DNA of 64,000 bases from Micromonospora inyonensis (GTDB taxonomy: Bacteria > Actinomycetota > Actinomycetes > Mycobacteriales > Micromonosporaceae): assembly GCF_900091415.1 (NCBI RefSeq), contig NZ_FMHU01000001.1, positions 1,240,001-1,304,000 of the forward strand, in the 5' to 3' direction. Of this stretch, positions 1-64,000 are shown in pieces. Made by a program: the position numbers and the translations under genes. Under the pieces are notes generated by a model. It ran no database searches. It was given only the letters and a program-made list of their open reading frames with translations, and was not told the origin of the DNA. How positions within the stretch are numbered: position 1 is the first letter of the stretch; each line of letters opens with the position of its first letter.

Positions 1-2147
1 TGCGTACGCACGACGTCGTGGAACTCCTGGAACGTGAGGAAGAAGACGTCCTCCCTCTCGCGCAGCACGTGGGCCCGCACGAGGCGCCCGGCTTCCTCCA
101 GCAGGGCCTGCTTGTAGACGAAGTAGCGGCTGACGATGCCGTACTTCGGGTACTCCCGGTAACCGATGAAGGTCCGGACCCGGTCGATCATCCGCTTGGT
201 CTCGGTGGCCTTCCGCTCCCCGTCGGGCAGGGCCCGCAGGCGTCCGAGCACCTCCTGCGTCTTCCTCTCCGCCTCCTGCCGTCCCTGCTCGAAGCGCCGC
301 CTGGCGGCACCCGGCGCGAAGAGCCGGACGTTGTCGAGGATCACGGGCACGAGCGTGGTGGGGCGTTCGCTCCACCGTGGTCGGGTGATGTCGATCTCGC
401 CGACGCAGCGCATGCCGTACCGGTCGAGGTAGGCCCTGATGGCGTCGCGGGCTTCCGCCCCGCCCGCGAGCTTCGGCAGCTCGTCCAGGAAGCCGTCGTC
501 CTCGACGCCCTCCAGGAACGTCACCACCTCGGGTTGCGGGCGGATCACGTCGGCGACGTCGAGGAGCGCCAGCCCCATCTCCGACGTGACGTTGCCGGGG
601 GCGGACAGCGTGAGGGTGTCGGCCGCGTTCCTCTCGCCCAGCCATTCCCACAGCTTGTCGTTGAGCCACCAGGTGGCCTCCATCCCCGCCATGATCGCCT
701 GCACGCTCAGTGGATCAGCGAGGGCCCGCTTGTGCTCCTGGAATGCCTCCAGCAGGAAGTCGAACAGCGCCGGTCCGGTCTTCGTCCGGATGTCGCGCCG
801 CAGGGCGGCGATGGACGCCTGGGTACGCTCGATCAGCTCGGTGACGATGGCCGGATCGGTCTCGATCGGGGCGGGTGCGCCCAGAACCGGTAGGCCGCCG
901 GGCTCGCCGGCCGGGAGCGCCGGGACGAAGCCGGGGCGGTCGAGGACGGTTTCCAGCGCGTCCCTCATCAACGGATCGGACCTCCCCACCATCTCCAGGA
1001 AGCCGGCCCGGCCCGCGGGCGAGGCCAGGTGCCGGGTGGCGTCGACGAACAGCCGCCCGCCGGCCTCGTGCATCGGCGCCATGGCCGTCAACTGCCACAT
1101 GGAGAGCCCCAGCGGCTTCATCGGGTCGGTCATCATCTGCTGGTGACCGACGGAGAGGTAGACGTGGTTCTCTCGGTCGTGGGCCACCGGGACGGGAAAC
1201 AGCGTGGTGATCGGCCGGCTCTGCACGATCCGGACGTCATCGTCGACCAGGCACCATTCGATGTCCTGCGGGCGACCGAAGTGCGCTTCGATCCGCCGGC
1301 CGAGTTGCGCGAGCCGTACGACCTGCGCATCCGTCAGCGCCGGTTGCTGCTGCCGCTGCGGGTCGATCGCCACTTCCTGCGTCCCGCCGGTCGGCAGGGC
1401 GTGGACGGCCCGCTGCTTGGTGGCGACCGTCCGGGCGACGACCTCGCCGTCGCGCACCGTGAACACGTCCGCGTTCACCAGGCCGGAGACCAGGGCCTCG
1501 CCGAGGCCGAAGCTGGCCTCCACGGAGACGACCTTCCGGTTGCCCGTGACGGGATCGGCCGTGAACAGGATGCCGGCCGCATCCGGGAGGACCATCTGCT
1601 GCACGACCACGGCCATGTGGACCGCCCGATGGTCGATGCCGTTGCGCTGGCGGTAGGTCACGGCCCGCTCGGTGAACAGCGAGGCCCAGCACCGGCTGAC
1701 GTGCGCCAGGATCGCGGCCGGGCCCACGACGTTCAGGTAGGTGTCCTGCTGGCCCGCGAAGGAAGCCGTCGGCAGGTCCTCTGCCGTCGCGCTGGACCGC
1801 ACGGCGTAGCCGGCCTGCTCGCCGAATCCGGCAAGAGCGTGGGTGATCGCCGCCGCGAGATCGCCCGGAACAGTGGTTTCCTCGATGCTCCGGCGGATCT
1901 CCGCGCTGAGTGCACGGACCGCTTTCCGATCATCCGGGTCCAGGCGCGAGAGCTGGTCGAGCCGATCGTCGACCGACGGCGATTCCGCCATGATCCGCCG
2001 GAAGGCGTCCGTCGTCACGCAGAAGCCGGCCGGCACACGGATGCCGTCGATCCGCGAAAGCGCCCCCAGGTGCGCGCCCTTGCCGCCGACGACCGCGACC
2101 TGCGTCTCGTCGACCTCGTGCAGGCCCACCACGTACTGATCGATCAT
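1..2147 (-). CDS. rph: Rifampin phosphotransferase, 3' end cut by window
   Basis: Transfers the beta-phosphate of ATP to rifamycins, inactivating the antibiotic in the cytoplasm. About 715 codons are visible, against about 865 for the family. The N-terminal ATP-binding domain of the PEP-synthase/PPDK type is seen in VVGGKGAHLGALSRI near the start, AVRSSATAEDLP near residue 115, GILFTADPVTGNR and IVQSRPITTL. The rifamycin-binding domain follows, up to the window edge. The C-terminal swivelling domain with the catalytic His lies outside, so its integrity cannot be judged. ATG at 2147 is chosen because GGGG lies about 7 bases upstream and the protein then starts as in known Rph (MIDQYVVGLHEVDETQ). 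A perfect rifamycin-associated element 57 bp upstream supports both identity and rifamycin induction. PEP synthase is the alternative but is less likely given that element. Confidence 0.93.
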   Translation of the reverse strand, partial: MIDQYVVGLHEVDETQVAVVGGKGAHLGALSRIDGIRVPAGFCVTTDAFRRIMAESPSVDDRLDQLSRLDPDDRKAVRALSAEIRRSIEETTVPGDLAAAITHALAGFGEQAGYAVRSSATAEDLPTASFAGQQDTYLNVVGPAAILAHVSRCWASLFTERAVTYRQRNGIDHRAVHMAVVVQQMVLPDAAGILFTADPVTGNRKVVSVEASFGLGEALVSGLVNADVFTVRDGEVVARTVATKQRAVHALPTGGTQEVAIDPQRQQQPALTDAQVVRLAQLGRRIEAHFGRPQDIEWCLVDDDVRIVQSRPITTLFPVPVAHDRENHVYLSVGHQQMMTDPMKPLGLSMWQLTAMAPMHEAGGRLFVDATRHLASPAGRAGFLEMVGRSDPLMRDALETVLDRPGFVPALPAGEPGGLPVLGAPAPIETDPAIVTELIERTQASIAALRRDIRTKTGPALFDFLLEAFQEHKRALADPLSVQAIMAGMEATWWLNDKLWEWLGERNAADTLTLSAPGNVTSEMGLALLDVADVIRPQPEVVTFLEGVEDDGFLDELPKLAGGAEARDAIRAYLDRYGMRCVGEIDITRPRWSERPTTLVPVILDNVRLFAPGAARRRFEQGRQEAERKTQEVLGRLRALPDGERKATETKRMIDRVRTFIGYREYPKYGIVSRYFVYKQALLEEAGRLVRAHVLREREDVFFLTFQEFHDVVRT

Positions 2148-2203
2148 TGCAACCCCAATTTCTCGCCGGGCTCGGTACGGCCGCCGATTCTGCGGCAGGA
2201 CCC

Positions 2204-2222
2204 GGGCCTTGCCGCAAGCCCC
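2204..2222 (-). promoter_or_regulatory. Rifamycin-associated element (RAE)
   Basis: Read on the minus strand this is GGGGCTTGCGGCAAGGCCC, a 19-bp imperfect inverted repeat. It matches, as I remember it, the consensus of the RAE found before rifamycin-inactivating and rifamycin-protection genes of Actinobacteria. It sits 57 bp before the rph start codon. A possible -10 (TATACC) lies a few bases upstream of it at about 2230-2235, without a convincing -35. Confidence 0.85.
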
Positions 2223-2331
2223 CGGGTGCGGTATACGTTAGAAGTGGCAGGGAGTGCGATCTCCTTGCCTTTTCTTTTTGCCGCGCAGAAAGCGCAGGAC
2301 GGCGAGGTCGCCCGACCACCGACGTCGACGG

Positions 2332-2710
2332 TCACCCCGTGGTCTGCGCCCCGCGCCCGAAGCCCGGCGGAGGCTGCGGGACGTAGTTGTCGACCAGATG
2401 CTGCCGCAGCGCGTCGGTGAACCCGGCAGTGTCACCGGTACGCAGGCGCTCGACGAGGTTCTCGTGTTCGGCGACGATGTCATCGCACCGGGCCAGGAGG
2501 CGGTCGCCCTTGCTGAACAGGAGGAACCGCTGCCAGTCGGCCAGTCGATCATTCAACTCGAGCAGGATGTCGTTGCCTGCGGCTTCCACGAAGGCGCGGT
2601 GGAAGCCGATCGTCAGCCCGATGAAACGCCGGACGTCCCGCGCTTGGAATGCCTCCCGTTGCGCCACGATCGAGTCCCGCAGCCGCTCGGCCAGCGCCTC
2701 GGCGGCTGGT
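2332..2710 (-). pseudogene. GntR-family (FadR-type) regulator, N-terminus lost
   Basis: The readable part encodes the all-helical FCD ligand-binding domain of a FadR/GntR-type transcription factor (ALAERLRDSIVAQREAF, then GLTIGFHRAFVEAAGNDILL, ending VDNYVPQPPPGFGRGAQTTG). Family members are about 220-240 aa; only about 120 codons remain and the whole winged-helix DNA-binding half is missing. Upstream of about 2705 the sequence changes abruptly into a different gene fragment on the other strand. No start codon with a ribosome binding site makes sense, so this is a remnant and cannot act as a repressor. Whether it once regulated rph is unknown. Confidence 0.75.
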
Positions 2711-2912
2711 CCACACCGTGCCCGCAGGCACGATCATCCATCTGATCGCCACCGACCCGGCCGCGCCACTCGATCTACCGGCCTGGTGCCACCTGACCGG
2801 CCACACCTGCCTCGGACCGGTCCCCGTCGGGCGCCCGACCTACGGAGTCCAGGTGGCCGAGGCCGCGGTACCCACCCACCCACGGTCGCCGTGGCGGCCG
2901 ACGCCGGAGTAG
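2707..2912 (+). pseudogene. TusA-like sulfurtransferase fragment, N-terminus lost
   Basis: About 68 codons read VHTVPAGTIIHLIATDPAA, then LDLPAWCHLTGHTCLG, ending at TAG 2912. This resembles the second half of TusA-family sulfur carrier proteins: the VPAGT strand, the D-x-PAWC-x(3)-GH helix and a closing strand. The family's catalytic CPxP motif should lie about 25 residues earlier, but that position is occupied by the antisense of the GntR remnant. I infer that both genes lost their 5' halves in one deletion. The family call rests on short motifs, so confidence is moderate. Confidence 0.55.
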
Positions 2913-3088
2913 GTCCGGAGATCCACGTCCTCCGGCGTCGATCCGTACGCCGATCGAGAGCCGCCGGATGCGCCACGAAGATCGAGCGGTGCGCTCGCCA
3001 GCGCCGCCGGTCCAGCCCCGCCCCGCTCGGACGCCGGGGCGGCTGGACGCCCCACGCTAGGCTGCGCCGGGGAATCGGAGGTCCGTGA

Positions 3089-6000
3089 ATGCCCGGGATG
3101 CATCAGCATCTATCGACGCTCGTCGCCTTTCACGGCCGGGCGAGCGCGTCACGGGCCGGGTTTGCCCCGCCCGCCACCACGCGCCACCTCGCCAGCTACC
3201 GCGCCGCTTTCGGCGAGGATCTTCCCGCTGGGTTGGCCGAGGTGTACGCCGTGATCGGCAGCGGGCCGCTCCTGGACAACGAACTGCTCAGCATCGAACA
3301 GGTCATCTCGGCACGCCGGTCGTGGGACGAGATCGTAGCCGGGTTGGACGACCCTGACGACGACCACCACGAGGCCATCACGTCACTGGACCCGGACGCG
3401 GTATCGGCCAGGTACTGGAAATCCGGCTGGGTCCAGTTCACCGCGGACGGCGGCGGCAACGGCTTCGCCGTGGACCTGGCCCCCGAGCCCGGCGGCACCG
3501 TGGGCCAGGTGATCAACGTGGGTTCGGATGACGACTTCCGTGCCGTCGTCGCGGTGTCGGTGGCGGACTTCTTCGCCCGCGTCGCCCAGCTGGTCCGCTC
3601 CGGCCGGGCCGGCATCTCCGACTCCGGACAGGTGGAGATCGACAAGGGCGACACGCTGCTGACCGCGCTCCGGCGGCGGAACCGGGACCATCATGATCAG
3701 GCACCGCCGCCGGGCAGGCCAGGTCCCGCCCCGACCGCCCCGCGGCCGACCAGCGCCCGGATCGATCTGCCGGACGACCTGGTGCCGTTGCTGACCGGAT
3801 CGCCGCACCTCAACGTGTTCGGGCCGACCAGGCCATGGGTGCCGCCCGAGGGGTGGCTCGCGGACACGCGCGCACGACTGATGTCCATCGCCTCGCGCGA
3901 AGGGCTCACCGACCTGCCCGCCAAGGCGCCACGACTCAGGCCCGGCACGTCGCTGGCGGTCGAGGAGGTGAAGTGGCTGGCGCAGGGCGCGCTCGGCGCG
4001 TCCACGAGTGCGTCGGGCTCGCTGTGGCGGCTCGGCGATCTCCTGGTAGCCGACCACCTACAGTCACCACTGACTCCGACAACGGACCCGGAGGCGACCT
4101 GGCAGACCCAGGTCGTACCGGCCCCACCCGGACGCCTCTTCGCGGACTCCGACAGCCCGGAGCGCCGGGAACGCATCATCCGCTACTACCGCGACTGCCT
4201 CCAGGTGCTCGTCGAGGCGCCACCGTTCGCGGAGCGCGGACACGCGCTGGCCGCGCTGTACGCCCGGACAGCCGAGGATCCATCGCTGCTCGGACAACAC
4301 CGGACGGGGTCGAGGCAGCAACTCGCCACCCAGTGGCGATCGACCCTGCTCGGTGACGCGGAGCGCGCCACCCTCCCCGACTACGCCGGGCCAGCCGACT
4401 ACCTCTCCTGGGCCCTGACCGGCCTCCGTGCCACCCATCAGCGGTTGGTGGACACCGTGGGCCCCGAGGCCGGCAGCTTCGACGAGCTGGTCGCCACCAT
4501 GCTGCTGAAGCTCGGCAGGCCGGTGCCCGCGGTCATCGCCACGACCGGGCTGGGCCAGGACGGTTACCACGCCATCCTCCGCGCGTTCGACAAGCTCAAG
4601 CCCCGCTTCGACTACGAGACCTGGTACAGGGGGGTATTCGCGTGGCTGGACCGCGCGATCATCGCGGGCGAGGCGGAGACCGCGCGCATCTGGGTGGGAC
4701 TGGAGTGGAGCTGCGCCACCGCGTTGAACGGCTGGCCGGGCCCGCACAAGGACGTGACGAGCGGGCTCTTCTTCTGTCTGAGATACCTACGTGGCCTGCG
4801 AACGCTCGGCCAGCCCCGGCCCGCCGTCATCAACCCGCTCGTCTCCGCCCTCGCCGATGCTCCGAGACCAGCGCGGCCCGCCGCCCTGTCCCGGCCGGCC
4901 CGGCCCGCCGGTGCCCCGGGCGATCACGCGGAGCGGGCTGCCGTCAGCCTCCTCGACGACATGGTCGGATTGTCCCCGGTCAAGCAACGTGTCGTCCGGC
5001 TGAACGCCGAGGCCAGGGTCGAGGCGTTGCGCCGCGAGTCCGGGCTGCCACCAGCCCGCAACCGGCGGCACATGGTGTTCGCGGGAAACCCGGGCACCGG
5101 GAAGACGACCATCGCCAGAATCATCGGCCAGATCTACGCCACGTACGGCGTGCTGGGCTCCGGCCACGTGGTCGAGGTGGCCAGGGCAGAGCTGCTCAAC
5201 GGCGCCAAGGCGACCGCTGCCGTGACCAACGCGCTCGGTGGCATCCTGATGGTCAACGTCGGCCGGGCGGTCCAGGAGAGCCCCGCCTCGCGCGAGGCTG
5301 TCGCCACGCTGACCAGGATGATCGAGGAGCACCGCGAGGAGCTGGTGGTCATCATCGCCGGGCACCCCAAGGACGTCGCGGACTTCCTGTCCAGCGAGGT
5401 CGGCCTGGCGGCACGGTTTCCGAACACCTTCAATTTCGTCGACTTCACCGATGACGAGCTGGTGCGGCTCTTCGAGAAAGAGGCCAAGGCGTCCGGGTTC
5501 ACGCCCGCCGACGCCGTGCTCGACCGGGTCCGGAACCTGGTCACGCGAATGCCGCGCGTCGCCGGCTTCGACAATGCCTGGGTGGTCCGCAACCTCGTCG
5601 ACGAGTCCGCGTCGCACCAGGCGTTGCGGATCAGCCGGTCGGCCACACCCACGGTCGAGCAGCTGGCCGAGCTGCTGGTGGAGGACATCACGGCACCGGC
5701 GTCCATCGTGCTCGCGCCCGCCCGCAAAGGCGACCCGATGGCGGAACTGGACGCGCTCATCGGGCTACGCGACGTCAAGGCGCAGGTGCGGCTGCTGGTC
5801 GCGGAGGCTCGGGCGGAAAGCCTGCGGACCCGGGCCGGGCTCGCGGTGGGCGGAGGATCCCGGCACATGGTGTTCATCGGCAATCCGGGCACCGCGAAGA
5901 CCACAGTGGCTCGGATGATCGCCCGGATCTACGCCGACCTCGGATTGCTGGGTTCCGGTCATCTGGTCGAGGTGACCAGGGCGGACCTGATCGGCCAGTA

Positions 6001-6568
6001 CATCGGGCAAACCGGTCCGCGCGTCCACGCGGCGTTCGAGCGGGCACTCGGTGGCGTGCTCTTCATCGACGAGGCGTACTCGTTGTCGATGTCCGACTCG
6101 CCGAGGGACTACGGCCACGAGGCCATCGCCACGCTGCTCAAGCTGATGGAGGACCATCGCGACGACCTGGTGGTGATCGCGGCCGGCTACGACCGTGAGA
6201 TGCGGCAGTTCCTCGACGCGAACAGCGGCCTGGCCTCTCGTTTTCCGAAGATCCTCGAGTTCCCCGACTACGACCTCGACGAACTGGTGCAGATCTTCAC
6301 CGTCCTCGCCGACGACGCCGGCTACCAGCTCGCCGACGACGTACGGGACCGGGCGCGTACGGCGCTGGCCCGCCTCTCCCGAGGGTCGTCGTTCGGCAAC
6401 GGCCGCACCGTGCGCAACCTGCTGGAGGCGACCATCGCGAAACAGGCAGCACGGATCATCGAGCTGACCGAGGCGCCAGCGGAGGTCATCCGGAAGCTGC
6501 TGGTGGAGGATCTGCCGACCGAGTTCGGCGACCAGGACACACCGCACGCGATCGGCCAGTACCTGTGA
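3089..6568 (+). CDS. SMI1/KNR4 domain protein with tandem CbxX-type AAA+ domains
   Basis: A 1,159-aa cytoplasmic protein. Residues about 30-175 form a SMI1/KNR4 (SUKH) domain (LASYRAAFGEDLPAGLAEVY, then VQFTADGGGNGFAVDLAPEP). Residues about 180-600 are a helical region I cannot assign. Two AAA+ domains of the CbxX/CbbX/EccA kind follow. The first (about 620-880) has Walker A GNPGTGKTT, but where the second has GGVLFIDEAYSL it reads GGILMVNVG, so Walker B Asp/Glu are absent and the preceding GQYIG pore-type segment is lost. The second (about 885-1150) has Walker A GNPGTAKTT and an intact Walker B. ATPase activity should therefore depend on the second domain. The start is supported by GGAGG about 7 bases upstream. 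SUKH proteins are often toxin-immunity or adaptor modules and CbxX-type AAA+ proteins remodel complexes; a link to the giant protein 1.8 kb away is speculative. Confidence 0.85.
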   Translation: MPGMHQHLSTLVAFHGRASASRAGFAPPATTRHLASYRAAFGEDLPAGLAEVYAVIGSGPLLDNELLSIEQVISARRSWDEIVAGLDDPDDDHHEAITSLDPDAVSARYWKSGWVQFTADGGGNGFAVDLAPEPGGTVGQVINVGSDDDFRAVVAVSVADFFARVAQLVRSGRAGISDSGQVEIDKGDTLLTALRRRNRDHHDQAPPPGRPGPAPTAPRPTSARIDLPDDLVPLLTGSPHLNVFGPTRPWVPPEGWLADTRARLMSIASREGLTDLPAKAPRLRPGTSLAVEEVKWLAQGALGASTSASGSLWRLGDLLVADHLQSPLTPTTDPEATWQTQVVPAPPGRLFADSDSPERRERIIRYYRDCLQVLVEAPPFAERGHALAALYARTAEDPSLLGQHRTGSRQQLATQWRSTLLGDAERATLPDYAGPADYLSWALTGLRATHQRLVDTVGPEAGSFDELVATMLLKLGRPVPAVIATTGLGQDGYHAILRAFDKLKPRFDYETWYRGVFAWLDRAIIAGEAETARIWVGLEWSCATALNGWPGPHKDVTSGLFFCLRYLRGLRTLGQPRPAVINPLVSALADAPRPARPAALSRPARPAGAPGDHAERAAVSLLDDMVGLSPVKQRVVRLNAEARVEALRRESGLPPARNRRHMVFAGNPGTGKTTIARIIGQIYATYGVLGSGHVVEVARAELLNGAKATAAVTNALGGILMVNVGRAVQESPASREAVATLTRMIEEHREELVVIIAGHPKDVADFLSSEVGLAARFPNTFNFVDFTDDELVRLFEKEAKASGFTPADAVLDRVRNLVTRMPRVAGFDNAWVVRNLVDESASHQALRISRSATPTVEQLAELLVEDITAPASIVLAPARKGDPMAELDALIGLRDVKAQVRLLVAEARAESLRTRAGLAVGGGSRHMVFIGNPGTAKTTVARMIARIYADLGLLGSGHLVEVTRADLIGQYIGQTGPRVHAAFERALGGVLFIDEAYSLSMSDSPRDYGHEAIATLLKLMEDHRDDLVVIAAGYDREMRQFLDANSGLASRFPKILEFPDYDLDELVQIFTVLADDAGYQLADDVRDRARTALARLSRGSSFGNGRTVRNLLEATIAKQAARIIELTEAPAEVIRKLLVEDLPTEFGDQDTPHAIGQYL

Positions 6569-6675
6569 TCGTCAGGATTCCGGTGCGGCGGCGCGCGGTT
6601 GGACCCCGGCCATCCCCCGCTCGGATCAGCGGGTCCGCTTCGCGTCGGTGACCTCCGGAGAGGCAGGCGATCCCG

Positions 6676-7524
6676 TCACGCGTTCACCTTCCGGTTGACC
6701 GACTTCCCGGGATGCGGGCGGTTCCGGGTCGCCCCGGTGCGAGCGTGCGTCGCGTACAGGGCGAGCCCGACGAAGACCAGGCCGCCGACCAGGTTGCCGA
6801 CCACGGTGGGGATCTCGTTCCACACCAGGTAGTCGGCGATCGAGAAGTCACCGCCGAGCATCAGGCCGGCCGGGAACAGGAACATGTTCACCACCGAGTG
6901 CTCGAAGCCCATGTAGAAGAAGACCAGGATCGGCATCCACATGCCGATCACCTTGCCCGACACCGACGTCGAGATCGTCGCGGCGACGACGCCCGTGGAG
7001 ACCATCCAGTTGCACAGGACGCCGCGGATGAAGAGGGTCAGCATCCCGGCGGCACCGTGGTCGGCGTACCCGACCGTCCGCGACGCGCCGATCGCGCCGA
7101 GCCACTGGCCCACCTCGTTCGGGTCCACGCTGAAGGCGAAGGTCAGGATCACGGCCATCATGAGCGCGACGGTGAGCGACCCGGCGAGGTTGCCGACGAA
7201 GACCAGGCCCCAGTTGCGCAGGACCGAGCCCAGCCGGACGCCCGGCCGCCTGTCGATCAGCGCGAGGGGAACAAGGGTGAACACACCGGCCAGAAGGTCG
7301 AACCCGAGCAGGTACAGCAGGCAGAACCCGACGGGGACGAGGAGGGCCCCGACCAGGGGTTGACCCGTCTCCACGGTGACGGTGACCGCGAACGCCGCGG
7401 CGAGCGCGAGGATGGCGCCGGCCATGTAGGCGCGGATCACCGTGTCCCGGGTGGATATGAACACTTTGGCCTCGCCTGCGTCGATCATCTTCGCGACGAA
7501 TTCTGCCGGGGTCACGTAGGACAT
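6676..7524 (-). CDS. Formate/nitrite transporter (FNT) family channel
   Basis: Inner-membrane channel for small monovalent anions (formate, nitrite or similar), 282 aa from ATG 7524. That start is chosen over an in-frame extension to 7638 because AGAAGGA precedes it and MSYVTPAEFVAKMIDAGE is a normal FNT beginning. Six hydrophobic segments are visible. Family features include FVGNLAGSL in the first half, LCNWMVSTGV and the FEHSVVNMF segment in the second, the pseudo-twofold repeat typical of FNT pentamers. The tail is basic and cytoplasmic. There is no nitrite reductase or formate dehydrogenase gene next to it, so the substrate is not indicated. The 5' flank is an IS481 remnant, so the promoter may have been disturbed. 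Confidence 0.9.
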   Translation of the reverse strand: MSYVTPAEFVAKMIDAGEAKVFISTRDTVIRAYMAGAILALAAAFAVTVTVETGQPLVGALLVPVGFCLLYLLGFDLLAGVFTLVPLALIDRRPGVRLGSVLRNWGLVFVGNLAGSLTVALMMAVILTFAFSVDPNEVGQWLGAIGASRTVGYADHGAAGMLTLFIRGVLCNWMVSTGVVAATISTSVSGKVIGMWMPILVFFYMGFEHSVVNMFLFPAGLMLGGDFSIADYLVWNEIPTVVGNLVGGLVFVGLALYATHARTGATRNRPHPGKSVNRKVNA

Positions 7525-7654
7525 GGACGTTGGTCCTTCTGGTGTGGGCGGCCAGGCACCTGCCGGTGGTTCCGGGGTCCGGAGTGCCCGCTCGGTCTCG
7601 GCACTGTGGATCTCGTCCCCGTAATACTGCGCGGACATCGAGGTACTCGCGGCT

Positions 7655-8065
7655 GCCAGAGATGGTTACGGGCGCCGGTGCGGCGGGCGGTGGCCTCGCG
7701 GTTGTGTTTTCCCTGGGCTCGGCCCACGTAGCGCCATCCGCCGCCGTCGGGGATCTGGCCGAGTTTCTTGACGTCGATGTGCAGCATGTCGCCGGGCTGG
7801 TCGTGTTCGTAGCGGCGGATGGGTTCGCCGGTTCGCCGGTCGATGTGGGACAGCCGGTTGACCTGGGGCTGCGGTGCGGCCGCGACGACCGGTCGCCCAT
7901 CCCCGCCGCTCCGAGCTCGGCGTAGCGCACCGCCCACCGTTTCGCCGTTGGCCAGGACACGTCATAGCGCTCCGAGGCCCGGGCGATCGGCCACCCCTCA
8001 TCGACGATCAGACGCGCCAGGCGAAGACGTGCGCGAGGAGTCAAAGCGGCGTTAGCGTGGGACAC
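7655..8065 (-). pseudogene. IS481-family transposase remnant
   Basis: From GTG 8065 (preceded by AGGAGG) the frame reads SHANAALTPRARLRLARLIV and an IS481-type N-terminal helix-turn-helix up to RSSRPHRSP. Then about 30 residues are missing and the frame shifts. The next frame carries VNRLSHIDRRTGEP, RRYEHDQPGDMLHIDVKKLG and GGGWRYVGRAQG, the start of the DDE catalytic core. Everything after about 7655 is gone. The element is dead and ends about 130 bp from the FNT start codon. Confidence 0.85.
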
Positions 8066-8328
8066 GAAGGCCTCCTGGTTGGCGGAGCGGTTCCTAGACA
8101 GCTCCACTCCACAACCGGAGGCCTTCGTCATCCAGCAGATTCAGACCGTGTCGTCACACGACCTCAACCAACCTCCCTGGGCAGTACATCTAGGCTGTGG
8201 CCCGCGGCCATCGCGCGATCTTCGGTTGTCCTCACAAACCATCGATGATCAGCGCGGTGGCCGTCCTCATGCCCACGCCACGCCCACAGCGAAGCCAAGT
8301 GACGTTGGAGTATCAACTCCCGCTGGCC
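8066..8328. other. Gene-free stretch between giant gene and IS481 remnant
   Basis: No coding sequence can be supported here. GGAGGCCTTCGT occurs twice around 8065-8130, suggesting leftovers of an IS end. The region probably marks where the 3' part of the giant gene was rearranged. Confidence 0.5.
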
Positions 8329-10010
8329 TCAATCCCTTGACACGTTCCGCCGGGGCTGACCCGGATCGCTCACCCCGTACCGCGCCGCCACGCCACCGCG
8401 ACCTTCTCGGACCCGCTGCAGCAGACCACTGCCGCGCAATACCCCGATCCGGGCATGCACCGTCGGCTGCAGTGTGGATGTCGCCTCGGCGAGGTCTGGC
8501 TCGCTGGCGGTGATGATCCCGTTGTCGTCCATCCGGTCGATCAGGGCGTTCCACAACTGCCGCAGCTGTTCCCGCTGCGGTGTTGTGGTGGCGATGTGGC
8601 CGGCGTGCTGGTCGAACAGCGCCCGGGCCTCGCCCGGGTCGCGCAGCCATCGGCTGCCTTCGGGAGGGGCCGGCAGCGGTGCTTGCCGGGGCTGACCCGG
8701 ATCGCTCACCCCGTACCGCGCCGCCCCGCGACCGTGACCTTCCTGGACCAGCTGCAGCAGAGCACTGCCGCGCAGCAATGCCCCGATCCGGCGATGCACC
8801 GTCGACTGCTGCGCGGATGTCGCCTCGGCGAGGTCTGACTCGCTGGCGGTGATGATCCCGTTGTCGTCCATCCGGTCGATCAGGGCGTTCCACAACTGCC
8901 GCAGCTGTTCCCGCTGCCGTGTTGTGGTGGCGATGCGGCCGGCGTGCTGGTCGAACAGCGCCCGGGCCCCATCCGGGTCGCGCAGCCACTGGCTGCCTTC
9001 GGGAGGGGCCGGCAGTGGTGCTTGCCGGGGCTGACCCGGATCGCTCACCCCGTACCGCGCCGCCCCGCCACCGCGACTTTCCTGGACCCGCTGCAGCAGA
9101 CCACGGTCGCGCAATACCCCGATCCGGTGATGCACCGTCGGCTGCTGCGCGGATGTCGCCTCGGCGAGGTCTGACTCGCTGGCGGTGATGATCCCGTTGT
9201 CGTCCATCCGGTCGATGAGGGCGTTCCACAACTGCTGCAGCTGTTCCCGCTGCGGTGTTGTGGTGGCGATGTGGTCGGCGTGCTGGTCGAACAGCGCCCG
9301 GGCCTCGCCCGGGTCGCGCAGCCATCGGCTGCCTTCGGGAGGGGCCGGCAGCGGTGCTTGCCGGGGCTGACCCGGATCGCTCACCCCGTACCGCGCCGCC
9401 CCGCGACCGTGACCTTCCTGGACCAGCTGCAGCAGAGCACTGCCGCGCAGCAATGCCCCGATCCGGCGATGCACCGTCGACTGCTGCGCGGATGTCGCCT
9501 CGGCGAGGTCTGACTCGCTGGCGGTGATGATCCCGTTGTCGTCCATCCGGTCGATCAGGGCGTTCCACAACTGCCGCAGCTGTTCCCGCTGCGGTGTTGT
9601 GGTGGCGATGTGGCCGGCGTGCTGGTCGAACAGCGCCCGGGCCTCATCCGGGTCGCGCACCCACCGGCTGTCCGCGGGAGGGGCCGGCAGTGGTGCTTGC
9701 CGGGGCTGACCCGGATCGCTCACCCCGTACCGCGCCGCCACGCCACCGCGACCTTCTCGGACCCGCTGCAGCAGACCACGGTCGCGCAATACCCCGATCC
9801 GGGCATGCACCGTCGGCTGCAGTGTGGATGTCGCCTCGGCGAGGTCTGACTCGCTGGCGGTGATGATCCCGTTGTCGTCCATCCGGTCGATCAGGGCGTT
9901 CCACAACTGCCGCAGCTGTTCCCGCTGCGGTGTTGTGGTGGCGATGTGGCCGGCGTGCTGGTCGAACAGCGCCCGGGCCTCGCCCGGGTCGCGCACCCGC
10001 CGGCTGCCCG
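8329..10010 (-). repeat. Winged-helix cluster 4 (5 units)
   Basis: Five tandem units of 336-339 bp, residues about 3820-4379, forming the end of the protein. Units 12 and 14 share HRRIGALLRGSALLQLVQEG. The last unit is complete but runs straight into RRNVSRD and a stop, without the usual APLPAPP linker. Confidence 0.85.
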
Positions 10011-13000
10011 CAGCGGGTTGGGGTTGGGGTTGGGGTTGGTCGGGTTGCGGCGAGGCGGGCGTGGTGGGTGGCTCGTCGGCCGGGTGATGGAGGGTGTCGC
10101 CGGCGTGAACAGTGCCGGCGTCGGTGCGGGCCACCGCCGGCCAGGACGACGCGGTGGGGGCGTCCGGGTCGTCCAACGGCCCGGGCAGCCCTGGCAGACC
10201 CGTGCCCGCCGGCGGGGCAGGTACCAGCCCGGACATCGGCGACTGAGGTGCCGGATCCTGCATGCCCGGTCCGGGCGGGAACGACTGAGTCCCTGGGGAC
10301 TGGCTGGGCTGGTCGCCGTTGGGCGGCGACCATGATGTCGGGCCGGGCGGGGCCTGCGGCCGGGGCGGATCCATCGGTTGCGGCGCGGGGTCGGGTTCCG
10401 TGCCCACGGCCTCAAGCAGGTAGAGCAGATCGGCCGGGTCCACATCGAGCGAACGGGCTGGGTCCACCTCGTAGGTGGCCCAGTCGCCGAGGTTCCCGCC
10501 GTCGCTGGCCTGATCGTCGATGCCCGGTTGGTCGAAGTCGGTGGACATCGCCGCACCGTGCCCGTCGGTCACGCCCATGCCGGGTACCGGCCACCCCGGT
10601 TCCGCCCACCCCGGTTCCGCCCACCCCGCCGGCCAGGACGACGCGGTGGGGGCGTCCGGGTCGTCCAACGGCCCGGGCAGCCCTGGCAGACCCGTACCCG
10701 CCGGCGAGGCAGGTACCAGCCCGGACATCGGCGACTGAGGTGCCGGATCCTGCATGCCCGGTCCGGGCGGGAACGACTGAGTTCCTGGGGACTGGCTGGG
10801 CTGGTCGCCGTTGGGCGGCGACCATGATGGGCCGGGCGGGGCCTGCGGCCGGGGCGGATCCATCGGTTGCGGCCCGGGGTCGGGTTCCGCGCCCACGGCC
10901 TCAAGCAGATAGAGCAGATCGGCCGGGTCCACATCGAGCGAACCGGCTGCGTCCACCTCGTAGGTGGCCCAGTCGCCGAGGTTCCCGCCCTCGCCGGCCC
11001 AGTCGCCGAGGTTCCCGCCGTCGCTGGCCTGATCGTCGATGCCCGGCTGGTCGAAGTCGGTGGACATCGCCGCACCGTGCCCGTCGGTCACGCCCATGCC
11101 GGGTACCGGCCACCCCGGTTCCGCCCACCCCGCCGGCCAGGACGACGCGGTGGGGGCGTCCGGGTCGTCCAACGGCCCGGGCAGCCCTGGCAGACCCGTG
11201 CCCGCCGGCGAGGCAGGTACCAGCCCGGACATCGGCGACTGAGGTGCCGGATCCTGCATGCCCGGTCCGGGCGGGAACGACTGAGTCCCTGGGGACTGGC
11301 TGGGCTGGTCGCCGTTGGGCGGCGACCATGATGTCGGGCCGGGCGGGGCCTGCGGCCGGGGCGGATCCATCGGTTGCGGCGCGGGGTCGGGTTCCGTGCC
11401 CACGGCCTCAAGCAGGTAGAGCAGATCGGCCGGGTCCACATCGAGCGAACGGGCTGGGTCCACCTCGTAGGTGGCCCAGTCGCCGAGGTTCCCGCCCTCG
11501 CTGGCCCAGTCGCCGAGGTTCCCGCCGTCGCTGGCCTGATCGTCGATGCCCGGCTGGTCGAAGTCGGTGGACATCGCCGCACCGTGCCCGTCGGTCACGC
11601 CCATGCCGGGTACCGGCCACCCCGGTTGCGCCCACCCCGCCGGCCAGGACGACGCGGTGGGGGCGTCCGGGTCGTCCAACGGCCTGGGCAGCCCTGGCAG
11701 ACCCGTGCCCGCCGGCGGGGCAGGTGCAGGCCCGGACATCGGCACCGTAGCCCCGTGGTCCAGCCAGGACAGGTCCTCACCCTGCGGGCGGTCCGGTCCG
11801 AGGGCAGGGCCCGGCAGCGGTGCTTGCCGGGGCTGACCCGGATCGCTCACCCCGTACCGCGCCGCCACGCGACCGCGACCTTCCCGGACCCGCTGCAGCA
11901 GACCACGGTCGCGCAATACCCCGATCCGGTCATGCACCGTCGGCTGCGGTGTGGATGTCGCCTCGGCGAGGTCTGACTCGCTGGCGGTGATGATCCCGTT
12001 GTCGTCCATCCGGTCGATCAGGGCGTTCCACAACTGCCGCAGCTGTTCCCGCTGCGGTGTTGTGGGGGCGATGTGGCCGGCGTGCTGGTCGAACAGCGCC
12101 CGGGCCCCGCCCGGGTCGCGCAGCCACTGGCCGCCTTCGGGAAGGGCCTGCCGTGGTGCTTGCCGGGGCTGACCCGGATCGCTCACCCCGTACCGCGCCG
12201 CCCCGCCACCGCGACCTTCCTGGACCAGCCGCAGCAGAGCACTGCCGCGCAATGCCCGCATCCGGCGATGCACCGTCCGCTGCGGTGTGGATGTCGCCTC
12301 GGCGAGGGCTGACACGCTGGCGGTGATGGTCCCGTCGTCGTCCATATGGTCGATCAGGGCGTTCCACAACTGCCGCAGCTGCTCCCGCTGCCGTGTTGTG
12401 GAGGCGATGTGGTCGGCGTGCTGGTCGAACAGCGCCCGGGCCTCATCCGGGTCGCGCACCCACCGGCTGTCCGCGGGAAGGGCCGGCAGTGGTGCTTGCT
12501 GGGGCTGACCCGGATCGCTCACCCCGTACCGTGCCGCCCCGCGACCGTGACTTTCCCGGACCCGCTGCAGCAGACCACTGCCGCGCAATACCCCGATCCG
12601 GTCATGCACCGTCGGCTGCGGCGCGGATGTCGCCTCGGCGAGGTCTGACTCGCTGGCGGTGATGATCCCGTTGTCGTCCATCCGGTCGATCAGGGCGTTC
12701 CACAACTGCCGCAGCTGTTCCCGCTGCGGTGTTGTGGTGGCGATGTGGTCGGCGTGCTGGTCGAACAGCGCCCGGGCCTCGCCCGGGTCGCGCACCCACC
12801 GGCTGCCCGCAGCGGGTTGGGGTTGGGGTTGGGGTTGGTCGGGGTGCAGCGAGGCGGGCGTGGTGGGTGGCTCGTCGGCCGGGTGATGGAGGGTGTCGCC
12901 GGCGTGAACAGTGCCGGCGTCGGTGCGGGCCACCGCCGGCCAGGACGACGCGGTGGGGACGTCCGGGTTGTCCAACGGCCTGGGCAGCCCTGGCAGACCC

Positions 13001-16000
13001 GTGCCCGCCGGCGGGGCAGGTACCAGCCCGGACATCGGCGACTGAGGTGCCGGATCCTGCATGCCCGGTCCGGGCGGGAACGACTGAGTCCCTGGGAACT
13101 GGCTGGGCTGGTCGCCGTTGGGCGGCGACCATGATGTCGGGCCGGGCGGGGCCTGCGGCCGGGGCGGATCCATCGGTTGCGGCGCGGGGTCGGGTTCCGC
13201 GCCCACGGCCTCAAACGGATAGAGCAGATCGGCCGGGTCCACATCGAGCGAACCGGCTGGGTCCACCTCGTAGGTGGCCCAGTCGCCGAGGTTCCCGCCG
13301 TCGCTGGCCTGATCGTCGATGCCCGGCTGGTCGAAGTCGGTGGACATCGCCGCACCGTGCCCGTCGGTCACGCCCATGCCGGGTACCGGCCACCCCGGTT
13401 GCGCCCACCCCGCCGGCCAGGACGACGCGGTGGGGGCGTCCGGGTCGTCCAACGGCCCGGGCAGCCCTGGCAGACCCGTGCCCGCCGGCGAGGCAGGTAC
13501 CAGCCCGGACATCGGCGACTGAGGTGCCGGATCCTGCATGCCCGGTCCGGGCGGGAACGACTGAGTTCCTGGGGACTGGCTGGGCTGGTCGCCGTTGGGC
13601 GGCGACCATGATGTCGGGCCGGGCGGGGCCTGCGGCCGGGGCGGATCCATCGGTTGCGGCGCGGGGTCGGGTTCCGTGCCCACGGCCTCAAGCAGGTAGA
13701 GCAGATCGGCCGGGTCCACATCGAGCGAACGGGCTGGGTCCACCTCGTAGGTGGCCCAGTCGCCGAGGTTCCCGCCCTCGCTGGCCCAGTCGCCGAGGTT
13801 CCCGCCGTCGCTGGCCTGATCGTCGATGCCCGGCTGGTCGAAGTCGGTGGACATCGCCGCACCGTGCCCGTCGGTCACGCCCATGCCGGGTACCGGCCAC
13901 CCCGGTTCCGCCCACCCCGCCGGCCAGGACGACGCGGTGGGGGCGTCCGGGTCGTCCAACGGCCCGGGCAGCCCTGGCAGACCCGTACCCGCCGGCGAGG
14001 CAGGTACCAGCCCGGACATCGGCGACTGAGGTGCCGGATCCTGCATGCCCGGTCCGGGCGGGAACGACTGAGTCCCTGGGGACTGGCTGGGCTGGTCGCC
14101 GTTGGGCGGCGACCATGATGTCGGGCCGGGCGGGGCCTGCGGCCGGGGCGGATCCATCGGTTGCGGCGCGGGGTCGGGTTCCGTGCCCACGGCCTCAAAC
14201 GGATAGAGCAGATCGGCCGGGTCCACATCGAGCGAACCGGCTGGGTCCACCTCGTAGGTGGCCCAGTCGCCGAGGTTCCCGCCCTCGCCGGCCCAGTCGC
14301 CGAGGTTCCCGCCGTCGCTGGACTGATCGTCGATGCCCGGCTGGTCGAAGTCGGTGGACATCGCCGCACCGTGCCCGTCGGTCACGCCCATGCCGGGTAC
14401 CGGCCACCCCGGTTGCGCCCACCCCGCCGGCCAGGACGACGCGGTGGGGGCGTCCGGGTCGTCCAACGGCCCGGGCAGCCCTGGCAGACCCGTGCCCGCC
14501 GGCGAGGCAGGTGCAGGCCCGGACATCGGCACCGTAGCCCCGTGGTCCAGCCAGGACAGGTCCTCACCCTGCGGGCGGTCCGGTCCGAGGGCAGGGCCCG
14601 GCAGCGGTGCTTGCCGGGGCTGACCCGGATCGCTCACCCCGTACCGCGCCGCCACGCGACCGCGACCTTCCCGGACCCGCTGCAGCAGACCACGGTCGCG
14701 CAATACCCCGATCCGGTCATGCACCGTCGGCTGCGGTGTGGATGTCGCCTCGGCGAGGTCTGACTCGCTGGCGGTGATGATCCCGTTGTCGTCCATCCGG
14801 TCGATCAGGGCGTTCCACAACTGCCGCAGCTGTTCCCGCTGCCGTGTTGTGGGGGCGATGTGGCCGGCGTGCTGGTCGAACAGCGCCCGGGCCCCGCCCG
14901 GGTCGCGCAGCCACTGGCCGCCTTCGGGAAGGGCCTGCCGTGGTGCTTGCCGGGGCTGACCCGGATCGCTCACCCCGTACCGCGCCGCCCCGCCACCGCG
15001 ACCTTCCTGGACCAGCCGCAGCAGAGCACTGCCGCGCAATGCCCGCATCCGGCGATGCACCGTCCGCTGCGGTGTGGATGTCGCCTCGGCGAGGGCTGAC
15101 ACGCTGGCGGTGATGGTCCCGTCGTCGTCCATATGGTCGATCAGGGCGTTCCACAACTGCCGCAGCTGCTCCCGCTGCCGTGTTGTGGGGGCGATGTGGC
15201 CGGCGTGCTGGTCGAACAGCGCCCGGGCCTCATCCGGGTCGCGCACCCACCGGCTGTCCGCGGGAAGGGCCGGCAGTGGTGCTTGCTGGGGCTGACCCGG
15301 ATCGCTCACCCCGTACCGTGCCGCCACGCGACCGTGACTTTCCCGGACCCGCTGCAGCAGACCACGGTCGCGCAATACCCCGATCCGGTCATGCACCGTC
15401 GGCTGCGGCGCGGATGTCGCCTCGGCGAGGTCTGACTCGCTGGCGGTGATGATCCCGTTGTCGTCCATCCGGTCGATCAGGGCGTTCCACAACTGCCGCA
15501 GCTGTTCCCGCTGCCGTGTTGTGGGGGCGATGTGGCCGGCGTGCTGGTCGAACAGCGCCCGGGCCTCGCCCGGGTCGCGCACCCACCGGCTGTCCGCAGC
15601 GGGTTGGGGTTGGGGTTGGTCGGGGTGCAGCGAGGCGGGCGTGGTGGGTGGCTCGTCGGCCGGGTGATGGAGGGTGTCGCCGGCGTGAACAGTGCCGGCG
15701 TCGGTGCGGGCCACCGCCGGCCAGGACGACGCGGTGGGGACGTCCGGGTCGTCCAACGGCCCGGGCAGCCCTGGCAGACCCGTACCCGCCGGCGAGGCAG
15801 GTACCAGCCCGGACATCGGCGACTGAGGTGCCGGATCCTGCATGCCCGGTCCGGGCGGGAACGACTGAGTCCCTGGGGACTGGCTGGGCTGGTCGCCGTT
15901 GGGCGGCGACCATGATGGGCCGGGCGGGGCCTGCGGCCGGGGCGGATCCATCGGTTGCGGCGCGGGGTCGGGTTCCGCGCCCACGGCCTCAAACAGGTAG

Positions 16001-19000
16001 AGCAAATCGGCCGGGTCCACATCGAGCGAACCGGCTGGGTCCACCTCGTAGGTGGCCCAGTCGCCGAGGTTCCCGCCCTCGCTGGCCCAGTCGCCGAGGT
16101 TCCCGCCGTCGCTGGACTGATCGTCGATGCCCGGCTGGTCGAAGTCGGTGGACATCGCCGCACCGTGCCCGTCGGTCACGCCCATGCCGGGTACCGGCCA
16201 CCCCGGTTGCGCCCACCCCGCCGGCCAGGACGACGCGGTGGGGGCGTCCGGGTCGTCCAACGGCCTGGGCAGCCCTGGCAGACCCGTGCCCGCAGGCGGG
16301 GCAGGTGCAGGCCCGGACATCGGCACCGTAGCCCCGTGGTCCAGCCAGGACAGGTCCTCACCCTGCGGGCGGTCCGGTCCGAGGGCAGGGCCCGGCAGCG
16401 GTGCTTGCCGGGGCTGACCCGGATCGCTCACCCGGTACCGCGCCGCCCCGCCAGCGTGGCCTTCCTGGACCAGCTGCAGCAGAGCACTGCCGCGCAATGC
16501 CCCGATCCGGCGATGCACCGTCGGCCGCGGTGTGGATGTCGCCTCGGCGAGGGCTGACACGCTGGCGGTGATGATCCCGTTGTCGTCCATCCGGTCGATC
16601 AGGGCGTTCCACAACTGCCGCAGCTGTTCCCGCTGCGGTGTTGTGGTGGCGATGTGGCCGGCGTGCTGGTCGAACAGCGCCCGGGCCTCGCCCGGGTCGC
16701 GCAGCCACTGGCCGCCTTCGGGAGGGGCCGGCAGTGGTGCTTGCCGGGGCTGACCCGGATCGCTCACCCCGTACCGTGCCGCCACGCGACCGTGACTATC
16801 CTGGACCAGCTGCAGCAGAGCACTGCCGCGCAATGCCCCGATCCGGTTATGCACCGTCGGCTTAGGTGTGGATGTCGCCTCGGCGAGGTCTGGCTCGCTG
16901 GCGGTGATGGTCCCGTCGTCGTCCATCCGGTCGATCAGGGCGTTCCACAACTGCCGCAGCTGTTCCCGCTGCCGTGTTGTGGTGGCGATGTGGTCGGCGT
17001 GCTGGTCGAACAGCGCCCGGGCCTCATCCGGGTCGCGCACCCACCGGCTGTCCGCGGGAAGGGCCGGCAGTGGTGCTTGCCGGGGCTGACCCGGATCGCT
17101 CACCCCGTACCGCGCCGCCCCGCCACCGCGACCTTCCTGCACCAGCTGCAGCAGAGCACTGCCGCGCAGCAATGCCCCGATCCGGGCATGCACCGTCGGC
17201 CGCAGTGTGGATGTCGCCTCGGCGAGGTCTGACCCGCTGGCGGTGATGATCCCGTTGTCGTCCATCCGGTCGATCAGGGCGTTCCACAACTGCCGCAGCT
17301 GTTCCCGCTGCGGTGTTGTGGTGGCGATGTGGCCGGCGTGCTGGTCGAACAGCGCCCGGGCCTCATCCGGGTCGCGCAGCCACTGGCTGCCTTCGGGAAG
17401 GGCCGGCAGTGGTGCTTGCCGGGGCTGACCCGGATCGCTCACCCCGTACCGCGCCGCCCCGCCACCGCGACCTTCCTGCACCAGCTGCAGCAGACCACGG
17501 TCGCGCAATACCCCGATCCGGTGATGCACCGTCGACTGCTGCGCGGATGTCGCCTCGGCGAGGTCTGACCCGCTGGCGGTGATGATCCCGTTGTCGTCCA
17601 TACGGTCGATCAGGGCGTTCCACAATTTCCGCAGCTGTTTCCGCTGCGGTGTTGTGGGGGCGATGTGGCCGACGTGCTGCTCGAACAGCCTCCGGGCCTC
17701 ATCCGGGTCGCGCACCCACCGACTGCCCGCAGTGGGTTGGGGTTGGTCGGGGTGGAGTGGGGCGAGGGTGGTGGGTGGCTCGTAGGCCGGGTGATGGAGG
17801 GTGTCGCCGGCGTGGAGAGTGCCGGCGTCGGTGCGGGTCACCGCCGGGGAGGGTGCGAGGGATGGTTGCCAGTCCATGTCCGGCTCCTGGTAGGTGGCCC
17901 AGTCGCCGAGGTTCCCGCTGCCGTCGCCGGCCTGATTGTCGATGCTCGGCTGGTCGAAGTCGGTGGACATCGCAGCACCGTGCCCGTCGGTCACACCAAT
18001 GCCGGGAACCGGCCCCGCCGGTCCCGCCCCCTCCACCGGCCAGGACGACGCCGTGAGGGCGCCCGGGTCGTCCAGCGGCCCGGGCATACCCCCGTGGTCC
18101 AGCCAGGACAGGTCCTCACCCGGCAACTGCGCCCCTGGATCCCGCGACGGGCCCCACACCCACTGGGCAGCGGACACCGGGTCAGGACCAGACGGGTCGC
18201 CGCCTTCCGCTGGATCGGGCGACTGCCCGCCTGAGGTGTTGCCGGCCCACCGGTGCCGGCCGCCAGCGGCGGCGAAGTCCTCCTGATCCGGCCAGCGCAC
18301 GCCGGGTTCCTGACCGTTCTCGACGATGTCCGCGGTCCGTACCGCCTCCACCAGATCCGGCCCGAACAACTCCACCGAACCATCCGAGAACAACACCGAC
18401 CGCACCGGCTCGTCCCCGTGTGGCCGCAGCTCGCCGGGTATCTGGTCCACCTCGTGCGTGGACGACATCAGCCGCCGGGCACGGAGCTGGGTGCGCAACC
18501 ATCCACCGAAGGAGGTGGCCTGCCCCGGTCCCCGCCATGCCGCGTCGCACCAGACCAGCAAGATATCGGGTATGCCGCCGCCCCGCTGTTGCGCCTGCGC
18601 GACGGCGTGTTGCCAGGCGGGCGAGGCGGTGATCATCCGGAGGAACAAGGCCTGACGCACCGGATCGTCGGCCAGCCGCTCGGCCAGGTTCCGGTGCCCG
18701 GCGATGGTGAACCATCCCTCCACCGACGGCAGCGCCTGCGCCGCCGTGCGATCCGCCGCCGCGTCCAGATCCGCCACCACCGGGTCGGCGAAGTACACGC
18801 CGCTGAACGTGTCCGCCATGACGACATCCCTGGACACCTCGAACAGCCGCGGCAGGACCCCGTCCGGCGACGCCGCCTGGATACCGAGGTCCGCAGCGAG
18901 CCGGCGCAGCTGAGCGTCGCTGGCACGGCCGTAGCCGCCGCTGGCGAGATCGTGGATTCGTTCCACGGCCGGCCCAGTCGCCGCGACGGCCCGCTCGCCG

Positions 19001-21468
19001 AGACCGCCAGAGTCGGCACTGATCGACTCGTCCAGCAACGACACATCACTGATCGAACCCGTATCCCTGAAACCGGTCGAATCCGTGTCCCGGGAGCCGA
19101 GATCGGGGCTGAACACTCCACCGCTTGCCACAGACACGTCACTGACCGACGCCGTATCACCGACGCTGACGACGTCGACGATCGACATGCCACCGACACG
19201 GGAGCTGACACCACCCGGCACCGTACCGAGGGCCCCGACCACATCCGCCGTCCCGGGCGTCACGCTCCCGCCGGCCGACACGAGCACCTTGTGGTACCCG
19301 TCCACCCACTCCCGCTGGAACGAGGTGACCAACGCCGCATGACCGGCCGGATCGACACCGTACCGGCGGGCCAACGCGGTGAACTGGGCCTGCGCCAGAC
19401 CAGCCGCCGCCGCGGTGTGCCGCTCGGACATCACCGGCACCGTCGGCCCGCCGACACGCCCGCCTTCCTCGACATCGACGGTAGCCACACCGGCGGCCGG
19501 TCCGGTGACACCGGGGACCGTCACGGCCGAGAAACGGGCGGACAGGTCGGTAACCGCCTGCCGGACCACCCTCGCCACGGCACTGACCTGCCCGGCGTCG
19601 GGACCCGCCACCACACCCGGCAGCACGGCAGGGGCACCGAGGATCACATCGACCCCACGGTCCACCTGGCTCCACACGCCGCCCTCGACCGCCCTGAGCA
19701 CGCCAGCGGACGGCACCACCGCCCCAGCGCCTGTCGGCGTGCCGGGGCCTGTGGGTAGGCCGGCGGCGAGGTACTGGTCGATGTGGTGTTGAACGGCCAG
19801 GTGCGCGAGCGAGCGCAGCGCCTGCCGGTCGAACTCCGCCGGCAGCCCGGCGATCACCTGCCGCGCCCGCACCTCGGCCGGGATCCGCCCACCGGAGAAC
19901 GCCAACGCCTCGACCACCCGGGCCACCGCCCGCTGCCGGACACCCGTCAGATACCCCTCGGTCAACGCGGCAGCGGGCAGACCGACCGCGGACAGGAAAG
20001 CCGCAACAGCCCGATCACCCCGCCGGGCGTCGACCCACCCGGCGAACACCCGCTCAACCGACACGGGAAGCGCGGCCAGGAACTGCCGCGCCTGCCCCAT
20101 CCCGGCCAGCAGTCCACCATAGTGGTCCACCAGTTCCCGCTGGAACCGCTGCCACTGCTCCACCACCAGCGCACCAGCGACCGCTACCCACTCCGGCACC
20201 GGCACCAGCGGCACCGAGAAGCTCGGCACGGACCACGACGGCACCGGCAGGTCCGGCACCGACCACGACCGCACCGGCATCGGTTCAGGCGCCGCAGGCG
20301 CCGGTGGCGACAGCGACGGTGCCGACACCAGCGGGACGGGCACCGGGCCCGGCCCGCCAGAGCCCGCACCCGCCGGATCGTCGACCTCCGGCTGATACGT
20401 GGACGGTGCCGGAGTGACCGGAGCGACCGGCCTGCCGTCGGCGGTGAAACCGGTACCGGCGGGCATGTTCCACCGGGACCGGGTCGGATTGAACCCCAAA
20501 CCGACAGCCACGCGACGCGCAGCGGCCCCGGCCCCGGACGCGCCCAACTCACCCGACCCCGACAACGCCCCGGAAATCACGGCCATACCGAGACCACCGG
20601 GGTCGTAGGTCCCGTCGACGATGTAGCTGGCGGCGACGTCGCCGACCACCTCCAGGCCGACCTCCGACACCGGCACCATCAACAGGCTGGTCAACAGGTC
20701 ACGCGTGGCATCCGACACTTCGAACTTCGCCAGACCACCACCCACGACCCCGGCGAACCGGCCCAACGCCGGCCCGGCCGCCGTGGTCACACCCGCCACC
20801 GCCAACCCGTACAACGCCTGCTTACCGACCTGCCCCCAGTCGACCCCCGGCACCAGACCATCAGCCAACATGCTGATCTGCGCCAACAACGACGACCCCG
20901 GCATGAACAACATCTGGATCGCCGTGCTGCTCGCCGCCGCCCGCACCATCGACGACCGCAGGATCGTCTGGATGATCGTCCGAACCTTCACGATGTGCGC
21001 CGCCGCCTCCACCGGCAGGACAAACGCCATCGCGAACGCGACCGCCAACTCCGTCATCATGAAGACGAACATGACCAGCGCCTGACGATCCGTCAGCTCC
21101 ATCTGGTTCAGGAAGCCCCGCATCGCCTGAGCCACGCCGACCTTCACATCGGCGACCCCGTCCAACAACTCCACGAACGGAGCCGTCTGCGCCACGAACC
21201 GGTCGAAGACCTCACCCTCCCCCGCCGCCCCAACCACCTTGATCACCTGGGCCAGCTCCGGAACCAACAGGGTCCGCACCCGATCCGCCAGCACCTCCAA
21301 CGCGTTCAGGTCGTACGCCAACACCGGCAGATTCGACCGGTGCAACCGCATCCCGGTGAACGCCTCCAGGGCCTGCTTCGACGACTCACTGAGACCCACG
21401 GAAGGAACCGCGGCCTCAGCCACCGCCAACGCCCCCTCCCCACCCCCACCAGGGGCACTCAATGCCAA
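8329..21468 (-). CDS. Giant polymorphic-toxin-like protein with 15 winged-helix repeats
   Basis: 4,379 codons from TTG 21468. An in-frame TGA directly precedes the TTG, so no earlier start is possible in this frame. Residues about 1-320 resemble the membrane-interacting N-terminal scaffold of actinobacterial WXG100-like/CpnT-like polymorphic toxins, with a hydrophobic stretch (ALVMFVFMMTELAVAFAMAF) near residue 130. Residues about 330-860 are low-complexity and helical. About 870-1050 is a globular part with WFTIAGHRN and LLVWCDAAW. From about 1245 the protein is repeats: winged-helix units of about 112 aa (NALIDRMDDNGIITASESDL, then AEATSAQQPTVHRRI and the wing GAARYGVSDPGQP) in clusters of 4, 3, 3 and 5, separated by Pro-rich linkers containing EDLSWLDHG and GGNLGDWATYEVDP. 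It ends inside repeat 15 with RRNVSRD; no C-terminal toxin domain is present. No signal peptide is seen. Role unknown; type VII-like export, DNA binding or loss of a toxin domain are inferences. Confidence 0.75.
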   Translation of the reverse strand: MALSAPGGGGEGALAVAEAAVPSVGLSESSKQALEAFTGMRLHRSNLPVLAYDLNALEVLADRVRTLLVPELAQVIKVVGAAGEGEVFDRFVAQTAPFVELLDGVADVKVGVAQAMRGFLNQMELTDRQALVMFVFMMTELAVAFAMAFVLPVEAAAHIVKVRTIIQTILRSSMVRAAASSTAIQMLFMPGSSLLAQISMLADGLVPGVDWGQVGKQALYGLAVAGVTTAAGPALGRFAGVVGGGLAKFEVSDATRDLLTSLLMVPVSEVGLEVVGDVAASYIVDGTYDPGGLGMAVISGALSGSGELGASGAGAAARRVAVGLGFNPTRSRWNMPAGTGFTADGRPVAPVTPAPSTYQPEVDDPAGAGSGGPGPVPVPLVSAPSLSPPAPAAPEPMPVRSWSVPDLPVPSWSVPSFSVPLVPVPEWVAVAGALVVEQWQRFQRELVDHYGGLLAGMGQARQFLAALPVSVERVFAGWVDARRGDRAVAAFLSAVGLPAAALTEGYLTGVRQRAVARVVEALAFSGGRIPAEVRARQVIAGLPAEFDRQALRSLAHLAVQHHIDQYLAAGLPTGPGTPTGAGAVVPSAGVLRAVEGGVWSQVDRGVDVILGAPAVLPGVVAGPDAGQVSAVARVVRQAVTDLSARFSAVTVPGVTGPAAGVATVDVEEGGRVGGPTVPVMSERHTAAAAGLAQAQFTALARRYGVDPAGHAALVTSFQREWVDGYHKVLVSAGGSVTPGTADVVGALGTVPGGVSSRVGGMSIVDVVSVGDTASVSDVSVASGGVFSPDLGSRDTDSTGFRDTGSISDVSLLDESISADSGGLGERAVAATGPAVERIHDLASGGYGRASDAQLRRLAADLGIQAASPDGVLPRLFEVSRDVVMADTFSGVYFADPVVADLDAAADRTAAQALPSVEGWFTIAGHRNLAERLADDPVRQALFLRMITASPAWQHAVAQAQQRGGGIPDILLVWCDAAWRGPGQATSFGGWLRTQLRARRLMSSTHEVDQIPGELRPHGDEPVRSVLFSDGSVELFGPDLVEAVRTADIVENGQEPGVRWPDQEDFAAAGGRHRWAGNTSGGQSPDPAEGGDPSGPDPVSAAQWVWGPSRDPGAQLPGEDLSWLDHGGMPGPLDDPGALTASSWPVEGAGPAGPVPGIGVTDGHGAAMSTDFDQPSIDNQAGDGSGNLGDWATYQEPDMDWQPSLAPSPAVTRTDAGTLHAGDTLHHPAYEPPTTLAPLHPDQPQPTAGSRWVRDPDEARRLFEQHVGHIAPTTPQRKQLRKLWNALIDRMDDNGIITASGSDLAEATSAQQSTVHHRIGVLRDRGLLQLVQEGRGGGAARYGVSDPGQPRQAPLPALPEGSQWLRDPDEARALFDQHAGHIATTTPQREQLRQLWNALIDRMDDNGIITASGSDLAEATSTLRPTVHARIGALLRGSALLQLVQEGRGGGAARYGVSDPGQPRQAPLPALPADSRWVRDPDEARALFDQHADHIATTTRQREQLRQLWNALIDRMDDDGTITASEPDLAEATSTPKPTVHNRIGALRGSALLQLVQDSHGRVAARYGVSDPGQPRQAPLPAPPEGGQWLRDPGEARALFDQHAGHIATTTPQREQLRQLWNALIDRMDDNGIITASVSALAEATSTPRPTVHRRIGALRGSALLQLVQEGHAGGAARYRVSDPGQPRQAPLPGPALGPDRPQGEDLSWLDHGATVPMSGPAPAPPAGTGLPGLPRPLDDPDAPTASSWPAGWAQPGWPVPGMGVTDGHGAAMSTDFDQPGIDDQSSDGGNLGDWASEGGNLGDWATYEVDPAGSLDVDPADLLYLFEAVGAEPDPAPQPMDPPRPQAPPGPSWSPPNGDQPSQSPGTQSFPPGPGMQDPAPQSPMSGLVPASPAGTGLPGLPGPLDDPDVPTASSWPAVARTDAGTVHAGDTLHHPADEPPTTPASLHPDQPQPQPAADSRWVRDPGEARALFDQHAGHIAPTTRQREQLRQLWNALIDRMDDNGIITASESDLAEATSAPQPTVHDRIGVLRDRGLLQRVRESHGRVAARYGVSDPGQPQQAPLPALPADSRWVRDPDEARALFDQHAGHIAPTTRQREQLRQLWNALIDHMDDDGTITASVSALAEATSTPQRTVHRRMRALRGSALLRLVQEGRGGGAARYGVSDPGQPRQAPRQALPEGGQWLRDPGGARALFDQHAGHIAPTTRQREQLRQLWNALIDRMDDNGIITASESDLAEATSTPQPTVHDRIGVLRDRGLLQRVREGRGRVAARYGVSDPGQPRQAPLPGPALGPDRPQGEDLSWLDHGATVPMSGPAPASPAGTGLPGLPGPLDDPDAPTASSWPAGWAQPGWPVPGMGVTDGHGAAMSTDFDQPGIDDQSSDGGNLGDWAGEGGNLGDWATYEVDPAGSLDVDPADLLYPFEAVGTEPDPAPQPMDPPRPQAPPGPTSWSPPNGDQPSQSPGTQSFPPGPGMQDPAPQSPMSGLVPASPAGTGLPGLPGPLDDPDAPTASSWPAGWAEPGWPVPGMGVTDGHGAAMSTDFDQPGIDDQASDGGNLGDWASEGGNLGDWATYEVDPARSLDVDPADLLYLLEAVGTEPDPAPQPMDPPRPQAPPGPTSWSPPNGDQPSQSPGTQSFPPGPGMQDPAPQSPMSGLVPASPAGTGLPGLPGPLDDPDAPTASSWPAGWAQPGWPVPGMGVTDGHGAAMSTDFDQPGIDDQASDGGNLGDWATYEVDPAGSLDVDPADLLYPFEAVGAEPDPAPQPMDPPRPQAPPGPTSWSPPNGDQPSQFPGTQSFPPGPGMQDPAPQSPMSGLVPAPPAGTGLPGLPRPLDNPDVPTASSWPAVARTDAGTVHAGDTLHHPADEPPTTPASLHPDQPQPQPQPAAGSRWVRDPGEARALFDQHADHIATTTPQREQLRQLWNALIDRMDDNGIITASESDLAEATSAPQPTVHDRIGVLRGSGLLQRVRESHGRGAARYGVSDPGQPQQAPLPALPADSRWVRDPDEARALFDQHADHIASTTRQREQLRQLWNALIDHMDDDGTITASVSALAEATSTPQRTVHRRMRALRGSALLRLVQEGRGGGAARYGVSDPGQPRQAPRQALPEGGQWLRDPGGARALFDQHAGHIAPTTPQREQLRQLWNALIDRMDDNGIITASESDLAEATSTPQPTVHDRIGVLRDRGLLQRVREGRGRVAARYGVSDPGQPRQAPLPGPALGPDRPQGEDLSWLDHGATVPMSGPAPAPPAGTGLPGLPRPLDDPDAPTASSWPAGWAQPGWPVPGMGVTDGHGAAMSTDFDQPGIDDQASDGGNLGDWASEGGNLGDWATYEVDPARSLDVDPADLLYLLEAVGTEPDPAPQPMDPPRPQAPPGPTSWSPPNGDQPSQSPGTQSFPPGPGMQDPAPQSPMSGLVPASPAGTGLPGLPGPLDDPDAPTASSWPAGWAEPGWPVPGMGVTDGHGAAMSTDFDQPGIDDQASDGGNLGDWAGEGGNLGDWATYEVDAAGSLDVDPADLLYLLEAVGAEPDPGPQPMDPPRPQAPPGPSWSPPNGDQPSQSPGTQSFPPGPGMQDPAPQSPMSGLVPASPAGTGLPGLPGPLDDPDAPTASSWPAGWAEPGWAEPGWPVPGMGVTDGHGAAMSTDFDQPGIDDQASDGGNLGDWATYEVDPARSLDVDPADLLYLLEAVGTEPDPAPQPMDPPRPQAPPGPTSWSPPNGDQPSQSPGTQSFPPGPGMQDPAPQSPMSGLVPAPPAGTGLPGLPGPLDDPDAPTASSWPAVARTDAGTVHAGDTLHHPADEPPTTPASPQPDQPQPQPQPAAGSRRVRDPGEARALFDQHAGHIATTTPQREQLRQLWNALIDRMDDNGIITASESDLAEATSTLQPTVHARIGVLRDRGLLQRVREGRGGVAARYGVSDPGQPRQAPLPAPPADSRWVRDPDEARALFDQHAGHIATTTPQREQLRQLWNALIDRMDDNGIITASESDLAEATSAQQSTVHRRIGALLRGSALLQLVQEGHGRGAARYGVSDPGQPRQAPLPAPPEGSRWLRDPGEARALFDQHADHIATTTPQREQLQQLWNALIDRMDDNGIITASESDLAEATSAQQPTVHHRIGVLRDRGLLQRVQESRGGGAARYGVSDPGQPRQAPLPAPPEGSQWLRDPDGARALFDQHAGRIATTTRQREQLRQLWNALIDRMDDNGIITASESDLAEATSAQQSTVHRRIGALLRGSALLQLVQEGHGRGAARYGVSDPGQPRQAPLPAPPEGSRWLRDPGEARALFDQHAGHIATTTPQREQLRQLWNALIDRMDDNGIITASEPDLAEATSTLQPTVHARIGVLRGSGLLQRVREGRGGVAARYGVSDPGQPRRNVSRD
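11820..12810 (-). repeat. Winged-helix cluster 3 (3 units)
   Basis: Three tandem units, residues about 2887-3217, matching cluster 2 unit for unit, including the NALIDHMDDDGTITASVSAL variant in the middle copy. This shows that the whole block was duplicated after the units had diverged. Confidence 0.85.
14607..15600 (-). repeat. Winged-helix cluster 2 (3 units)
   Basis: Three tandem units, residues about 1957-2288. The middle unit differs from most others by NALIDHMDDDGTITASVSAL and HRRMRAL. The trio is nearly identical to cluster 3, 2,787 bp away. Confidence 0.85.
16395..17735 (-). repeat. Winged-helix cluster 1 (4 units)
   Basis: Four tandem units of about 336 bp encoding residues about 1246-1692 of the giant protein. 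Each starts with RW(V/L)RDPDEAR, has a helix-turn-helix of the MarR/IclR kind (SDLAEAT...PTVH.RI) and a short glycine-rich wing. Unit 1 is the most diverged (ARRLFEQHVGHIAPTTPQRK), as expected for the oldest copy. Confidence 0.85.
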
Positions 21469-21782
21469 TCACCCAGCAGCGCACCAACGCCTCGGCCGTC
21501 GGCCATCTCGTTCCCACGCGAAGCAGCCCCGCGCACCGCCACTCATGTCCGCAACCAGCTCGGAACCGATGGCCTCCGTTTCACCCAGACACAACGACAG
21601 AGGCCCACCGCCTCGCCCTGAAATCCAGGGCCGCACACACCTCGACCAACAGCTCCTCATCACTCAACGCGCTCATCCCACCACCCCCCCGTTACCCCAC
21701 GACTGAATCCTGGCAGTGGGTTCACCACCCGGGACTGCGTAGGATTTCGGCCCTGTCTCACATTCGGTGGTGACGGAGAGTC
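21469..21782 (-). other. Upstream region of the giant gene; possible small ORF
   Basis: A short minus-strand frame at 21676-21581 reads MSALSDEELLVEVCAALDFR and stops after 31 codons. Beyond the stop, another frame runs on to the TGA next to the giant gene's TTG. This could be a small real gene broken by one frameshift, or the lost beginning of the giant gene. Codon pattern alone does not settle it. No convincing ribosome binding site stands before TTG 21468. Confidence 0.25.
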
Positions 21783-22337
21783 GTGAGGGTCGTCGACACT
21801 GGCGTGAAGGATGTCGATGAGCTTGCGCGGACGGTGTTTTCGGGTCTTTCTCCGCTGGTCGTAGCGGACGTGGCCGACGAGGGCGAGCGGATCGTGGTGC
21901 GGGCCCCGACGCCGCAGGACACCGCGGTCTGCCCGACGTGCGGGGCCTCGTCGGAACGGGTCCACGGCTATCACTGGCGGACGGTGGCCGACGTTCCGGT
22001 CGACGGGCGTCGGGTGGTGGTCCGCGTGCGGGTGCGGCGTCTGGTGTGCCCGACGCGCGGCTGCCGCCACACCTTCCGCGAACAGGTTCCCGGGGTGCTG
22101 GAGCGATACCAGCGACGCACGGCCCGCCTGTCCCGGCACGTCAAGGCCGCGGTCAAGGAGTTAGCGGGCCGGGCAGGAGCCCGTCTGCTGGCGACACTCG
22201 CCATGGGTCTGTCCCGTCACACGGCCCTGCGCGCCCTGCTACGCATCCCGTTGCCCACCGGGCGGACACCCCGCGTGATCAGCCTGGCCTGCGTTCCGCA
22301 GCTTCGCTTCGATATAGTCCGCGAATATGGGGCTTGA
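21783..22337 (+). pseudogene. ISL3-family transposase, truncated
   Basis: From the GTG at 21783, 184 codons encode the N-terminal part of an ISL3 transposase. The zinc-binding region is CPTCGASSERVHG followed by CPTRGCRHTF, and then the helix-turn-helix region (LATLAMGLSRHTALRAL). ISL3 transposases are usually over 400 aa; the similarity stops after TPRVISL at about 22286, where the catalytic DDE core should begin. It is probably cut by insertion or recombination of the neighbouring IS1634-like element. Confidence 0.85.
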
Positions 22338-22361
22338 GCTGGGCAAACGTCGGCAGGCCCG

Positions 22362-22378
22362 GTGACATGGCATGTCAC
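22362..22378. repeat. 17-bp perfect palindrome between two IS
   Basis: GTGACATG-G-CATGTCAC lies between the end of the ISL3 fragment and the stop codon of the IS1634-like transposase. It may be part of an IS terminus or an operator; nothing decides. Confidence 0.4.
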
Positions 22379-22400
22379 TAGGCCGTGGTGTTCGTGCTGG

Positions 22401-24128
22401 TCAGGCGGTTGCGGGTGTCGCGTTGATGACGCGGGGCGGCTCGGTGATCTTCAGCTTGGCGAACAGGGCCTTCTGGGGCTGCGACAGCTCGGTGCGCTGG
22501 CAGAAGGTGCCGGCGGGGCCGGTGAACACGCCGACGTGCAGCCGCTCGACATCTGCGCGGATCTTGCCCCAGGTGTGGCCGGTGCCGGTTTCGGCGACGC
22601 GGATGAGCAGCAGCGCCAGCCAGCAGAGCAGGATGTGGGCGCGGATGCGGTCCTCGCGGCGGTGGAACACCGGCCGCAGGTCGAGGGTGGTCTTCATGTC
22701 GCGCCAGCCGCGTTCGACCTCGAGGAGTTGCTTGTAGCCCAGGGCGATGTCCTCGGCGGAGAGCTTGGGGTCGGAGCAGCGCAGCAGGTACTTGCCGTCC
22801 AGGCGCTGCTCGGCCTTGACTGCGGCGGCGTAGATGCGCAGCAGCCCACCGGGGGTGACACGGAGGTAGCGGTTCAGGCCAGGCTTGGTGGAGATCACCC
22901 CGCGCAGCTCGGCGCGTTTCGTGGCGCTCAGCGTGTCCGAACCGTCGATCTTGTCGGTGAGCTGGGCGATCAGCCGTTCACGCACGGCGGCGTCGCGTTG
23001 GGCGGCGTCGGGGTTGAAGCAGATCACGAACCGGTCGTCTCCGCCGATGTTGACTTCCTTGACCTGCAGGTTGTCGGCGACGGTGGCGTAGCGGCCCTGC
23101 CGGGCCAGGGCGACGTCGGCCTCGGCGGTGCCGGCGCGCAGCTTCTCGCCGAGGATGTAGCCGCCTGCGCCCTGCTGCAGGAACCTTCTGTTCTCGGCGG
23201 AGGCGAAGCCACGGTCGGCGACCCAGACGACGCGGGCGAGGCTCCACTCGCGCATGTCGGTCTTGACCTGGCGGATCAGCGCCGAGTCGCTGGTGTTGCC
23301 CGGCCAGCACCACACCCGCACCGGGATGCCGGTGCGGGTGACGGCCATGCCGACCACGACCTGGGGCAGGTCGTCGCGGGAGTCCTTGCTCTTGCCGTGA
23401 GTGCGGAACCCGGCCTGCTTGACCGCCACCGGGTCGCCTTCGGCCACGACCGTGCCCCGCTCGTCGCGCCACAGCGGCTCGTCGGCCTCGTCGAGTTCGA
23501 AGTAGGTGCTGGTCGTGTCGAAGAACAGTAGGTCGACTTCCAGGTTGAGCAGGTCGGCGATCTGGTCGTAGACGCCCCGGGTCAGCGCGGGCTCCACCTC
23601 GATGAGCTGGTCCATCGCCCGGTAGCAGGCATCGTCGGTGACGTGCGGCAGGCCGGGCAGGTGCACGTCCTGGCAGACCCACTCGGACGCGGCCAGCTTC
23701 GACGACGGCGCCAGGGCCCGGTTCGCGACCAGCGCGAACAGCACCCGTTCCACGTCGACCTCGCGGCGGGCGGAACCCACCAGCGGCTGCAGGATCTTGT
23801 CGATGCGCAGCCACCGCCACAGGCCGTCGAGCAACCACGCCCCGCCCAGCGGCCGTGACTCGACGAACGACAACCCCGCCGGCGCGGCCGCGGCGAGGGC
23901 GTCGGCCGGATCCAGCAGCCGTGACAGCGCATCGACCAGGCGGCGGACCCCGGCGATGTCGAGCTGGTCCTCACGGCCGAACGAGTACAGCACCCGCGTC
24001 TTGGACGCCTTCGCCACCGGATCCCACCCATTGTGGGCCAGCTGCAGGTAGCGGATCGTCTGCCCATCACGGGTCTTAAGAGAACTCGCTGGCGACGCGG
24101 GCCTCGTCTGGTGCACGAGCTGGGGCAC
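22401..24128 (-). CDS. IS1634-family (IS4-like) transposase
   Basis: A DDE transposase of about 575 aa, near the usual family length. Typical stretches are TIRYLQLAHNGWDP and RVLYSFGREDQLD near the start, LLFFDTTSTYFE (first catalytic Asp), VVVGMAVTRTGIPVRVWCWPGNTSD, VVWVADRGFASAENRRFLQ (second Asp), and ELSAEDIALGYKQL-type helices before LLEVERGWRDMKTTLDLRPV carrying the Glu. Start GTG 24128 is a guess: the first 18 residues (PQLVHQTRPASPASS) are not family-like and the frame stays open to 24347, so the true 5' end may have been changed when the element landed. It looks otherwise intact. Confidence 0.85.
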   Translation of the reverse strand: MPQLVHQTRPASPASSLKTRDGQTIRYLQLAHNGWDPVAKASKTRVLYSFGREDQLDIAGVRRLVDALSRLLDPADALAAAAPAGLSFVESRPLGGAWLLDGLWRWLRIDKILQPLVGSARREVDVERVLFALVANRALAPSSKLAASEWVCQDVHLPGLPHVTDDACYRAMDQLIEVEPALTRGVYDQIADLLNLEVDLLFFDTTSTYFELDEADEPLWRDERGTVVAEGDPVAVKQAGFRTHGKSKDSRDDLPQVVVGMAVTRTGIPVRVWCWPGNTSDSALIRQVKTDMREWSLARVVWVADRGFASAENRRFLQQGAGGYILGEKLRAGTAEADVALARQGRYATVADNLQVKEVNIGGDDRFVICFNPDAAQRDAAVRERLIAQLTDKIDGSDTLSATKRAELRGVISTKPGLNRYLRVTPGGLLRIYAAAVKAEQRLDGKYLLRCSDPKLSAEDIALGYKQLLEVERGWRDMKTTLDLRPVFHRREDRIRAHILLCWLALLLIRVAETGTGHTWGKIRADVERLHVGVFTGPAGTFCQRTELSQPQKALFAKLKITEPPRVINATPATA

Positions 24129-24345
24129 GATCGCCGTCACCTGGATCGGACCCCGGCTCGGGCTACCGGCCGACCTGCCGGTCATCGACGTCGGGCACGG
24201 CGGCGTGCGGTTCGGTCGCCAGCTCAAGCTCGCCGCGCTGTACCGCGGCATCGGTGGACGGCCGGTGGCCGTCCTCGATGACGAGCTCGGCGGCCGGGAT
24301 CTGGTCGAGGCCGCTGACCGCACCGAGCTGAACGGCCGGTTCGTC
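24121..24345 (+). pseudogene. HAD-like protein fragment
   Basis: The plus strand reads TIAVTWIGPRLGLPADLPVI, DVGHGGVRFGRQLKLAALYR and GRPVAVLDDELGG, resembling the C-terminal half of small actinobacterial HAD-superfamily proteins (conserved K and the LDDE acidic motif). There is no start, and both ends merge into other genes: the IS1634 transposase on the left, the reductase on the right. It therefore appears to be debris caught between an IS and the 3' end of the biosynthetic reductase gene. The family call is moderate. Confidence 0.4.
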
Positions 24346-25428
24346 AATGCTGATCTTCGCCGCCGGATCCACGGAGAGGGCCTGGAAGATCTTGGTGGGC
24401 TTGAGCACGTTGGCCGCGAAGTGCACTCCTTCGGGTATCTCGCCCGCGAGTACCGCGTTCGTGGCTGCAGCCGCCAGGAATCCGCTGAGTTCGTAGGAGT
24501 CGTCGCAGGTCAGCGACAGGACGGCCGCCGGCGCCTCGGCATCGTCCCCGTTCCAGAGGTGGAACTCCTGGCCGTACCACGTGCCGTGTCGCCGTACGTC
24601 CTCGGCCGCAGCACTGACCAGGTCGGAGGTGTTCGTGTCTCGCAGCGCCCAGGACAGGGCCAGTTGCTCGGGGAGCCGGTCGCCCCCGAACGCGGTATAC
24701 CAGTTCACCTGGCTGAGCCGGAGCGCGCGAACGAGCCGGACGGCCTCGGTGGACAGGAAAGGAAAGGCGTCCACCGGCCGGGGAAAGGCGGCAAGTGACA
24801 GGCCTCGTCGGGGTACGAGGCTCCGTTCCCGGACGGTGCCGTCTCGCCAACTGGCTCCAGGCGTGCCGTGCTCGGGTCCGCGACTGAGCAGTACGTCCCC
24901 AGCCGCGGCCGGGGTCAGCGGCGCCACCCCGCCGAGGTAGGCGTCGAGCCGGGTGGCCTGTCCGGCGATGTTGGCCAGGTGACGCGGCAGGAGTCCGGAC
25001 AGGCCCGGGAGGGCCCCGGCGGACAGCAGGGCGATCCGTCCGGCCGCCAGCCATTCGTGGGCGCCACCGCCGCTGCTCAGGCGCAGGAACGTGGGATCGT
25101 CCCCGGCAGCGTCGACGTAGTCGGTGCCGTTGTGCAGCGCCGCTCGGGCAACGGTGTCGAGAACCCGGTACGACGGACCGGCGCAGTTGACGAGGAGGCC
25201 GCACCGGGCCGCGAACCGGTCGAGCGCGGCCGGGTCGGCGAGGTCGACCGCCACGGGCTCGGCGAGGGCGCTGCCCGTATCCAGCGAGCGGACAAGTTCC
25301 TCGGCCCGCCCGAGGTCGCGTCCGGCAATGAGGAGCGAGGCGGCCGTGCTCTGGTGCAGGCGGCGCGCGACCGCGCTACCAACGGCTCCGTAGCCTCCGA
25401 GGATGCCGATGGTCGTGGTGTCCCTCAT
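24163..25428 (-). CDS. NAD(P)-dependent reductase (saccharopine dehydrogenase-like), altered C-terminus
   Basis: 421 codons from ATG 25428. The N-terminus is a Rossmann fold (IGILGGYGAVGSAVARRL), followed by LLIAGRDLGRAEELV, the substrate region LLVNCAGPSYRVLDTVARAA and DGTDYVDAAGDDP-type motifs of the saccharopine-dehydrogenase NADP-binding family. Such enzymes in thiazoline NRPS clusters are candidates for reducing a ring imine, the job done by thiazolinyl imide reductases; this is inference. The family-like part ends near residue 361 (KPTKIFQALSVDPAAKISI). The last about 60 codons are antisense to a HAD-like fragment, so the native 3' end is probably lost or replaced. It is divergent from the flavoprotein gene at 25531 with a Fur/Zur-like palindrome between them. 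Confidence 0.75.
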   Translation of the reverse strand: MRDTTTIGILGGYGAVGSAVARRLHQSTAASLLIAGRDLGRAEELVRSLDTGSALAEPVAVDLADPAALDRFAARCGLLVNCAGPSYRVLDTVARAALHNGTDYVDAAGDDPTFLRLSSGGGAHEWLAAGRIALLSAGALPGLSGLLPRHLANIAGQATRLDAYLGGVAPLTPAAAGDVLLSRGPEHGTPGASWRDGTVRERSLVPRRGLSLAAFPRPVDAFPFLSTEAVRLVRALRLSQVNWYTAFGGDRLPEQLALSWALRDTNTSDLVSAAAEDVRRHGTWYGQEFHLWNGDDAEAPAAVLSLTCDDSYELSGFLAAAATNAVLAGEIPEGVHFAANVLKPTKIFQALSVDPAAKISIDEPAVQLGAVSGLDQIPAAELVIEDGHRPSTDAAVQRGELELATEPHAAVPDVDDRQVGR

Positions 25429-25468
25429 CGTGTGGGCCCCTTCGCTGGACACTGGCCAACTCGCTAGA

Positions 25469-25483
25469 TGATACTCATTGTCA
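25469..25483. promoter_or_regulatory. Fur/Zur-type box between divergent genes
   Basis: TGATACTCATTGTCA matches the 7-1-7 Fur-family box TGATAATNATTATCA at 12 of 14 fixed positions. It lies 41 bp before the reductase start and 48 bp before the flavoprotein start, so it could control both. Confidence 0.55.
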
Positions 25484-25530
25484 TTTTCGTTCGGACAATG
25501 AGTGCCGGCATGGCCGGCAAGGAGGATGCC

Positions 25531-26451
25531 GTGTACGACGTCATCGTGGTGGGCGGAGGGCCAGCCGGGCTCAACGCCGCTCTGGTATCGGGCCGACAGC
25601 GTCGGCGGGTGCTGGTTGTGGACAGTGGCAGCCCTCGCAACGCGCCGGCGGCCGAGATGCACATGTTTCTCAGTCGGGACGGCTTCTCCCCCGCCGAGCT
25701 GCGCAAGCTGGGCCGGGACGAGCTGTCGGCGTACCCGAGTGTGGAATGGCGGGAGGGCCGAGTCGACGGCGTCACGCGTACCGACGGCGGGTTCGTCGCG
25801 ACGCTGACCGACGGCCAGACGCACCGGTCCCGCAAGCTGGTGCTGGCAACGGGGCAGGTCGACCTCACCGACTCCGTTGACGGGCTCGCCGAACGGTTCG
25901 GGCGCGGCGTCTTCCACTGCCCGTTCTGCCACGGTTGGGAAACCCGGGGCATGACGCTCGCCGTCCTCGGCCACGAACTGCCGCAGGTCATGCAGGCGCT
26001 GTATGTCGCTGACCGGTTCAGCGACGACGTCGTCGTCTGCACGAACGGGCGCCCCGTCCCCGAACCCGCCGCGGGCCGACTCGCCGCCGCCGGCATCTCC
26101 GTACGCGAGGCGCCCGTCACCCGGATCGAGGGGGACGAGGGTGACCTGAGGCTGGTCTTCGCCGACGGCACGGTGCTCGAACGGCAGGCCATCTACCACC
26201 GGGCACCCACCCGCCAGCACTCCGCCCTGGCCGAGCAGCTCGGGTGTGAGCTGCTGCCGGACGGCTGCGTACGCGTGGACGAGTTTCAACGGACCTCCGT
26301 GCCCGGTGTGTACGCGGCCGGGGACACCGCCCGCCTGGCCGCGTTGCCCGACGCGCTGACGTTCGTCGTCACGGGCGCGGCCGACGGCGCGCGTGCCGCG
26401 ACCTGGCTGGACCAGGAGCTGTTCCGGGAGGATGCCGGACTGACTGGCTGA
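25531..26451 (+). CDS. Thioredoxin-reductase-like FAD/NAD(P) oxidoreductase
   Basis: 306 aa from GTG 25531. This start is chosen for the strong AAGGAGGA ending 4 bases upstream, after which VYDVIVVGGGPAGLNAAL begins the FAD-binding fold. A redox-active CxxC is present in HCPFCHGWE (about residue 130), and the second FAD motif GVYAAGDTARLA near residue 280. The protein is of the small single-chain TrxR-like type common in Actinobacteria, which includes dithiol oxidases such as HlmI and GliT as well as uncharacterised enzymes. Beside a thiazoline-type NRPS cluster it could act on thiols or rings, but no direct evidence shows this. It is divergent from the reductase, shares the putative metal box, and ends at a strong terminator. 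Confidence 0.85.
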   Translation: MYDVIVVGGGPAGLNAALVSGRQRRRVLVVDSGSPRNAPAAEMHMFLSRDGFSPAELRKLGRDELSAYPSVEWREGRVDGVTRTDGGFVATLTDGQTHRSRKLVLATGQVDLTDSVDGLAERFGRGVFHCPFCHGWETRGMTLAVLGHELPQVMQALYVADRFSDDVVVCTNGRPVPEPAAGRLAAAGISVREAPVTRIEGDEGDLRLVFADGTVLERQAIYHRAPTRQHSALAEQLGCELLPDGCVRVDEFQRTSVPGVYAAGDTARLAALPDALTFVVTGAADGARAATWLDQELFREDAGLTG

Positions 26452-26499
26452 ACGGCGGCGGACCAGCCGTGGCGGCGGCACGGCGGGGATGGTTGAGCG

Positions 26500-26535
26500 G
26501 CCGTGGCGGGGCACCTCGCCCCGCCACGGCTTTTT
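26500..26535 (+). terminator. Rho-independent terminator
   Basis: A perfect 12-bp stem (GCCGTGGCGGGG / CCCCGCCACGGC) with a 7-base loop is followed by TTTTT, ending at the stop codon of the convergent NRPS gene. It serves the flavoprotein gene. Confidence 0.9.
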
Positions 26536-28553
26536 CACGATCCGATGCCGACGTTGTCGCCATGAGCGGCGGTTTCGGCCGTCTCGCGGACGGCGCTGGC
26601 GAGTCCCGCCACGCTGGGACGTTCGAGGAACCGACGTGGCGTCACCCGTCCGACCTCCTCCCGGGCAAGGGCACCGAGCATGCGTACCGCGAGCAGCGAG
26701 TCCCCACCGAGCCCGAAGAAGTCCGCGGCGCGGTCCGGCACCCCGCAGCCGAGCAGCGCAGTCCAGTGGCGCACGATCGTCCGTTCAAGATCGTCACGCG
26801 GCGGCCCGGGCTCATCGGCGGTCGCGGTTGGTGCGGTCGGCACGGACAGGCGGGTGCGCGACCGCACCTGCTCGGGCGCGTCCAAGGGGCCCGGCAGGGC
26901 GACCGGCACCGACCATGCCTCCGCGTCGACCAGAGACTCGATCATGGCCATGACGTCCCCGAACATCCGGTCCACGTCCGAGGCCTCGAAGAGTTCCTCC
27001 ACCAGGGAGAACACCACCACGAGCTCGTCGCGCAGCTCGAACAGCCGGACCTCGAGCGCCACCTGCGGCGTCCGCAACTGTTGGTAGTGGCTGGCCAGGT
27101 CGATGGAGCCCAACGGTCCGGCGGTACGGGGTACCTCACTGCCGAGAGCAGCGTCGACGCCCAGCGTGCTCTGGAAGACCACCGGTGCCACCGGCCGCCG
27201 GGTGTTGCGACGCCGCCCCAGCTCGCGGGACACCTCCACCCCGGTCACCAGGTTGTGCGCCATGGCCTCCCCGATGTCCCGCTGGGCGTGGATCGCAAGG
27301 TCGGAGAAGGCCGCCGATTCGGGTAACTCCACCGGTACCAGCATGGTGGAGGAGAAGGCGCCGACGAGCCGGGGCACGTCGGGGTGCAGCGGAAGGCGGT
27401 TCAGTTGCAGGGTGTTGAGCAGGAACCGTCGATGTCCGCAGGCCCGGGCCAGTGCCGTGGAGAACACGGCGAACATGGCGGCGGACGGCGTGACGCCGTG
27501 CTGGGCACAGTGACCCCGCAGCGTGGCCCACCGGTCCGCGTCCAGCACGGCCTGCCGTGCGCCCATCAGGATCGGACGGACGGCCGCCGGGTCGGCGGCC
27601 AGCGGCAGGGCTGGAGGGAGCGGCAGGTCGTCGAGCCGGTCCCACCACCAGTCGCGGTCGGCCTGCCACTGGTCGGTCCCGGACAACCCGTCCAGGGTCA
27701 CGGCGTAGTCGCCGAAATCGACATCCATCGGTGCGAGCATCGCGTTCTGGTCGCTGACCAGGGCGAACAGGTCCCGGTAGAACACTCCCGACGACCAGCC
27801 GTCAATGATCATCAGGCTGGTCGAGGAGTGCAGCCGTGCCTTGGCCCCCGGAAGCAGGGTCAGCCGCATGTCCAGACCACACCCCTGAGTCGGGTCGGGG
27901 CCATCGATGCTCATCTCGTGGCGGATCGTGGCCAGCGTCTCGGCGATCTCGTCCGCACCGGCGGCGCTGAGGTCGGTTACCCGCAGCACCGGTACGGCTT
28001 CCGGGTCGTCCAGCGGCAGGATCCGCTGCCGTCCGTCGGGCAGGATCCGCGCGCGTAGCACCGCCTGGTGCTCGGCGAGCCGTTCCAGGGCGTCCTGCAA
28101 CGCTTCGGCAATCTCGTCGACCTCGATGTCCTCCAGGCCGATGTCCACGTAGTGGTGAGCTGACCGGTAGGACAGTTCCCATCCGTCCTGCTGGCCGACG
28201 AAGTAACCCTGCTGAAGCGGGAGGAGAGGGAAGGGGGCCTCGGGGTCGTCCCGGCGTGCCAGCTCGAGCGGCAGCGGGCGCAGCGCACCCGTGGCGGTAC
28301 CTCGCTCGTGAATGAGGGTGGCCAGCTGGGCCGCACTGTGCTCGACGCGGACGTCGGCCAGGGCCAGGGCGGCACCGAGCCGCTGCCGGACCAGCGCTGC
28401 CATCCGTACCGTCAGGACGGAATCGCCGCCGAGGCTGAGGAAGCTGGCGTCGGCCGGTACTGAGATCACGTCGAGGTCCAGCACATTGGCCCAGACGGCA
28501 CGTACGGCGTCGATGAGTTCGGTCGGTGGGTTGAGGCCGGAGGAGTCGGTCAA
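26535..28553 (-). CDS. NRPS: carrier - cyclization/condensation - carrier
   Basis: About 672 aa from TTG 28553, which overlaps the TGA of the preceding gene and has GGGAG upstream; earlier in-frame starts lie inside that gene. Order: peptidyl carrier (LGGDSVLTVRM, about residue 45), a condensation-superfamily domain of Cy type (PLLPLQQGYFVGQQDG to about 520), and a second carrier (FFGLGGDSLLAVRM, near 615). There is no adenylation domain. The Cy signature D-x4-D-x2-S appears as SLMIIDGWS, so the first Asp is Ser. This matches the PCP-Cy-PCP end of yersiniabactin HMWP2, here a separate protein, presumably loaded in trans with cysteine by the single A domain of the cluster. Whether the altered Cy still forms rings is uncertain. 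Confidence 0.88.
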   Translation of the reverse strand: MTDSSGLNPPTELIDAVRAVWANVLDLDVISVPADASFLSLGGDSVLTVRMAALVRQRLGAALALADVRVEHSAAQLATLIHERGTATGALRPLPLELARRDDPEAPFPLLPLQQGYFVGQQDGWELSYRSAHHYVDIGLEDIEVDEIAEALQDALERLAEHQAVLRARILPDGRQRILPLDDPEAVPVLRVTDLSAAGADEIAETLATIRHEMSIDGPDPTQGCGLDMRLTLLPGAKARLHSSTSLMIIDGWSSGVFYRDLFALVSDQNAMLAPMDVDFGDYAVTLDGLSGTDQWQADRDWWWDRLDDLPLPPALPLAADPAAVRPILMGARQAVLDADRWATLRGHCAQHGVTPSAAMFAVFSTALARACGHRRFLLNTLQLNRLPLHPDVPRLVGAFSSTMLVPVELPESAAFSDLAIHAQRDIGEAMAHNLVTGVEVSRELGRRRNTRRPVAPVVFQSTLGVDAALGSEVPRTAGPLGSIDLASHYQQLRTPQVALEVRLFELRDELVVVFSLVEELFEASDVDRMFGDVMAMIESLVDAEAWSVPVALPGPLDAPEQVRSRTRLSVPTAPTATADEPGPPRDDLERTIVRHWTALLGCGVPDRAADFFGLGGDSLLAVRMLGALAREEVGRVTPRRFLERPSVAGLASAVRETAETAAHGDNVGIGS

Positions 28554-29980
28554 CGAGGTTCTCCCATCGTGGCGGTGAGCGGGGCGGGAATGACGCGGTC
28601 CACGGCGTGGACCCGTTCGGGACAATCGGCCGGCGGCATCCTGGCCGCGAGGGTCGCTGCGACGAGCACCGGATCCGGGCGTGGGACACCGGACCGGACC
28701 CGACCGGCGATCACCCGCTGGCCCGCGTCCGCCAGCGGGTGGCCGTTACCGGGCAGGACCGGCAGTGGATCGAATCCGGCCGCATCCAACTGGTCGGCCC
28801 ACGCCGCCGCGCTGAGGAACACCTGGTCCTGTCCGGCCCGCAGGTCGGTGAACCACCGCCGTTCGTCGACGGCGGGTGACATGAGCAGGTACATAGAGGT
28901 GAGCGCCTGGTAGTGCTCGCGACAGGACTCGACGAGCACCAGCAGCCCGTCGGGGGAGAGCAGTTCCCGTAGCGCCGCCAGGGCCCGACCGACGTGGCGG
29001 GCGTTGTGCAGGACGTTCGCGGCCAGGATGACGTCCCGGGACCCGGGCGTGAATTCCGGGCCGGCCGGCGGCAGGTTGACGTCGAACAGGCCGAACCGCA
29101 GCCCCGGACGGTCACCGAGGAGCGTCCGCGCCGAGGTGAGGAAGAAGCGCGACACGTCGGTGAACAGGTACTCGATCTTGGCGTCGGCCAGTGCATCGAG
29201 GACCGGCCGGGTGGTCGCCCCGATCCCGGCGCCCACCTCCAGGATCCGCAGCGGACCGTCCGACCGGGCGGTTCGCGAGTAGCCGGCGATCATCGCCGCC
29301 GCCGCGTGGTTGGCCCAACGGCTGGGCAGGTTGTCCCGGTAGTTCCCCTCGGCCGTGTCGGTGGAACCATCCGGGAACAGCAGCTCCTGCACCCCGGCCT
29401 CGTCCCGTAGCAGGGCCGGCAGCCGGTCGGCCGTAGCCAGGAAGAACCGGGTCATCGAGGGGGGATAGCCCAAGCCGCGACGCGCCTCGTCGAGTTCCCG
29501 CCGGGCCCGGGCGTACCCGACGCGGTCCGGCGCGACGAGATCGTGGTACCTACCGGTCCGCGCGTCGTGGCCGAGCCGTCCCTCGGCGAACAGCGTGGCC
29601 AGCCACCGGCGCACGATCCAGGCATGCCGCGGCGCGACGCCCAGCACGCTCAGCACCTGTGCCGTGTCGTGGGCCGCTCCGTCCCGGAAGAGCCGCGCCC
29701 GGTCCAGCACCCGGGCCATCGAGAGCAGTGCGACCTCGTCCAACAGACGGGTCAGTGGGGGGAGGGCGGACAGGTCCGCCCCGGCTACGGCCGCGTCCCC
29801 GGCGGCGGATGCCGCCTCTCCTTCGGCGGCGGCCCGCCGATTCACGTCCGGATCCACCCGCCCGGTGGTGCCGGCGGCGGGACCGGCGACCAGCAATGTG
29901 CCCCGCCCGGGTCCCGGAACCCACTGCCACGCGCCCACCCCGGGCAGATCCGACAGGGCGTCGAACGGCGGGGCGCTCAC
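28550..29980 (-). CDS. SAM methyltransferase, PKS/NRPS C-MT type
   Basis: 476 aa, starting at a GTG that overlaps the stop of the preceding gene by four bases. A class I SAM-binding site is visible as ILEVGAGIGATTRPVLDAL at about residue 245, with YLFTDVSRFFL as the acidic post-motif and DVILAANVLHNARH downstream. About 200 residues precede it (LLSMARVLDRARLF, then NLPSRWANHAAAAM), a layout seen in C-methyltransferase domains embedded in assembly lines such as HMWP1. Here it is a separate protein, so it probably methylates carrier-bound intermediates in trans. The methylated position cannot be read from sequence. Confidence 0.8.
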   Translation of the reverse strand: MSAPPFDALSDLPGVGAWQWVPGPGRGTLLVAGPAAGTTGRVDPDVNRRAAAEGEAASAAGDAAVAGADLSALPPLTRLLDEVALLSMARVLDRARLFRDGAAHDTAQVLSVLGVAPRHAWIVRRWLATLFAEGRLGHDARTGRYHDLVAPDRVGYARARRELDEARRGLGYPPSMTRFFLATADRLPALLRDEAGVQELLFPDGSTDTAEGNYRDNLPSRWANHAAAAMIAGYSRTARSDGPLRILEVGAGIGATTRPVLDALADAKIEYLFTDVSRFFLTSARTLLGDRPGLRFGLFDVNLPPAGPEFTPGSRDVILAANVLHNARHVGRALAALRELLSPDGLLVLVESCREHYQALTSMYLLMSPAVDERRWFTDLRAGQDQVFLSAAAWADQLDAAGFDPLPVLPGNGHPLADAGQRVIAGRVRSGVPRPDPVLVAATLAARMPPADCPERVHAVDRVIPAPLTATMGEPR

Positions 29981-31356
29981 CGCGTTCCCCGATCGCCGGC
30001 GTCGGCCACCACGATCCTGGGCGGCCTGCTGCCCGGCGCTCGCCGCCGTAGGTGGTCACGCAGTACCTCAGGCAGCCTGCGGCGGACGAACCCGGCGAGC
30101 GGTTCGTGGGCATCCGGCCCGGCCGCGCGATCGGCGTCGGACAACACTTCCACACTTAGGACCCCGCAGGCGGCGGGCGCGGCGACGGCCAGGAGACACG
30201 GGTCGTACGCGTCCAGCAACACCGCCGCGTCCAGCCCGTGTACCGCCTGACGCAGGGCGTACGGCGTGACCGCCGTCGGGGTGTCCCGCAACAGCGCGTT
30301 GGGGATGTTGGACACGACGACCGGCCGGTCGGCCAGCGTCGTCCGTAGCGTCGCGGCCAGGTCCGGGCCGGGCTGCTCCGACCAGGAGATCGTCCGCACC
30401 GGTGCCGCCACGTCCGACATCCCGGGACCGACGTGCACGACGAGGTCGTAGCGGTACCGCGTCAGCTCTGAGTCCTCCGCCATCGTGCGCGCGTGCAGGC
30501 TCACCCGCACCGGCCGGTCCTGCGCGGCCAGGACGGCGGCGACGGCCTGGGGGGCGAAGGACAGCTCCTCGTCCGCCGCGATCGCCGCCCGTACCCGGGC
30601 ATCGAGGTCGCTCTCACCGGAACCGGGGTCTCGGGCCCGCTCCAGCCAGGTGAAGTGCTCGGTCAGCAGACCGCTGTGCCGGATGTCGCCGACGATCACC
30701 GTGCCGCCGTCGGAAACCGTGGCCAGTGCCTGACGCAGCACCTCGCCCAGGTAGTCCAATCCGGGGAAGCACTGGGTGACGGAGTTCAGCAGTACGCAGT
30801 CCGGGGCGACGCCCGGGCCGAAGATGGCGTCCATGGCCGCCCGTACCGTGTCGGCTGTCGTCTCGTGCGCGGCGGCCTGGACGAACGCGGTACGCGGCAG
30901 GCCCGCGTCCCCGAGCCGCTGCACCGCCGCGCGCGCCACGTCCGTGCCCACGTAGCCGCGCAGGTGCGGGTGCAGACGGTGCGCGAGCAGGCCGGTGCCG
31001 CAGCCGATCTCCAATACGCGTTTCGGCTGGTGGGCCAGAGCAAGGCCGACGGTACGGGCGAGCCAGTCCCGCATGTGCTCGACGGGCAGGGGAAGGCCGG
31101 TGTCCGAGGCCCGCCAGCCGGACAGGTCCAGGTCGTCCGAGTGCCGTCCGAGCGCGTCCTGGTACACCCAGTCGTAGACCTCGGCCCAGTGGTCGAGATG
31201 CTCCCGCAGCAGCGGCCCGGGTCGCGGCCCGGCCGTGGTGGCGGCGGGGTCCGGCCACACGACGATCACGCCGTCCGGTGTGGCACGCGCGTCGGCGACC
31301 CACGGGTGTTCGGCGACGTGGGCCAGCATCGGATCGGCGGTCGCTTCAGCGGGCAC
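29977..31356 (-). CDS. Freestanding methyltransferase resembling an A-domain insert
   Basis: 459 aa from GTG 31356, chosen because GGAGGA lies 6 bases upstream and overlaps the ATPase 3' end; the frame is open to 31398. The core is the methyltransferase normally inserted inside NRPS adenylation domains: HWAEVYDWVYQDAL, LDLSGWRASDTGLPLPVEHM, RVLEIGCGTGLLAHRL (about residue 112) and YVGTDVARAAV. The tail (PLAGFVRRRLPEVLRDHL) looks like a worn remnant of the A-domain C-terminal subdomain (usually R-x-L-P-x-x-M-V-P). It probably began as an excised assembly-line domain. In yersiniabactin HMWP2 the equivalent sits within the A domain; here the cluster's A domain lacks it. Confidence 0.82.
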   Translation of the reverse strand: MPAEATADPMLAHVAEHPWVADARATPDGVIVVWPDPAATTAGPRPGPLLREHLDHWAEVYDWVYQDALGRHSDDLDLSGWRASDTGLPLPVEHMRDWLARTVGLALAHQPKRVLEIGCGTGLLAHRLHPHLRGYVGTDVARAAVQRLGDAGLPRTAFVQAAAHETTADTVRAAMDAIFGPGVAPDCVLLNSVTQCFPGLDYLGEVLRQALATVSDGGTVIVGDIRHSGLLTEHFTWLERARDPGSGESDLDARVRAAIAADEELSFAPQAVAAVLAAQDRPVRVSLHARTMAEDSELTRYRYDLVVHVGPGMSDVAAPVRTISWSEQPGPDLAATLRTTLADRPVVVSNIPNALLRDTPTAVTPYALRQAVHGLDAAVLLDAYDPCLLAVAAPAACGVLSVEVLSDADRAAGPDAHEPLAGFVRRRLPEVLRDHLRRRAPGSRPPRIVVADAGDRGTR

Positions 31357-32806
31357 CGGATTCCTCCATTCGATCGTCGGTGTCGGTGCGTGGACCATCG
31401 CTGGCGACGAGCCGGTGGTCCCGCAGCTGCAGTACCTGGTCGGCGTGAGCTGTCACGGCGGGATCGTGGGTGACCGACAGGATGGCCAGGCCGTCCGCTC
31501 GCAGCCGCTCGATCAGGTCCAGCAGTCCGGCGGCGGATGCCTGGTCGAGCGCCGAGGTCGGTTCGTCGAGTAGCAGCACCTCGGGTCGCGCGGCCAGGGC
31601 CCGGGCCAGGGCGACCCGTTGCCGTTGGCCGCCGGAGAGCGCGTCCGGGCGTCGGCGCGCGAACTCGGCGGCGAGCCCGACCTCGTCGAGGAGGCCCGAT
31701 GCCGCCTTGATCCGGTCGCGGCGACGCAGGCCGTGCAACACCGCCAGCGGACGGGCCACGGCGTTGCCGACGCGGTGCGCCGGGTTGAGTTCTCCGGCCG
31801 GATGCTGGCCGACGAGCTGGACGGCCTGTCGCTGGTCCTGGTCACGCTGCCGCACATCTGCGGGCAGTGGACGCCCTCCCAGCAGCAGTTGGCCCTGCCG
31901 GGCGGGACGGCGACCGGCAATCGCGTACAGCAGGCTCGTCTTGCCGCTGCCCGACGGCCCGATGACCGCGGTCCAGGACCCGGACGTCAGGTTCAGGTGC
32001 ACGTTCTCCAGCAGCGGCGCACCGTCCGGCCGGGTCACCCGCAGGCCGCGCACGGCCAACCGGAGCGCCCGGTCACCGCCGCCGCCGGACCCATCCGCGA
32101 CGAGGGTCCCGACGCCCGCGCCCGAAATCGGGGACGGCACTCGAGTGCGGGGCGGGGTCAGGTCCACCACCCGGTCGGCGAGGGCGGAGACGAGGTACGG
32201 GTCGTGGGTTACCAGCAGGGTGCTTCCGTTCCGCCGGGCTCGTACCGCCTCGACGACCCGGTGGCGCGTGCCCTGGTCGAGGGCCGAGGTCGGCTCGTCG
32301 AGCAGCAGGACGTCCGGCTCGGCGGCAAGGGCCCGGGCCAGTGCGACCCGTTGGGCCTGGCCGCCGGAGAGCTCGCCGACCCGACGGCTTGCGAGTTCAG
32401 CGGGCAGGCCGAGCAGGTCGAGAACCTCACGGACGTGCTGTGCCCGCTCCGCCCGGGAGCCGGTCAACTGCTCGCCCACCAGACGCTCGACCGACCAGAG
32501 CGGGTTCAGCGCCAGGGCCGGGTCCTGACCCACGTATCCGCAGCGCGTCCGCCGCCAACGGCGGGCTGGCCGGCCCGCCGGGACCGGCTGGCCGCGCCAC
32601 CGCACCGTCCCTGCGGCGCGGACCAGACCCGGAGGCAGGGTGTCCAGCAGGGCGTGCAGCAGGCTGCTCTTGCCCACCCCGGAAGCCCCGGTGACCGCGA
32701 GCACCTCACCGGGCCCCAGCCGGAGGTCCGTGGGGGGCAGCACGGTCTGGCCATCGGCGAGGCGACGCACCGTCAGCCCGGTCACCACCAGTGGTTCCCC
32801 ACTCAT
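31346..32806 (-). CDS. ABC importer ATPase, fused OppD/OppF-like double domain
   Basis: 486 aa from ATG 32806, overlapping the preceding permease stop. It has two complete nucleotide-binding domains: Walker A GASGVGKSS, signature LSGGQAQRVALARAL and Walker B VLLLDEPTSALD in the first; GPSGSGKTS, LSGGQRQRVALARAL and a second VLLLDEPTSALD. Both are of the Opp/Dpp/Nik type, fused in one chain. With the two permeases and the lipoprotein it forms a full importer energised by ATP at the inner face of the membrane. Its place inside a metallophore-type operon suggests uptake of the metal complex or of nickel/zinc itself. Confidence 0.92.
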   Translation of the reverse strand: MSGEPLVVTGLTVRRLADGQTVLPPTDLRLGPGEVLAVTGASGVGKSSLLHALLDTLPPGLVRAAGTVRWRGQPVPAGRPARRWRRTRCGYVGQDPALALNPLWSVERLVGEQLTGSRAERAQHVREVLDLLGLPAELASRRVGELSGGQAQRVALARALAAEPDVLLLDEPTSALDQGTRHRVVEAVRARRNGSTLLVTHDPYLVSALADRVVDLTPPRTRVPSPISGAGVGTLVADGSGGGGDRALRLAVRGLRVTRPDGAPLLENVHLNLTSGSWTAVIGPSGSGKTSLLYAIAGRRPARQGQLLLGGRPLPADVRQRDQDQRQAVQLVGQHPAGELNPAHRVGNAVARPLAVLHGLRRRDRIKAASGLLDEVGLAAEFARRRPDALSGGQRQRVALARALAARPEVLLLDEPTSALDQASAAGLLDLIERLRADGLAILSVTHDPAVTAHADQVLQLRDHRLVASDGPRTDTDDRMEESGAR

Positions 32807-33597
32807 GCCACGCCTTCCAACCGACGTCCCGCAGCGCGTGCCGCGGCGGCGAAGAGCAGCGCGCACAGCGCCAACGGCACGGCGGGCGCCAGCAGCGCGG
32901 CGGGATTGAGCGCGACGCCGGGCAGGTTCTCGCTCAGCATCAGCGCCCAGTCGGCATCCGGCGGCTGCGGACCGAACCCGAGGACCGCCAGCGTGGTCGC
33001 CAGTTGCAGGGCGGTGATCAGCCGCAGACCGGCGTCGGCCGCCACCAGGCCGCTCAACGCCGGCAGGAGTTCCCGTACCAAGATGACGGGCCCGCGTTCA
33101 CCGCGTTCGACGGCGGCGTGCAGGTAGCCGCTGCCCCGGATGGTGCCGCACTGCCCGGCCACGACCCGGGCGGTGAGCGGCGCGCCGCTCACCACGGAGG
33201 CGACCACGACCGCCGTCGCGCCGGGCAGTGCCACCGCCAGCACCAGGGCGAGGATCAGGGCGGGTACGGCAAGCAACAGGTCCCCGAGCCACCGCACGAC
33301 CCGGCCCGCCCGCGCCGGCCACCAACCTGCGAGCAGCCCGAACGCCACTCCGATCAGGAGGGCCGCCGCCGCGGCGGTGAGGGCGACCCCGAGCAGGTTC
33401 GCGCCGCCGGCCACCACCCGGGACAGCACGTCGCGGCCCAGCGCGTCGGCGCCGAGCGGCAGCCGCGTCGACGGCGCGGACCAGGGCACGGCCACCGGCT
33501 GTTCCGGGTCGTTTGGGGCGAGGTGCCGGCCGAGCAGGGCCAGCGCGACCACCGCCAGCGCCGCGACCGGGGTGACCATGTCCCAGCGCAGCCGCAT
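32803..33597 (-). CDS. ABC importer permease, DppC/NikC-like
   Basis: 264 aa from ATG 33597, which overlaps the TGA of the preceding gene (TGATG). There are six hydrophobic segments. The N-terminal periplasmic part has the family pattern APNDPEQPVAVPWSAPSTR and PLGADALGRDVLSRVVAGG, the usual hallmark of OppC/DppC/NikC. The EAA-type loop is present as RGSGYLHAAVERGERG. Upstream in-frame extension into the neighbouring permease is not used. Confidence 0.9.
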   Translation of the reverse strand: MRLRWDMVTPVAALAVVALALLGRHLAPNDPEQPVAVPWSAPSTRLPLGADALGRDVLSRVVAGGANLLGVALTAAAAALLIGVAFGLLAGWWPARAGRVVRWLGDLLLAVPALILALVLAVALPGATAVVVASVVSGAPLTARVVAGQCGTIRGSGYLHAAVERGERGPVILVRELLPALSGLVAADAGLRLITALQLATTLAVLGFGPQPPDADWALMLSENLPGVALNPAALLAPAVPLALCALLFAAAARAAGRRLEGVA

Positions 33598-34553
33598 CAG
33601 TGAGTACCGCCCAACGCTGCGGTGCAGCGGGCAGCGGCGGGACGAGCAGTCCGGTGCACCGCCGCGGCGGCGAGATCGGCGAGCAGCATCCCGACCAGCA
33701 CGGCCACCACCGGCATCAGGGCCGCGCCCTGCACCACCGGCACGTCCCGCACCGCCACCGCCGACACGAGTAGCCCACCGAGGCCGGGAAAGCCGTACAC
33801 AGTTTCCACCAGGGCGGTTCCGGCCGCGAGCCACCCGGCGGTCAGGGCAAGCACCTGAATCGCGGGCACGGCCAGGAACGGCAGCACGTGGCGGCGCAGC
33901 ACCAGTGCCGGTGGCAGGCCGCGCCGGTACGCGTCGACGACGTGCGGCCGGCGCAGGGTGTCGGTCAGCACTCCGCGCAGCAGCGTGCCGGCGAACGCGG
34001 CCGACGGCAGCGCGAGGGCCAGCGCCGGCAGAAGGAGCATCCGAGGCTCCTGCCACGGGTGGCCACCCAGTGGCAGCAGGGACACGGCGGGCAGCCATCC
34101 CAACATCCCGGACAGCAACGCGCCGAGAGCCGCCGCGTAGACGGCCTGCGGCACCGCGGCGAGACCGGCAGCGAGCGTTCCGCCCCGGCCCCGACACAGA
34201 TGCGTGACGACCAGGCCGGCCGTGGTCAGCAGCACGGTCACCGCCAGCGCGGCGGCGACCAGGCTGATGGTGGCGGGCAGACGCTGGCCGAGCAGGTCGC
34301 TCACCGGTCGGCCGCTGCTCAGCGACCGGCCCAGGTCGCCCTGGAGCAGCCCACCCAGCCACCGCAGATACCGCATGACCAGCGGCTCGTCCAGGCCGAG
34401 TTGCTCGCGCGCCCGCGCGACCTGCTCCGGTGACGCCCGCCCGGCGTCCCGGAGGGTCCCCGCGTCTCCCGGTAGCGCCTCGGTGGCGGCGAAGACCACT
34501 GCGGTGGCCGCCAGTGCCAGCAGCGCCGTGCGGGCGAGGCGGCGTGCGATCAC
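33597..34553 (-). CDS. ABC importer permease, DppB/NikB-like
   Basis: 318 aa from GTG 34553, overlapping the lipoprotein stop (GTGA). N-terminal helix ARTALLALAATAVVFAATEA, then the family's LPGDAGTLRDAGRASPEQVA and LGLDEPLVMRYLRWLGGLLQ GDLGRSL motif, typical of OppB/DppB. Cytoplasmic loop DTLRRPHVVDAYRRGLPPAL, then VETVYGFPGLGGLLVSAV. Six membrane segments. It pairs with the product of the next gene to form the channel. Confidence 0.9.
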   Translation of the reverse strand: MIARRLARTALLALAATAVVFAATEALPGDAGTLRDAGRASPEQVARAREQLGLDEPLVMRYLRWLGGLLQGDLGRSLSSGRPVSDLLGQRLPATISLVAAALAVTVLLTTAGLVVTHLCRGRGGTLAAGLAAVPQAVYAAALGALLSGMLGWLPAVSLLPLGGHPWQEPRMLLLPALALALPSAAFAGTLLRGVLTDTLRRPHVVDAYRRGLPPALVLRRHVLPFLAVPAIQVLALTAGWLAAGTALVETVYGFPGLGGLLVSAVAVRDVPVVQGAALMPVVAVLVGMLLADLAAAAVHRTARPAAARCTAALGGTH

Positions 34554-36106
34554 TTCGCCTTCCAGGCACGTTCGATGAACATCCGCTGGAAGCCGGGACC
34601 GTCGGGCAGGTCGTGCACACCGGGCGCGATCAGGTCCAGCCCGTCTCCGACGCCCCACACCACGTACCCGCCGTCGCGCCACAGGTCCTGCTGGATGCGG
34701 GCGAGCCGGGCGTTGCGCTCGGCCGGGTCGAGGATGCCCATGGCGGCGTTGAACTCGGCGTCGAACGGGGCGCTGCGCCAGGCGGTCTCGTTGGTCGGGG
34801 CGGCGGCCAACAGCCCGACGCGTACCAGGTCGGGGAAGGAGATGCCGCCGTAGTAGCCCACGTAGAAGTTCTTCTTGGCGTAGATGGCGGTCCAGTAGGT
34901 GTCGGCCGGCTCGAGCTTCACCTCGACCCGCACCCCGATGTCGGCGAGCTGCTTGGCGTACAGGGTGGCCGTGGTGTCCATGCCGGGGTACGACGTCGTG
35001 GTGTGCAGGGTCAGCCTCAGCCCGTCCGCGTGCCCAGCCTGCTTGAGCAGATCCCTGGCCCGGTCCATGTCCCGGGTGCGTTGGGTCAGTCCCTTCGGGT
35101 ACGACGGGTCGTACGGGGTGGGCAGGTCGTTGGCGATCTGGCCGTAACCGAGGAACACCGTGTCGACGAGTGCCTGCCGGTCGGCGGCGAGTCGGAACGC
35201 CTCACGTACCCTCGGATCGCTGAACGGCGCGCTGTCCAGGCGCATGATGATCGGATACTCGGTGACGCCCTTGCGGCGTACGACCTGCACTCCACCGCCG
35301 GCCTCGGCGGCCTTGACGGCCGCCGGGCTGACGCTGCCGGCGACGTCCGCTTGGCCGGAGGTGACGGCGACGGCACGGGCCTGCGGGTCGGCGACCGCCC
35401 GGATCTCGATCCGGTCCAGGTGGGGTCGCTCGCCCCACCAGTGGTCGTTGCGGACGAGCACGGCGGTCTGGGCGTCGGTCCCGGTCACCCGGAACGGCCC
35501 CGAGCCGTGCACGGGCTTGGAGAAGTCGGTGCTGCCGTCGGGGACCACGAAGCTGATGGATTCCAGCGCCTTCGGGGCTTCGGCCATCGGTGCCCGGGTC
35601 GCCAGGATCACCGTGTGGTCGTCGGGTGCGCTGGCGGCGGCCATGTCGAAGTCGGCCAGCCGGCCGTAGTTCTCGGCGGCCTTGTTCGCGATCCGGGTCA
35701 GCGAGTAGAGCACGTCCTTGGCGAGTACCGGTTGGCCGTCGGTGAATGTGGCGTTGTCGCGTAGGTGGAACGTCCACCGGTCCAGGGTCTGGTTCGGCTT
35801 CCACGATCGGGCGAGGCGCGGCTGCGGGATGCCGTCGGCGCCGGGGACGGTCAGCACGTCGTAGGTCAGCGCGAAGCGCATGAGGTCCGACTCGTTGCCG
35901 AGTCCGCCGTGCGGGTCGTTGCTGGCGGTGGCCGGAGACCCCGGTACGACGTAGCGCAGGGTGCCGCCGTCGACCGGCGTGCCGGACTCGCCGGCGGAAC
36001 CGCCGGTCGTGGTGTCGGCGCCGCACCCGCCCACCAGCAGGGCGGCGGCGATGGCGAGGGGCAGCAGTCTGCGCCGGGATAGGCGGGACTGGACAGCGAT
36101 GTGCAT
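34550..36106 (-). CDS. Substrate-binding lipoprotein of Opp/Nik family (SBP_bac_5)
   Basis: 518 aa from ATG 36106; GGAAGA ends 6 bases before it, inside a possible earlier ATG at 36118. A lipoprotein signal is clear: basic SRRRLL, hydrophobic core and lipobox LLVGGC, so the mature protein is anchored outside the membrane. The family 5 fold is shown by GGTLRYVVPG, YDVLT, LARSWKPNQTLDRWTFHLRD, FTDGQPVLAKDVLYSL and GSGPFRVTG. Family members bind peptides, nickel complexes or metallophores. It lies directly downstream of the PKS/NRPS gene in the same operon, which argues for a ligand connected with the cluster's product. Confidence 0.92.
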   Translation of the reverse strand: MHIAVQSRLSRRRLLPLAIAAALLVGGCGADTTTGGSAGESGTPVDGGTLRYVVPGSPATASNDPHGGLGNESDLMRFALTYDVLTVPGADGIPQPRLARSWKPNQTLDRWTFHLRDNATFTDGQPVLAKDVLYSLTRIANKAAENYGRLADFDMAAASAPDDHTVILATRAPMAEAPKALESISFVVPDGSTDFSKPVHGSGPFRVTGTDAQTAVLVRNDHWWGERPHLDRIEIRAVADPQARAVAVTSGQADVAGSVSPAAVKAAEAGGGVQVVRRKGVTEYPIIMRLDSAPFSDPRVREAFRLAADRQALVDTVFLGYGQIANDLPTPYDPSYPKGLTQRTRDMDRARDLLKQAGHADGLRLTLHTTTSYPGMDTTATLYAKQLADIGVRVEVKLEPADTYWTAIYAKKNFYVGYYGGISFPDLVRVGLLAAAPTNETAWRSAPFDAEFNAAMGILDPAERNARLARIQQDLWRDGGYVVWGVGDGLDLIAPGVHDLPDGPGFQRMFIERAWKAK

Positions 36107-36137
36107 CGGTTCTTCCATGGGCTGAGAGGGGAAGCGG

Positions 36138-39100
36138 TTATCGGAGCGTGTTCGGCAGTGCCGCGAGTGCCTGGTCCAGGTGGCCGGCGATCGTCTTGGC
36201 GGCGTCCCCGGTGAGCAGCGAGTAGTGGTGCCCCTCGACGACGACCTCGTGCACCGGGCCGCGCACGTGCCCGCGCCAGCCGAGGACCGGCAGGTCGGGC
36301 GCGTCGTCGACACCCATGCCGACGCCGCTGTTGCGCGGTGACGGCAGCGCCGCCCGGATGAGGAGCAGCCGGGTGTCGGGATCGCTCAGGTGACCCGCAC
36401 GGTGTTCGCCGAGCGTCCGCAGGTGACGTTCGAAGACCCGCAGCCGGAGGTCGGCGCTGTCCCGTGCGTTGAGCAGGCCGGCGTGACGCAGCCGTTCGGT
36501 GACGTAGGCGCGGACTTCGTCGCCGGTGCCGCCGAGCAGCTCGGCTTCCTCGGCCGGGCCGAGTCCGAAATCCAGGTCGAGAAACGCCTCGAGCGAGTGC
36601 AGGTAGCGCAGCGCGGCGACCGCGCCCGGAACTCCCGGGCCGTGCAGGGCCCTGATCCGGTCCGGCGTGTTGGAGTCGACCATGAACAGCAGGGCGCTGC
36701 TTCCGCCACGCCGTTCCAGCACACAGGCCATCTCGTGGGCCAGGGTGCCGCCCATCGACCAACCGCCGAGCAGGTACGGGCCGTGCGGCTGGTACGTGCG
36801 CACCGCGTCCAGGTAGTGCTCGGCCAGCGCCGGAATGTCCTCCGGCTCGACACCGCCGGTGAGGGCCGGGTCGGTCAGGCCGACCACCGGCCGGTCGTCG
36901 GTGAGCAGCCGGACGAGTTCGCCATAACAGAGCACGTCCCCGCCGGACGGGTGGATCAGGAACAGCGGCGGCTTGGCGGCGCCGGCACGCAGCAGCAGCG
37001 CGGTCTCACCCCGGCCCGTCGCGGCTTCGGCCGGTTGCCCGGCCACGGCCGACCGTGCGGGCCGTGGCGCCTGCCACTCCTCGGCCGTGCCTGCCAGTCG
37101 CCGGACCCGGTCGACGTACGCGGCGAACACCTGGTCCGCCTCGTCGGCGGGCAGGACGTCCGCCAACACGTCCCACTGCAGGAGCAGGGCGCCGTGCTGC
37201 TCGATCACCTGGTGGTCGAGCCAGGTCTGCGGCGTGCTGCTCACCCCGTACACGGGTGTGCCCATCCAGTCCAGGTCATGCTCGCCGCCGAGCGCGTCGG
37301 TCAGCCCCAGCGCGCTGGTGAACACCACGGGTACCGACTCGGTCCGGCCGCTGCGCGCGGACTTCTCCGCCAACAGTTCGAGCGCGGAGAACTCGCGATG
37401 GTCCAGGTCGCGGAAGAGAGTCCGCTGCGCCTCGGCCGCGTCCCCGGCGAACGTCCCGGGGCGCGACCGGTCGACCTCGTGCAGCAGCAGCGACGTGAAA
37501 TCCCCAACGACCAGGTCGACGTCTGGATGCACCCGCGGCCGGTCGAACAGGGTCAGGGTGATGGCGAACCGTCCCTGCCCGGACCAGGCGGCCAGCGCGT
37601 CCGCGTACGCCGCGAGTAGGACCGCGGTCGGGGTGAGGCCCCGACGGGCGGCTTCCGCCCGGAGCGCCTGCCACTGTGGCGGCTCCAGCCGGGCGGCGCG
37701 CCGCGCGAACCGGGGCCGGGTCCCCGGTGGTGCCGGACGGACCGGCAGCGCGGGCGCCCCGGGCAGGCGGTCGAGCCGACTCCGCCAATAGTCCGCCGCC
37801 CGGTTTCGTTCCGGACCCCGCGCCCGCTGCTCCAACGCCGCGACACACGCCGCGAAGGTCGTACCCACCCGGGGCAGCCGGGCGGCCGGATCCTCGTACC
37901 GGGCGCGGACCTCGCGGTCCCAGAGCAGAAAGCTGGCGGTGTCGCAGACGAGCACGTCGACGTTGACGAAGAGACGTACGGTCCCCCCGGGAAGCCGGGC
38001 GGCGCGGATGTCGACCAGCGGCCAGCGACCCGGACGTGGTTCCCGCCCGACCATCTCCGCTCTGATCCGGGCGAGCTTCTCCTGTCGCGTGGCTTCGTCG
38101 AGCGTGGACAGGTCCCGCACCCGGATGCGATAGCGGGGCACCCGGTCGAGAATCCGGTTTCGGCCTTCGGGGGTGATGATCGCGCGGAGCATCGGATGCC
38201 GGGCGATCACGGCGTTCCACGCGTCCTCGTACCGGCCCACGTCCAGCCCTGGGCAGTCGTGTTCCAAGTGGAACGAGCAGGGCACGTCACCCAGGCGGTA
38301 GCCGCCGGACCCGCCGACCCAATATGCGTGCTGTACCCGGGTCAGCGGGAACTCCCGTGGCCCCTCCGCGTCTGGTCCGGCGTCCTCAAACTCCGTCCCG
38401 ACGTGCGTGTCGGCGTCGGCGGACGGGCCGGCGTCACCCGCCGGGCCCGGCCCGTCCGCTCCGGCCAGGAGCACCGCCAGCGACGCGACGGTCGGTCGGG
38501 CCAACAGGTCCTGCAGGCGCAGTTGGACGCCGTGCTCGTCGCGGAGCCGGGCCAACATGCGGGTGGCGAGCAGTGAGTGCCCACCGAGGGCGAAGAAGTC
38601 GGCGTCCCGGTCGGACACCTCGAACCCGAGCAGCTCCGACCAGATCCTGGCGAGGGTCGCCTCCGCGTTCCCACGGGGGTCAGCGCCCTCCGCCGGGACG
38701 TCCCGTCCGATGGGCGCGGCGGGTCGCTGTACCTCGGTCGTCCCGCCGACGAGGCGGGGGCGCAAATCGGCGGGGGAAACCGCGACCAGTGCGGGGGCAC
38801 GCCCGCGACCAGCCAGGGCGAGCAGCCGGTCCAGCGACCGCATGCCGTCCCGCCGCCCGATCGAGTGACGGGACGCGACGGCCCGCTCAGCGCCGCCCGG
38901 ACCGACCCGCCAGCCGTCCCAGGCCACGCTGAGCCAGACCGTACCGCCGTGCGCGCCCAGCCGTTCCGCGAGCGCGTCGAGGTAGCGGTTGGCGGCGGCG
39001 TACGGGGCCAGGCCCAGGCCGCCGACAAGGGTCGTCGCCGACGACATCAGCAGCACGGTGGCCGGGCGGGTGCCCTCGGGCAGGTCCGCCAGGGCCCGCC

Positions 39101-42100
39101 GCAGGGCCACGGCGGCCGAGACTTTGGCCCGCGCGTGGCCATGTGCCACCTCGGGGTCGACGGCCCGCAGCGGGACGACCGCCGTCGAGGCGACCACGCC
39201 CGCGCCGTGTACCACGAGGTCCACGCGGCCGAACCGGTCGACGACATCGCGCAGCAGCGCCGCTGTGGCCGTAGGGTCCCCGGCGTCGATCGCCCGTACC
39301 TCCACCGGCAGACCCCGCTCGGTCAACCGTCGGATCGCCGCGACCCGCTCGGCCGCCGGGCTGCCCGGCGGCGGGTCCGGTACGAGGCCGGTACGGCCGG
39401 TGACGACGACCTGCCAACCCCGCTCGGCCAGGTGTTCGGCCATGGTGAGACCGACGTCGCCCAGCCCGCCGATGAGCAGGGCGGTGCCCGCGTCCGTCCG
39501 GTCCTCCGGTCCGTTGGTGCGGGGGCGCCACGGGTTCAGGGTGCGCAGCCAGCGCTGTGTGCCGCGCAGTGCCACCTCCGCCCCGGCACGCCCGCCGGCC
39601 GTCAGGTCCGTCGCCTCCTGCGCGACCCGACGGGCCAGATCGGCCGGCGACCCGGCCGTCGGCAGGTCGATGGTGCGCCACCGCAGGCCGGGGAATTCCT
39701 GCGCCAGGATCCGGGGTACGGCGGTACCGGCGGCGCCGGCCGGATTCGGCCGGTCCGCGCTCTCCACCTGCTGGACGGCCCGGGTGACGTGCAGCAGGCA
39801 GGTGTCGTGTGCCCAGGTGGCGGTGAGGCGGGCCAGTTCGGCGTGGCGCAGGACCGTCTCGACCACCCGCCCGGCGGGGTCGTCGCCGTCCGGGGCGAGG
39901 TCGAGGACGAGCACACCGGCGCACGGGACCGTCGGGTCGGCGGCGACCTCGGCCCGGTCGGTCACCCGGGCGCCGGCGGCGGACAGGTGTGCCCGCACCG
40001 CCTCGACCAGAGGGTCGTCGTCGGGGCCGTCCAGCAGCCAGCGACCGGTGACGACCGGTGGGCCGTCCGGCGCCGGTACGCGCTGCCAGACCGGCAGTTG
40101 GAAGGGTTCGTCCTCGTCCGGCGCATCCGTCGCGGATCCGGCGTCCGGCTCGGGCTGGTCGATCCACAGCGGGCGCCGGTCGAACGGGTGGCCGGGCAGC
40201 GCCACCCGCCGCCGACCGGGCCGGTGCAGAGCCCCGGCGATGATCCCCACCCCCCGGGTCCAGAGTTCACCGGCGGCGGTCAGCAGTGCCGCCCGTTCGC
40301 CGCCGGGCTCGTCCGGCTCCGGAAACGTGGCGATGGTCGCCACGAGGTTCGCCGTCCGGTGCCGGCGGGCGAGTTGCAGCAAACCGCCGCCGGGTCCGGC
40401 CTGCACGACGACGGCCGGCCAGTTACCGATGGCCGTCGTCAGCGCGTCGGAGAAGCGCACCACCGACCGCAGGTGCGGTACCCAGTGGTCGGCGTCGGGC
40501 GCGGACGTGAGGAATTTGCCGGTGAGGGTGGTGGCCAGCGGCACCAGCGGGGTTTGCGCGTCCACCCTCGAGGCGGCGGCCCGTAGTTCGGGTAGGACGG
40601 GATCCACGAGTCGGGAGTGGGCGGCGGCGTCCAGCCGCAGCCGGGTGGGTTCCAGGCCGTCCGCGGCCAGCCGTGCCTCCAGCGCGGCCACCGCGGGTTC
40701 GGGCCCGGAGACCACGCAGGAGTCGGGTGCGTTGACGGCGGCCAAGTCCAGTTCGGGGTGGTCGGCCAGCAGCGCCGTGACCGCGGGTTCGGCCAGTGGC
40801 ACGGCCAGCATCGCGCCCTGTCCGGCGGTCCGGGACATACCACGGGAGCGGACCCGCACCAGGGCCGCCGCGTCCGCTACCGGCAGCGCGCCGGCCACCA
40901 CCGCCGCGACGTACTCACCGAGGCTGTGGCCGACCACCACGTCCGGTCGTACGCCCCACCGGATGAGGACCCGGGCGGTGGCGAGGGACACGGTGAACAG
41001 CGCGGGCAGGCCATACGCCGGGTCGCGGGCGAGCCGCAGCGCGGCCGGGTCGGCGCGGTCGGCCTGGATCAGCTCGACCAGCCGGGGCTGGCCGGGTTCG
41101 TCGAACAGTGCCGCGCACTCCCGTACGGTGTGGGCGAACTCCGGCTCGTCGGCCATGAGCTCGCGGCCCATGCCCGGGTACTGGGCACCGCCGCCGGGGA
41201 ACGCGAGCACGACCCGGGGGGCGGTGGCGCCCACCGCGCGGCGGGCCGCGGTGTGCAGGGCAGCCCGGTCGGCGGCGCGTTCGCCGGTGACGACCGCCGC
41301 GGCGCGACAAGGCCGGGCCGGGCGTCCCTCGTGCAGGGTGTACGCGACGTCGGCCGGCGCGGCCGCCGTGCTGTCCAGTGCGTCGGCGGTTGCCGCGACG
41401 CTGGTGGCCAGGGCCTTGTCACTGCTGGCGGACAGCAGCACCAACTGCGGGCGCGGGTCGGGGGCGGGGGCGCGCCCGGCGGGTGCGCTGCCCAGCACGA
41501 CGTGGCAGTTCGTACCGCCGATGCCGAACGAGCTGACGCCCGCGTACCGCGGCCCGGGCCAGTCCGTGGTCCGGCCGGCGACGGTGAACGGTGAGCCGTC
41601 CAGGTGCAGTTCCGGGTTGAGCGGCTCGGCGTCCAGGGAGGCCGGAAGGATCCCGTGGTGCAGGGCGAGCACGGTCTTGGCGAACCCGGCGATGCCGGCA
41701 GCCGAGTTGGCGTGCCCGATGTTGCTCTTCACCGAGCCGAGGGCGCACCAGGCCGGGCCCGTGGAGCCGAACACCCGGCGCAGCGCGCCGACCTCCACGA
41801 CGTCGCCGAGACGGGTCGCGGTGCCGTGCGCCTCGACGTAGCTGACCTGGCGGGCGTCCACGCCGGCCACGGCCAGCGCCTCGGCGATCACGCGTGCCTG
41901 GCCGCGCGGGGACGGTGCGGTGAAGCCGGTCTTGTCCGCGCCGTCGTTGTTGACCGCCGAGCCGTACAGCACCGCCAGCACCGGATCGCCGTCGGCGAGA
42001 GCGTCGGCGAGCCGACGCAGGACCGCGACACCGACCCCCTGGGAGTGAACGATCCCGGTGCCGTCGGCGGAGAACGTGCGTACCCGGCCGTCGATGGAGA

Positions 42101-42785
42101 AGATGCCGTCCGGAACGTACAGGTATCCCAGGCCCTGAGGCACGATCAGCGACGCGCCTCCGGCCAGCGCGGTGTCGCACTCGCCGGCCAGCAACGACTG
42201 GGCGGCCAGGTGCACGGCGACCAGCGAGGTGGAGCAGGTGGTGTTGACGGCGATCGCCGGCCCGGTCAGCCCGAGGCGGTGAGCGACCTGAAGGGGAAGG
42301 TAGTCCCCGACGGTCGCCATCGCCGTCTGGAGACTGCCGACCGGGTCACTGGCGGACGAGGTGTAGCGGTGGGCCAGGTTACGCATCAGATAGTCGCTGT
42401 GTGCCGCCCCGGCGAACACCCCGACGGCTCCGGCCCCGATCCCGTTGCCGTGCCCGGCGGCTTCCAGGGCACGCCAGCACGCTTCCAGGAACAGCCGCTG
42501 CTGCGGATCCATGAGCGCGGCCTCGGCGTCGCTGAGCCCGAACGGCTCGGGATCGAACTGGTCCTGGCCGTCGATGACGCCGCCGACCGGGACGTACGCG
42601 GGATGCTCGCGCAACCGGCGGGGTACCCCTCGCTCGGCGAGGTCCTCGGGGATGTGCCGGGTGAGGCCGTGCCGTTCGGACACCAGCAGGTCCCAGAACG
42701 CGGGGGTGTCGGGCGCGCCGGGGAAGCGACAGTCCAGAGCGGTGACGGCGATCGACGATTCGGCCGGGTTGTCCGCCCCGCTCAC
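36138..42785 (-). CDS. Hybrid PKS/NRPS: KS-AT-KR-ACP-Cy-TE
   Basis: 2,215 aa from a GTG overlapping the upstream stop. KS about 1-430 (active Cys in NTTCSTSLVAVHL near 184, His in EAHGTATRLGD and SNIGHANSAAG). AT about 520-820 (GHSLGEYVAAV; AAHS in place of the usual HAFH or YASH, so extender choice is unclear, malonate likely). KR about 1100-1290 (LLIGGLGDVGLTMAEHLAER, then SSATTLVGGLG and APYAAANRYLDALAER). ACP near 1400 (FFALGGHSLLATRM). Cy about 1470-1900 with an intact D-x4-D-x2-S (DVLVCDTAS). TE about 1960-2215 (GGWSMGGTLAHEM). This is HMWP1 of yersiniabactin without its methyltransferases and without the carrier between Cy and TE. That carrier must come in trans or be missing. The product chain would get one ketide with a beta-hydroxyl and one more cysteine-derived ring. 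Confidence 0.92.
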   Translation of the reverse strand: MSGADNPAESSIAVTALDCRFPGAPDTPAFWDLLVSERHGLTRHIPEDLAERGVPRRLREHPAYVPVGGVIDGQDQFDPEPFGLSDAEAALMDPQQRLFLEACWRALEAAGHGNGIGAGAVGVFAGAAHSDYLMRNLAHRYTSSASDPVGSLQTAMATVGDYLPLQVAHRLGLTGPAIAVNTTCSTSLVAVHLAAQSLLAGECDTALAGGASLIVPQGLGYLYVPDGIFSIDGRVRTFSADGTGIVHSQGVGVAVLRRLADALADGDPVLAVLYGSAVNNDGADKTGFTAPSPRGQARVIAEALAVAGVDARQVSYVEAHGTATRLGDVVEVGALRRVFGSTGPAWCALGSVKSNIGHANSAAGIAGFAKTVLALHHGILPASLDAEPLNPELHLDGSPFTVAGRTTDWPGPRYAGVSSFGIGGTNCHVVLGSAPAGRAPAPDPRPQLVLLSASSDKALATSVAATADALDSTAAAPADVAYTLHEGRPARPCRAAAVVTGERAADRAALHTAARRAVGATAPRVVLAFPGGGAQYPGMGRELMADEPEFAHTVRECAALFDEPGQPRLVELIQADRADPAALRLARDPAYGLPALFTVSLATARVLIRWGVRPDVVVGHSLGEYVAAVVAGALPVADAAALVRVRSRGMSRTAGQGAMLAVPLAEPAVTALLADHPELDLAAVNAPDSCVVSGPEPAVAALEARLAADGLEPTRLRLDAAAHSRLVDPVLPELRAAASRVDAQTPLVPLATTLTGKFLTSAPDADHWVPHLRSVVRFSDALTTAIGNWPAVVVQAGPGGGLLQLARRHRTANLVATIATFPEPDEPGGERAALLTAAGELWTRGVGIIAGALHRPGRRRVALPGHPFDRRPLWIDQPEPDAGSATDAPDEDEPFQLPVWQRVPAPDGPPVVTGRWLLDGPDDDPLVEAVRAHLSAAGARVTDRAEVAADPTVPCAGVLVLDLAPDGDDPAGRVVETVLRHAELARLTATWAHDTCLLHVTRAVQQVESADRPNPAGAAGTAVPRILAQEFPGLRWRTIDLPTAGSPADLARRVAQEATDLTAGGRAGAEVALRGTQRWLRTLNPWRPRTNGPEDRTDAGTALLIGGLGDVGLTMAEHLAERGWQVVVTGRTGLVPDPPPGSPAAERVAAIRRLTERGLPVEVRAIDAGDPTATAALLRDVVDRFGRVDLVVHGAGVVASTAVVPLRAVDPEVAHGHARAKVSAAVALRRALADLPEGTRPATVLLMSSATTLVGGLGLAPYAAANRYLDALAERLGAHGGTVWLSVAWDGWRVGPGGAERAVASRHSIGRRDGMRSLDRLLALAGRGRAPALVAVSPADLRPRLVGGTTEVQRPAAPIGRDVPAEGADPRGNAEATLARIWSELLGFEVSDRDADFFALGGHSLLATRMLARLRDEHGVQLRLQDLLARPTVASLAVLLAGADGPGPAGDAGPSADADTHVGTEFEDAGPDAEGPREFPLTRVQHAYWVGGSGGYRLGDVPCSFHLEHDCPGLDVGRYEDAWNAVIARHPMLRAIITPEGRNRILDRVPRYRIRVRDLSTLDEATRQEKLARIRAEMVGREPRPGRWPLVDIRAARLPGGTVRLFVNVDVLVCDTASFLLWDREVRARYEDPAARLPRVGTTFAACVAALEQRARGPERNRAADYWRSRLDRLPGAPALPVRPAPPGTRPRFARRAARLEPPQWQALRAEAARRGLTPTAVLLAAYADALAAWSGQGRFAITLTLFDRPRVHPDVDLVVGDFTSLLLHEVDRSRPGTFAGDAAEAQRTLFRDLDHREFSALELLAEKSARSGRTESVPVVFTSALGLTDALGGEHDLDWMGTPVYGVSSTPQTWLDHQVIEQHGALLLQWDVLADVLPADEADQVFAAYVDRVRRLAGTAEEWQAPRPARSAVAGQPAEAATGRGETALLLRAGAAKPPLFLIHPSGGDVLCYGELVRLLTDDRPVVGLTDPALTGGVEPEDIPALAEHYLDAVRTYQPHGPYLLGGWSMGGTLAHEMACVLERRGGSSALLFMVDSNTPDRIRALHGPGVPGAVAALRYLHSLEAFLDLDFGLGPAEEAELLGGTGDEVRAYVTERLRHAGLLNARDSADLRLRVFERHLRTLGEHRAGHLSDPDTRLLLIRAALPSPRNSGVGMGVDDAPDLPVLGWRGHVRGPVHEVVVEGHHYSLLTGDAAKTIAGHLDQALAALPNTLR

Positions 42786-45700
42786 CGGTCGACCTCCTGA
42801 GCTCGGGTACGGGCGGCCAGCCGGGACGAGCGTCGGGCCGATGGTGGCGCCGAAGTGTCCGCCGGCTCGTGTGTTCGTGGGTCTTGCGTGGCGGCCAGGG
42901 CGGTGATGTGTGCGGCGAGGGAGGCGACCGTGGCATGGCCGAACACGTCCGCGAGTGCGAGTCGCGGGGCGATGCTCTCGTGCAGCCTGCGGTAGGTGAG
43001 CACGAGCGTGAGCGAGGTCGCGCCCACCGCGGCGAACGTGCTGTCCGGCCGCACTAATTCTCCGGTCAGGTCGGTGAGGACCGCGATGACCGCATCGGTG
43101 ATGGCGGGGTCCGCCGGATGCATCCCTCCGGCGACCTGGTGACCTGCGGGCTCCGGCTCGGGCCGTTCCGGGGCCGCAGCTGCCGGTTGCGTAACCGTGG
43201 CGGGTTGCGGGACCGGGGAGGTGTCAGCGGCCGGCGACGGATCAGTGTGTCGGTACGCGAGTTCGATGAGACCATCGGCGGGAATCCGTTCGACCAGGGT
43301 GACGGCGTGTGCGCTACTCCCGGCGTGGACCCGCTCGAGCCAGCGTGCCGACGCGACGAGGGCCCGCGCCGGTGAGAGCCGTCCCGGACGTACGACGAGT
43401 GCGGTCTCCAGGCCGAGCGCCGCCGCCTCGGCGATCGCCGGGCCGACCCAGTCCGGGCCGTTCGGGGCGGGCGCGGGCGGCGTGGCTGCGGGTTGCGGCG
43501 GTTGGGTGACCGGCGGGGCATCCTCGATCCGGTACGGGTTCGGCAGCGCCGCGTGGTCGATCTTGCCGTTCGGGGTGACCGGCAGCGACTCCAGCACGAG
43601 GAACCTGCTCGGGACCATGTAGTCGGGCAACCGTTCGCGCAGCGTCTCGGCCAGTTCACCGGCCGGCGGTGCGGCATGTCCCGCCTTGGGCACCACGTAC
43701 GCGGCCAGGCGGGGCCGCTCATCCGGGCCGGCCACTGCGGCCACGACGCACTGCCGCAGGCCCGAATGCCGACTGAGCGTGGCCTCGATTTCGCCGAGTT
43801 CGATCCGGTGTCCGCGGATCTTCACCTGCCGGTCGACGCGTCCCAGGAACTCGATGTTCCCGTCGTCCCGCCAGCGTCCCAGGTCTCCTGTGCGGTACAG
43901 TCGCTCGCCCAGCACCGGGTGCCGGGCGAAGCGGTGCGCCGTCTGCTCCGGATCGCCGATGTATCCCCGGGCGAGCCCATCGCCGCCGATGAACAGCTCG
44001 CCCGGCTCGCCCACCGGGCACGGGCCACCGTCCGGGTCGAGGATGTGGAAGGACTGGCCCCGCAGTGCCCGGCCGTAGGGAATGCTCCGCCACTGCGGGT
44101 CGACATCCGCCACCGGGTAGGTGATCGACCAGATGGACGCCTCGGTCGCGCCGCCCAGGCTCATCACCCGTGCCTGCGGAGCGAGCCGACGCAGCCGGTC
44201 GGGGAGGGTCAGCGGGATCCAGTCGCCGGAGAGCATCACCAGCCGTAGGGTGCGCAGGGCCCGACCGGCCGCCTCCGGCTCGATCTCGGCGTACTCGACG
44301 AGCATCTCCAACAGCGCGGGGGCCGTGTTCCAGACCGTGACACCGTGCCGTTCGGCGAGTTCCAGCCAGTGTTGCGGATCACGCTGTCGAACCGGGTCGG
44401 GCAGGACCAGCGCGCCACCGGCGCCGAGAACACCGTAGATGTCGAAGACGGAGAGGTCGAAGCTGAGCGCGGACAGGGCCAGCACCCGGTCACCGGAGTT
44501 GACGCCGAAACGGTCGACGATGTCGTCGATGGTGGCGCGCGCGGCCCGGTGCTCGATCTCGACGCCCTTCGGCTGGCCGGTGGATCCGGAGGTGAAGATG
44601 ACGTACGCGGTGGCGTCGGGGTCGGGTCGCGACTGCGGCGGCGTGGCCGGCCCGGACACGACTTCCCCTGCTCGGGCGCTGGGCCGCCCGGACGCGGTCA
44701 GGCGGTGCGGTATGACGCCCCCGGGCCACCCGGTCCGTACGCCCCGGCCGACCAGCGCGTGCCGCACTCCGGCACGCGCGCAGATCGCGGCCACGCGGGC
44801 GTCGGGCCAGGATGGCTCGACCGGCAGGTAGCCCGCGCCGACGGCGTTGACGGCCAGGACCGCGGCGATCTGGGCCGGTCCCTTCTCACCGGCCACCGCG
44901 ACCAGATCGCCGGCCCGGACACCGGCCGTGACCAGAGCGGCGGCGGTCGCCGCGACGTTCTCGGCCAGCCGCCTGTGCGAGGTCGCCGAGCCGCCCGCAT
45001 ACAGGGCCGGGTACTCAGGCACGCGGCGGGCGGCGTTGGACACCGGATCGTGCAGCAGCGGACCGCTATCGGGGAAGGGCTCGACGTCCAGGGGCTCCAC
45101 CGGAAGGACGAAGGGGTCCCAGGCAAGGCTCGGGTCCTTCCAGGCAGCGGCCTCGGTGAGCCGGTGCAGCAGCCGGAGGTACGCGTCGAGCATGCCGCGC
45201 AGGTAGCCCTCGGGAAAGGCGCCGACGACCGCGTCCCAGGCGACCCGAAGCGAACCGCCCTCGTCCCACACGATGTGGTCCAGCAGCACCTGAGGGGTCT
45301 GCGAGACGCCGAAGACCTCCTCGCCGAGCCAACTCGCGGGGGCTGCCGCGTCGCCGGCGAGTCCCACCCCACTCGTGAACACCACCGGGTAGGGCGGCGC
45401 GCCGGAGGCGTGGCCGAGCTGCCGCAGCACCTCCACCCCGGAGACCGACCGGTGGTCCAGGTCCTCCCAGAACCGGCGGTTGAGATCCGTCGCGTACCCG
45501 GCGAACCCGCTCCACGAGGCCGGGTCGAATCTCGGGGTACCCACCAGGGCGGTGGTGGTGAAGTCGCCCACCACCAGGTCGATACCCTCGGGGCTCTCCG
45601 GTCGGTCGAAGAGTGTGGTGTTCAGGCACACCTGGTCGCCGGCGCCCCACCGCCCGAGGACCACCGCGAACGCGGCCAGCAGGGCCGCCGTTGGCGTCAC

Positions 45701-46732
45701 CCCGTGCTCGCCGCACCGGGTGCGTAGCGTCCGCCAAGTTTCGGCGTCGAGCCCGCCGGCGTGCCGGGCGAAGCGGGGAGGCTCGGTGGAGTCGGCGGCG
45801 CGGGTCACCGGCAGGCCTGGCGCCGGAGGAAGCTCCGGACCGCGGGCCGCCCAGTAGGCCCGGTCGCGCTCGCGCCGCTCGGTCCACTCCGAATCGACCG
45901 CCCGGGCGCGCAGCAGGTCGGTGAAGTCAGCGGGAGGTTCGGGCAGGGACGCGGCGAGGTCGGCGACGAGTTGTCCCCACTGACGCATGAGCAGCATCCA
46001 GCCGGCCATGTCGGTGACCAGCACGTCGACCCCGACGAAGAGGCGCGTGCGGCCGTCGGGCAGAAACGCCGCGTGCAGGTCGAACAACGGCCACTGGCCG
46101 GCGGCGCGTACCTGGTGGGAGCGGTCGTACCGGACCATGGCCAGCATCTCGGCCACCTGTGTGGGCGCCGCGTCGCGCAGATCGGTGACGCCGATGCGGT
46201 ACGGACCGACTGAGGGCAGGATCTGCCCGCGGCCACGCTGGTCGACCACCATCCGCAGCATCGGGTGGTGGTCGACCAGTCGGTTCCAGGCGACTTCGAG
46301 CCGCTGGAGGTCCGCGGCCGCGTCGTCGCTGCCCCGGTCGAATTCGTAGTAGTAGAAGGTCGCCACCCCGCCGAGAACCAGACCAGACTCCCGCCCGACA
46401 AGGTAGGACTCCTGAACCGGAGTCAAGGGAAAGACCGACGGGTCCTCCGGCTGCCGGCTGGTGGCAGGAGTGCTGAGCAGTTGCCCGGCGGGCGCCGACA
46501 AGTGCCGGGCGAGGTCCAGTGCGGTTGCGTTGTCGAGAAATGCCGTCAGCGGAAGGTCGTGTCCGGTGCGCTCCCGGATCCGGCGGCGGAGCCGTACGGC
46601 AGTGAACGACTCCAGACCCAGGGCCGTCAGCGCTGTTTCCGCGTCAAGCAGCCCTGGGTCCGTGCCGAGCACCTCGGCGATGCAGTCGAGTACGTCGTCG
46701 AGGGCTGCTTCGGGCTTCAGGGGCAGGTTCAT
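42782..46732 (-). CDS. NRPS: carrier - Cy - A(Cys) - carrier
   Basis: 1,316 aa from ATG 46732 (GGAG about 9 bases upstream), not from an earlier in-frame start at 46795, which overlaps the promoter. Order: carrier (LGLESFTAVRL, Ser near 42), Cy domain about 95-530 with D-x4-D-x2-G (DVLVTDMAG), A domain about 575-1065 (FTSGSTGQPKGVE, YRTGDLGRW, NGKIDH). Its pocket motifs FDLSVFDIYG, SGDWIPLTLPD and GGATEASIWSI are those of cysteine-activating A domains, close to the code DL(F/Y)NLSLI. About 75 unassigned residues flanked by Pro/Ala-rich linkers follow, then a second carrier (VGATSLTLVLTYRR). It resembles HMWP2 cut after its first PCP. The first carrier would hold the starter acid. It is first in the long operon and follows a promoter covered by a palindromic operator. 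Confidence 0.92.
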   Translation of the reverse strand: MNLPLKPEAALDDVLDCIAEVLGTDPGLLDAETALTALGLESFTAVRLRRRIRERTGHDLPLTAFLDNATALDLARHLSAPAGQLLSTPATSRQPEDPSVFPLTPVQESYLVGRESGLVLGGVATFYYYEFDRGSDDAAADLQRLEVAWNRLVDHHPMLRMVVDQRGRGQILPSVGPYRIGVTDLRDAAPTQVAEMLAMVRYDRSHQVRAAGQWPLFDLHAAFLPDGRTRLFVGVDVLVTDMAGWMLLMRQWGQLVADLAASLPEPPADFTDLLRARAVDSEWTERRERDRAYWAARGPELPPAPGLPVTRAADSTEPPRFARHAGGLDAETWRTLRTRCGEHGVTPTAALLAAFAVVLGRWGAGDQVCLNTTLFDRPESPEGIDLVVGDFTTTALVGTPRFDPASWSGFAGYATDLNRRFWEDLDHRSVSGVEVLRQLGHASGAPPYPVVFTSGVGLAGDAAAPASWLGEEVFGVSQTPQVLLDHIVWDEGGSLRVAWDAVVGAFPEGYLRGMLDAYLRLLHRLTEAAAWKDPSLAWDPFVLPVEPLDVEPFPDSGPLLHDPVSNAARRVPEYPALYAGGSATSHRRLAENVAATAAALVTAGVRAGDLVAVAGEKGPAQIAAVLAVNAVGAGYLPVEPSWPDARVAAICARAGVRHALVGRGVRTGWPGGVIPHRLTASGRPSARAGEVVSGPATPPQSRPDPDATAYVIFTSGSTGQPKGVEIEHRAARATIDDIVDRFGVNSGDRVLALSALSFDLSVFDIYGVLGAGGALVLPDPVRQRDPQHWLELAERHGVTVWNTAPALLEMLVEYAEIEPEAAGRALRTLRLVMLSGDWIPLTLPDRLRRLAPQARVMSLGGATEASIWSITYPVADVDPQWRSIPYGRALRGQSFHILDPDGGPCPVGEPGELFIGGDGLARGYIGDPEQTAHRFARHPVLGERLYRTGDLGRWRDDGNIEFLGRVDRQVKIRGHRIELGEIEATLSRHSGLRQCVVAAVAGPDERPRLAAYVVPKAGHAAPPAGELAETLRERLPDYMVPSRFLVLESLPVTPNGKIDHAALPNPYRIEDAPPVTQPPQPAATPPAPAPNGPDWVGPAIAEAAALGLETALVVRPGRLSPARALVASARWLERVHAGSSAHAVTLVERIPADGLIELAYRHTDPSPAADTSPVPQPATVTQPAAAAPERPEPEPAGHQVAGGMHPADPAITDAVIAVLTDLTGELVRPDSTFAAVGATSLTLVLTYRRLHESIAPRLALADVFGHATVASLAAHITALAATQDPRTHEPADTSAPPSARRSSRLAARTRAQEVDR

Positions 46733-46800
46733 CCGGTCTCCGTAGCTGCGATGGCAGTGTGGAGCGTTCCGCCGGGAGGACGGCGGGCGGCGCACCGGGA

Positions 46801-46829
46801 ACCATAGTTGAAAATGAAAGCCGTTTCAA
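46801..46829 (-). promoter_or_regulatory. NRPS operon promoter overlapped by metalloregulator-like palindrome
   Basis: On the minus strand -35 TTGAAA (46829-46824) and -10 TATGGT (46806-46801) are separated by 17 bp. A palindrome TTGAAA-N10-TTTCAA (46808-46829) covers the -35 and spacer, as for a repressor of the Fur/Zur kind. The start codon is about 70 bp downstream. The site also overlaps the stop codon of the upstream methyltransferase gene. Confidence 0.6.
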
Positions 46830-47584
46830 TCTTGGTGTCGAAGTTGCCCCCCGGTACGGATCGCGACGTACAGCCCGGCGTCGGGATGGCCGACTTGCCG
46901 CGTGGTCAGCCCGTGCTCGGTGAGCTCCTTGCTGAGCTCCGCCTCGTCCATGACCCACCAGTCGTAGTCCACGGTCACTTCGGACACCGGCCGCCCTTCC
47001 GCCCGTTGGACGAGGTAGGTCATGTGCCACCTGACCCGGTGTTCACCCGCGACCTCGGCGCTCGCCCAGCCTTCGTAGGTCAAGTCGCCCACGCTGCTGC
47101 TGGCCATCCGGCTTCTGGTGATACCGACCGGGCGCGTCGGCGGGGAGAGGTTGAGGATCACACGACCTCCGGGAATCAGCCGGGGTACGATCCGCCGCCA
47201 CAGCTCCCGCCGGTCGTCCGGCGACAGGTGCCCGATCATGTTCATGGCCACCAGCGCCCGTATGCGCTCAGGGAGCGGGGTGTTCAGCGCGTCGGTCGGT
47301 GAGACGGTGACGCGCGCCCGCAGGTGCGCGTCACCGTGCGCTCGGGCGAGGAGCACCGCGCGGAGGGTGGGCGAGGGCTCGACGGCAAGGACCGGTGAGT
47401 TGTCAGGTAGGGCGGCACAGATCGTCTCCACTCCGCGTCCCGTGCCGGCGCCCAGGTCCACGGTGACGTCGGTCTCGCCACTGAGGCCACTCAGGGCCTC
47501 GACGAGTCCGGGAGCGAAGAGCCCCCAGGCGTCGGCGATGAGGATGTCCATGTACTCGGCTGATCGTGCGTACGGATCGTCCAT
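46826..47584 (-). CDS. SAM-dependent methyltransferase, class I
   Basis: 252 aa from ATG 47584, chosen for GAGGA just upstream. SAM-binding motif I is VTVDLGAGTGRGVETI near residue 45, with VLAVEPSPTLRAVLLAR next and ALVAMNMIGHLSPDDRREL later. It is a small soluble Methyltransf_11/25-type enzyme, unlike the two assembly-line-derived methyltransferases of the operon. It lies just upstream of the NRPS operon in the same direction and has its own Fur/Zur-like palindrome 25 bp before the start codon, so co-regulation with the cluster is likely. Substrate unknown; it could modify the starter or finished product. Confidence 0.8.
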   Translation of the reverse strand: MDDPYARSAEYMDILIADAWGLFAPGLVEALSGLSGETDVTVDLGAGTGRGVETICAALPDNSPVLAVEPSPTLRAVLLARAHGDAHLRARVTVSPTDALNTPLPERIRALVAMNMIGHLSPDDRRELWRRIVPRLIPGGRVILNLSPPTRPVGITRSRMASSSVGDLTYEGWASAEVAGEHRVRWHMTYLVQRAEGRPVSEVTVDYDWWVMDEAELSKELTEHGLTTRQVGHPDAGLYVAIRTGGQLRHQD

Positions 47585-47608
47585 GTCTTCCTCTACTCGA
47601 AGGTCCAC

Positions 47609-47623
47609 CGATTATGACAATCG
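47609..47623. promoter_or_regulatory. Fur/Zur-type box before methyltransferase gene
   Basis: CGATTATGACAATCG fits the 7-1-7 Fur-family box at about 9-10 of 14 fixed positions and is itself a 5-5-5 inverted repeat. It includes CATAAT (minus strand), a possible -10. It lies 25 bp upstream of the methyltransferase start. Confidence 0.45.
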
Positions 47624-47641
47624 TTCCCGGAAATGGCGAGG

Positions 47642-47850
47642 GGCGTGGACGTCCGAGGTCTGGACGCCGGTCTGGACGTATCGACCAACACTGAAGCCAG
47701 TGCACTTCGTAGCCAAGTTCGAAGACCTGTTCGCTTGGACAGCGCGACGAACCCGGGGAAGTAGGGTCACCGAGGCCCGGCACTGGTACAACGGACGACG
47801 CGACAACGACGCATCCAGCCTGCTACACGCCTGGCTGCACTTCGAGAGCC
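47642..47850 (+). other. Unrecognised coding remnant cut by an IS
   Basis: One plus frame reads VHFVAKFEDLFAWTARRTRG, RVTEARHWYNGRR and LLHAWLHFESLY, protein-like in composition. It runs into the left end of an IS at 47851 without a start codon of its own. I do not recognise a family. It may be the interior of a gene interrupted by the IS. Confidence 0.3.
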
Positions 47851-48781
47851 TGTACGGTGCCAATACCTGTCGCACCTGCTGTGAGCTAGGGCTTCGTGAG
47901 TTCGGTGCACCTTCGTGACCATGGTGTTTCGATTGATCTATCTGGTCACGATCCGCGTGCTCGACGCCCTGCTGCGCGCGGCCCGAAGTGACAACGTCGT
48001 GCTCGCGGAACTGCTGGCCCTTCGCCATGAGGTCGCGGTGCTGCGCCGCCAGGTCCACGGCCGACCACGCCTGTCCTGGCCAGACCGGGCGATCCGCGCT
48101 GGCCCGGCGGCTGCCCCGTGCGGTGCGCGCACACCGGATCGTGGCCCCGGCGACCCTGCTGGCCTGGCACCGCCGGCTGGTCCAACGTCGCTGGACCTAC
48201 CCCCACCGCGGCGGCCGACCGCCCGTCAGCGACGAGACCCGCCAGCTCATCCGCCGAATGGCCCGGGACAACCCCCGCTGGGGCCACAAGAGCTGCTCGG
48301 ACTGGGCCACCGCGTCGGTCTCGGCACCATCCGCCGAGTCCTGGCCCGTGGCCGCCTCGGCCCCGCACCTCGCGACACCGACACCACCTGGCGGACATTC
48401 CTGCGTGCCCAGGCCACCGGCCTGCTGGCCGCCGACTTCTTCCACGTCGATACCGTATGGCTGCGCCGCCTGTACGTGCTGGTCGTCATGGAGATCGCCA
48501 CCCGCCGGGTCCACCTGCTCGGCGTGACCGAGCACCCGACCCAGGCGTGGGTGACCCAGCAGGCCCGCAACCTGCTCATGGACCTCGGAGAACGCACCAG
48601 CGACTTCCGGTTCATGATCCGCGATCGCGACACCAAATACGCCGCATCGTTCGACGCCGCACTCGCCGATGAGGGCGTACAGGTGGTGAAGACACCGCCG
48701 CGCACACCGAAGGCGAACTGTTTCGTCGAACGATGGGGCCGCAGCATGCGCGAGGAACTGGTGGAAAAGACGCGACGCTGA
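47851..48781 (+). mobile_element. Integrase-core IS, copy 1 (degraded)
   Basis: The left end TGTACGGTGCCAATACCTGT matches the inverted repeat of the intact copy at 51121. The transposase frame (47915-48781) reads [20 protein letters not shown], shifts frame near 48095, shifts back near 48300, then continues through [19 protein letters not shown] and [18 protein letters not shown]. It ends early at [11 protein letters not shown], missing the last about 80 residues. No right end was found. Confidence 0.8.
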
Positions 48782-48982
48782 TCGCGCTCGCCCTCGGCTC
48801 TGGCCAACCGGAACCGCCAGTCCTCGCCGCTCGGAGAATCCCGGCATGGTGTTGCATTTCGGTATTGTCACATCCGTCCACCATCGTCGTTACGTTCGCC
48901 CTTCGCCAAACGCCAGGGTTCATCTCTCCGTGACGGTACGACTATCGTGAGTAAGAATTCCCGAAGAAGGAGAGGACCTCTC

Positions 48983-49498
48983 ATGCCGTTGTCAGTGGCG
49001 GATCTCGCGGCGCCCGGAAACACACCGATCACGATCCTGTCGACGACCTTTCCGAACGTGTATCTGCGCATGGACGGCACCGGGGTGACGACCTGGAACG
49101 GGTCTGGCAGTGGGGTCGTCAACTGCCAATTTGGCGCGGGACCTTACGAGAAGTTCAAGGTTCTCCCGCAGGCCGACGGCTCGTTCGCCTTCGCGTCGGC
49201 GACCTTTTCGAACGTGTATCTGCGCATGGACGCCGCCGAGTTGCCGCAGATCCCCGGGGGCCGGGCGGTGGAACCGTCAACTGCCAGGTCCACGTGGGTA
49301 CCCACGAGACGTTCAAGCTTCTCCCGCAGGCAGGTGGTTCGTTCTCCTTCGAGTCGACGTTGTTTCCGAATTCGTTTTTGCGCCTGGTCGGCTTCGGGGT
49401 TACGGCCTCCACCAACGGTGGCGGTGGGGTAGTCAACTGCCAGTTCGGCGCCCCGGGTGGCGATCACGAAAAGTTCTTTCTCAACGTGGCAGCCTAGC
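48983..49498 (+). pseudogene. Three-repeat beta-trefoil/fascin-like protein, frameshifted
   Basis: From ATG 48983 (AGGAGAGG upstream) the sequence encodes three repeats of about 50 aa with the pattern TFPNVYLRMDGTGV, GVVNCQFGAG.YEKFKVLPQ and DGSFAF. This looks like a single beta-trefoil or fascin-type domain, probably a lectin-like or secreted/surface protein, though no signal peptide is seen. A one-base shift in a GGGGG run near 49260 moves the frame; the rest continues as THETFKLLPQAGGSFSFES to FFLNVAA and a stop at 49498. It may be a true pseudogene or a sequencing error at the homopolymer. Confidence 0.6.
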
Positions 49499-49617
49499 CT
49501 CGGCCCTTCGTTAAGGGCGGTCACAGGGTGGGCAGGAAGCAAAGAAGTGCCTCTCTGATCAGGGAAAATGGGACTTGCTGAGGGTCCGATGTTCCTGTCA
49601 CGGAAGGCACGTGCTGG

Positions 49618-50089
49618 GTGAAGGCTACCGCAACACGTCCGAAGATCGCGGTCACCGGTGGTGGACGGGGCGTGGTGGGCCACGTCGGTGCCCGCCTGCT
49701 TGCGGATCTGGCCGACGTGACCGGGCTGACCAGCGCGTTCGGTGAGGCCTTGGCAGGAATGCGGCAGCGGCAGGGCGGGCACGATCCGGGCCGTGTCACC
49801 GTGGACCTGGCGGTGATGCTCGCCGACGGCGGCGAGGCCATCGCTGATCTCGCGGTGCTGCGGGACCAGCCCGCCCTGTTCGGGCCGGTCGCCTCCGACC
49901 CGACCGCCTGGCGGCTGCTGTCCCGACTGGACGAGCCGATGCTGGCCGAGCTGCGGGCCGCGCGGGCCCGAGCCCGCGAGATCGCCTGGGCCCAGCACGC
50001 CGACACCCGCGGTGACCTGCCGCAGCCGATGGTGGCCGGCCGGCGGGTCGACGGTCTGGTCCTGGACATCGACGCGACGATCGTGCTCT
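49618..50089 (+). pseudogene. IS1380-family transposase, 5' part
   Basis: From GTG 49618 the product reads GGGRGVVGHVGARLLADLAD, GLTSAFGEAL, DLAVMLADGGEAIADLAVLR and VDGLVLDIDATIV, the first catalytic Asp of IS1380 transposases. It is interrupted at 50090 by the left end of IS copy 2, and the remaining about 300 residues are absent from the window. The stretch 49499-49617 before it looks like the IS1380 left terminus. Confidence 0.88.
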
Positions 50090-51120
50090 TGTACCGTGCC
50101 AGAACTCATCGCACATGCTGTGAGCTCGGTTTTATCGGCTCGGGCTGATGATCGCCGGTATGGTCGTGCGGTTGCTGTACTTGGGAATGATCCGCCTGTT
50201 CAGCGGTCTGGGGCTACTGATCCGCAGCGACAAAGTGCTGCTGGTCGAGGTCCTCGCGCTGCGGCCTGAGGTGGCGGTGCTCCGCCGCCAGGCTCGGGGC
50301 CGGCCGCGACTGTCCTGGCCGGACCGGGCGATCCTGTCCGCCCTGGCGCGCCTGCTGCCCCGCCGGATACGGGGACACCAAATCGTCACTCCGGCGACGT
50401 TGCTGGCCTGGCACCGGCGGCTGGTACGACGCCGCTGGACCTACCCGAACCGACCCGGCCGGCCACCGGTCAGCGACGAGATCCGGGACCTGGTGCTGCG
50501 GCTGGCCCGCGAGAATCCGCGGTGGGGGCACCGCCGAATCCAGGGCGAGTTGCAGCGGCTGGGCTATCGGGTCGGAGCCGGCACGATCCGCAGGATCCTG
50601 GCCCACCGACGTGTCGGCCCGCCGCCCCGCCAGCAGGACACCGACTGGCGAACGTTCCCGCGCACCCAGGCCGCCGGCTTGTCAGCGATCGACTTCTTCC
50701 ACCTCGACACGATCCTGCTGCGACGCCTCTACGCGCTGGTGGTCATGGACGTGTCCACCCGGAAGGTTCACCTGCTCGGTATTACCGCGCACCCACCGGA
50801 CAGTGGGTGGTCCAGCAGGCCCGTAACCTCCTCATGGACCGGGGTGAGGGTGCCAGCCAGTTCCGGCTTCTTATCCGCGACCGCGACGGCAAGTACCCAA
50901 CCGCCTTTGATCACGTCTTCGCCGCCGAAGGCATCACAGTGGTCAAGACCCCGCCCCGCACTCCACGAGCGAACTGCTTCATCGAACGTTGGGGCCGCAA
51001 CCTCCGCGACGAATGCATCGGCCACGTGTTGCTCTACAACGAGCGACACGCGCTGGCCGTAGTCAGCGAGTACGTGGACCACTTCAACGACCACCGGCCA
51101 CACCAAGGCCGGCAGCAGCG
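50090..51120 (+). mobile_element. Integrase-core IS, copy 2 (frameshifted, 3' end lost)
   Basis: The left end TGTACCGTGCCAGAACTCAT lies inside the IS1380 transposase gene. The transposase starts at 50148 ([20 protein letters not shown]), carries [20 protein letters not shown] and loses frame near 50800 (HPPDSG). It continues in the next frame with [20 protein letters not shown] to [12 protein letters not shown]. At 51120 it meets the left end of copy 3, so its tail and right repeat are missing. Confidence 0.85.
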
Positions 51121-52309
51121 TGTGCCGTGCCATAACTCGTCGCACATGCTGTGAGCCGGGAGTTCTCGGCTCGGGCTGATGATCTCTGGTATGACCGTGC
51201 GGATGCTGTACCTGGGAATGATCAGCCTGTTCAGCGGACTGGGGTTGTTGATCCGGGGCGACAGGGCGTTGCTGGTCGAGGTTCTCGCGCTGCGGCATGA
51301 GGTAGCGGTGCTCCGCCGGCAGGTTTCCGGCCGGCTGCGGCTGTCCTGGCCGGACCGGGCGGTCCTGTCCGCCCTGGCCCGCCTGCTGCCCCGCCGGATA
51401 CGGGAACATCGGATCGTCACCCCGGCCACGTTGCTGAACTGGCACCGCCGCCTGGTACGACGCCACTGGACCTACCCCAACCGACCCGGCCGACCACCAG
51501 TCAGCGACGAGATCCGGGACATGGTGCTACGGCTGGCCAGAGAGAACCCGCGATGGGGACACCGCAGAATCAAAGGCGAACTACAGCGGCTCGGCCATCG
51601 GATCGGAGCGGGCACGATCCGACGGATCCTGGCCGGCTGGCGGGTCGGCCCGCCGCCCCGCCAGCCAGACACCAACTGGCGCACCTTCCTGCGCAACCAG
51701 GCCACTGGCCTTCTGCCCATCGACTTCTTTCACCTCGACACGATCCTGCTGCGGCGCCTGTACGCGCTGGTGGTCATGGAGGTGTCCACCCGACGGGTCC
51801 ACCTTCTTGGCGTCACCGCGCACCCCACTGGGCAGTGGGTGGTCCAGCAGGCCCGTAACCTCGCTATGGAGCTGGGCGAGCGTGCCAACCGGTTCCGGTT
51901 TCTCATCCGCGACCGCGACGGCAAGTACACCGCCGCCTTCGATCACGTCTTCGCCGCTGAAGGCATCACCGTGGTCAAGACCCCGCCCCGCACCCCGCGG
52001 GCCAACTGCTTCATCGAGCGCTGGGGCCGCAGCCTCCGCGACGAATGCACCGACCACGTGTTGATCTACAACGAGCGGCACGCGCTGGCCGTAGTCGGCG
52101 AGTACGTCGACCATTTCAACGACCACCGGCCGCATCAAGGGCGGCAGCAGCGGCCACCCAACCACGACCCGGCCGCCAGAATCCCCATGGACAAGCCCGT
52201 ACGACGCCGACGACGACTCAGCGGGGTGACCAACGAGTACCACCGGGCGGCATGAAATGATCTTCAAAATGCCAGGTCAAAGCCACTGAACGAGTTTTGG
52301 CACGGTACA
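51121..52309 (+). mobile_element. Intact integrase-core IS, copy 3 (1,189 bp)
   Basis: The left end is TGTGCCGTGCCATAACTCGT and the right end, read inward, TGTACCGTGCCAAAACTCGT: 18 of 20 identical. Ends starting with TGT fit IS481-like elements. A single full-length transposase gene fills the element. No target-site duplication is visible, because the left neighbour is a truncated copy of the same IS. Confidence 0.85.
51179..52255 (+). CDS. Transposase, rve integrase core (IS481-like)
   Basis: 358 aa. An N-terminal hydrophobic segment ([19 protein letters not shown]) is followed by a helix-turn-helix region ([15 protein letters not shown], then [20 protein letters not shown]). The rve DDE core follows: [20 protein letters not shown] (first Asp), [18 protein letters not shown] (second Asp) and [20 protein letters not shown] (Glu). 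It ends HRPHQGRQQ and a basic tail. All three catalytic acidic residues are present, so the copy may be active. The start at 51179 follows copies 1 and 2; a shorter start a few codons in is possible. Confidence 0.9.
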
Positions 52310-52367
52310 GGGTGAGAGACCTTCCCGCCGGGCCGTCGCAGCGCGGCTCCGCGCCCATCGTCGCACT

Positions 52368-52556
52368 GTTGTGATCCTCGCCCGACGCGGGGCCGGGCAC
52401 AGCCTTCGCCCAGCCAGCGAACCTGCACGGACCCAAAGCCTCGTTGCGATCCTCGCCCGGCGAGCGGGGGCCGGGCGCAGCCACGCCAGCGCGATGAACA
52501 TCCCCGAGCCGACCTCGTTGTTGCGATCCTCGCCCGGCACGGGGGCCGGGCGCAGC
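52368..52556. CRISPR. CRISPR-like remnant: three degenerate repeats, two spacers
   Basis: Repeats at 52368-52403, 52443-52481 and 52520-52556 share GTTGYGATCCTCGCCCG at one end and GGGGCCGGGCRCAGC at the other. They differ by small indels in the middle (36, 39 and 37 bp). They enclose unrelated spacers of 39 and 38 bp. Each repeat can fold through CGCCCGG...CCGGGCG. No cas gene is in the window. Spacing and non-repeated inserts favour a decayed CRISPR array; a triplicated palindromic element is the alternative. Confidence 0.55.
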
Positions 52557-52624
52557 GGGTCGGTGGGTGCATCAGGTGGCTCAGCACTTGAGCACAGTTT
52601 GGTGATCTCGTCTCACTCGTCGCG

Positions 52625-53225
52625 GGCAAACACCACCCGCCTGCACTACACCCGCGACGTCGAACGCGTCCTGATCCCCCACCTCGGCCAGTACCGCCTC
52701 GCCGACCTCGACGCCCAACTGCTGCGCACCGTCTTCGACCAGATCGCCCAGACCACCAACACCAAAGGACTACCCCAGTCCGCCTCCGCGATGCAGCACC
52801 TACGCACCACCCTGCGCGCAGCCCTCAACCTCGCCGTCAAACAGGAACTGATCGAGAGCAACCCGGCCCGGTGCATCACCGTCGCCGGCTACCGCAAACC
52901 CCACGCCCAGGTCTGGACTGACGACCGCGTCCGCGCCTGGCAGACCACCGGCGAGCACCCGACAGTGGCCGTGTGGACCGCCGAGCAGCTCGGCGCGTTT
53001 CTCGACACCGTGGTCGACGACCCGCTGTTCGCGTTCTGGTGGCTCACCGCCCTGCGCGGCCTGCGCCGCGGCGAGGTATGCGGGCTACGGTGGACCGAGG
53101 TCGACCTCGACCGCGGCGTGCTGTACGTCGAGCGCAACCGCACCACTGCCGGCTATCAGGTCGTCGAGGGGGAGCCGAAAACCGCCGCCGGACGCCGACC
53201 CGTCGCCCTAGACAAGCGCACCGCA
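52625..53225 (+). pseudogene. Tyrosine recombinase (phage-type integrase), truncated both ends
   Basis: About 200 residues are readable: TRLHYTRDVERVLIPHLGQY and LAVKQELIESNPARC from the N-terminal core-binding domain, then AEQLGAFLDTV and TALRGLRRGEVCGLRWTEVD containing the first catalytic Arg, and the hairpin Lys region (EPKTAAGRRPVALD). The rest of the catalytic domain (HxxR, final His/Trp and Tyr) is absent after about 53225, and the N-terminus merges with the CRISPR-like repeats. It cannot recombine DNA. It probably marks the remains of an integrated element. Confidence 0.85.
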
Positions 53226-53226
53226 G

Positions 53227-53418
53227 ATGCTGCCTTTCGCTGCAAGCGGCGGGACAGCCCGCGACGTCATGGACCGTATGCGGGCCGACGTAAGCCTGCG
53301 GTCATGGCTTCCCGGGGACATGTTCGCCGCGCTCGCGGCCTGCGCCGGGGCGGAGGATTTCACCAAGCTCGTTGAGCAGATCATCTCCACCGACCTGAGG
53401 AGCTTTCCCCGTGAGTAG
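53227..53418 (+). pseudogene. Unrecognised C-terminal gene fragment
   Basis: The frame ends ARDVMDRMRADVSLRSWLPG, MFAALAACAGAEDFTKLVEQ and ISTDLRSFPRE, and its TAG overlaps the GTG start of the next gene. That overlap is typical of an operon, so this is probably the true 3' end of a gene once co-transcribed with the reductase and deaminase. Its 5' part was replaced by the integrase fragment. No family recognised. Confidence 0.4.
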
Positions 53419-54104
53419 GCGGCCATACGTCCTGCTGAGCTGCGCCACGTCCATCGACGGCTACCTGGACGACACCACCGCGGCGAGGCTGCTGCTGTCC
53501 AATGACGCCGACTTCGACCGCGTCGACGCCGTACGCGCCGAGTGCGACGCGATTCTCGTCGGAGCCAACACCATCAGGAAGGACAACCCTCGGCTGCTCG
53601 TTCGGTCCCAGGCCCGCCGTGACTCGCGGATCGCACGCGGTCTGCCCGCCTCGCCAACGAAGGTCACCTTGACCGGCCAGGGAGACCTCGACCCGGACGC
53701 GCAGTTCTTCCGCGCCGGCGACACCGAGAAGATCGTGTACTGCGCCACCCCTGGGTGGGACAAGGCACAGGAACGGCTCGCCGGCGTAGCCACGGTCGTG
53801 GACGCAGGCAACCCGGCCGACCCACGGCGTGTCGTGGAAGACCTGGCGTCCCCGTGGCATCCAACGGCTGATGATCGAAGGTGGCGGCACCATCCACACC
53901 CAGTTCCTCGCCGCCGGACTCGCGGACGAACTACACCTCGTCATCGCGCCCTTCTTCGTCGGCGACTCGACGGCACCCCGCTTCGTCAACGACGGCTCCT
54001 ACCCCTGGAACCCCAACAATCGGGCCCGACTCGTCGAGACACGCCAACTCGGCGACGTCGTCCTTCTGCGCTACGCCCTCTCCCCCCGGTGCGGCCAGGC
54101 ATGA
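53411..54104 (+). pseudogene. RibD C-terminal-type (DHFR-like) reductase, frameshifted
   Basis: From GTG 53411 the product reads VLLSCATSIDGYLDD, ECDAILVGANTIRKDNPRLL and KVTLTGQGDLD, then after one extra base in a CCCC run near 53850 continues in another frame as RGIQRLMIEGGGTIHTQFLA, DELHLVIAPFFVGD to CGQA. These are the NADPH-binding and substrate motifs of the RibD reductase/dihydrofolate-reductase-like family, which reduces pyrimidine or pterin-type ribosyl compounds. Total length about 230 aa is normal. If the shift is real the enzyme is dead; a sequencing error at the homopolymer is equally possible. It overlaps the deaminase start (ATGA). Confidence 0.75.
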
Positions 54105-54565
54105 CCGACCAGCAACACGTCGACCGGCAGTGGCTGCAAGCCGCGATCGACCTGTCACACCTCTGCCCAGCCGTGGAAACCGCGTACGCCGTCGGCGCCA
54201 TCATCGTCGACCGTCATGGACACGAGGTCAGCCGAGGCTTCTCCCGGGAGACCGACTCCCACGTCCACGCCGAGGAATCCGCCCTCGCCAAACTCGCCGA
54301 CACCAGCTTCGACCTGTCCGGCTCGACGATCTACACATCACTGGAACCGTGCAGCGTCCGGAAGTCCCGTCCACGCCCCTGCGCGGAGCTGATCATCGCC
54401 GCCGGGATCACCCGAGTCGTCCTCGCCCTCCGCGAGCCACCCCTCTTCGTCACCTGCCACGGCGTTGAACTCCTACAAACGGCGGGCGCAGAGGTCATCG
54501 AGATACCCGAACTCGCCGACCAGGTCAGAGCGATCAACGCACACCTCCCCGGCATCGGCGGGTAG
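54101..54565 (+). CDS. RibD N-terminal-type / dCMP-like deaminase
   Basis: 154 aa from ATG 54101, overlapping the reductase stop. It is a zinc-dependent deaminase of the cytidine/RibD superfamily: HAEESALAKL supplies the zinc His and catalytic Glu, and SLEPCSVRKSRPRPCAELI supplies the two zinc Cys. With the upstream RibD-type reductase it makes a split version of bifunctional RibD, though the order (reductase then deaminase) is the reverse of the fused enzyme. It may act on riboflavin-type or other nucleoside-derived intermediates. No other riboflavin gene is near. Confidence 0.85.
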   Translation: MTDQQHVDRQWLQAAIDLSHLCPAVETAYAVGAIIVDRHGHEVSRGFSRETDSHVHAEESALAKLADTSFDLSGSTIYTSLEPCSVRKSRPRPCAELIIAAGITRVVLALREPPLFVTCHGVELLQTAGAEVIEIPELADQVRAINAHLPGIGG

Positions 54566-55113
54566 CCGGAGCGCCGACGGACCCGGCACGCGATATTGCG
54601 CAGTCTGGATCGGCCGCAGAGACCGCAAGGACGGCGTGTAGCACGTCGACGTCACCGGCCAGCGCTCCGCGCTGGCCGAGTACCGCGACGCCGCCAGGCA
54701 GGTAGGGGATCACCCTCATCGCCGCCGACACAGCCGGCTCGCAGCTGCATGCCCTCGGAAAGGCAGGGTTCCGCCAGGCGAGCCGCCCGACACCGGGACG
54801 ACTACGCGCCGGCCCGCGGGTCCCTCGTTCTACTCGACTGTTCCAGCTCGGTACATCAGCCACCGGGGTCGGTCGCGTGGGGAGGCCTAGTTCGGCCAGG
54901 GCGGTGTCGAGCATGGTGTCCCAGTCGCTGTCGACGGCCACGCTGGGGACGGGTTCCTCAGGTTCGGTCAAGTCTCCGGCGGAGTCGTGGATCACGAGCA
55001 CAATGAAGTGGTCTCGCGATATCCGTGAAATCCGGCTGCGCCCCGGTACGTTCGCGCCAGTTTTCCGACGTCCGAGCAGCCGCCGAGCAGCATCTCCAAC
55101 ACCAGACATCGTG
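54566..55113. other. Stretch without a supportable gene
   Basis: The best candidate is a minus-strand frame at about 55060-54830 containing HFIVLVIHDSAGDLTEPEEP and DWDTMLDTALAELGLPT, protein-like, but without a clear start, family or ribosome binding site. It could be a small hypothetical gene or a decayed one. Confidence 0.3.
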
Positions 55114-55124
55114 TATCGCCGATA
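55114..55124. promoter_or_regulatory. Possible ArsR operator
   Basis: TATCG-C-CGATA is a perfect short inverted repeat 31 bp before the proposed start of the ArsR-family gene, where an autoregulatory site would be expected. Confidence 0.3.
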
Positions 55125-55154
55125 TGCGCATGGGTGGATTCTGCTGGTGGAAGG

Positions 55155-55532
55155 ATGGCATATGTGGGACCTGTATCGACTCGAACTACTATGCCGCAAA
55201 TATCGCCGCTCGCTGGCGAGCCGATCAAACGTGCCGATGCCGAGCGGCTCGCGGGGGTCCTGAAGGCCTTCGCGGACCCCGCCCGGCTGCGGCTGCTCAG
55301 CCTGATCCAGTCGGCCCCCGAGGGCGAGGCATCCGTCTCTGACCTGACTGCACCGCTCGGGCTCTCGCAGCCCACGGTCAGTCACCACCTGCGCATCCTC
55401 ACCGAGGCAGGCTTGCTGGAACGGGAGAAGCGCGGTGTCTGGGTGTACTACCGGCTGGTGCCCAGCGCAATCGCGACGATCGCAGATCTCCTGACCCCAC
55501 CACGCAAACGATCAGCACGGAGAACCCGCTGA
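55155..55532 (+). CDS. ArsR-family regulator lacking all cysteines
   Basis: About 125 aa winged-helix regulator. Core: ADAERLAGVLKAFADPARLR, LLSLIQ, DLTAPLGLSQPTVSHHLRIL (recognition helix) and LLEREKRGVWVYYRL (wing). In arsenite- and cadmium-sensing relatives the alpha-3 helix carries CVCDL; here the same place reads SVSDL, and no cysteine is found anywhere in the protein. It should bind DNA but cannot sense thiophilic metals in the classical way. Start uncertain: ATG 55155 is chosen, with GTG 55134 and ATG 55191 possible. No resistance gene follows; the next kilobase holds no intact transporter. Confidence 0.85.
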   Translation: MAYVGPVSTRTTMPQISPLAGEPIKRADAERLAGVLKAFADPARLRLLSLIQSAPEGEASVSDLTAPLGLSQPTVSHHLRILTEAGLLEREKRGVWVYYRLVPSAIATIADLLTPPRKRSARRTR

Positions 55533-56413
55533 CACGTGACAATCTCAGCCCTTGGCCTCGCAGCCTGATGCTGATCGGCCACCAGCGGATGCAGACCGAG
55601 GCGGCGGTTGCCTGGCCTCACTGTCGTCCTGGCCGCAGCAGCCCGCATCGCCTGGTGTTATGATCCTCGGTTCGATCACCGCCCCCGGGCTCCTGATCGC
55701 TTGGTCGCAGGTCCAGACCATCGGACAGCTGCACGCCGTCATGATCGGCATCTTCTACTTCGGCCAGGCTGTCGGGTCGTCCCCGAACCGGGTCTTCCTG
55801 CGGTTGACCACATCGTTCAGGCTCAGCCGGTGCCGTCCGGCACGCGCCGGCCGGGCCATCCCCTCGGGCGATCAGATGCTGTCATTGGTCTTGGCGCAAG
55901 CCAGGTCCGCGAGCTCCCTGGCGTCGGTCAGGTTCGCGCTGGACAGGTCCACGCTATGGACGAGGACGAACGGCGGTAATCATCGCGAACCACCCCCTCG
56001 GATCCGGCGATCCCCGGGCGGATGCGGCACGCTGACCTTGAGGTCCCCGCGTACACCTCCGCCTGTATCGCCGGATCGGGCGATACCGGTGACGCACGGT
56101 CGCAGGGCAGCGGGCCCGTCGAACGTGTCCGGCTGACCAAGGACGAGGTGGTCCAGGATCAGCCGATCGATGGGCATGTCGGTCACGAAGAGATCGAGAC
56201 AAACATCCCGCAGCCCAGCCGCCGACGGCGGTGACGGTCAGGAGCCCAACAGCGGTGGCTCCTGTCGCTACTGGGAGATCGGTGAGGGCGGGCGGGTCGG
56301 TGGACCACCCGCCCTCACCTACATCTCCCTCCGGCTTGCCCTGTTGCGCCACCCGATCGCTGTGCACCTGCAGGCCTGGCAGGACAGCGAGTTGCTGGCC
56401 GCTGGGCTGCTGG
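55533..56413. other. Stretch without a supportable gene
   Basis: A plus frame at about 55640-55800 (GVMILGSITAPGLLIAWSQV, then QLHAVMIGIFYFGQAVG) is hydrophobic and could be debris of a membrane transporter once next to the ArsR gene. It has no start and soon loses coding character. Minus-strand frames here show no family signature. Confidence 0.4.
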
Positions 56414-56881
56414 TCAGTGGCGCCGACGGCGTCGGTAGACGACGACCGCGAGGGTGACCGCAGTGCCGGCGGCGGCGAGAACCGGTAGCGGTTTCCCACG
56501 TACCGAGCCGCCGATCTTCGTTGCCGCCCCGCGGGCGGTGGTGACCAGGGCGGATTCCGCCTTGCCGGTGGTCTGCGCGCCGGCTTTCGCCGCGCCGCGT
56601 ACCGCAGTGGTGGCTTTTTGGGCTTTCTGCGTGACGGGCTTGATGCGTTGGGAGGCCTTCTGGCTCGCCGTGCGGGCCAGTTGGGTCGCTGTGGTCTTCG
56701 TCGACTGGCCGGCCTGGGTGAGGCGCTGCCGGAGTCCGCCGGCCGCGCTGGTGGCCTTGGTCCGCAAGCGGGTCTTGACGTCGGTCTTGGTGGCCAGGGC
56801 AGCGACGGTTTCGCCGAGCTCTGCGCGGGTCCGTTGAACGTTCTGTCGGGTCTTGTCCAGGTCACCGCTTCCCGCCGTCAT
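56414..56881 (-). CDS. DUF3618 membrane protein
   Basis: 155 aa. The N-terminus LDKTRQNVQRTRAELGETVA and LATKTDVKTRLR is the DUF3618 motif. A long Ala/Lys/Thr-rich, coiled region with repeated K-A-x-x-T patterns follows, then one C-terminal membrane segment (LPVLAAAGTAVTLAVVVY) and an RRRRRH tail. Its start overlaps the stop of the upstream holin-like gene by four bases, so they are co-translated. DUF3618 proteins commonly accompany holin-like membrane proteins in Actinobacteria; their role, probably at the envelope, is not established. Confidence 0.9.
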   Translation of the reverse strand: MTAGSGDLDKTRQNVQRTRAELGETVAALATKTDVKTRLRTKATSAAGGLRQRLTQAGQSTKTTATQLARTASQKASQRIKPVTQKAQKATTAVRGAAKAGAQTTGKAESALVTTARGAATKIGGSVRGKPLPVLAAAGTAVTLAVVVYRRRRRH

Positions 56882-57309
56882 GGCTGCCTCCGAGTCGCCG
56901 CGCCGCGTATCGCCTCGGCGTCCGCGCGTACGCTGTCCCGGGTCGCTGTCGGTGTGGCCGGCATGGCCTTGCTGACCTGCTTCTTGCCGCGTTGCCCCGC
57001 GATCGCGGCGGCGATGGCCAGAACTACGGTGACGATCAGGGCAGCCAGCGCGTCGGGCATGACCGCTCCCAACGCCAACACGAGCGTGGCGACGGCAGTA
57101 CCGCCGGCGTAGAGACCGAGTGCGGCGCTTCCGCCGAGCAGCCCCGCGCCGACGCCCGCTCGTTTGCCCTTCGCGGTCATCTCCGCCCGCGCCATCGTCA
57201 ACTCGTCGCGCACCAGCCGGGTGATCTGCTCCGTGGCGCGCTGCACCAACTCGGCGACCGGCGTGTCAGTAGAAGCGGCGCCGGGACCGCCGCCGGAACG
57301 TTCGGCCAT
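56878..57309 (-). CDS. Phage-holin-family (DUF1469-like) membrane protein
   Basis: 143 aa from ATG 57309 (GGGGG upstream). N-terminus VAELVQRATEQITRLVRDEL and MARAEMTAKGKRAG, then two hydrophobic segments (GLLGGSAALGLYAGGTAVAT and ALAALIVTVVLAIAAAIAG) and a charged tail. This is the chromosomal actinobacterial holin-X-like family, not evidence of a prophage: no other phage gene adjoins. It is the middle gene of a three-gene envelope cassette with DUF3618 and a small membrane protein. Confidence 0.9.
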   Translation of the reverse strand: MAERSGGGPGAASTDTPVAELVQRATEQITRLVRDELTMARAEMTAKGKRAGVGAGLLGGSAALGLYAGGTAVATLVLALGAVMPDALAALIVTVVLAIAAAIAGQRGKKQVSKAMPATPTATRDSVRADAEAIRGAATRRQP

Positions 57310-57394
57310 CAATACCCCCATCTCTTTTCACGCCGGATGCCTGAAGCGCTCACGATGGCTGACCGGCCAGTGGCGCTGCCCGGAACCGGCGGTG

Positions 57395-57649
57395 TCAGCC
57401 GTTGTTGGTCGCGGGTATGCCGACTGCTCCCTGCGGAGGGGCGTCGATTCGTCCCCCGAGGGGCGGGACCGTGGTCTCGCCCAGCGGCCCGGCGACGTCC
57501 CCCATGAGGGGACCGTGGACATCTTCCGACCGGATGCCGCCGACGCGGCGACGGCGCAGGGTCAGCGTGCTCGCTACGCCGCTCAGCGCCCCGGCCGCGA
57601 AAGCAAGAATGAGCGCTTGCCGGACGGCAGAGTTTCTCCTACGTGCCAT
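57395..57649 (-). CDS. Small hypothetical membrane protein
   Basis: 84 aa from ATG 57649, preceded by GGGAG. One N-terminal membrane segment (AVRQALILAFAAGALSGVAS) is followed by a basic LTLRRRR stop-transfer and a hydrophilic Pro/Gly-rich tail. No family recognised. Same strand as and 85 bp before the holin-like gene, so probably co-transcribed. Confidence 0.65.
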   Translation of the reverse strand: MARRRNSAVRQALILAFAAGALSGVASTLTLRRRRVGGIRSEDVHGPLMGDVAGPLGETTVPPLGGRIDAPPQGAVGIPATNNG

Positions 57650-57937
57650 CACTGCTCCCTGAATCCAACGAACCTGCATGGTCCTGATTGTCGGACTCTG
57701 TCGCCGCTACCAGGTGCCTAATCGGCGGACTCGCATAAAACGCGAGCGCCATCTGCCTCTCGGCCGCCGGGCCAGCTGTCGTTTCTCCGTGAGCAGGGAC
57801 GGCGGCGGGTAAGACTGGCACCAGGAGCAGCGATCCGCTGGTTTGCCCCCTGCGGCACGACACAAGGACCGCCCCTGGCGACCGGCCGACGGCAGAACCG
57901 GCAGAGCCGGCCAGCGTGGAGTACAGGAGTAGCGAGG
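57650..57937. other. Divergent intergenic region
   Basis: Between the small membrane protein gene and the desaturase fragment; presumably holds both promoters. No clear hexamer pair or palindrome seen. Confidence 0.4.
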
Positions 57938-58336
57938 GTGAGCGATACGGATCTTGGCGCCCGCAGCGAGCGGGGCAGTGACTACGCAGACCTCTCACGC
58001 CTGGTCCGAGGCGCGGGTCTCCTCGACCGGCGGCCCGGCCGCTACGCGATGCGGATAACGGTGCTGCTGGGTTGCCTCGGGGTAGTGGGCGTGATGTTCG
58101 TCCGGCTCGGGCAGTCGTGGTGGCAGACCGCCACCGCCGCCACCGCCGCAGTGCTGTTCGCGCAGCTCGCGTTTCTCGGTCACGACGCCGGACATCGGCA
58201 GATCTTCCGCTCCCGGCTGGCGAACGACGTGGTCGGTCTGATCTGTGGCAACCTGCTGACCGGGATCAGTTACGGCTGGTGGGTGGACAAGCACAACCGC
58301 CACCACGCCCATCCGAACACCGAAGGCGGAGCTTGA
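57938..58336 (+). pseudogene. Fatty acid desaturase, truncated at an IS
   Basis: From GTG 57938 the product shows two membrane segments and the first two His boxes of membrane diiron desaturases, HDAGH and HNRHH (in VDKHNRHHAHPNTEG). It then stops at 58336 after GGA. Just after this the sequence still resembles DPD-type desaturase residues in a shifted frame, and 20 bp later an IS5-family element begins. About 250 C-terminal residues with the third His box are missing, so the enzyme is inactive. Confidence 0.88.
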
Positions 58337-58357
58337 CCCCTGATCCTGGACATGGGT

Positions 58358-59332
58358 TTAGAGGTCGCGCGGAATGGTGGGTTGATCGGCGCGCCTGAAC
58401 GGATGCAGGCACAGAACTGGTGATCATGAAGTTGCTGACGCTCCGTGATCACGGGAGGTTCTGTGCCTGCCATCCCAGCATGGCTGATCGAGCCGTTGTG
58501 GGTCCAGTTCGCCGCGCTGCTCCCCGATCGGCCGACCTACCAACCGACACATCCGCTGGGCTGTCACCGCAAGCGGATCGATGACCGCATCGTGTTCGAC
58601 AAGCTGGTCCAGGTGTTGCGGTTCGGCTGCGCCTACGAGGCGATCGCCGATGCCACCTGTTCGGCCACCACGATCCGCGGCCGCCGTGACGAGTGGATAG
58701 AGCTTGGGGTGTTCGCCCAGCTCAAACAGATCGCCCTGGACGCCTACGACCGGCTCGTCGGCCTGGTCCTCGACGACATCGCCGTGGACGGCTGCATCAC
58801 CAAGGCTCCCGGCGGCGGCGAGGCCGCCGGACGCTCACCGGTCGACCGGGGCAAGCAGGGCATGAAACGCTCGTTGATGGTCGACGGCTACGGCATCCCC
58901 CTCGGCCGGGTCCTGGCCGGCGCGAACCGACACGACTCACCCCTGCTCGGCCCCACCCTCGACCACCTCGACGACCTCGGCCCACTACCCCAGGCCATCA
59001 CGGTGCACCTCGACGCCGGATACGACTCCCAGGTCACCCGCGCCCTGCTGGCCGAGCGCGGCCTGACCGGTGAGATCGCCCACAAGGGCGACAAGGCGCC
59101 CATCCAGGCGAGCCAACGGTGGCACGTCGAACGGACGAACAGCTGGCACAACGCGTTCAACCGGCTGCAACGCTGCTACGAACGAACAGAGAAGGTCATC
59201 GACGCCTTCTTCGACCTCGCCGACGCGATCATCACCGTCCGCAGCCTCATCCGGCGTGCATGGACCCTCTACCGGTGGAACAACCGACCCGCCCGCCGCC
59301 GATGATCAACAACCATTCCGCGCGACCTCTAA
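58358..59332 (+). mobile_element. IS5-family insertion sequence (975 bp)
   Basis: Bounded by perfect 20-bp inverted repeats, TTAGAGGTCGCGCGGAATGG at 58358-58377 and its complement at 59313-59332. One transposase gene fills it. It ended the desaturase gene, although the flank beyond the right end does not continue that gene recognisably. Confidence 0.92.
58463..59305 (+). CDS. IS5-family transposase
   Basis: 280 aa from GTG 58463, chosen for GGGAGG upstream. IS5-type DUF4096/DDE_Tnp_1 layout: IEPLWVQFAALLPDRPTY, then VLDDIAVDGCITKAPGGGE (first Asp), GIPLGRVLAGANRHDSPLL, VHLDAGYDSQVTRALLAERG (second Asp), and WHVERTNSWHNAFNRLQRCY with the Glu. All three acidic residues are in place, so the element may be functional. 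Confidence 0.93.
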   Translation: MPAIPAWLIEPLWVQFAALLPDRPTYQPTHPLGCHRKRIDDRIVFDKLVQVLRFGCAYEAIADATCSATTIRGRRDEWIELGVFAQLKQIALDAYDRLVGLVLDDIAVDGCITKAPGGGEAAGRSPVDRGKQGMKRSLMVDGYGIPLGRVLAGANRHDSPLLGPTLDHLDDLGPLPQAITVHLDAGYDSQVTRALLAERGLTGEIAHKGDKAPIQASQRWHVERTNSWHNAFNRLQRCYERTEKVIDAFFDLADAIITVRSLIRRAWTLYRWNNRPARRR

Positions 59333-59348
59333 GGAGTATCAATTGGCA

Positions 59349-59376
59349 AGCTCTCCGTCCGGTCGGGGAGCTTTTT
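59349..59376 (+). terminator. Probable terminator
   Basis: An 8-bp stem AGCTCTCC / GGGGAGCT with one mismatch and an 8-base loop is followed by TTTT. It lies just right of the IS5 element and may have been the terminator of the interrupted gene. Confidence 0.6.
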
Positions 59377-59775
59377 GTATGCCCTGGTCCGGGCGGTTCA
59401 CTCGATCAGGTGACGGGGTCGGACAGGCGGGAAGTCGCCGTAGTGCTGGAACAGTTGCGGTAGTGCTGGTTCGGTACGGAACATTCGAGCACCACCGGAG
59501 CACCACGCGGGCATCCCGAGCCGCCGACGGGCAGGGCTAACCGGGATGCCGACGGTCACGACCAGCGGTACTCCAGGGGCAAACCTTGTCCGACGAATTG
59601 GTAGCGGCCGCGGGTACGACCTCACCGTCGACGACCGCCTGATCCTGCCCTGCGGACTGCGCCACACGGTCACTGACATCATCGAACGTGCCGGATCGAG
59701 CCTGGCCGTCGCCGACCAGCGCAGGATAGCGGCGCTGCCGGTGGAAGGCGTGTAGCGCGTTCGGCGCCGAGTTGA
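59377..59775 (+). other. Mostly gene-free; one doubtful small ORF
   Basis: A plus frame at 59546-59755 encodes 69 aa (RIGSGRGYDLTVDDRLILPC, then IIERAGSSLAVADQRRIAAL). It is protein-like but without a family or a good ribosome binding site. It could be the C-terminal end of a gene whose front was lost. Confidence 0.3.
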
Positions 59776-61149
59776 TCATTCGGAGACATGTCGACCCCAG
59801 CGGGCCTTCGCCTGATCGAGGAAGGACGGCTGTGGGGTCGGGTCGGTTCCGGTCACCACCGCATCGAAGCCTGGCAGGAAGCTCGTCTTGCGGCCGTGCT
59901 GCGCATACACCTCATCGACGACCTGCTGCCACTGGTCTGGCTGGTCTGCCTGCTGGTAGCAGCGCTTGGCGTGGTCGAAGTACCGCAGCGCGGCGTCGTA
60001 GTACTTGCTCTTGCCGGCCTCCAGGATACGCATGCCCGCGGCCCGCCAGATCCGGGCGGCCTCACCGGGGTGGCCCGGTTCCAGCGCGGTACCGGCCTGT
60101 TCTGCCGCGTGGTGGCCGACGCCCTCCCATGAGCTGTCGGAGGTGCGGGCGGCCAGTTGCCCGAGGCGTCCAGTCTCGTCGGTGTGCAGCAGCAGCTCGA
60201 TCACCGCGGGCAGGTAGCGGTCGCCGTCCAGCGCCTCGGTGATGGCTCGGTCGTGCCAGCCGGGGCGCTCAGCGTGCGGGACGAACGTCATCAGGTGGTC
60301 GTAGGAGTACCGGTCGGGGTGCTTGCGGTAGTCGGCCCAGGCCGTCTCCAGCGCCTGATCGCCGTGACCCAGGTCGGCCAGGAGCCGCGGCTTGAGCTCG
60401 GTGAGGCTGTGCGCGGCGAAGGACGGGTACGGCCGCTCGGCGTCGAGTTGCAGGCCACGCTCCACCCAGGCCAGCGCCTGGGCCGGGTCGCCCCGGGAGA
60501 CCAGCAGGTTCGCAACCGTGAGGCAATCGTCGGCGGTCAGGCCCGTGCGTTCGGCGAGTTCGACGTACGCGTCGAGGTCTCCTCCGGCGGCATACAGCGA
60601 CCGCAGCACCTCGGCCCACCGTGTCGTCTCGGCCCGTCGCCGGCGCGCGTCCCGGTCGGCTTGGTCCGACCCGACGGAGGCCGGAGTTGCCTGATCGGCG
60701 GCCTCGAACCGGCTGCGGATCTGGTCGATGAACGCCGCGAGGCCGGCCTCGTCGAAGACGGTGGCGATCTGGTGTTCCAGCCGGTGGCAGAAGCCGTACT
60801 GGTCGTCGTCCATCCAGGCCAGCAGCCGGGCCGTAGTCTGCTGCGGGGACGCCTGCGCGGCCTGGCGGGCGGTGATCCAGCCGCTGATCAGGCTCTGGGC
60901 GAACATGCCGAAGCTGCCGCTGGAGTCGTCGACCTCCTCGGCCTTCTCATAGCACCCGGCCAGGAACGTCTCGTACAGGGTGGCAGCCCGTTCGGCATCG
61001 TCGGCGACGAGCTGGCCGACGGTCGCCGTGACCTGTTCGAGGCCGTCGACGAACCGGAAGCAGCCGCGGTCGGACACGAACCGGCCCGGGTCGAGGGCGT
61101 GTTCGATCTCGGCTTCCACGGGATCCGGGTGGTTGCTCTTGGTGCTCAC
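59776..61149 (-). CDS. Unrecognised helical-repeat protein
   Basis: 457 aa from GTG 61149, overlapping the upstream stop (GTGA). Largely alpha-helical and TPR-like: repeated patterns such as LTVANLLVSRGDPAQALAWV, QALETAWADYRKHPDRYSYD, AAYL-type helices and AALRYFDHAKRCYQQADQPD. It resembles the helical portion of actinobacterial DUF6880/SWIM-zinc-finger-associated proteins, but no zinc site is visible. Cytoplasmic; no signal peptide. Last of a three-gene operon with overlapping start and stop codons. Function unknown. Confidence 0.75.
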   Translation of the reverse strand: MSTKSNHPDPVEAEIEHALDPGRFVSDRGCFRFVDGLEQVTATVGQLVADDAERAATLYETFLAGCYEKAEEVDDSSGSFGMFAQSLISGWITARQAAQASPQQTTARLLAWMDDDQYGFCHRLEHQIATVFDEAGLAAFIDQIRSRFEAADQATPASVGSDQADRDARRRRAETTRWAEVLRSLYAAGGDLDAYVELAERTGLTADDCLTVANLLVSRGDPAQALAWVERGLQLDAERPYPSFAAHSLTELKPRLLADLGHGDQALETAWADYRKHPDRYSYDHLMTFVPHAERPGWHDRAITEALDGDRYLPAVIELLLHTDETGRLGQLAARTSDSSWEGVGHHAAEQAGTALEPGHPGEAARIWRAAGMRILEAGKSKYYDAALRYFDHAKRCYQQADQPDQWQQVVDEVYAQHGRKTSFLPGFDAVVTGTDPTPQPSFLDQAKARWGRHVSE

Positions 61150-61520
61150 CGGGACCTCCGGCGGGAACGGGTGCTGGTCGGCTCGGGTTCGGCGCGGGCC
61201 GCGTGGAAGCCCGAGTCGTCGCCGAGGTGGAAGAAGATCCACCCATCGAGCGTGCCGTCGTCGGCGAGGCTTGCCCAGCCACGACCGGTGACCTGGTCGC
61301 CCTCGTCGCTGCCCTCCCAGGTGAACTCGACGCAGGGCCGCCCGTCGCGGGTCGTCTCGCGGCAGTCCATCCACCCATCGACGACGATGAACCCGAACCG
61401 CCCGGTCCGGTCGCGGTCGAACTCGATGAACGCGGGCGCCACCAGGTCGATGGCGTCGGTGTCCCACAACTCCATCGATACGATCCGCCACCGGCCGGTG
61501 AAGTCCGCCATGCTCGTCAT
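61146..61520 (-). CDS. Unrecognised small protein
   Basis: 124 aa from ATG 61520, overlapping the upstream gene by four bases. A beta-rich body (FTGRWRIVSMELWDTDAIDL, then GWMDCRETTRDGRPCVEFTW) and a basic tail. The pattern WRI.SMELWD...L..PAFIEF is common in small actinobacterial proteins of unknown role. Middle gene of the operon. Confidence 0.75.
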   Translation of the reverse strand: MTSMADFTGRWRIVSMELWDTDAIDLVAPAFIEFDRDRTGRFGFIVVDGWMDCRETTRDGRPCVEFTWEGSDEGDQVTGRGWASLADDGTLDGWIFFHLGDDSGFHAARAEPEPTSTRSRRRSR

Positions 61521-62728
61521 CCGAGTCCCTCCACGTCGCTGCGAGGTCGTAGGAATGCCCGTTGACGGTTGCTCAGCGGGGTGACGCCGGGTAGCGGAGT
61601 TCGGTCGAAGAAACCCGCCTTGTACCGCCGCAGCAGCGCCTCGCCGTCGCGCTGCCAGGTGAAGCGGGGCTTGCCCAACAGCCGGGCGAAGACCCGGCCG
61701 GCCCGGTCGGGATCCTGCTCGGCCAGCCTGCGTAGCGCGATCGGGGGAAGGGTCTGGCTCTTGAGGTACCCGCTGACCGCCTCCCGGTAGCGGCGACCGG
61801 TGATCAGGGCTGGGTCGGCGAACACCTCCTGTATGAGCCGGTACTCCGGCAGGAACCACAGCCCGTCGACCTCGTCGAACATGACGCCGACGGTCTCGGC
61901 CTGTTCAAGATCGGGTGATATCGACATCCGGGGTACCGAGGGTGGCTGCTCTTCGTCGGGGGCGTCCTGGGACGCCGGTCTGTGGAGAGCACTGATCCGG
62001 GTGGCGTGGTGGTTCCAGAACCCGGCCATCCGGTCGGCGAGTTCGTGCCCGGTGACGATGGCCAGGTCGGCACCGAAGAACTCGATGAAGTGCCCGCGGA
62101 GCCGGTGGTGAAGCTCCCAGCCGAGGGCGATCTTGTCCGGGTTGCGGAACACCGCGGCCGGGCAGGTGCTGGCCATCTCGGCCGCGGCCCGGCACATCTC
62201 GCGGCGAGCTTCGAGCGGTGCGGCGTTGAGCGCCCCGGACAGCAGCCAGTCCTCGCCGAGCGGCACCAATCTGGCCCACAGGATCGTTTCGGGGGTGAGC
62301 TGTTCGAGTAACTGCGGACCCGCGTTGGAGCGAACCCGGTAGGTGAGTTCGTCGGCCAGGTTGACCATGACGGCGGCGTCGCCGTCATGACGTTCGACCT
62401 CGAAGATGCCCTCCACGACCGTCACCCAGCAGCGAAGCATGGCGCGTTGGGCCTCCGGCAGGTCGGGCCGGGACGCGACGAACTGTTCCACGACCGTACG
62501 GCCGTCGCTGGAACGGTGTTCCAGCACGAAGCGGTCCAGAAAGTTGATGTAGTCGACCTGGTTGCCGGGCTTGGCTGTGCCGAACCGGTTGGCGTAGGCC
62601 GAACGGAACTCGCCGGTGAAGCGTTGGCTCTGCCCGAAGGCGACGAGTGCCGCCTTCAACGGCGCGCTGCGGTGGAGCAGATCGTCGTCGGCGGCGGTGA
62701 CGGAGGAGCCCGGGATGCCCTGGTTCAC
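61517..62728 (-). CDS. Unrecognised protein, first gene of operon
   Basis: 403 aa from GTG 62728; a weak AGG precedes it. Helical N-terminal half (FLDRFVLEHRSSDGRTVVEQ) followed by WELHHRLRGHFIEFFGADLA and a C-terminal part ending LLRRYKAGFFDRTPLPGVTP. No catalytic motif or family recognised. Its last codons overlap the next gene (ATGA). Confidence 0.75.
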   Translation of the reverse strand: MNQGIPGSSVTAADDDLLHRSAPLKAALVAFGQSQRFTGEFRSAYANRFGTAKPGNQVDYINFLDRFVLEHRSSDGRTVVEQFVASRPDLPEAQRAMLRCWVTVVEGIFEVERHDGDAAVMVNLADELTYRVRSNAGPQLLEQLTPETILWARLVPLGEDWLLSGALNAAPLEARREMCRAAAEMASTCPAAVFRNPDKIALGWELHHRLRGHFIEFFGADLAIVTGHELADRMAGFWNHHATRISALHRPASQDAPDEEQPPSVPRMSISPDLEQAETVGVMFDEVDGLWFLPEYRLIQEVFADPALITGRRYREAVSGYLKSQTLPPIALRRLAEQDPDRAGRVFARLLGKPRFTWQRDGEALLRRYKAGFFDRTPLPGVTPLSNRQRAFLRPRSDVEGLG

Positions 62729-62804
62729 CTGGCGATTCTGTCAGAGCGCTCGATGTGTCCTCGTGGCCGGTGGGCCGGCTGCCGGTCGCGGCGCGCCGCA
62801 TGGC

Positions 62805-64000
62805 ATGCTCGCCCGGATGGGCGGACGAGAGGGCAGCCGCCGAGGGCTGCCGGCGCAGCGCCCCGGTCGGGGTGGCCCCGGCAGGCGGCTGCGCGTTCCC
62901 GAGGCACGCGCGGCGTACGCCGCCGCGATTGCCGACAGCGCCGCGTTGCTGGCGGCTGCGGACGCGTTGGACGCCGAGGTCTGGGTGGCTTCCAACATCT
63001 CGGCGATGCGCAGCGATGTGCCGACCGACGAGGTGTTCACCGTGCTGCTGCTGGACCTCATCGACGAGGCCGAGCGAGACGGCCGTGCCGGCTGCGCGGT
63101 CCTGCTGACCGCGATCGCGGCGGTGGGTCCCCGCGAGGTCGCCGGGGCAGCTGGTGCGGCGGCCGGCCGGGTGACCGGCCGGGCCGGCAGGCGTCAGGGC
63201 GCCACCGCCGCGGCCGAGGCGCCGCTGCCGCCCTGGACCGGCCTGCTGGGCAAAGCCACGGTCGGGCAGTGCTGGCTGTGGACCGACGAGTTCGGCGAGT
63301 GCAGCCAGGTGTTCTGCGAGTTCGCGCACGCGGACGGCCACCGCAGGCACGGGCTCACCGTCACGATCGACCTGGCATTCCACGGCGTGGTGTCGGCGAT
63401 CGCCATGGTGTCCCAGCCGGCCAACCTCGATCGGACCATCGCGGATCTGCGACGCGGGAAGCCCGGCCGTGGCCGGGTCGAATCGATCGGCGCGCAGCGG
63501 GCCCGCAGCCTGGTCCTGGCGGCGATCGAGACATCGCGTGCCCGAGAACGCCCGACGCTGCGCAGCGGGCCGGAGCCGGACGAACTGTGCTACGCCTACC
63601 TGCCGCTGCTGACCTGCCGGATGCTCGGCATTTCCGCCGGCGAGCCGGCGTCCCAGGCACCGTCGGCGCAGGCGGCACCCGCCACGCTGGCCGAAGCGTG
63701 GCCGGCCAGCCGCCGTACCGAGCTGGTCGAGGCATTCCTCGCCGCGCACCCGCACGGGTGGAGCCACCCGGCGACCGACCGGATGTTCGTCGAACGCGTC
63801 GTGGACGCGAGCGTCGAGGTGCTCGGGTTTCCACCCGACCGGATCGGGCCGATCACCGCCACCAGGCTGTTCGGCGAGGTCCTACCGCGTACCTTGATCG
63901 CCCCGAAGGTGGTCCTGCGCAGCGCCCGGAGGGTGGCCAAGGCGTGGGTCGCCTGGGTTGCCGCGTCCGGGGAGCTGTCGTGGCGGGCCCGGCTGCGCCT
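62805..64000 (+). CDS. Unrecognised protein, cut by window end
   Basis: At least 398 codons open to the window edge, from ATG 62805 (62817 also possible). Features: YAAAIADSAALLAAADALDA, VLLLDLIDEAERDG, GQCWLWTDEFGECSQVFCEF, an Ala-rich linker, then PHGWSHPATDRMFVERVVD. Mostly helical, soluble. It is divergent from the three-gene operon with a 76-bp gap. No family assigned. Confidence 0.7.
   Translation, partial: MLARMGGREGSRRGLPAQRPGRGGPGRRLRVPEARAAYAAAIADSAALLAAADALDAEVWVASNISAMRSDVPTDEVFTVLLLDLIDEAERDGRAGCAVLLTAIAAVGPREVAGAAGAAAGRVTGRAGRRQGATAAAEAPLPPWTGLLGKATVGQCWLWTDEFGECSQVFCEFAHADGHRRHGLTVTIDLAFHGVVSAIAMVSQPANLDRTIADLRRGKPGRGRVESIGAQRARSLVLAAIETSRARERPTLRSGPEPDELCYAYLPLLTCRMLGISAGEPASQAPSAQAAPATLAEAWPASRRTELVEAFLAAHPHGWSHPATDRMFVERVVDASVEVLGFPPDRIGPITATRLFGEVLPRTLIAPKVVLRSARRVAKAWVAWVAASGELSWRARLR

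What the first reader, a model, noticed from the sequence alone, without database searches (positions are those of the whole stretch)
24163..47584. A taken-apart yersiniabactin-like NRPS/PKS cluster, probably for a thiazoline metallophore
Domains in HMWP1/HMWP2 order are present but split: carrier-Cy-A(Cys)-carrier, KS-AT-KR-ACP-Cy-TE and carrier-Cy-carrier, with methyltransferases and a reductase as separate proteins. Cys-specific A motifs and three Cy domains predict several cysteine-derived rings and one ketide. The organisation differs from pyochelin, yersiniabactin and coelibactin as I know them.
Basis: partly seen in the sequence, partly recalled or inferred. Interest (0 to 1): 0.8.

Follow-up and report, generated by a model that had tools for sequence, protein, structure and literature searches.

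The report
Zinc-scavenger assembly line, one ring skipped
A Micromonospora-like bacterium carries a gene cluster, shared with other actinobacteria, that encodes a cysteine-using assembly line plus an import pump and likely makes and retrieves a zinc-scavenging molecule; one of its three ring-forming domains has lost its ring-closing residues in all 60 near relatives that could be read, so it is predicted to leave a cysteine open.

Summary
The interpretation needs two corrections. (1) Only two Cy domains keep the T-D cyclodehydration dyad; the third (Cy*) has Gln in 59 and Glu in 60 of 60 readable relatives, so fewer rings and one open cysteine are predicted. (2) It is not a damaged yersiniabactin cluster but one form of a family found at 66 loci in 20 named genera; fused relatives give the order KS-AT-KR-ACP-Cy-CP-Cy*-CP-TE. 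The metal is most likely zinc: Zur-box-like sites are enriched at core gene starts, iron-box-like sites are not, and the window has one at 25469-25483. Salicylate synthase is absent from 10 of 12 relatives' genomes; the starter is unknown, perhaps cysteine. The closest described system is the C. diphtheriae sid locus, product unidentified in the paper seen. Product, metal and Cy* chemistry are untested.

The parts
46826..47584 (-). MTc, small SAM methyltransferase (ATG at 47584)
   Evidence: Pfam Methyltransf_25/12; weak NCBIfam match to daptide methyltransferase, 39.6 bits against a cut-off of 175
42782..46732 (-). N1: carrier - Cy1 - A(Cys) - linker - carrier; likely ATG at 46732 in ORF 42782-46795
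   Evidence: Pfam; 6lta (FmoA3), PchE and BmdB best in PDB; A code DLFNLSLIWK; Cy1 T-D dyad intact in 26 of 26 readable rows, window included
36138..42785 (-). PKS: KS - AT - KR - ACP - Cy2 - TE
   Evidence: Pfam; active-site motifs present; Cy2 T-D dyad intact in 15 of 15 rows, window included
34550..36313 (-). SBP: family-5 (NikA/OppA-type) solute-binding protein; real start probably downstream of 36138
   Evidence: PF00496, 260 bits; below the NikA and CntA cut-offs
32803..34620 (-). PERM: permease of the Opp/Nik class; one long ORF whose second part matches BPD_transp_1
31346..32866 (-). ATP: two fused ABC ATPase domains (NikE/NikD-like, below cut-offs)
29977..31398 (-). MTb: stand-alone methyltransferase related to one inside an NRPS
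   Evidence: only PDB match 5wmm, an NRPS, E 6e-37
28550..29980 (-). MTa: stand-alone PKS-type C-methyltransferase
   Evidence: CurJ, DisA and AprA methyltransferases in PDB; His of NVLHNA conserved in the 61 of 66 loci where MTa was found
26535..28553 (-). N2: carrier - Cy* - carrier (672 aa); Cy* lacks the T-D dyad and the first Asp of DxxxxD
   Evidence: Cy fold retained in the model
25498..26451 (+). TRX: HlmI/DepH/GliT-type FAD disulfide oxidoreductase with CPFCHGWE
   Evidence: PF07992; 4ntd, DepH 4nte/4jn9 and GliT 4ntc in PDB
25469..25483 (+). Zur-box-like site TGATACTCATTGTCA between RED and TRX
   Evidence: 1 of 11 specified positions off the S. coelicolor motif; 3 mismatches to TGAAAATNATTTTCA, expected 0.01 in the window
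24163..25428 (-). RED: reductase of the saccharopine/carboxyspermidine dehydrogenase fold (ATG at 25428)
46809..46823 (+). possible degenerate Zur site upstream of N1 (one good half site)
   Evidence: 3 of 11 positions off; weak alone; a site with at most 1 mismatch lies before N1 in Salinispora L115 and in G224 L096
47615..47629 (+). possible degenerate Zur site upstream of MTc
   Evidence: 3 of 11 positions off; weak
22401..24347 (-). flanking DDE transposase, left edge
   Evidence: PF01609
47915..52255 (+). flanking transposase/integrase-like genes, right edge
   Evidence: rve (below cut-off), HTH_32 and rve_3

Best explanation
This is a conserved actinobacterial gene cluster that encodes a split cysteine-activating NRPS/PKS assembly line, three methyltransferases, two redox enzymes and a nickel/peptide-type ABC importer, and it likely makes and retrieves a cysteine-derived zinc metallophore under predicted control of the zinc repressor Zur. 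Proposed working (inferred from domain order and homology): the single A domain loads cysteine on several carriers; Cy1 closes the first thiazoline, which RED would reduce and MTb would N-methylate; KS-AT-KR-ACP adds one ketide, which MTa would C-methylate; Cy2 adds and cyclises a second cysteine on the first carrier of N2; Cy*, which has lost the cyclodehydration dyad, would only couple a further cysteine on the second carrier and leave it open with a free thiol; TE releases the chain; TRX would oxidise the thiol(s) to a disulfide for storage or export; the metal complex would return through SBP-PERM-ATP. The starter on the first carrier is unknown; cysteine itself is the simplest choice. Shown: domains, order in fused relatives, residue losses, conservation, Zur-like sites. 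Inferred: metal, product, every reaction.
For: Domains. Order: in four fused relatives (Saccharothrix L064, Lentzea L068, Amycolatopsis L078, Brevibacterium L084) one protein maps to PKS (KS to Cy2), then N2 (carrier-Cy*-carrier), then TE. Loss of cyclisation residues in Cy*: HMWP2-Cy2 T1830 position Q in 59 and L in 1 of 60, D1862 position E in 60 of 60, first Asp of DxxxxD S in 61 and N in 3 of 64; Cy1 and Cy2 dyads intact in 26 of 26 and 15 of 15 rows. Dyad mutations severely affected cyclodehydration (PMC9547227, passages), and Cy domains that couple cysteine without closing a ring are proposed for pxb (PMC9396620, passages). Zinc: S. coelicolor Zur motif tGaNNatSatNNtCa (PMC5472717, passages); 58 sites with at most 1 mismatch in 1.66 Mb of cluster loci, 34.9 per Mb against 4.0 in Markov sequence; in L029-L094, 19 of 42 sites lie at core gene starts that cover 8.0% of bases (p 1e-10); a recalled iron-box (IdeR/DmdR) consensus is not enriched there (2, 6 and 42 sites at up to 4, 5 and 6 mismatches against 0, 3 and 38 in one Markov copy) and its best match in the window has 7 mismatches. 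Zinc-linked neighbours among 80 loci: CobW GTPase in 10, FUR family in 4, L28 in 3 (Pfam on one or two examples each), ZnuA in two Salinispora genomes. TRX family; CxxC in 43 of the 43 loci where TRX was found. A like locus, sid with nik transporters of C. diphtheriae, is Zur-regulated and listed among loci that support growth in low zinc (PMC6711530 and PMC12445094, passages).
Against: No product is known to me for any member. Zur boxes resemble other Fur-family boxes, and C. diphtheriae sid is also iron-regulated. Of the 42 Zur-like sites 23 are not at a core gene start, and only 15 of 66 loci have one that is. The control with unrelated NRPS loci is small: 0 sites in 0.10 Mb where the cluster rate would give about 3.5. 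In the window two sites have at most 1 mismatch (Markov mean 0.1) and one of them, at 3685, is inside a coding region. The host genome has a salicylate synthase and an aryl-AMP-ligase-like gene in another NRPS region, which could supply a starter. In sorangibactin the thiazoline reductase role is assigned to SrbI, an Irp3-like protein, while the PF03435 protein SrbE has no known function (PMC10127202, passages), so RED as thiazoline reductase is a guess. RED is seen in 36 of 47 and TRX in 34 of 47 loci of at least 21 kb. In a wider set some fused relatives have S at the first Asp but H-D, A-D or even T-D dyads (8 of 119 rows), so the loss is graded outside the near family.
Confidence: 0.55

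Rival explanations
1. An aryl-capped siderophore of the yersiniabactin/pyochelin type, with salicylate supplied from another locus and iron as the metal.
For: Domain similarity to PchE, HMWP2 and EpoB; the host has a salicylate synthase (469 bits, over the cut-off) and a DHB-AMP-ligase-like gene (626 bits, below the cut-off of 723.55) at C2 1.24-1.27 Mb; starter supply across clusters is known for ecteinamines (recalled).
Against: Those genes lie in a region with its own condensation domains. Among 12 relatives' genomes salicylate synthase over the cut-off is absent in 10, and in 6 no hit to the aryl-AMP ligase model exceeds 227 bits while the other 6 have 464-690, none over the cut-off. Among the ORFs called in 80 cluster loci none besides N1 was a best match to N1 (ORFs open at a contig end were not called). 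Iron-box-like sites are not enriched.
Confidence: 0.15
2. Cy* is a structural or docking relic: the chain is passed on or released without a further cysteine, giving a two-ring product.
For: Loss of the dyad and of the first Asp; in the split form TE is already fused behind Cy2.
Against: The carrier-Cy*-carrier protein is conserved: in 26 aligned homologues both GGDS carrier motifs and many Cy* positions are invariant, the Cy fold is retained in the model, and the changed dyad is itself nearly fixed as Q-E, which fits a new task better than decay.
Confidence: 0.2
3. A metallophore for copper, nickel or cobalt, imported by a nickel-type transporter, with the Zur-like sites reflecting another Fur-family regulator.
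For: SBP and permease are nearest to nickel/oligopeptide models; ecteinamines of Micromonospora bind Ni, Co, Zn and Cu (recalled).
Against: A NikA/OppA-type transporter, CntABCDF, imports staphylopine, a zincophore (PMC6711530 passage); sites fit the Zur motif, and some relatives sit with ZnuA, CobW and L28 genes.
Confidence: 0.15

Closest known systems
Corynebacterium diphtheriae sidAB - cdtPQ - dip2162-2165 (nik) locus
   Same: NRPS plus PKS plus NikA/OppA-type ABC importer, regulated by zinc and Zur, listed among loci supporting growth in low zinc (PMC6711530, PMC12445094; passages). Three proteins named Corynebacterium (P0162, P0165, P0170) carry the fused PKS with the S/Q/E signature of Cy*.
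   Different: SidA and SidB themselves were not compared. The window's form is split, with stand-alone methyltransferases, RED and TRX, and no CdtPQ-type pair among the genes scanned. sid is also DtxR/iron-regulated. Its product was unidentified in 2019.
Yersiniabactin (HMWP2/HMWP1, Irp) system
   Same: Cys-activating Cy-A module, one KS-AT-KR-ACP ketide step, Cy after ACP, TE (Ybt layout recalled).
   Different: No aryl starter genes in the window genes scanned, one Cy fewer in N1, Cy* after Cy2, methyltransferases in trans, a different reductase family, NikA-type importer instead of YbtPQ.
Piscibactin/photoxenobactin (pxb)
   Same: Ybt-like line in which late Cy domains are proposed to couple cysteine without closing a ring (PMC9396620, passages).
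   Different: pxb Cy4 has the first Asp of DXXXXD (it was mutated there); here dyad and Asp are lost as a family trait. pxb uses salicylic acid.
Coelibactin and sorangibactin clusters
   Same: Coelibactin genes are Zur-regulated (PMC5472717); both clusters contain a PF03435 oxidoreductase (SrbE); sorangibactin has tandem N-methyl-thiazolidines (PMC10127202, passages).
   Different: Both have a P450 and a Cys-type TE, and sorangibactin a phenol and an Irp3-like SrbI; here the TE is Ser-type (GGWSMGG), with a PKS module and no P450 among the genes scanned.
HlmI / DepH / GliT dithiol oxidases
   Same: TRX is nearest to 4ntd (HlmI by recall), DepH and GliT in PDB and has the CxxCHG[WYF]E motif.
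   Different: Beside a Zur-type metallophore-like cluster rather than a dithiolopyrrolone, romidepsin or gliotoxin cluster (those recalled); activity untested.

Membership tests
Yersiniabactin-type synthetase | Cysteine-specific Cy-A-PCP module | tested here: met
   Domains, code DLFNLSLIWK
Yersiniabactin-type synthetase | HMWP2 order ArCP-Cy-A-PCP-Cy-PCP | tested here: not met
   N1 is CP-Cy-A-CP; the longer order is seen in the Saccharothrix relative L123
Yersiniabactin-type synthetase | Aryl starter: salicylate synthase and aryl-AMP ligase in the cluster | tested here: not met
   None among the window genes scanned; none called in 80 loci beside N1
Yersiniabactin-type synthetase | Irp3/PchG-type thiazolinyl imine reductase (Gfo/Idh/MocA fold, recalled) | tested here: inconclusive
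   RED is nearest to saccharopine/carboxyspermidine dehydrogenases; a like role is not excluded
Functional heterocyclization (Cy) domain, for Cy* of N2 | DxxxxDxxS motif and T-D dyad | tested here: not met
   S/N....DGWS in 64 of 64 and Q/L-E in 60 of 60 readable relatives
Cy fold, for Cy* of N2 | Overall fold of Cy domains | tested here: met
   AlphaFold model pLDDT 82.4; TM by target 0.89-0.90 to BmdB Cy 5t3e, 0.88 to HMWP2 Cy2 7jtj
Zur-regulated metallophore (zincophore) | Zur box in cluster promoters | tested here: met
   by sequence only, in the window one good site, in L029-L094 15 of 66 loci; no binding test
Zur-regulated metallophore (zincophore) | Zinc binding and zinc-dependent growth effect of the product | not testable with these tools
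   Needs chemistry and mutants
Coelibactin/sorangibactin family | P450 and Cys-type TE (as described in PMC10127202) | tested here: not met
   TE motif GGWSMGG; no P450 among the window genes scanned
HlmI/DepH/GliT dithiol oxidase | TrxR-like FAD protein with CxxC | tested here: met
HlmI/DepH/GliT dithiol oxidase | Oxidises a product dithiol | not testable with these tools
   Enzyme assay needed

The most novel reading that the evidence does not exclude
A widespread actinobacterial class of thiol-switched zincophores: a converted Cy domain (T-D to Q-E) stops ring closure and leaves an open cysteine thiol, a HlmI-type oxidase caps the thiols as a disulfide for export, and reduction exposes a zinc-binding dithiol. 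The first carrier is also loaded with cysteine, so the molecule needs no aryl group and could escape genome-mining rules built on aryl starters.
Probability: 0.25. Interest if true: 0.85.

Novelty: new variant of a known kind. Interest (0 to 1): 0.6.

Why it matters
Zinc metallophores are few, and isolation of coelibactin has failed (PMC10127202 passage). If this reading is right, at least 20 named actinobacterial genera share an unrecognised zinc-acquisition molecule, and its enzymes are ready for test: a natural Cy domain whose dyad is rewritten from T-D to Q-E would show what separates condensation from cyclodehydration, a mechanism that the abstract of PMC9547227 calls unknown. It would also offer a model for the orphan Zur-regulated sid locus type of corynebacteria.

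Tried and rejected
Broken or pseudogenised Ybt cluster: rejected, frames open and gene set conserved. RED fused to PKS: two fused PKS proteins (P0168, P0174) carry a precomputed PF03435 label, but RED does not match them by BLAST, so no fusion is claimed. AMP ligases: G224, the closest unnamed relative, has three AMP-ligase ORFs (27-29% identity to the A domain) outside the core genes; a thiolase-like ORF stands nearby (read by eye); not tested further. Weak Zur-like sites before N1 and MTc in the window are not counted as evidence. In the 58-site count some of the loci L029-L101 and L115-L128 overlap, and sites shifted by 6 bases were counted apart. Gene presence used identity thresholds that I set, in loci cut by flanks and contig ends; in loci of at least 21 kb: MTa 47, PKS 38, RED 36, TRX 34, PERM 33, SBP 30, MTb 29, ATP 28, N1 13, MTc 11 of 47; the low N1 count goes with 10 kb flanks, since N1 was found in 12 of 12 whole genomes. 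Rows dropped: 2 of 66 loci (first motif) and 6 of 66 (dyad) do not reach the site; of 27 N1 rows 2 lack the DxxxxD and 1 the dyad, 1 of 120 listed proteins gave no row. The ecteinamine paper is not held, so that cluster was set aside from memory only. Searches for a product of this cluster type; titles and abstract starts read, none named one; most subscription papers are not held.
Full report
WHERE. The window is G000:C1:1240001-1304000 of a 6.92 Mb genome. The nearest named proteins are from Micromonospora, and for RED also Salinispora, and the closest whole genome, G224, is of the same genus group, so it is a Micromonospora-like actinomycete; the species is not told.

OBSERVATION. Pfam confirms carrier-Cy-A-carrier (N1), KS-AT-KR-ACP-Cy-TE (PKS), carrier-Cy-carrier (N2), three methyltransferases and a PF03435 reductase. 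Between PKS and two of the methyltransferases lie a family-5 solute-binding protein, a permease ORF and a double ATPase, nearest to nickel/oligopeptide models but below their equivalog cut-offs. On the plus strand between RED and N2 is TRX, whose best PDB matches are 4ntd, DepH and, after two further entries, GliT. The unit is flanked by transposase-type genes on both sides.

THE THREE CY DOMAINS. HMWP2-Cy2 has a putative catalytic dyad T1830/D1862, and dyad mutations in Cy domains severely affected cyclodehydration (PMC9547227, passages). I placed these numbers on the aligned HMWP2 sequence by counting. Cy1 and Cy2 keep T and D in 26 of 26 and 15 of 15 readable rows, window included. In N2 the Thr is Gln in 59 of 60 (Leu in 1), the Asp is Glu in 60 of 60, and the first Asp of DxxxxD is Ser in 61 and Asn in 3 of 64 (66 loci examined, the rest cut off). 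In a wider list from a Brevibacterium query, 43 of 119 proteins read Q-E; 64 read T-D, 4 H-D, 3 A-D and 5 otherwise, and 8 of these have Ser at the first Asp without Q-E (best local match only, one of 120 listed proteins gave no row). So N2 holds a separate, conserved Cy-derived domain, Cy*, with possible intermediates further out. Its model keeps the Cy fold. The inference is condensation without ring closure, as proposed for late Cy domains of pxb (PMC9396620, passages).

ORDER. In L064, L068, L078 and L084 one protein of 2705-2880 residues aligns first with PKS from KS to Cy2, then with N2 from first to second carrier, then with the TE end of PKS. This gives KS-AT-KR-ACP-Cy2-CP-Cy*-CP-TE and makes N2 the missing carrier pair of the split PKS. 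The relative L123 also has a longer N1, CP-Cy-A-CP-Cy-CP, like HMWP2, so two architectures exist.

ZINC. S. coelicolor Zur binds tGaNNatSatNNtCa (PMC5472717, passages). In cluster loci I found 58 sites with at most one mismatch in 1.66 Mb, 34.9 per Mb; Markov sequence gave 4.0 per Mb, and 0.10 Mb of unrelated NRPS loci gave none where 3.5 would be expected at the cluster rate. In L029-L094, 19 of 42 sites, in 15 of 66 loci, fall at core gene starts, windows that cover 8.0% of bases (p 1e-10); the loci are related, so p overstates independence. An iron-box consensus (recalled) is not enriched: 2, 6 and 42 sites at up to 4, 5 and 6 mismatches against 0, 3 and 38 in one Markov copy, and none under 7 mismatches in the window. 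In the window TGATACTCATTGTCA lies between the starts of RED and TRX. Neighbours among 80 loci include a CobW GTPase in 10, a FUR-family gene in 4 and L28 in 3 (Pfam of one or two examples each), and a ZnuA gene in two Salinispora genomes (L043 and L116 are one genome, L091 the other). Their link to zinc is recalled, apart from znuABC and ribosomal paralogues, which PMC5472717 names.

STARTER. No aryl-AMP ligase or salicylate synthase is among the window genes scanned. Ten of 12 relatives' genomes lack a salicylate synthase over the cut-off, and 6 of 12 lack any aryl-AMP-ligase hit above 227 bits. The host genome itself has both kinds, elsewhere. Cysteine on the first carrier is the simplest guess and is untested.

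COMPARISON. The best match in print by description is the C. diphtheriae sid/nik system, regulated by zinc and Zur and also by iron, product unidentified in 2019 (PMC6711530, passages) and called a putative metallophore locus in 2025 (PMC12445094, passages). Corynebacterium-named homologues of the fused PKS carry Cy*, but SidB itself was not compared. I file the cluster as a new variant of Ybt-like metallophore lines, not as yersiniabactin: the architecture and starter tests were not met.

VERDICT. Observation confirmed; zinc metallophore likely; ring count revised; product unknown.

Noticed in passing
window 8329-21468 (-): Open frame of 4379 codons with arrays of about 112-residue winged-helix-like repeats (336-339 bp periods) separated by Pro/Gly-rich stretches.
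   Followed up: partly
window 3089-6568 (+): 1159-aa protein with an N-terminal SMI1/KNR4 (SUKH) domain and two AAA ATPase domains.
   Followed up: no
window 3685-3699: A second Zur-motif site with one mismatch, inside a coding region.
   Followed up: no
G000:C2:1241714-1277452: Another NRPS region in the host with a salicylate synthase, an aryl-AMP-ligase-like gene and several condensation domains.
   Followed up: no
L043:14609-21884 (Salinispora vitiensis): Downstream of the orthologous cluster: a MerR/phosphatase-like ORF, two secreted-type proteins without Pfam call or not scanned, and a ZnuA-type protein.
   Followed up: partly
proteins P0163, P0164, P0167, P0168, P0180, P0183, P0184, P0193: Fused or long relatives with half-changed dyads (H-D, T-D or A-D with the first Asp already Ser), a possible series of steps from Cy to Cy*.
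   Followed up: no
L076:7561-8895 and six further loci: A FAD monooxygenase-like gene recurs near the cluster, mostly in Actinomadura-type loci.
   Followed up: no
window 53411-54565 (+): Protein with a RibD C-terminal domain followed by a cytidine-deaminase-like domain.
   Followed up: no
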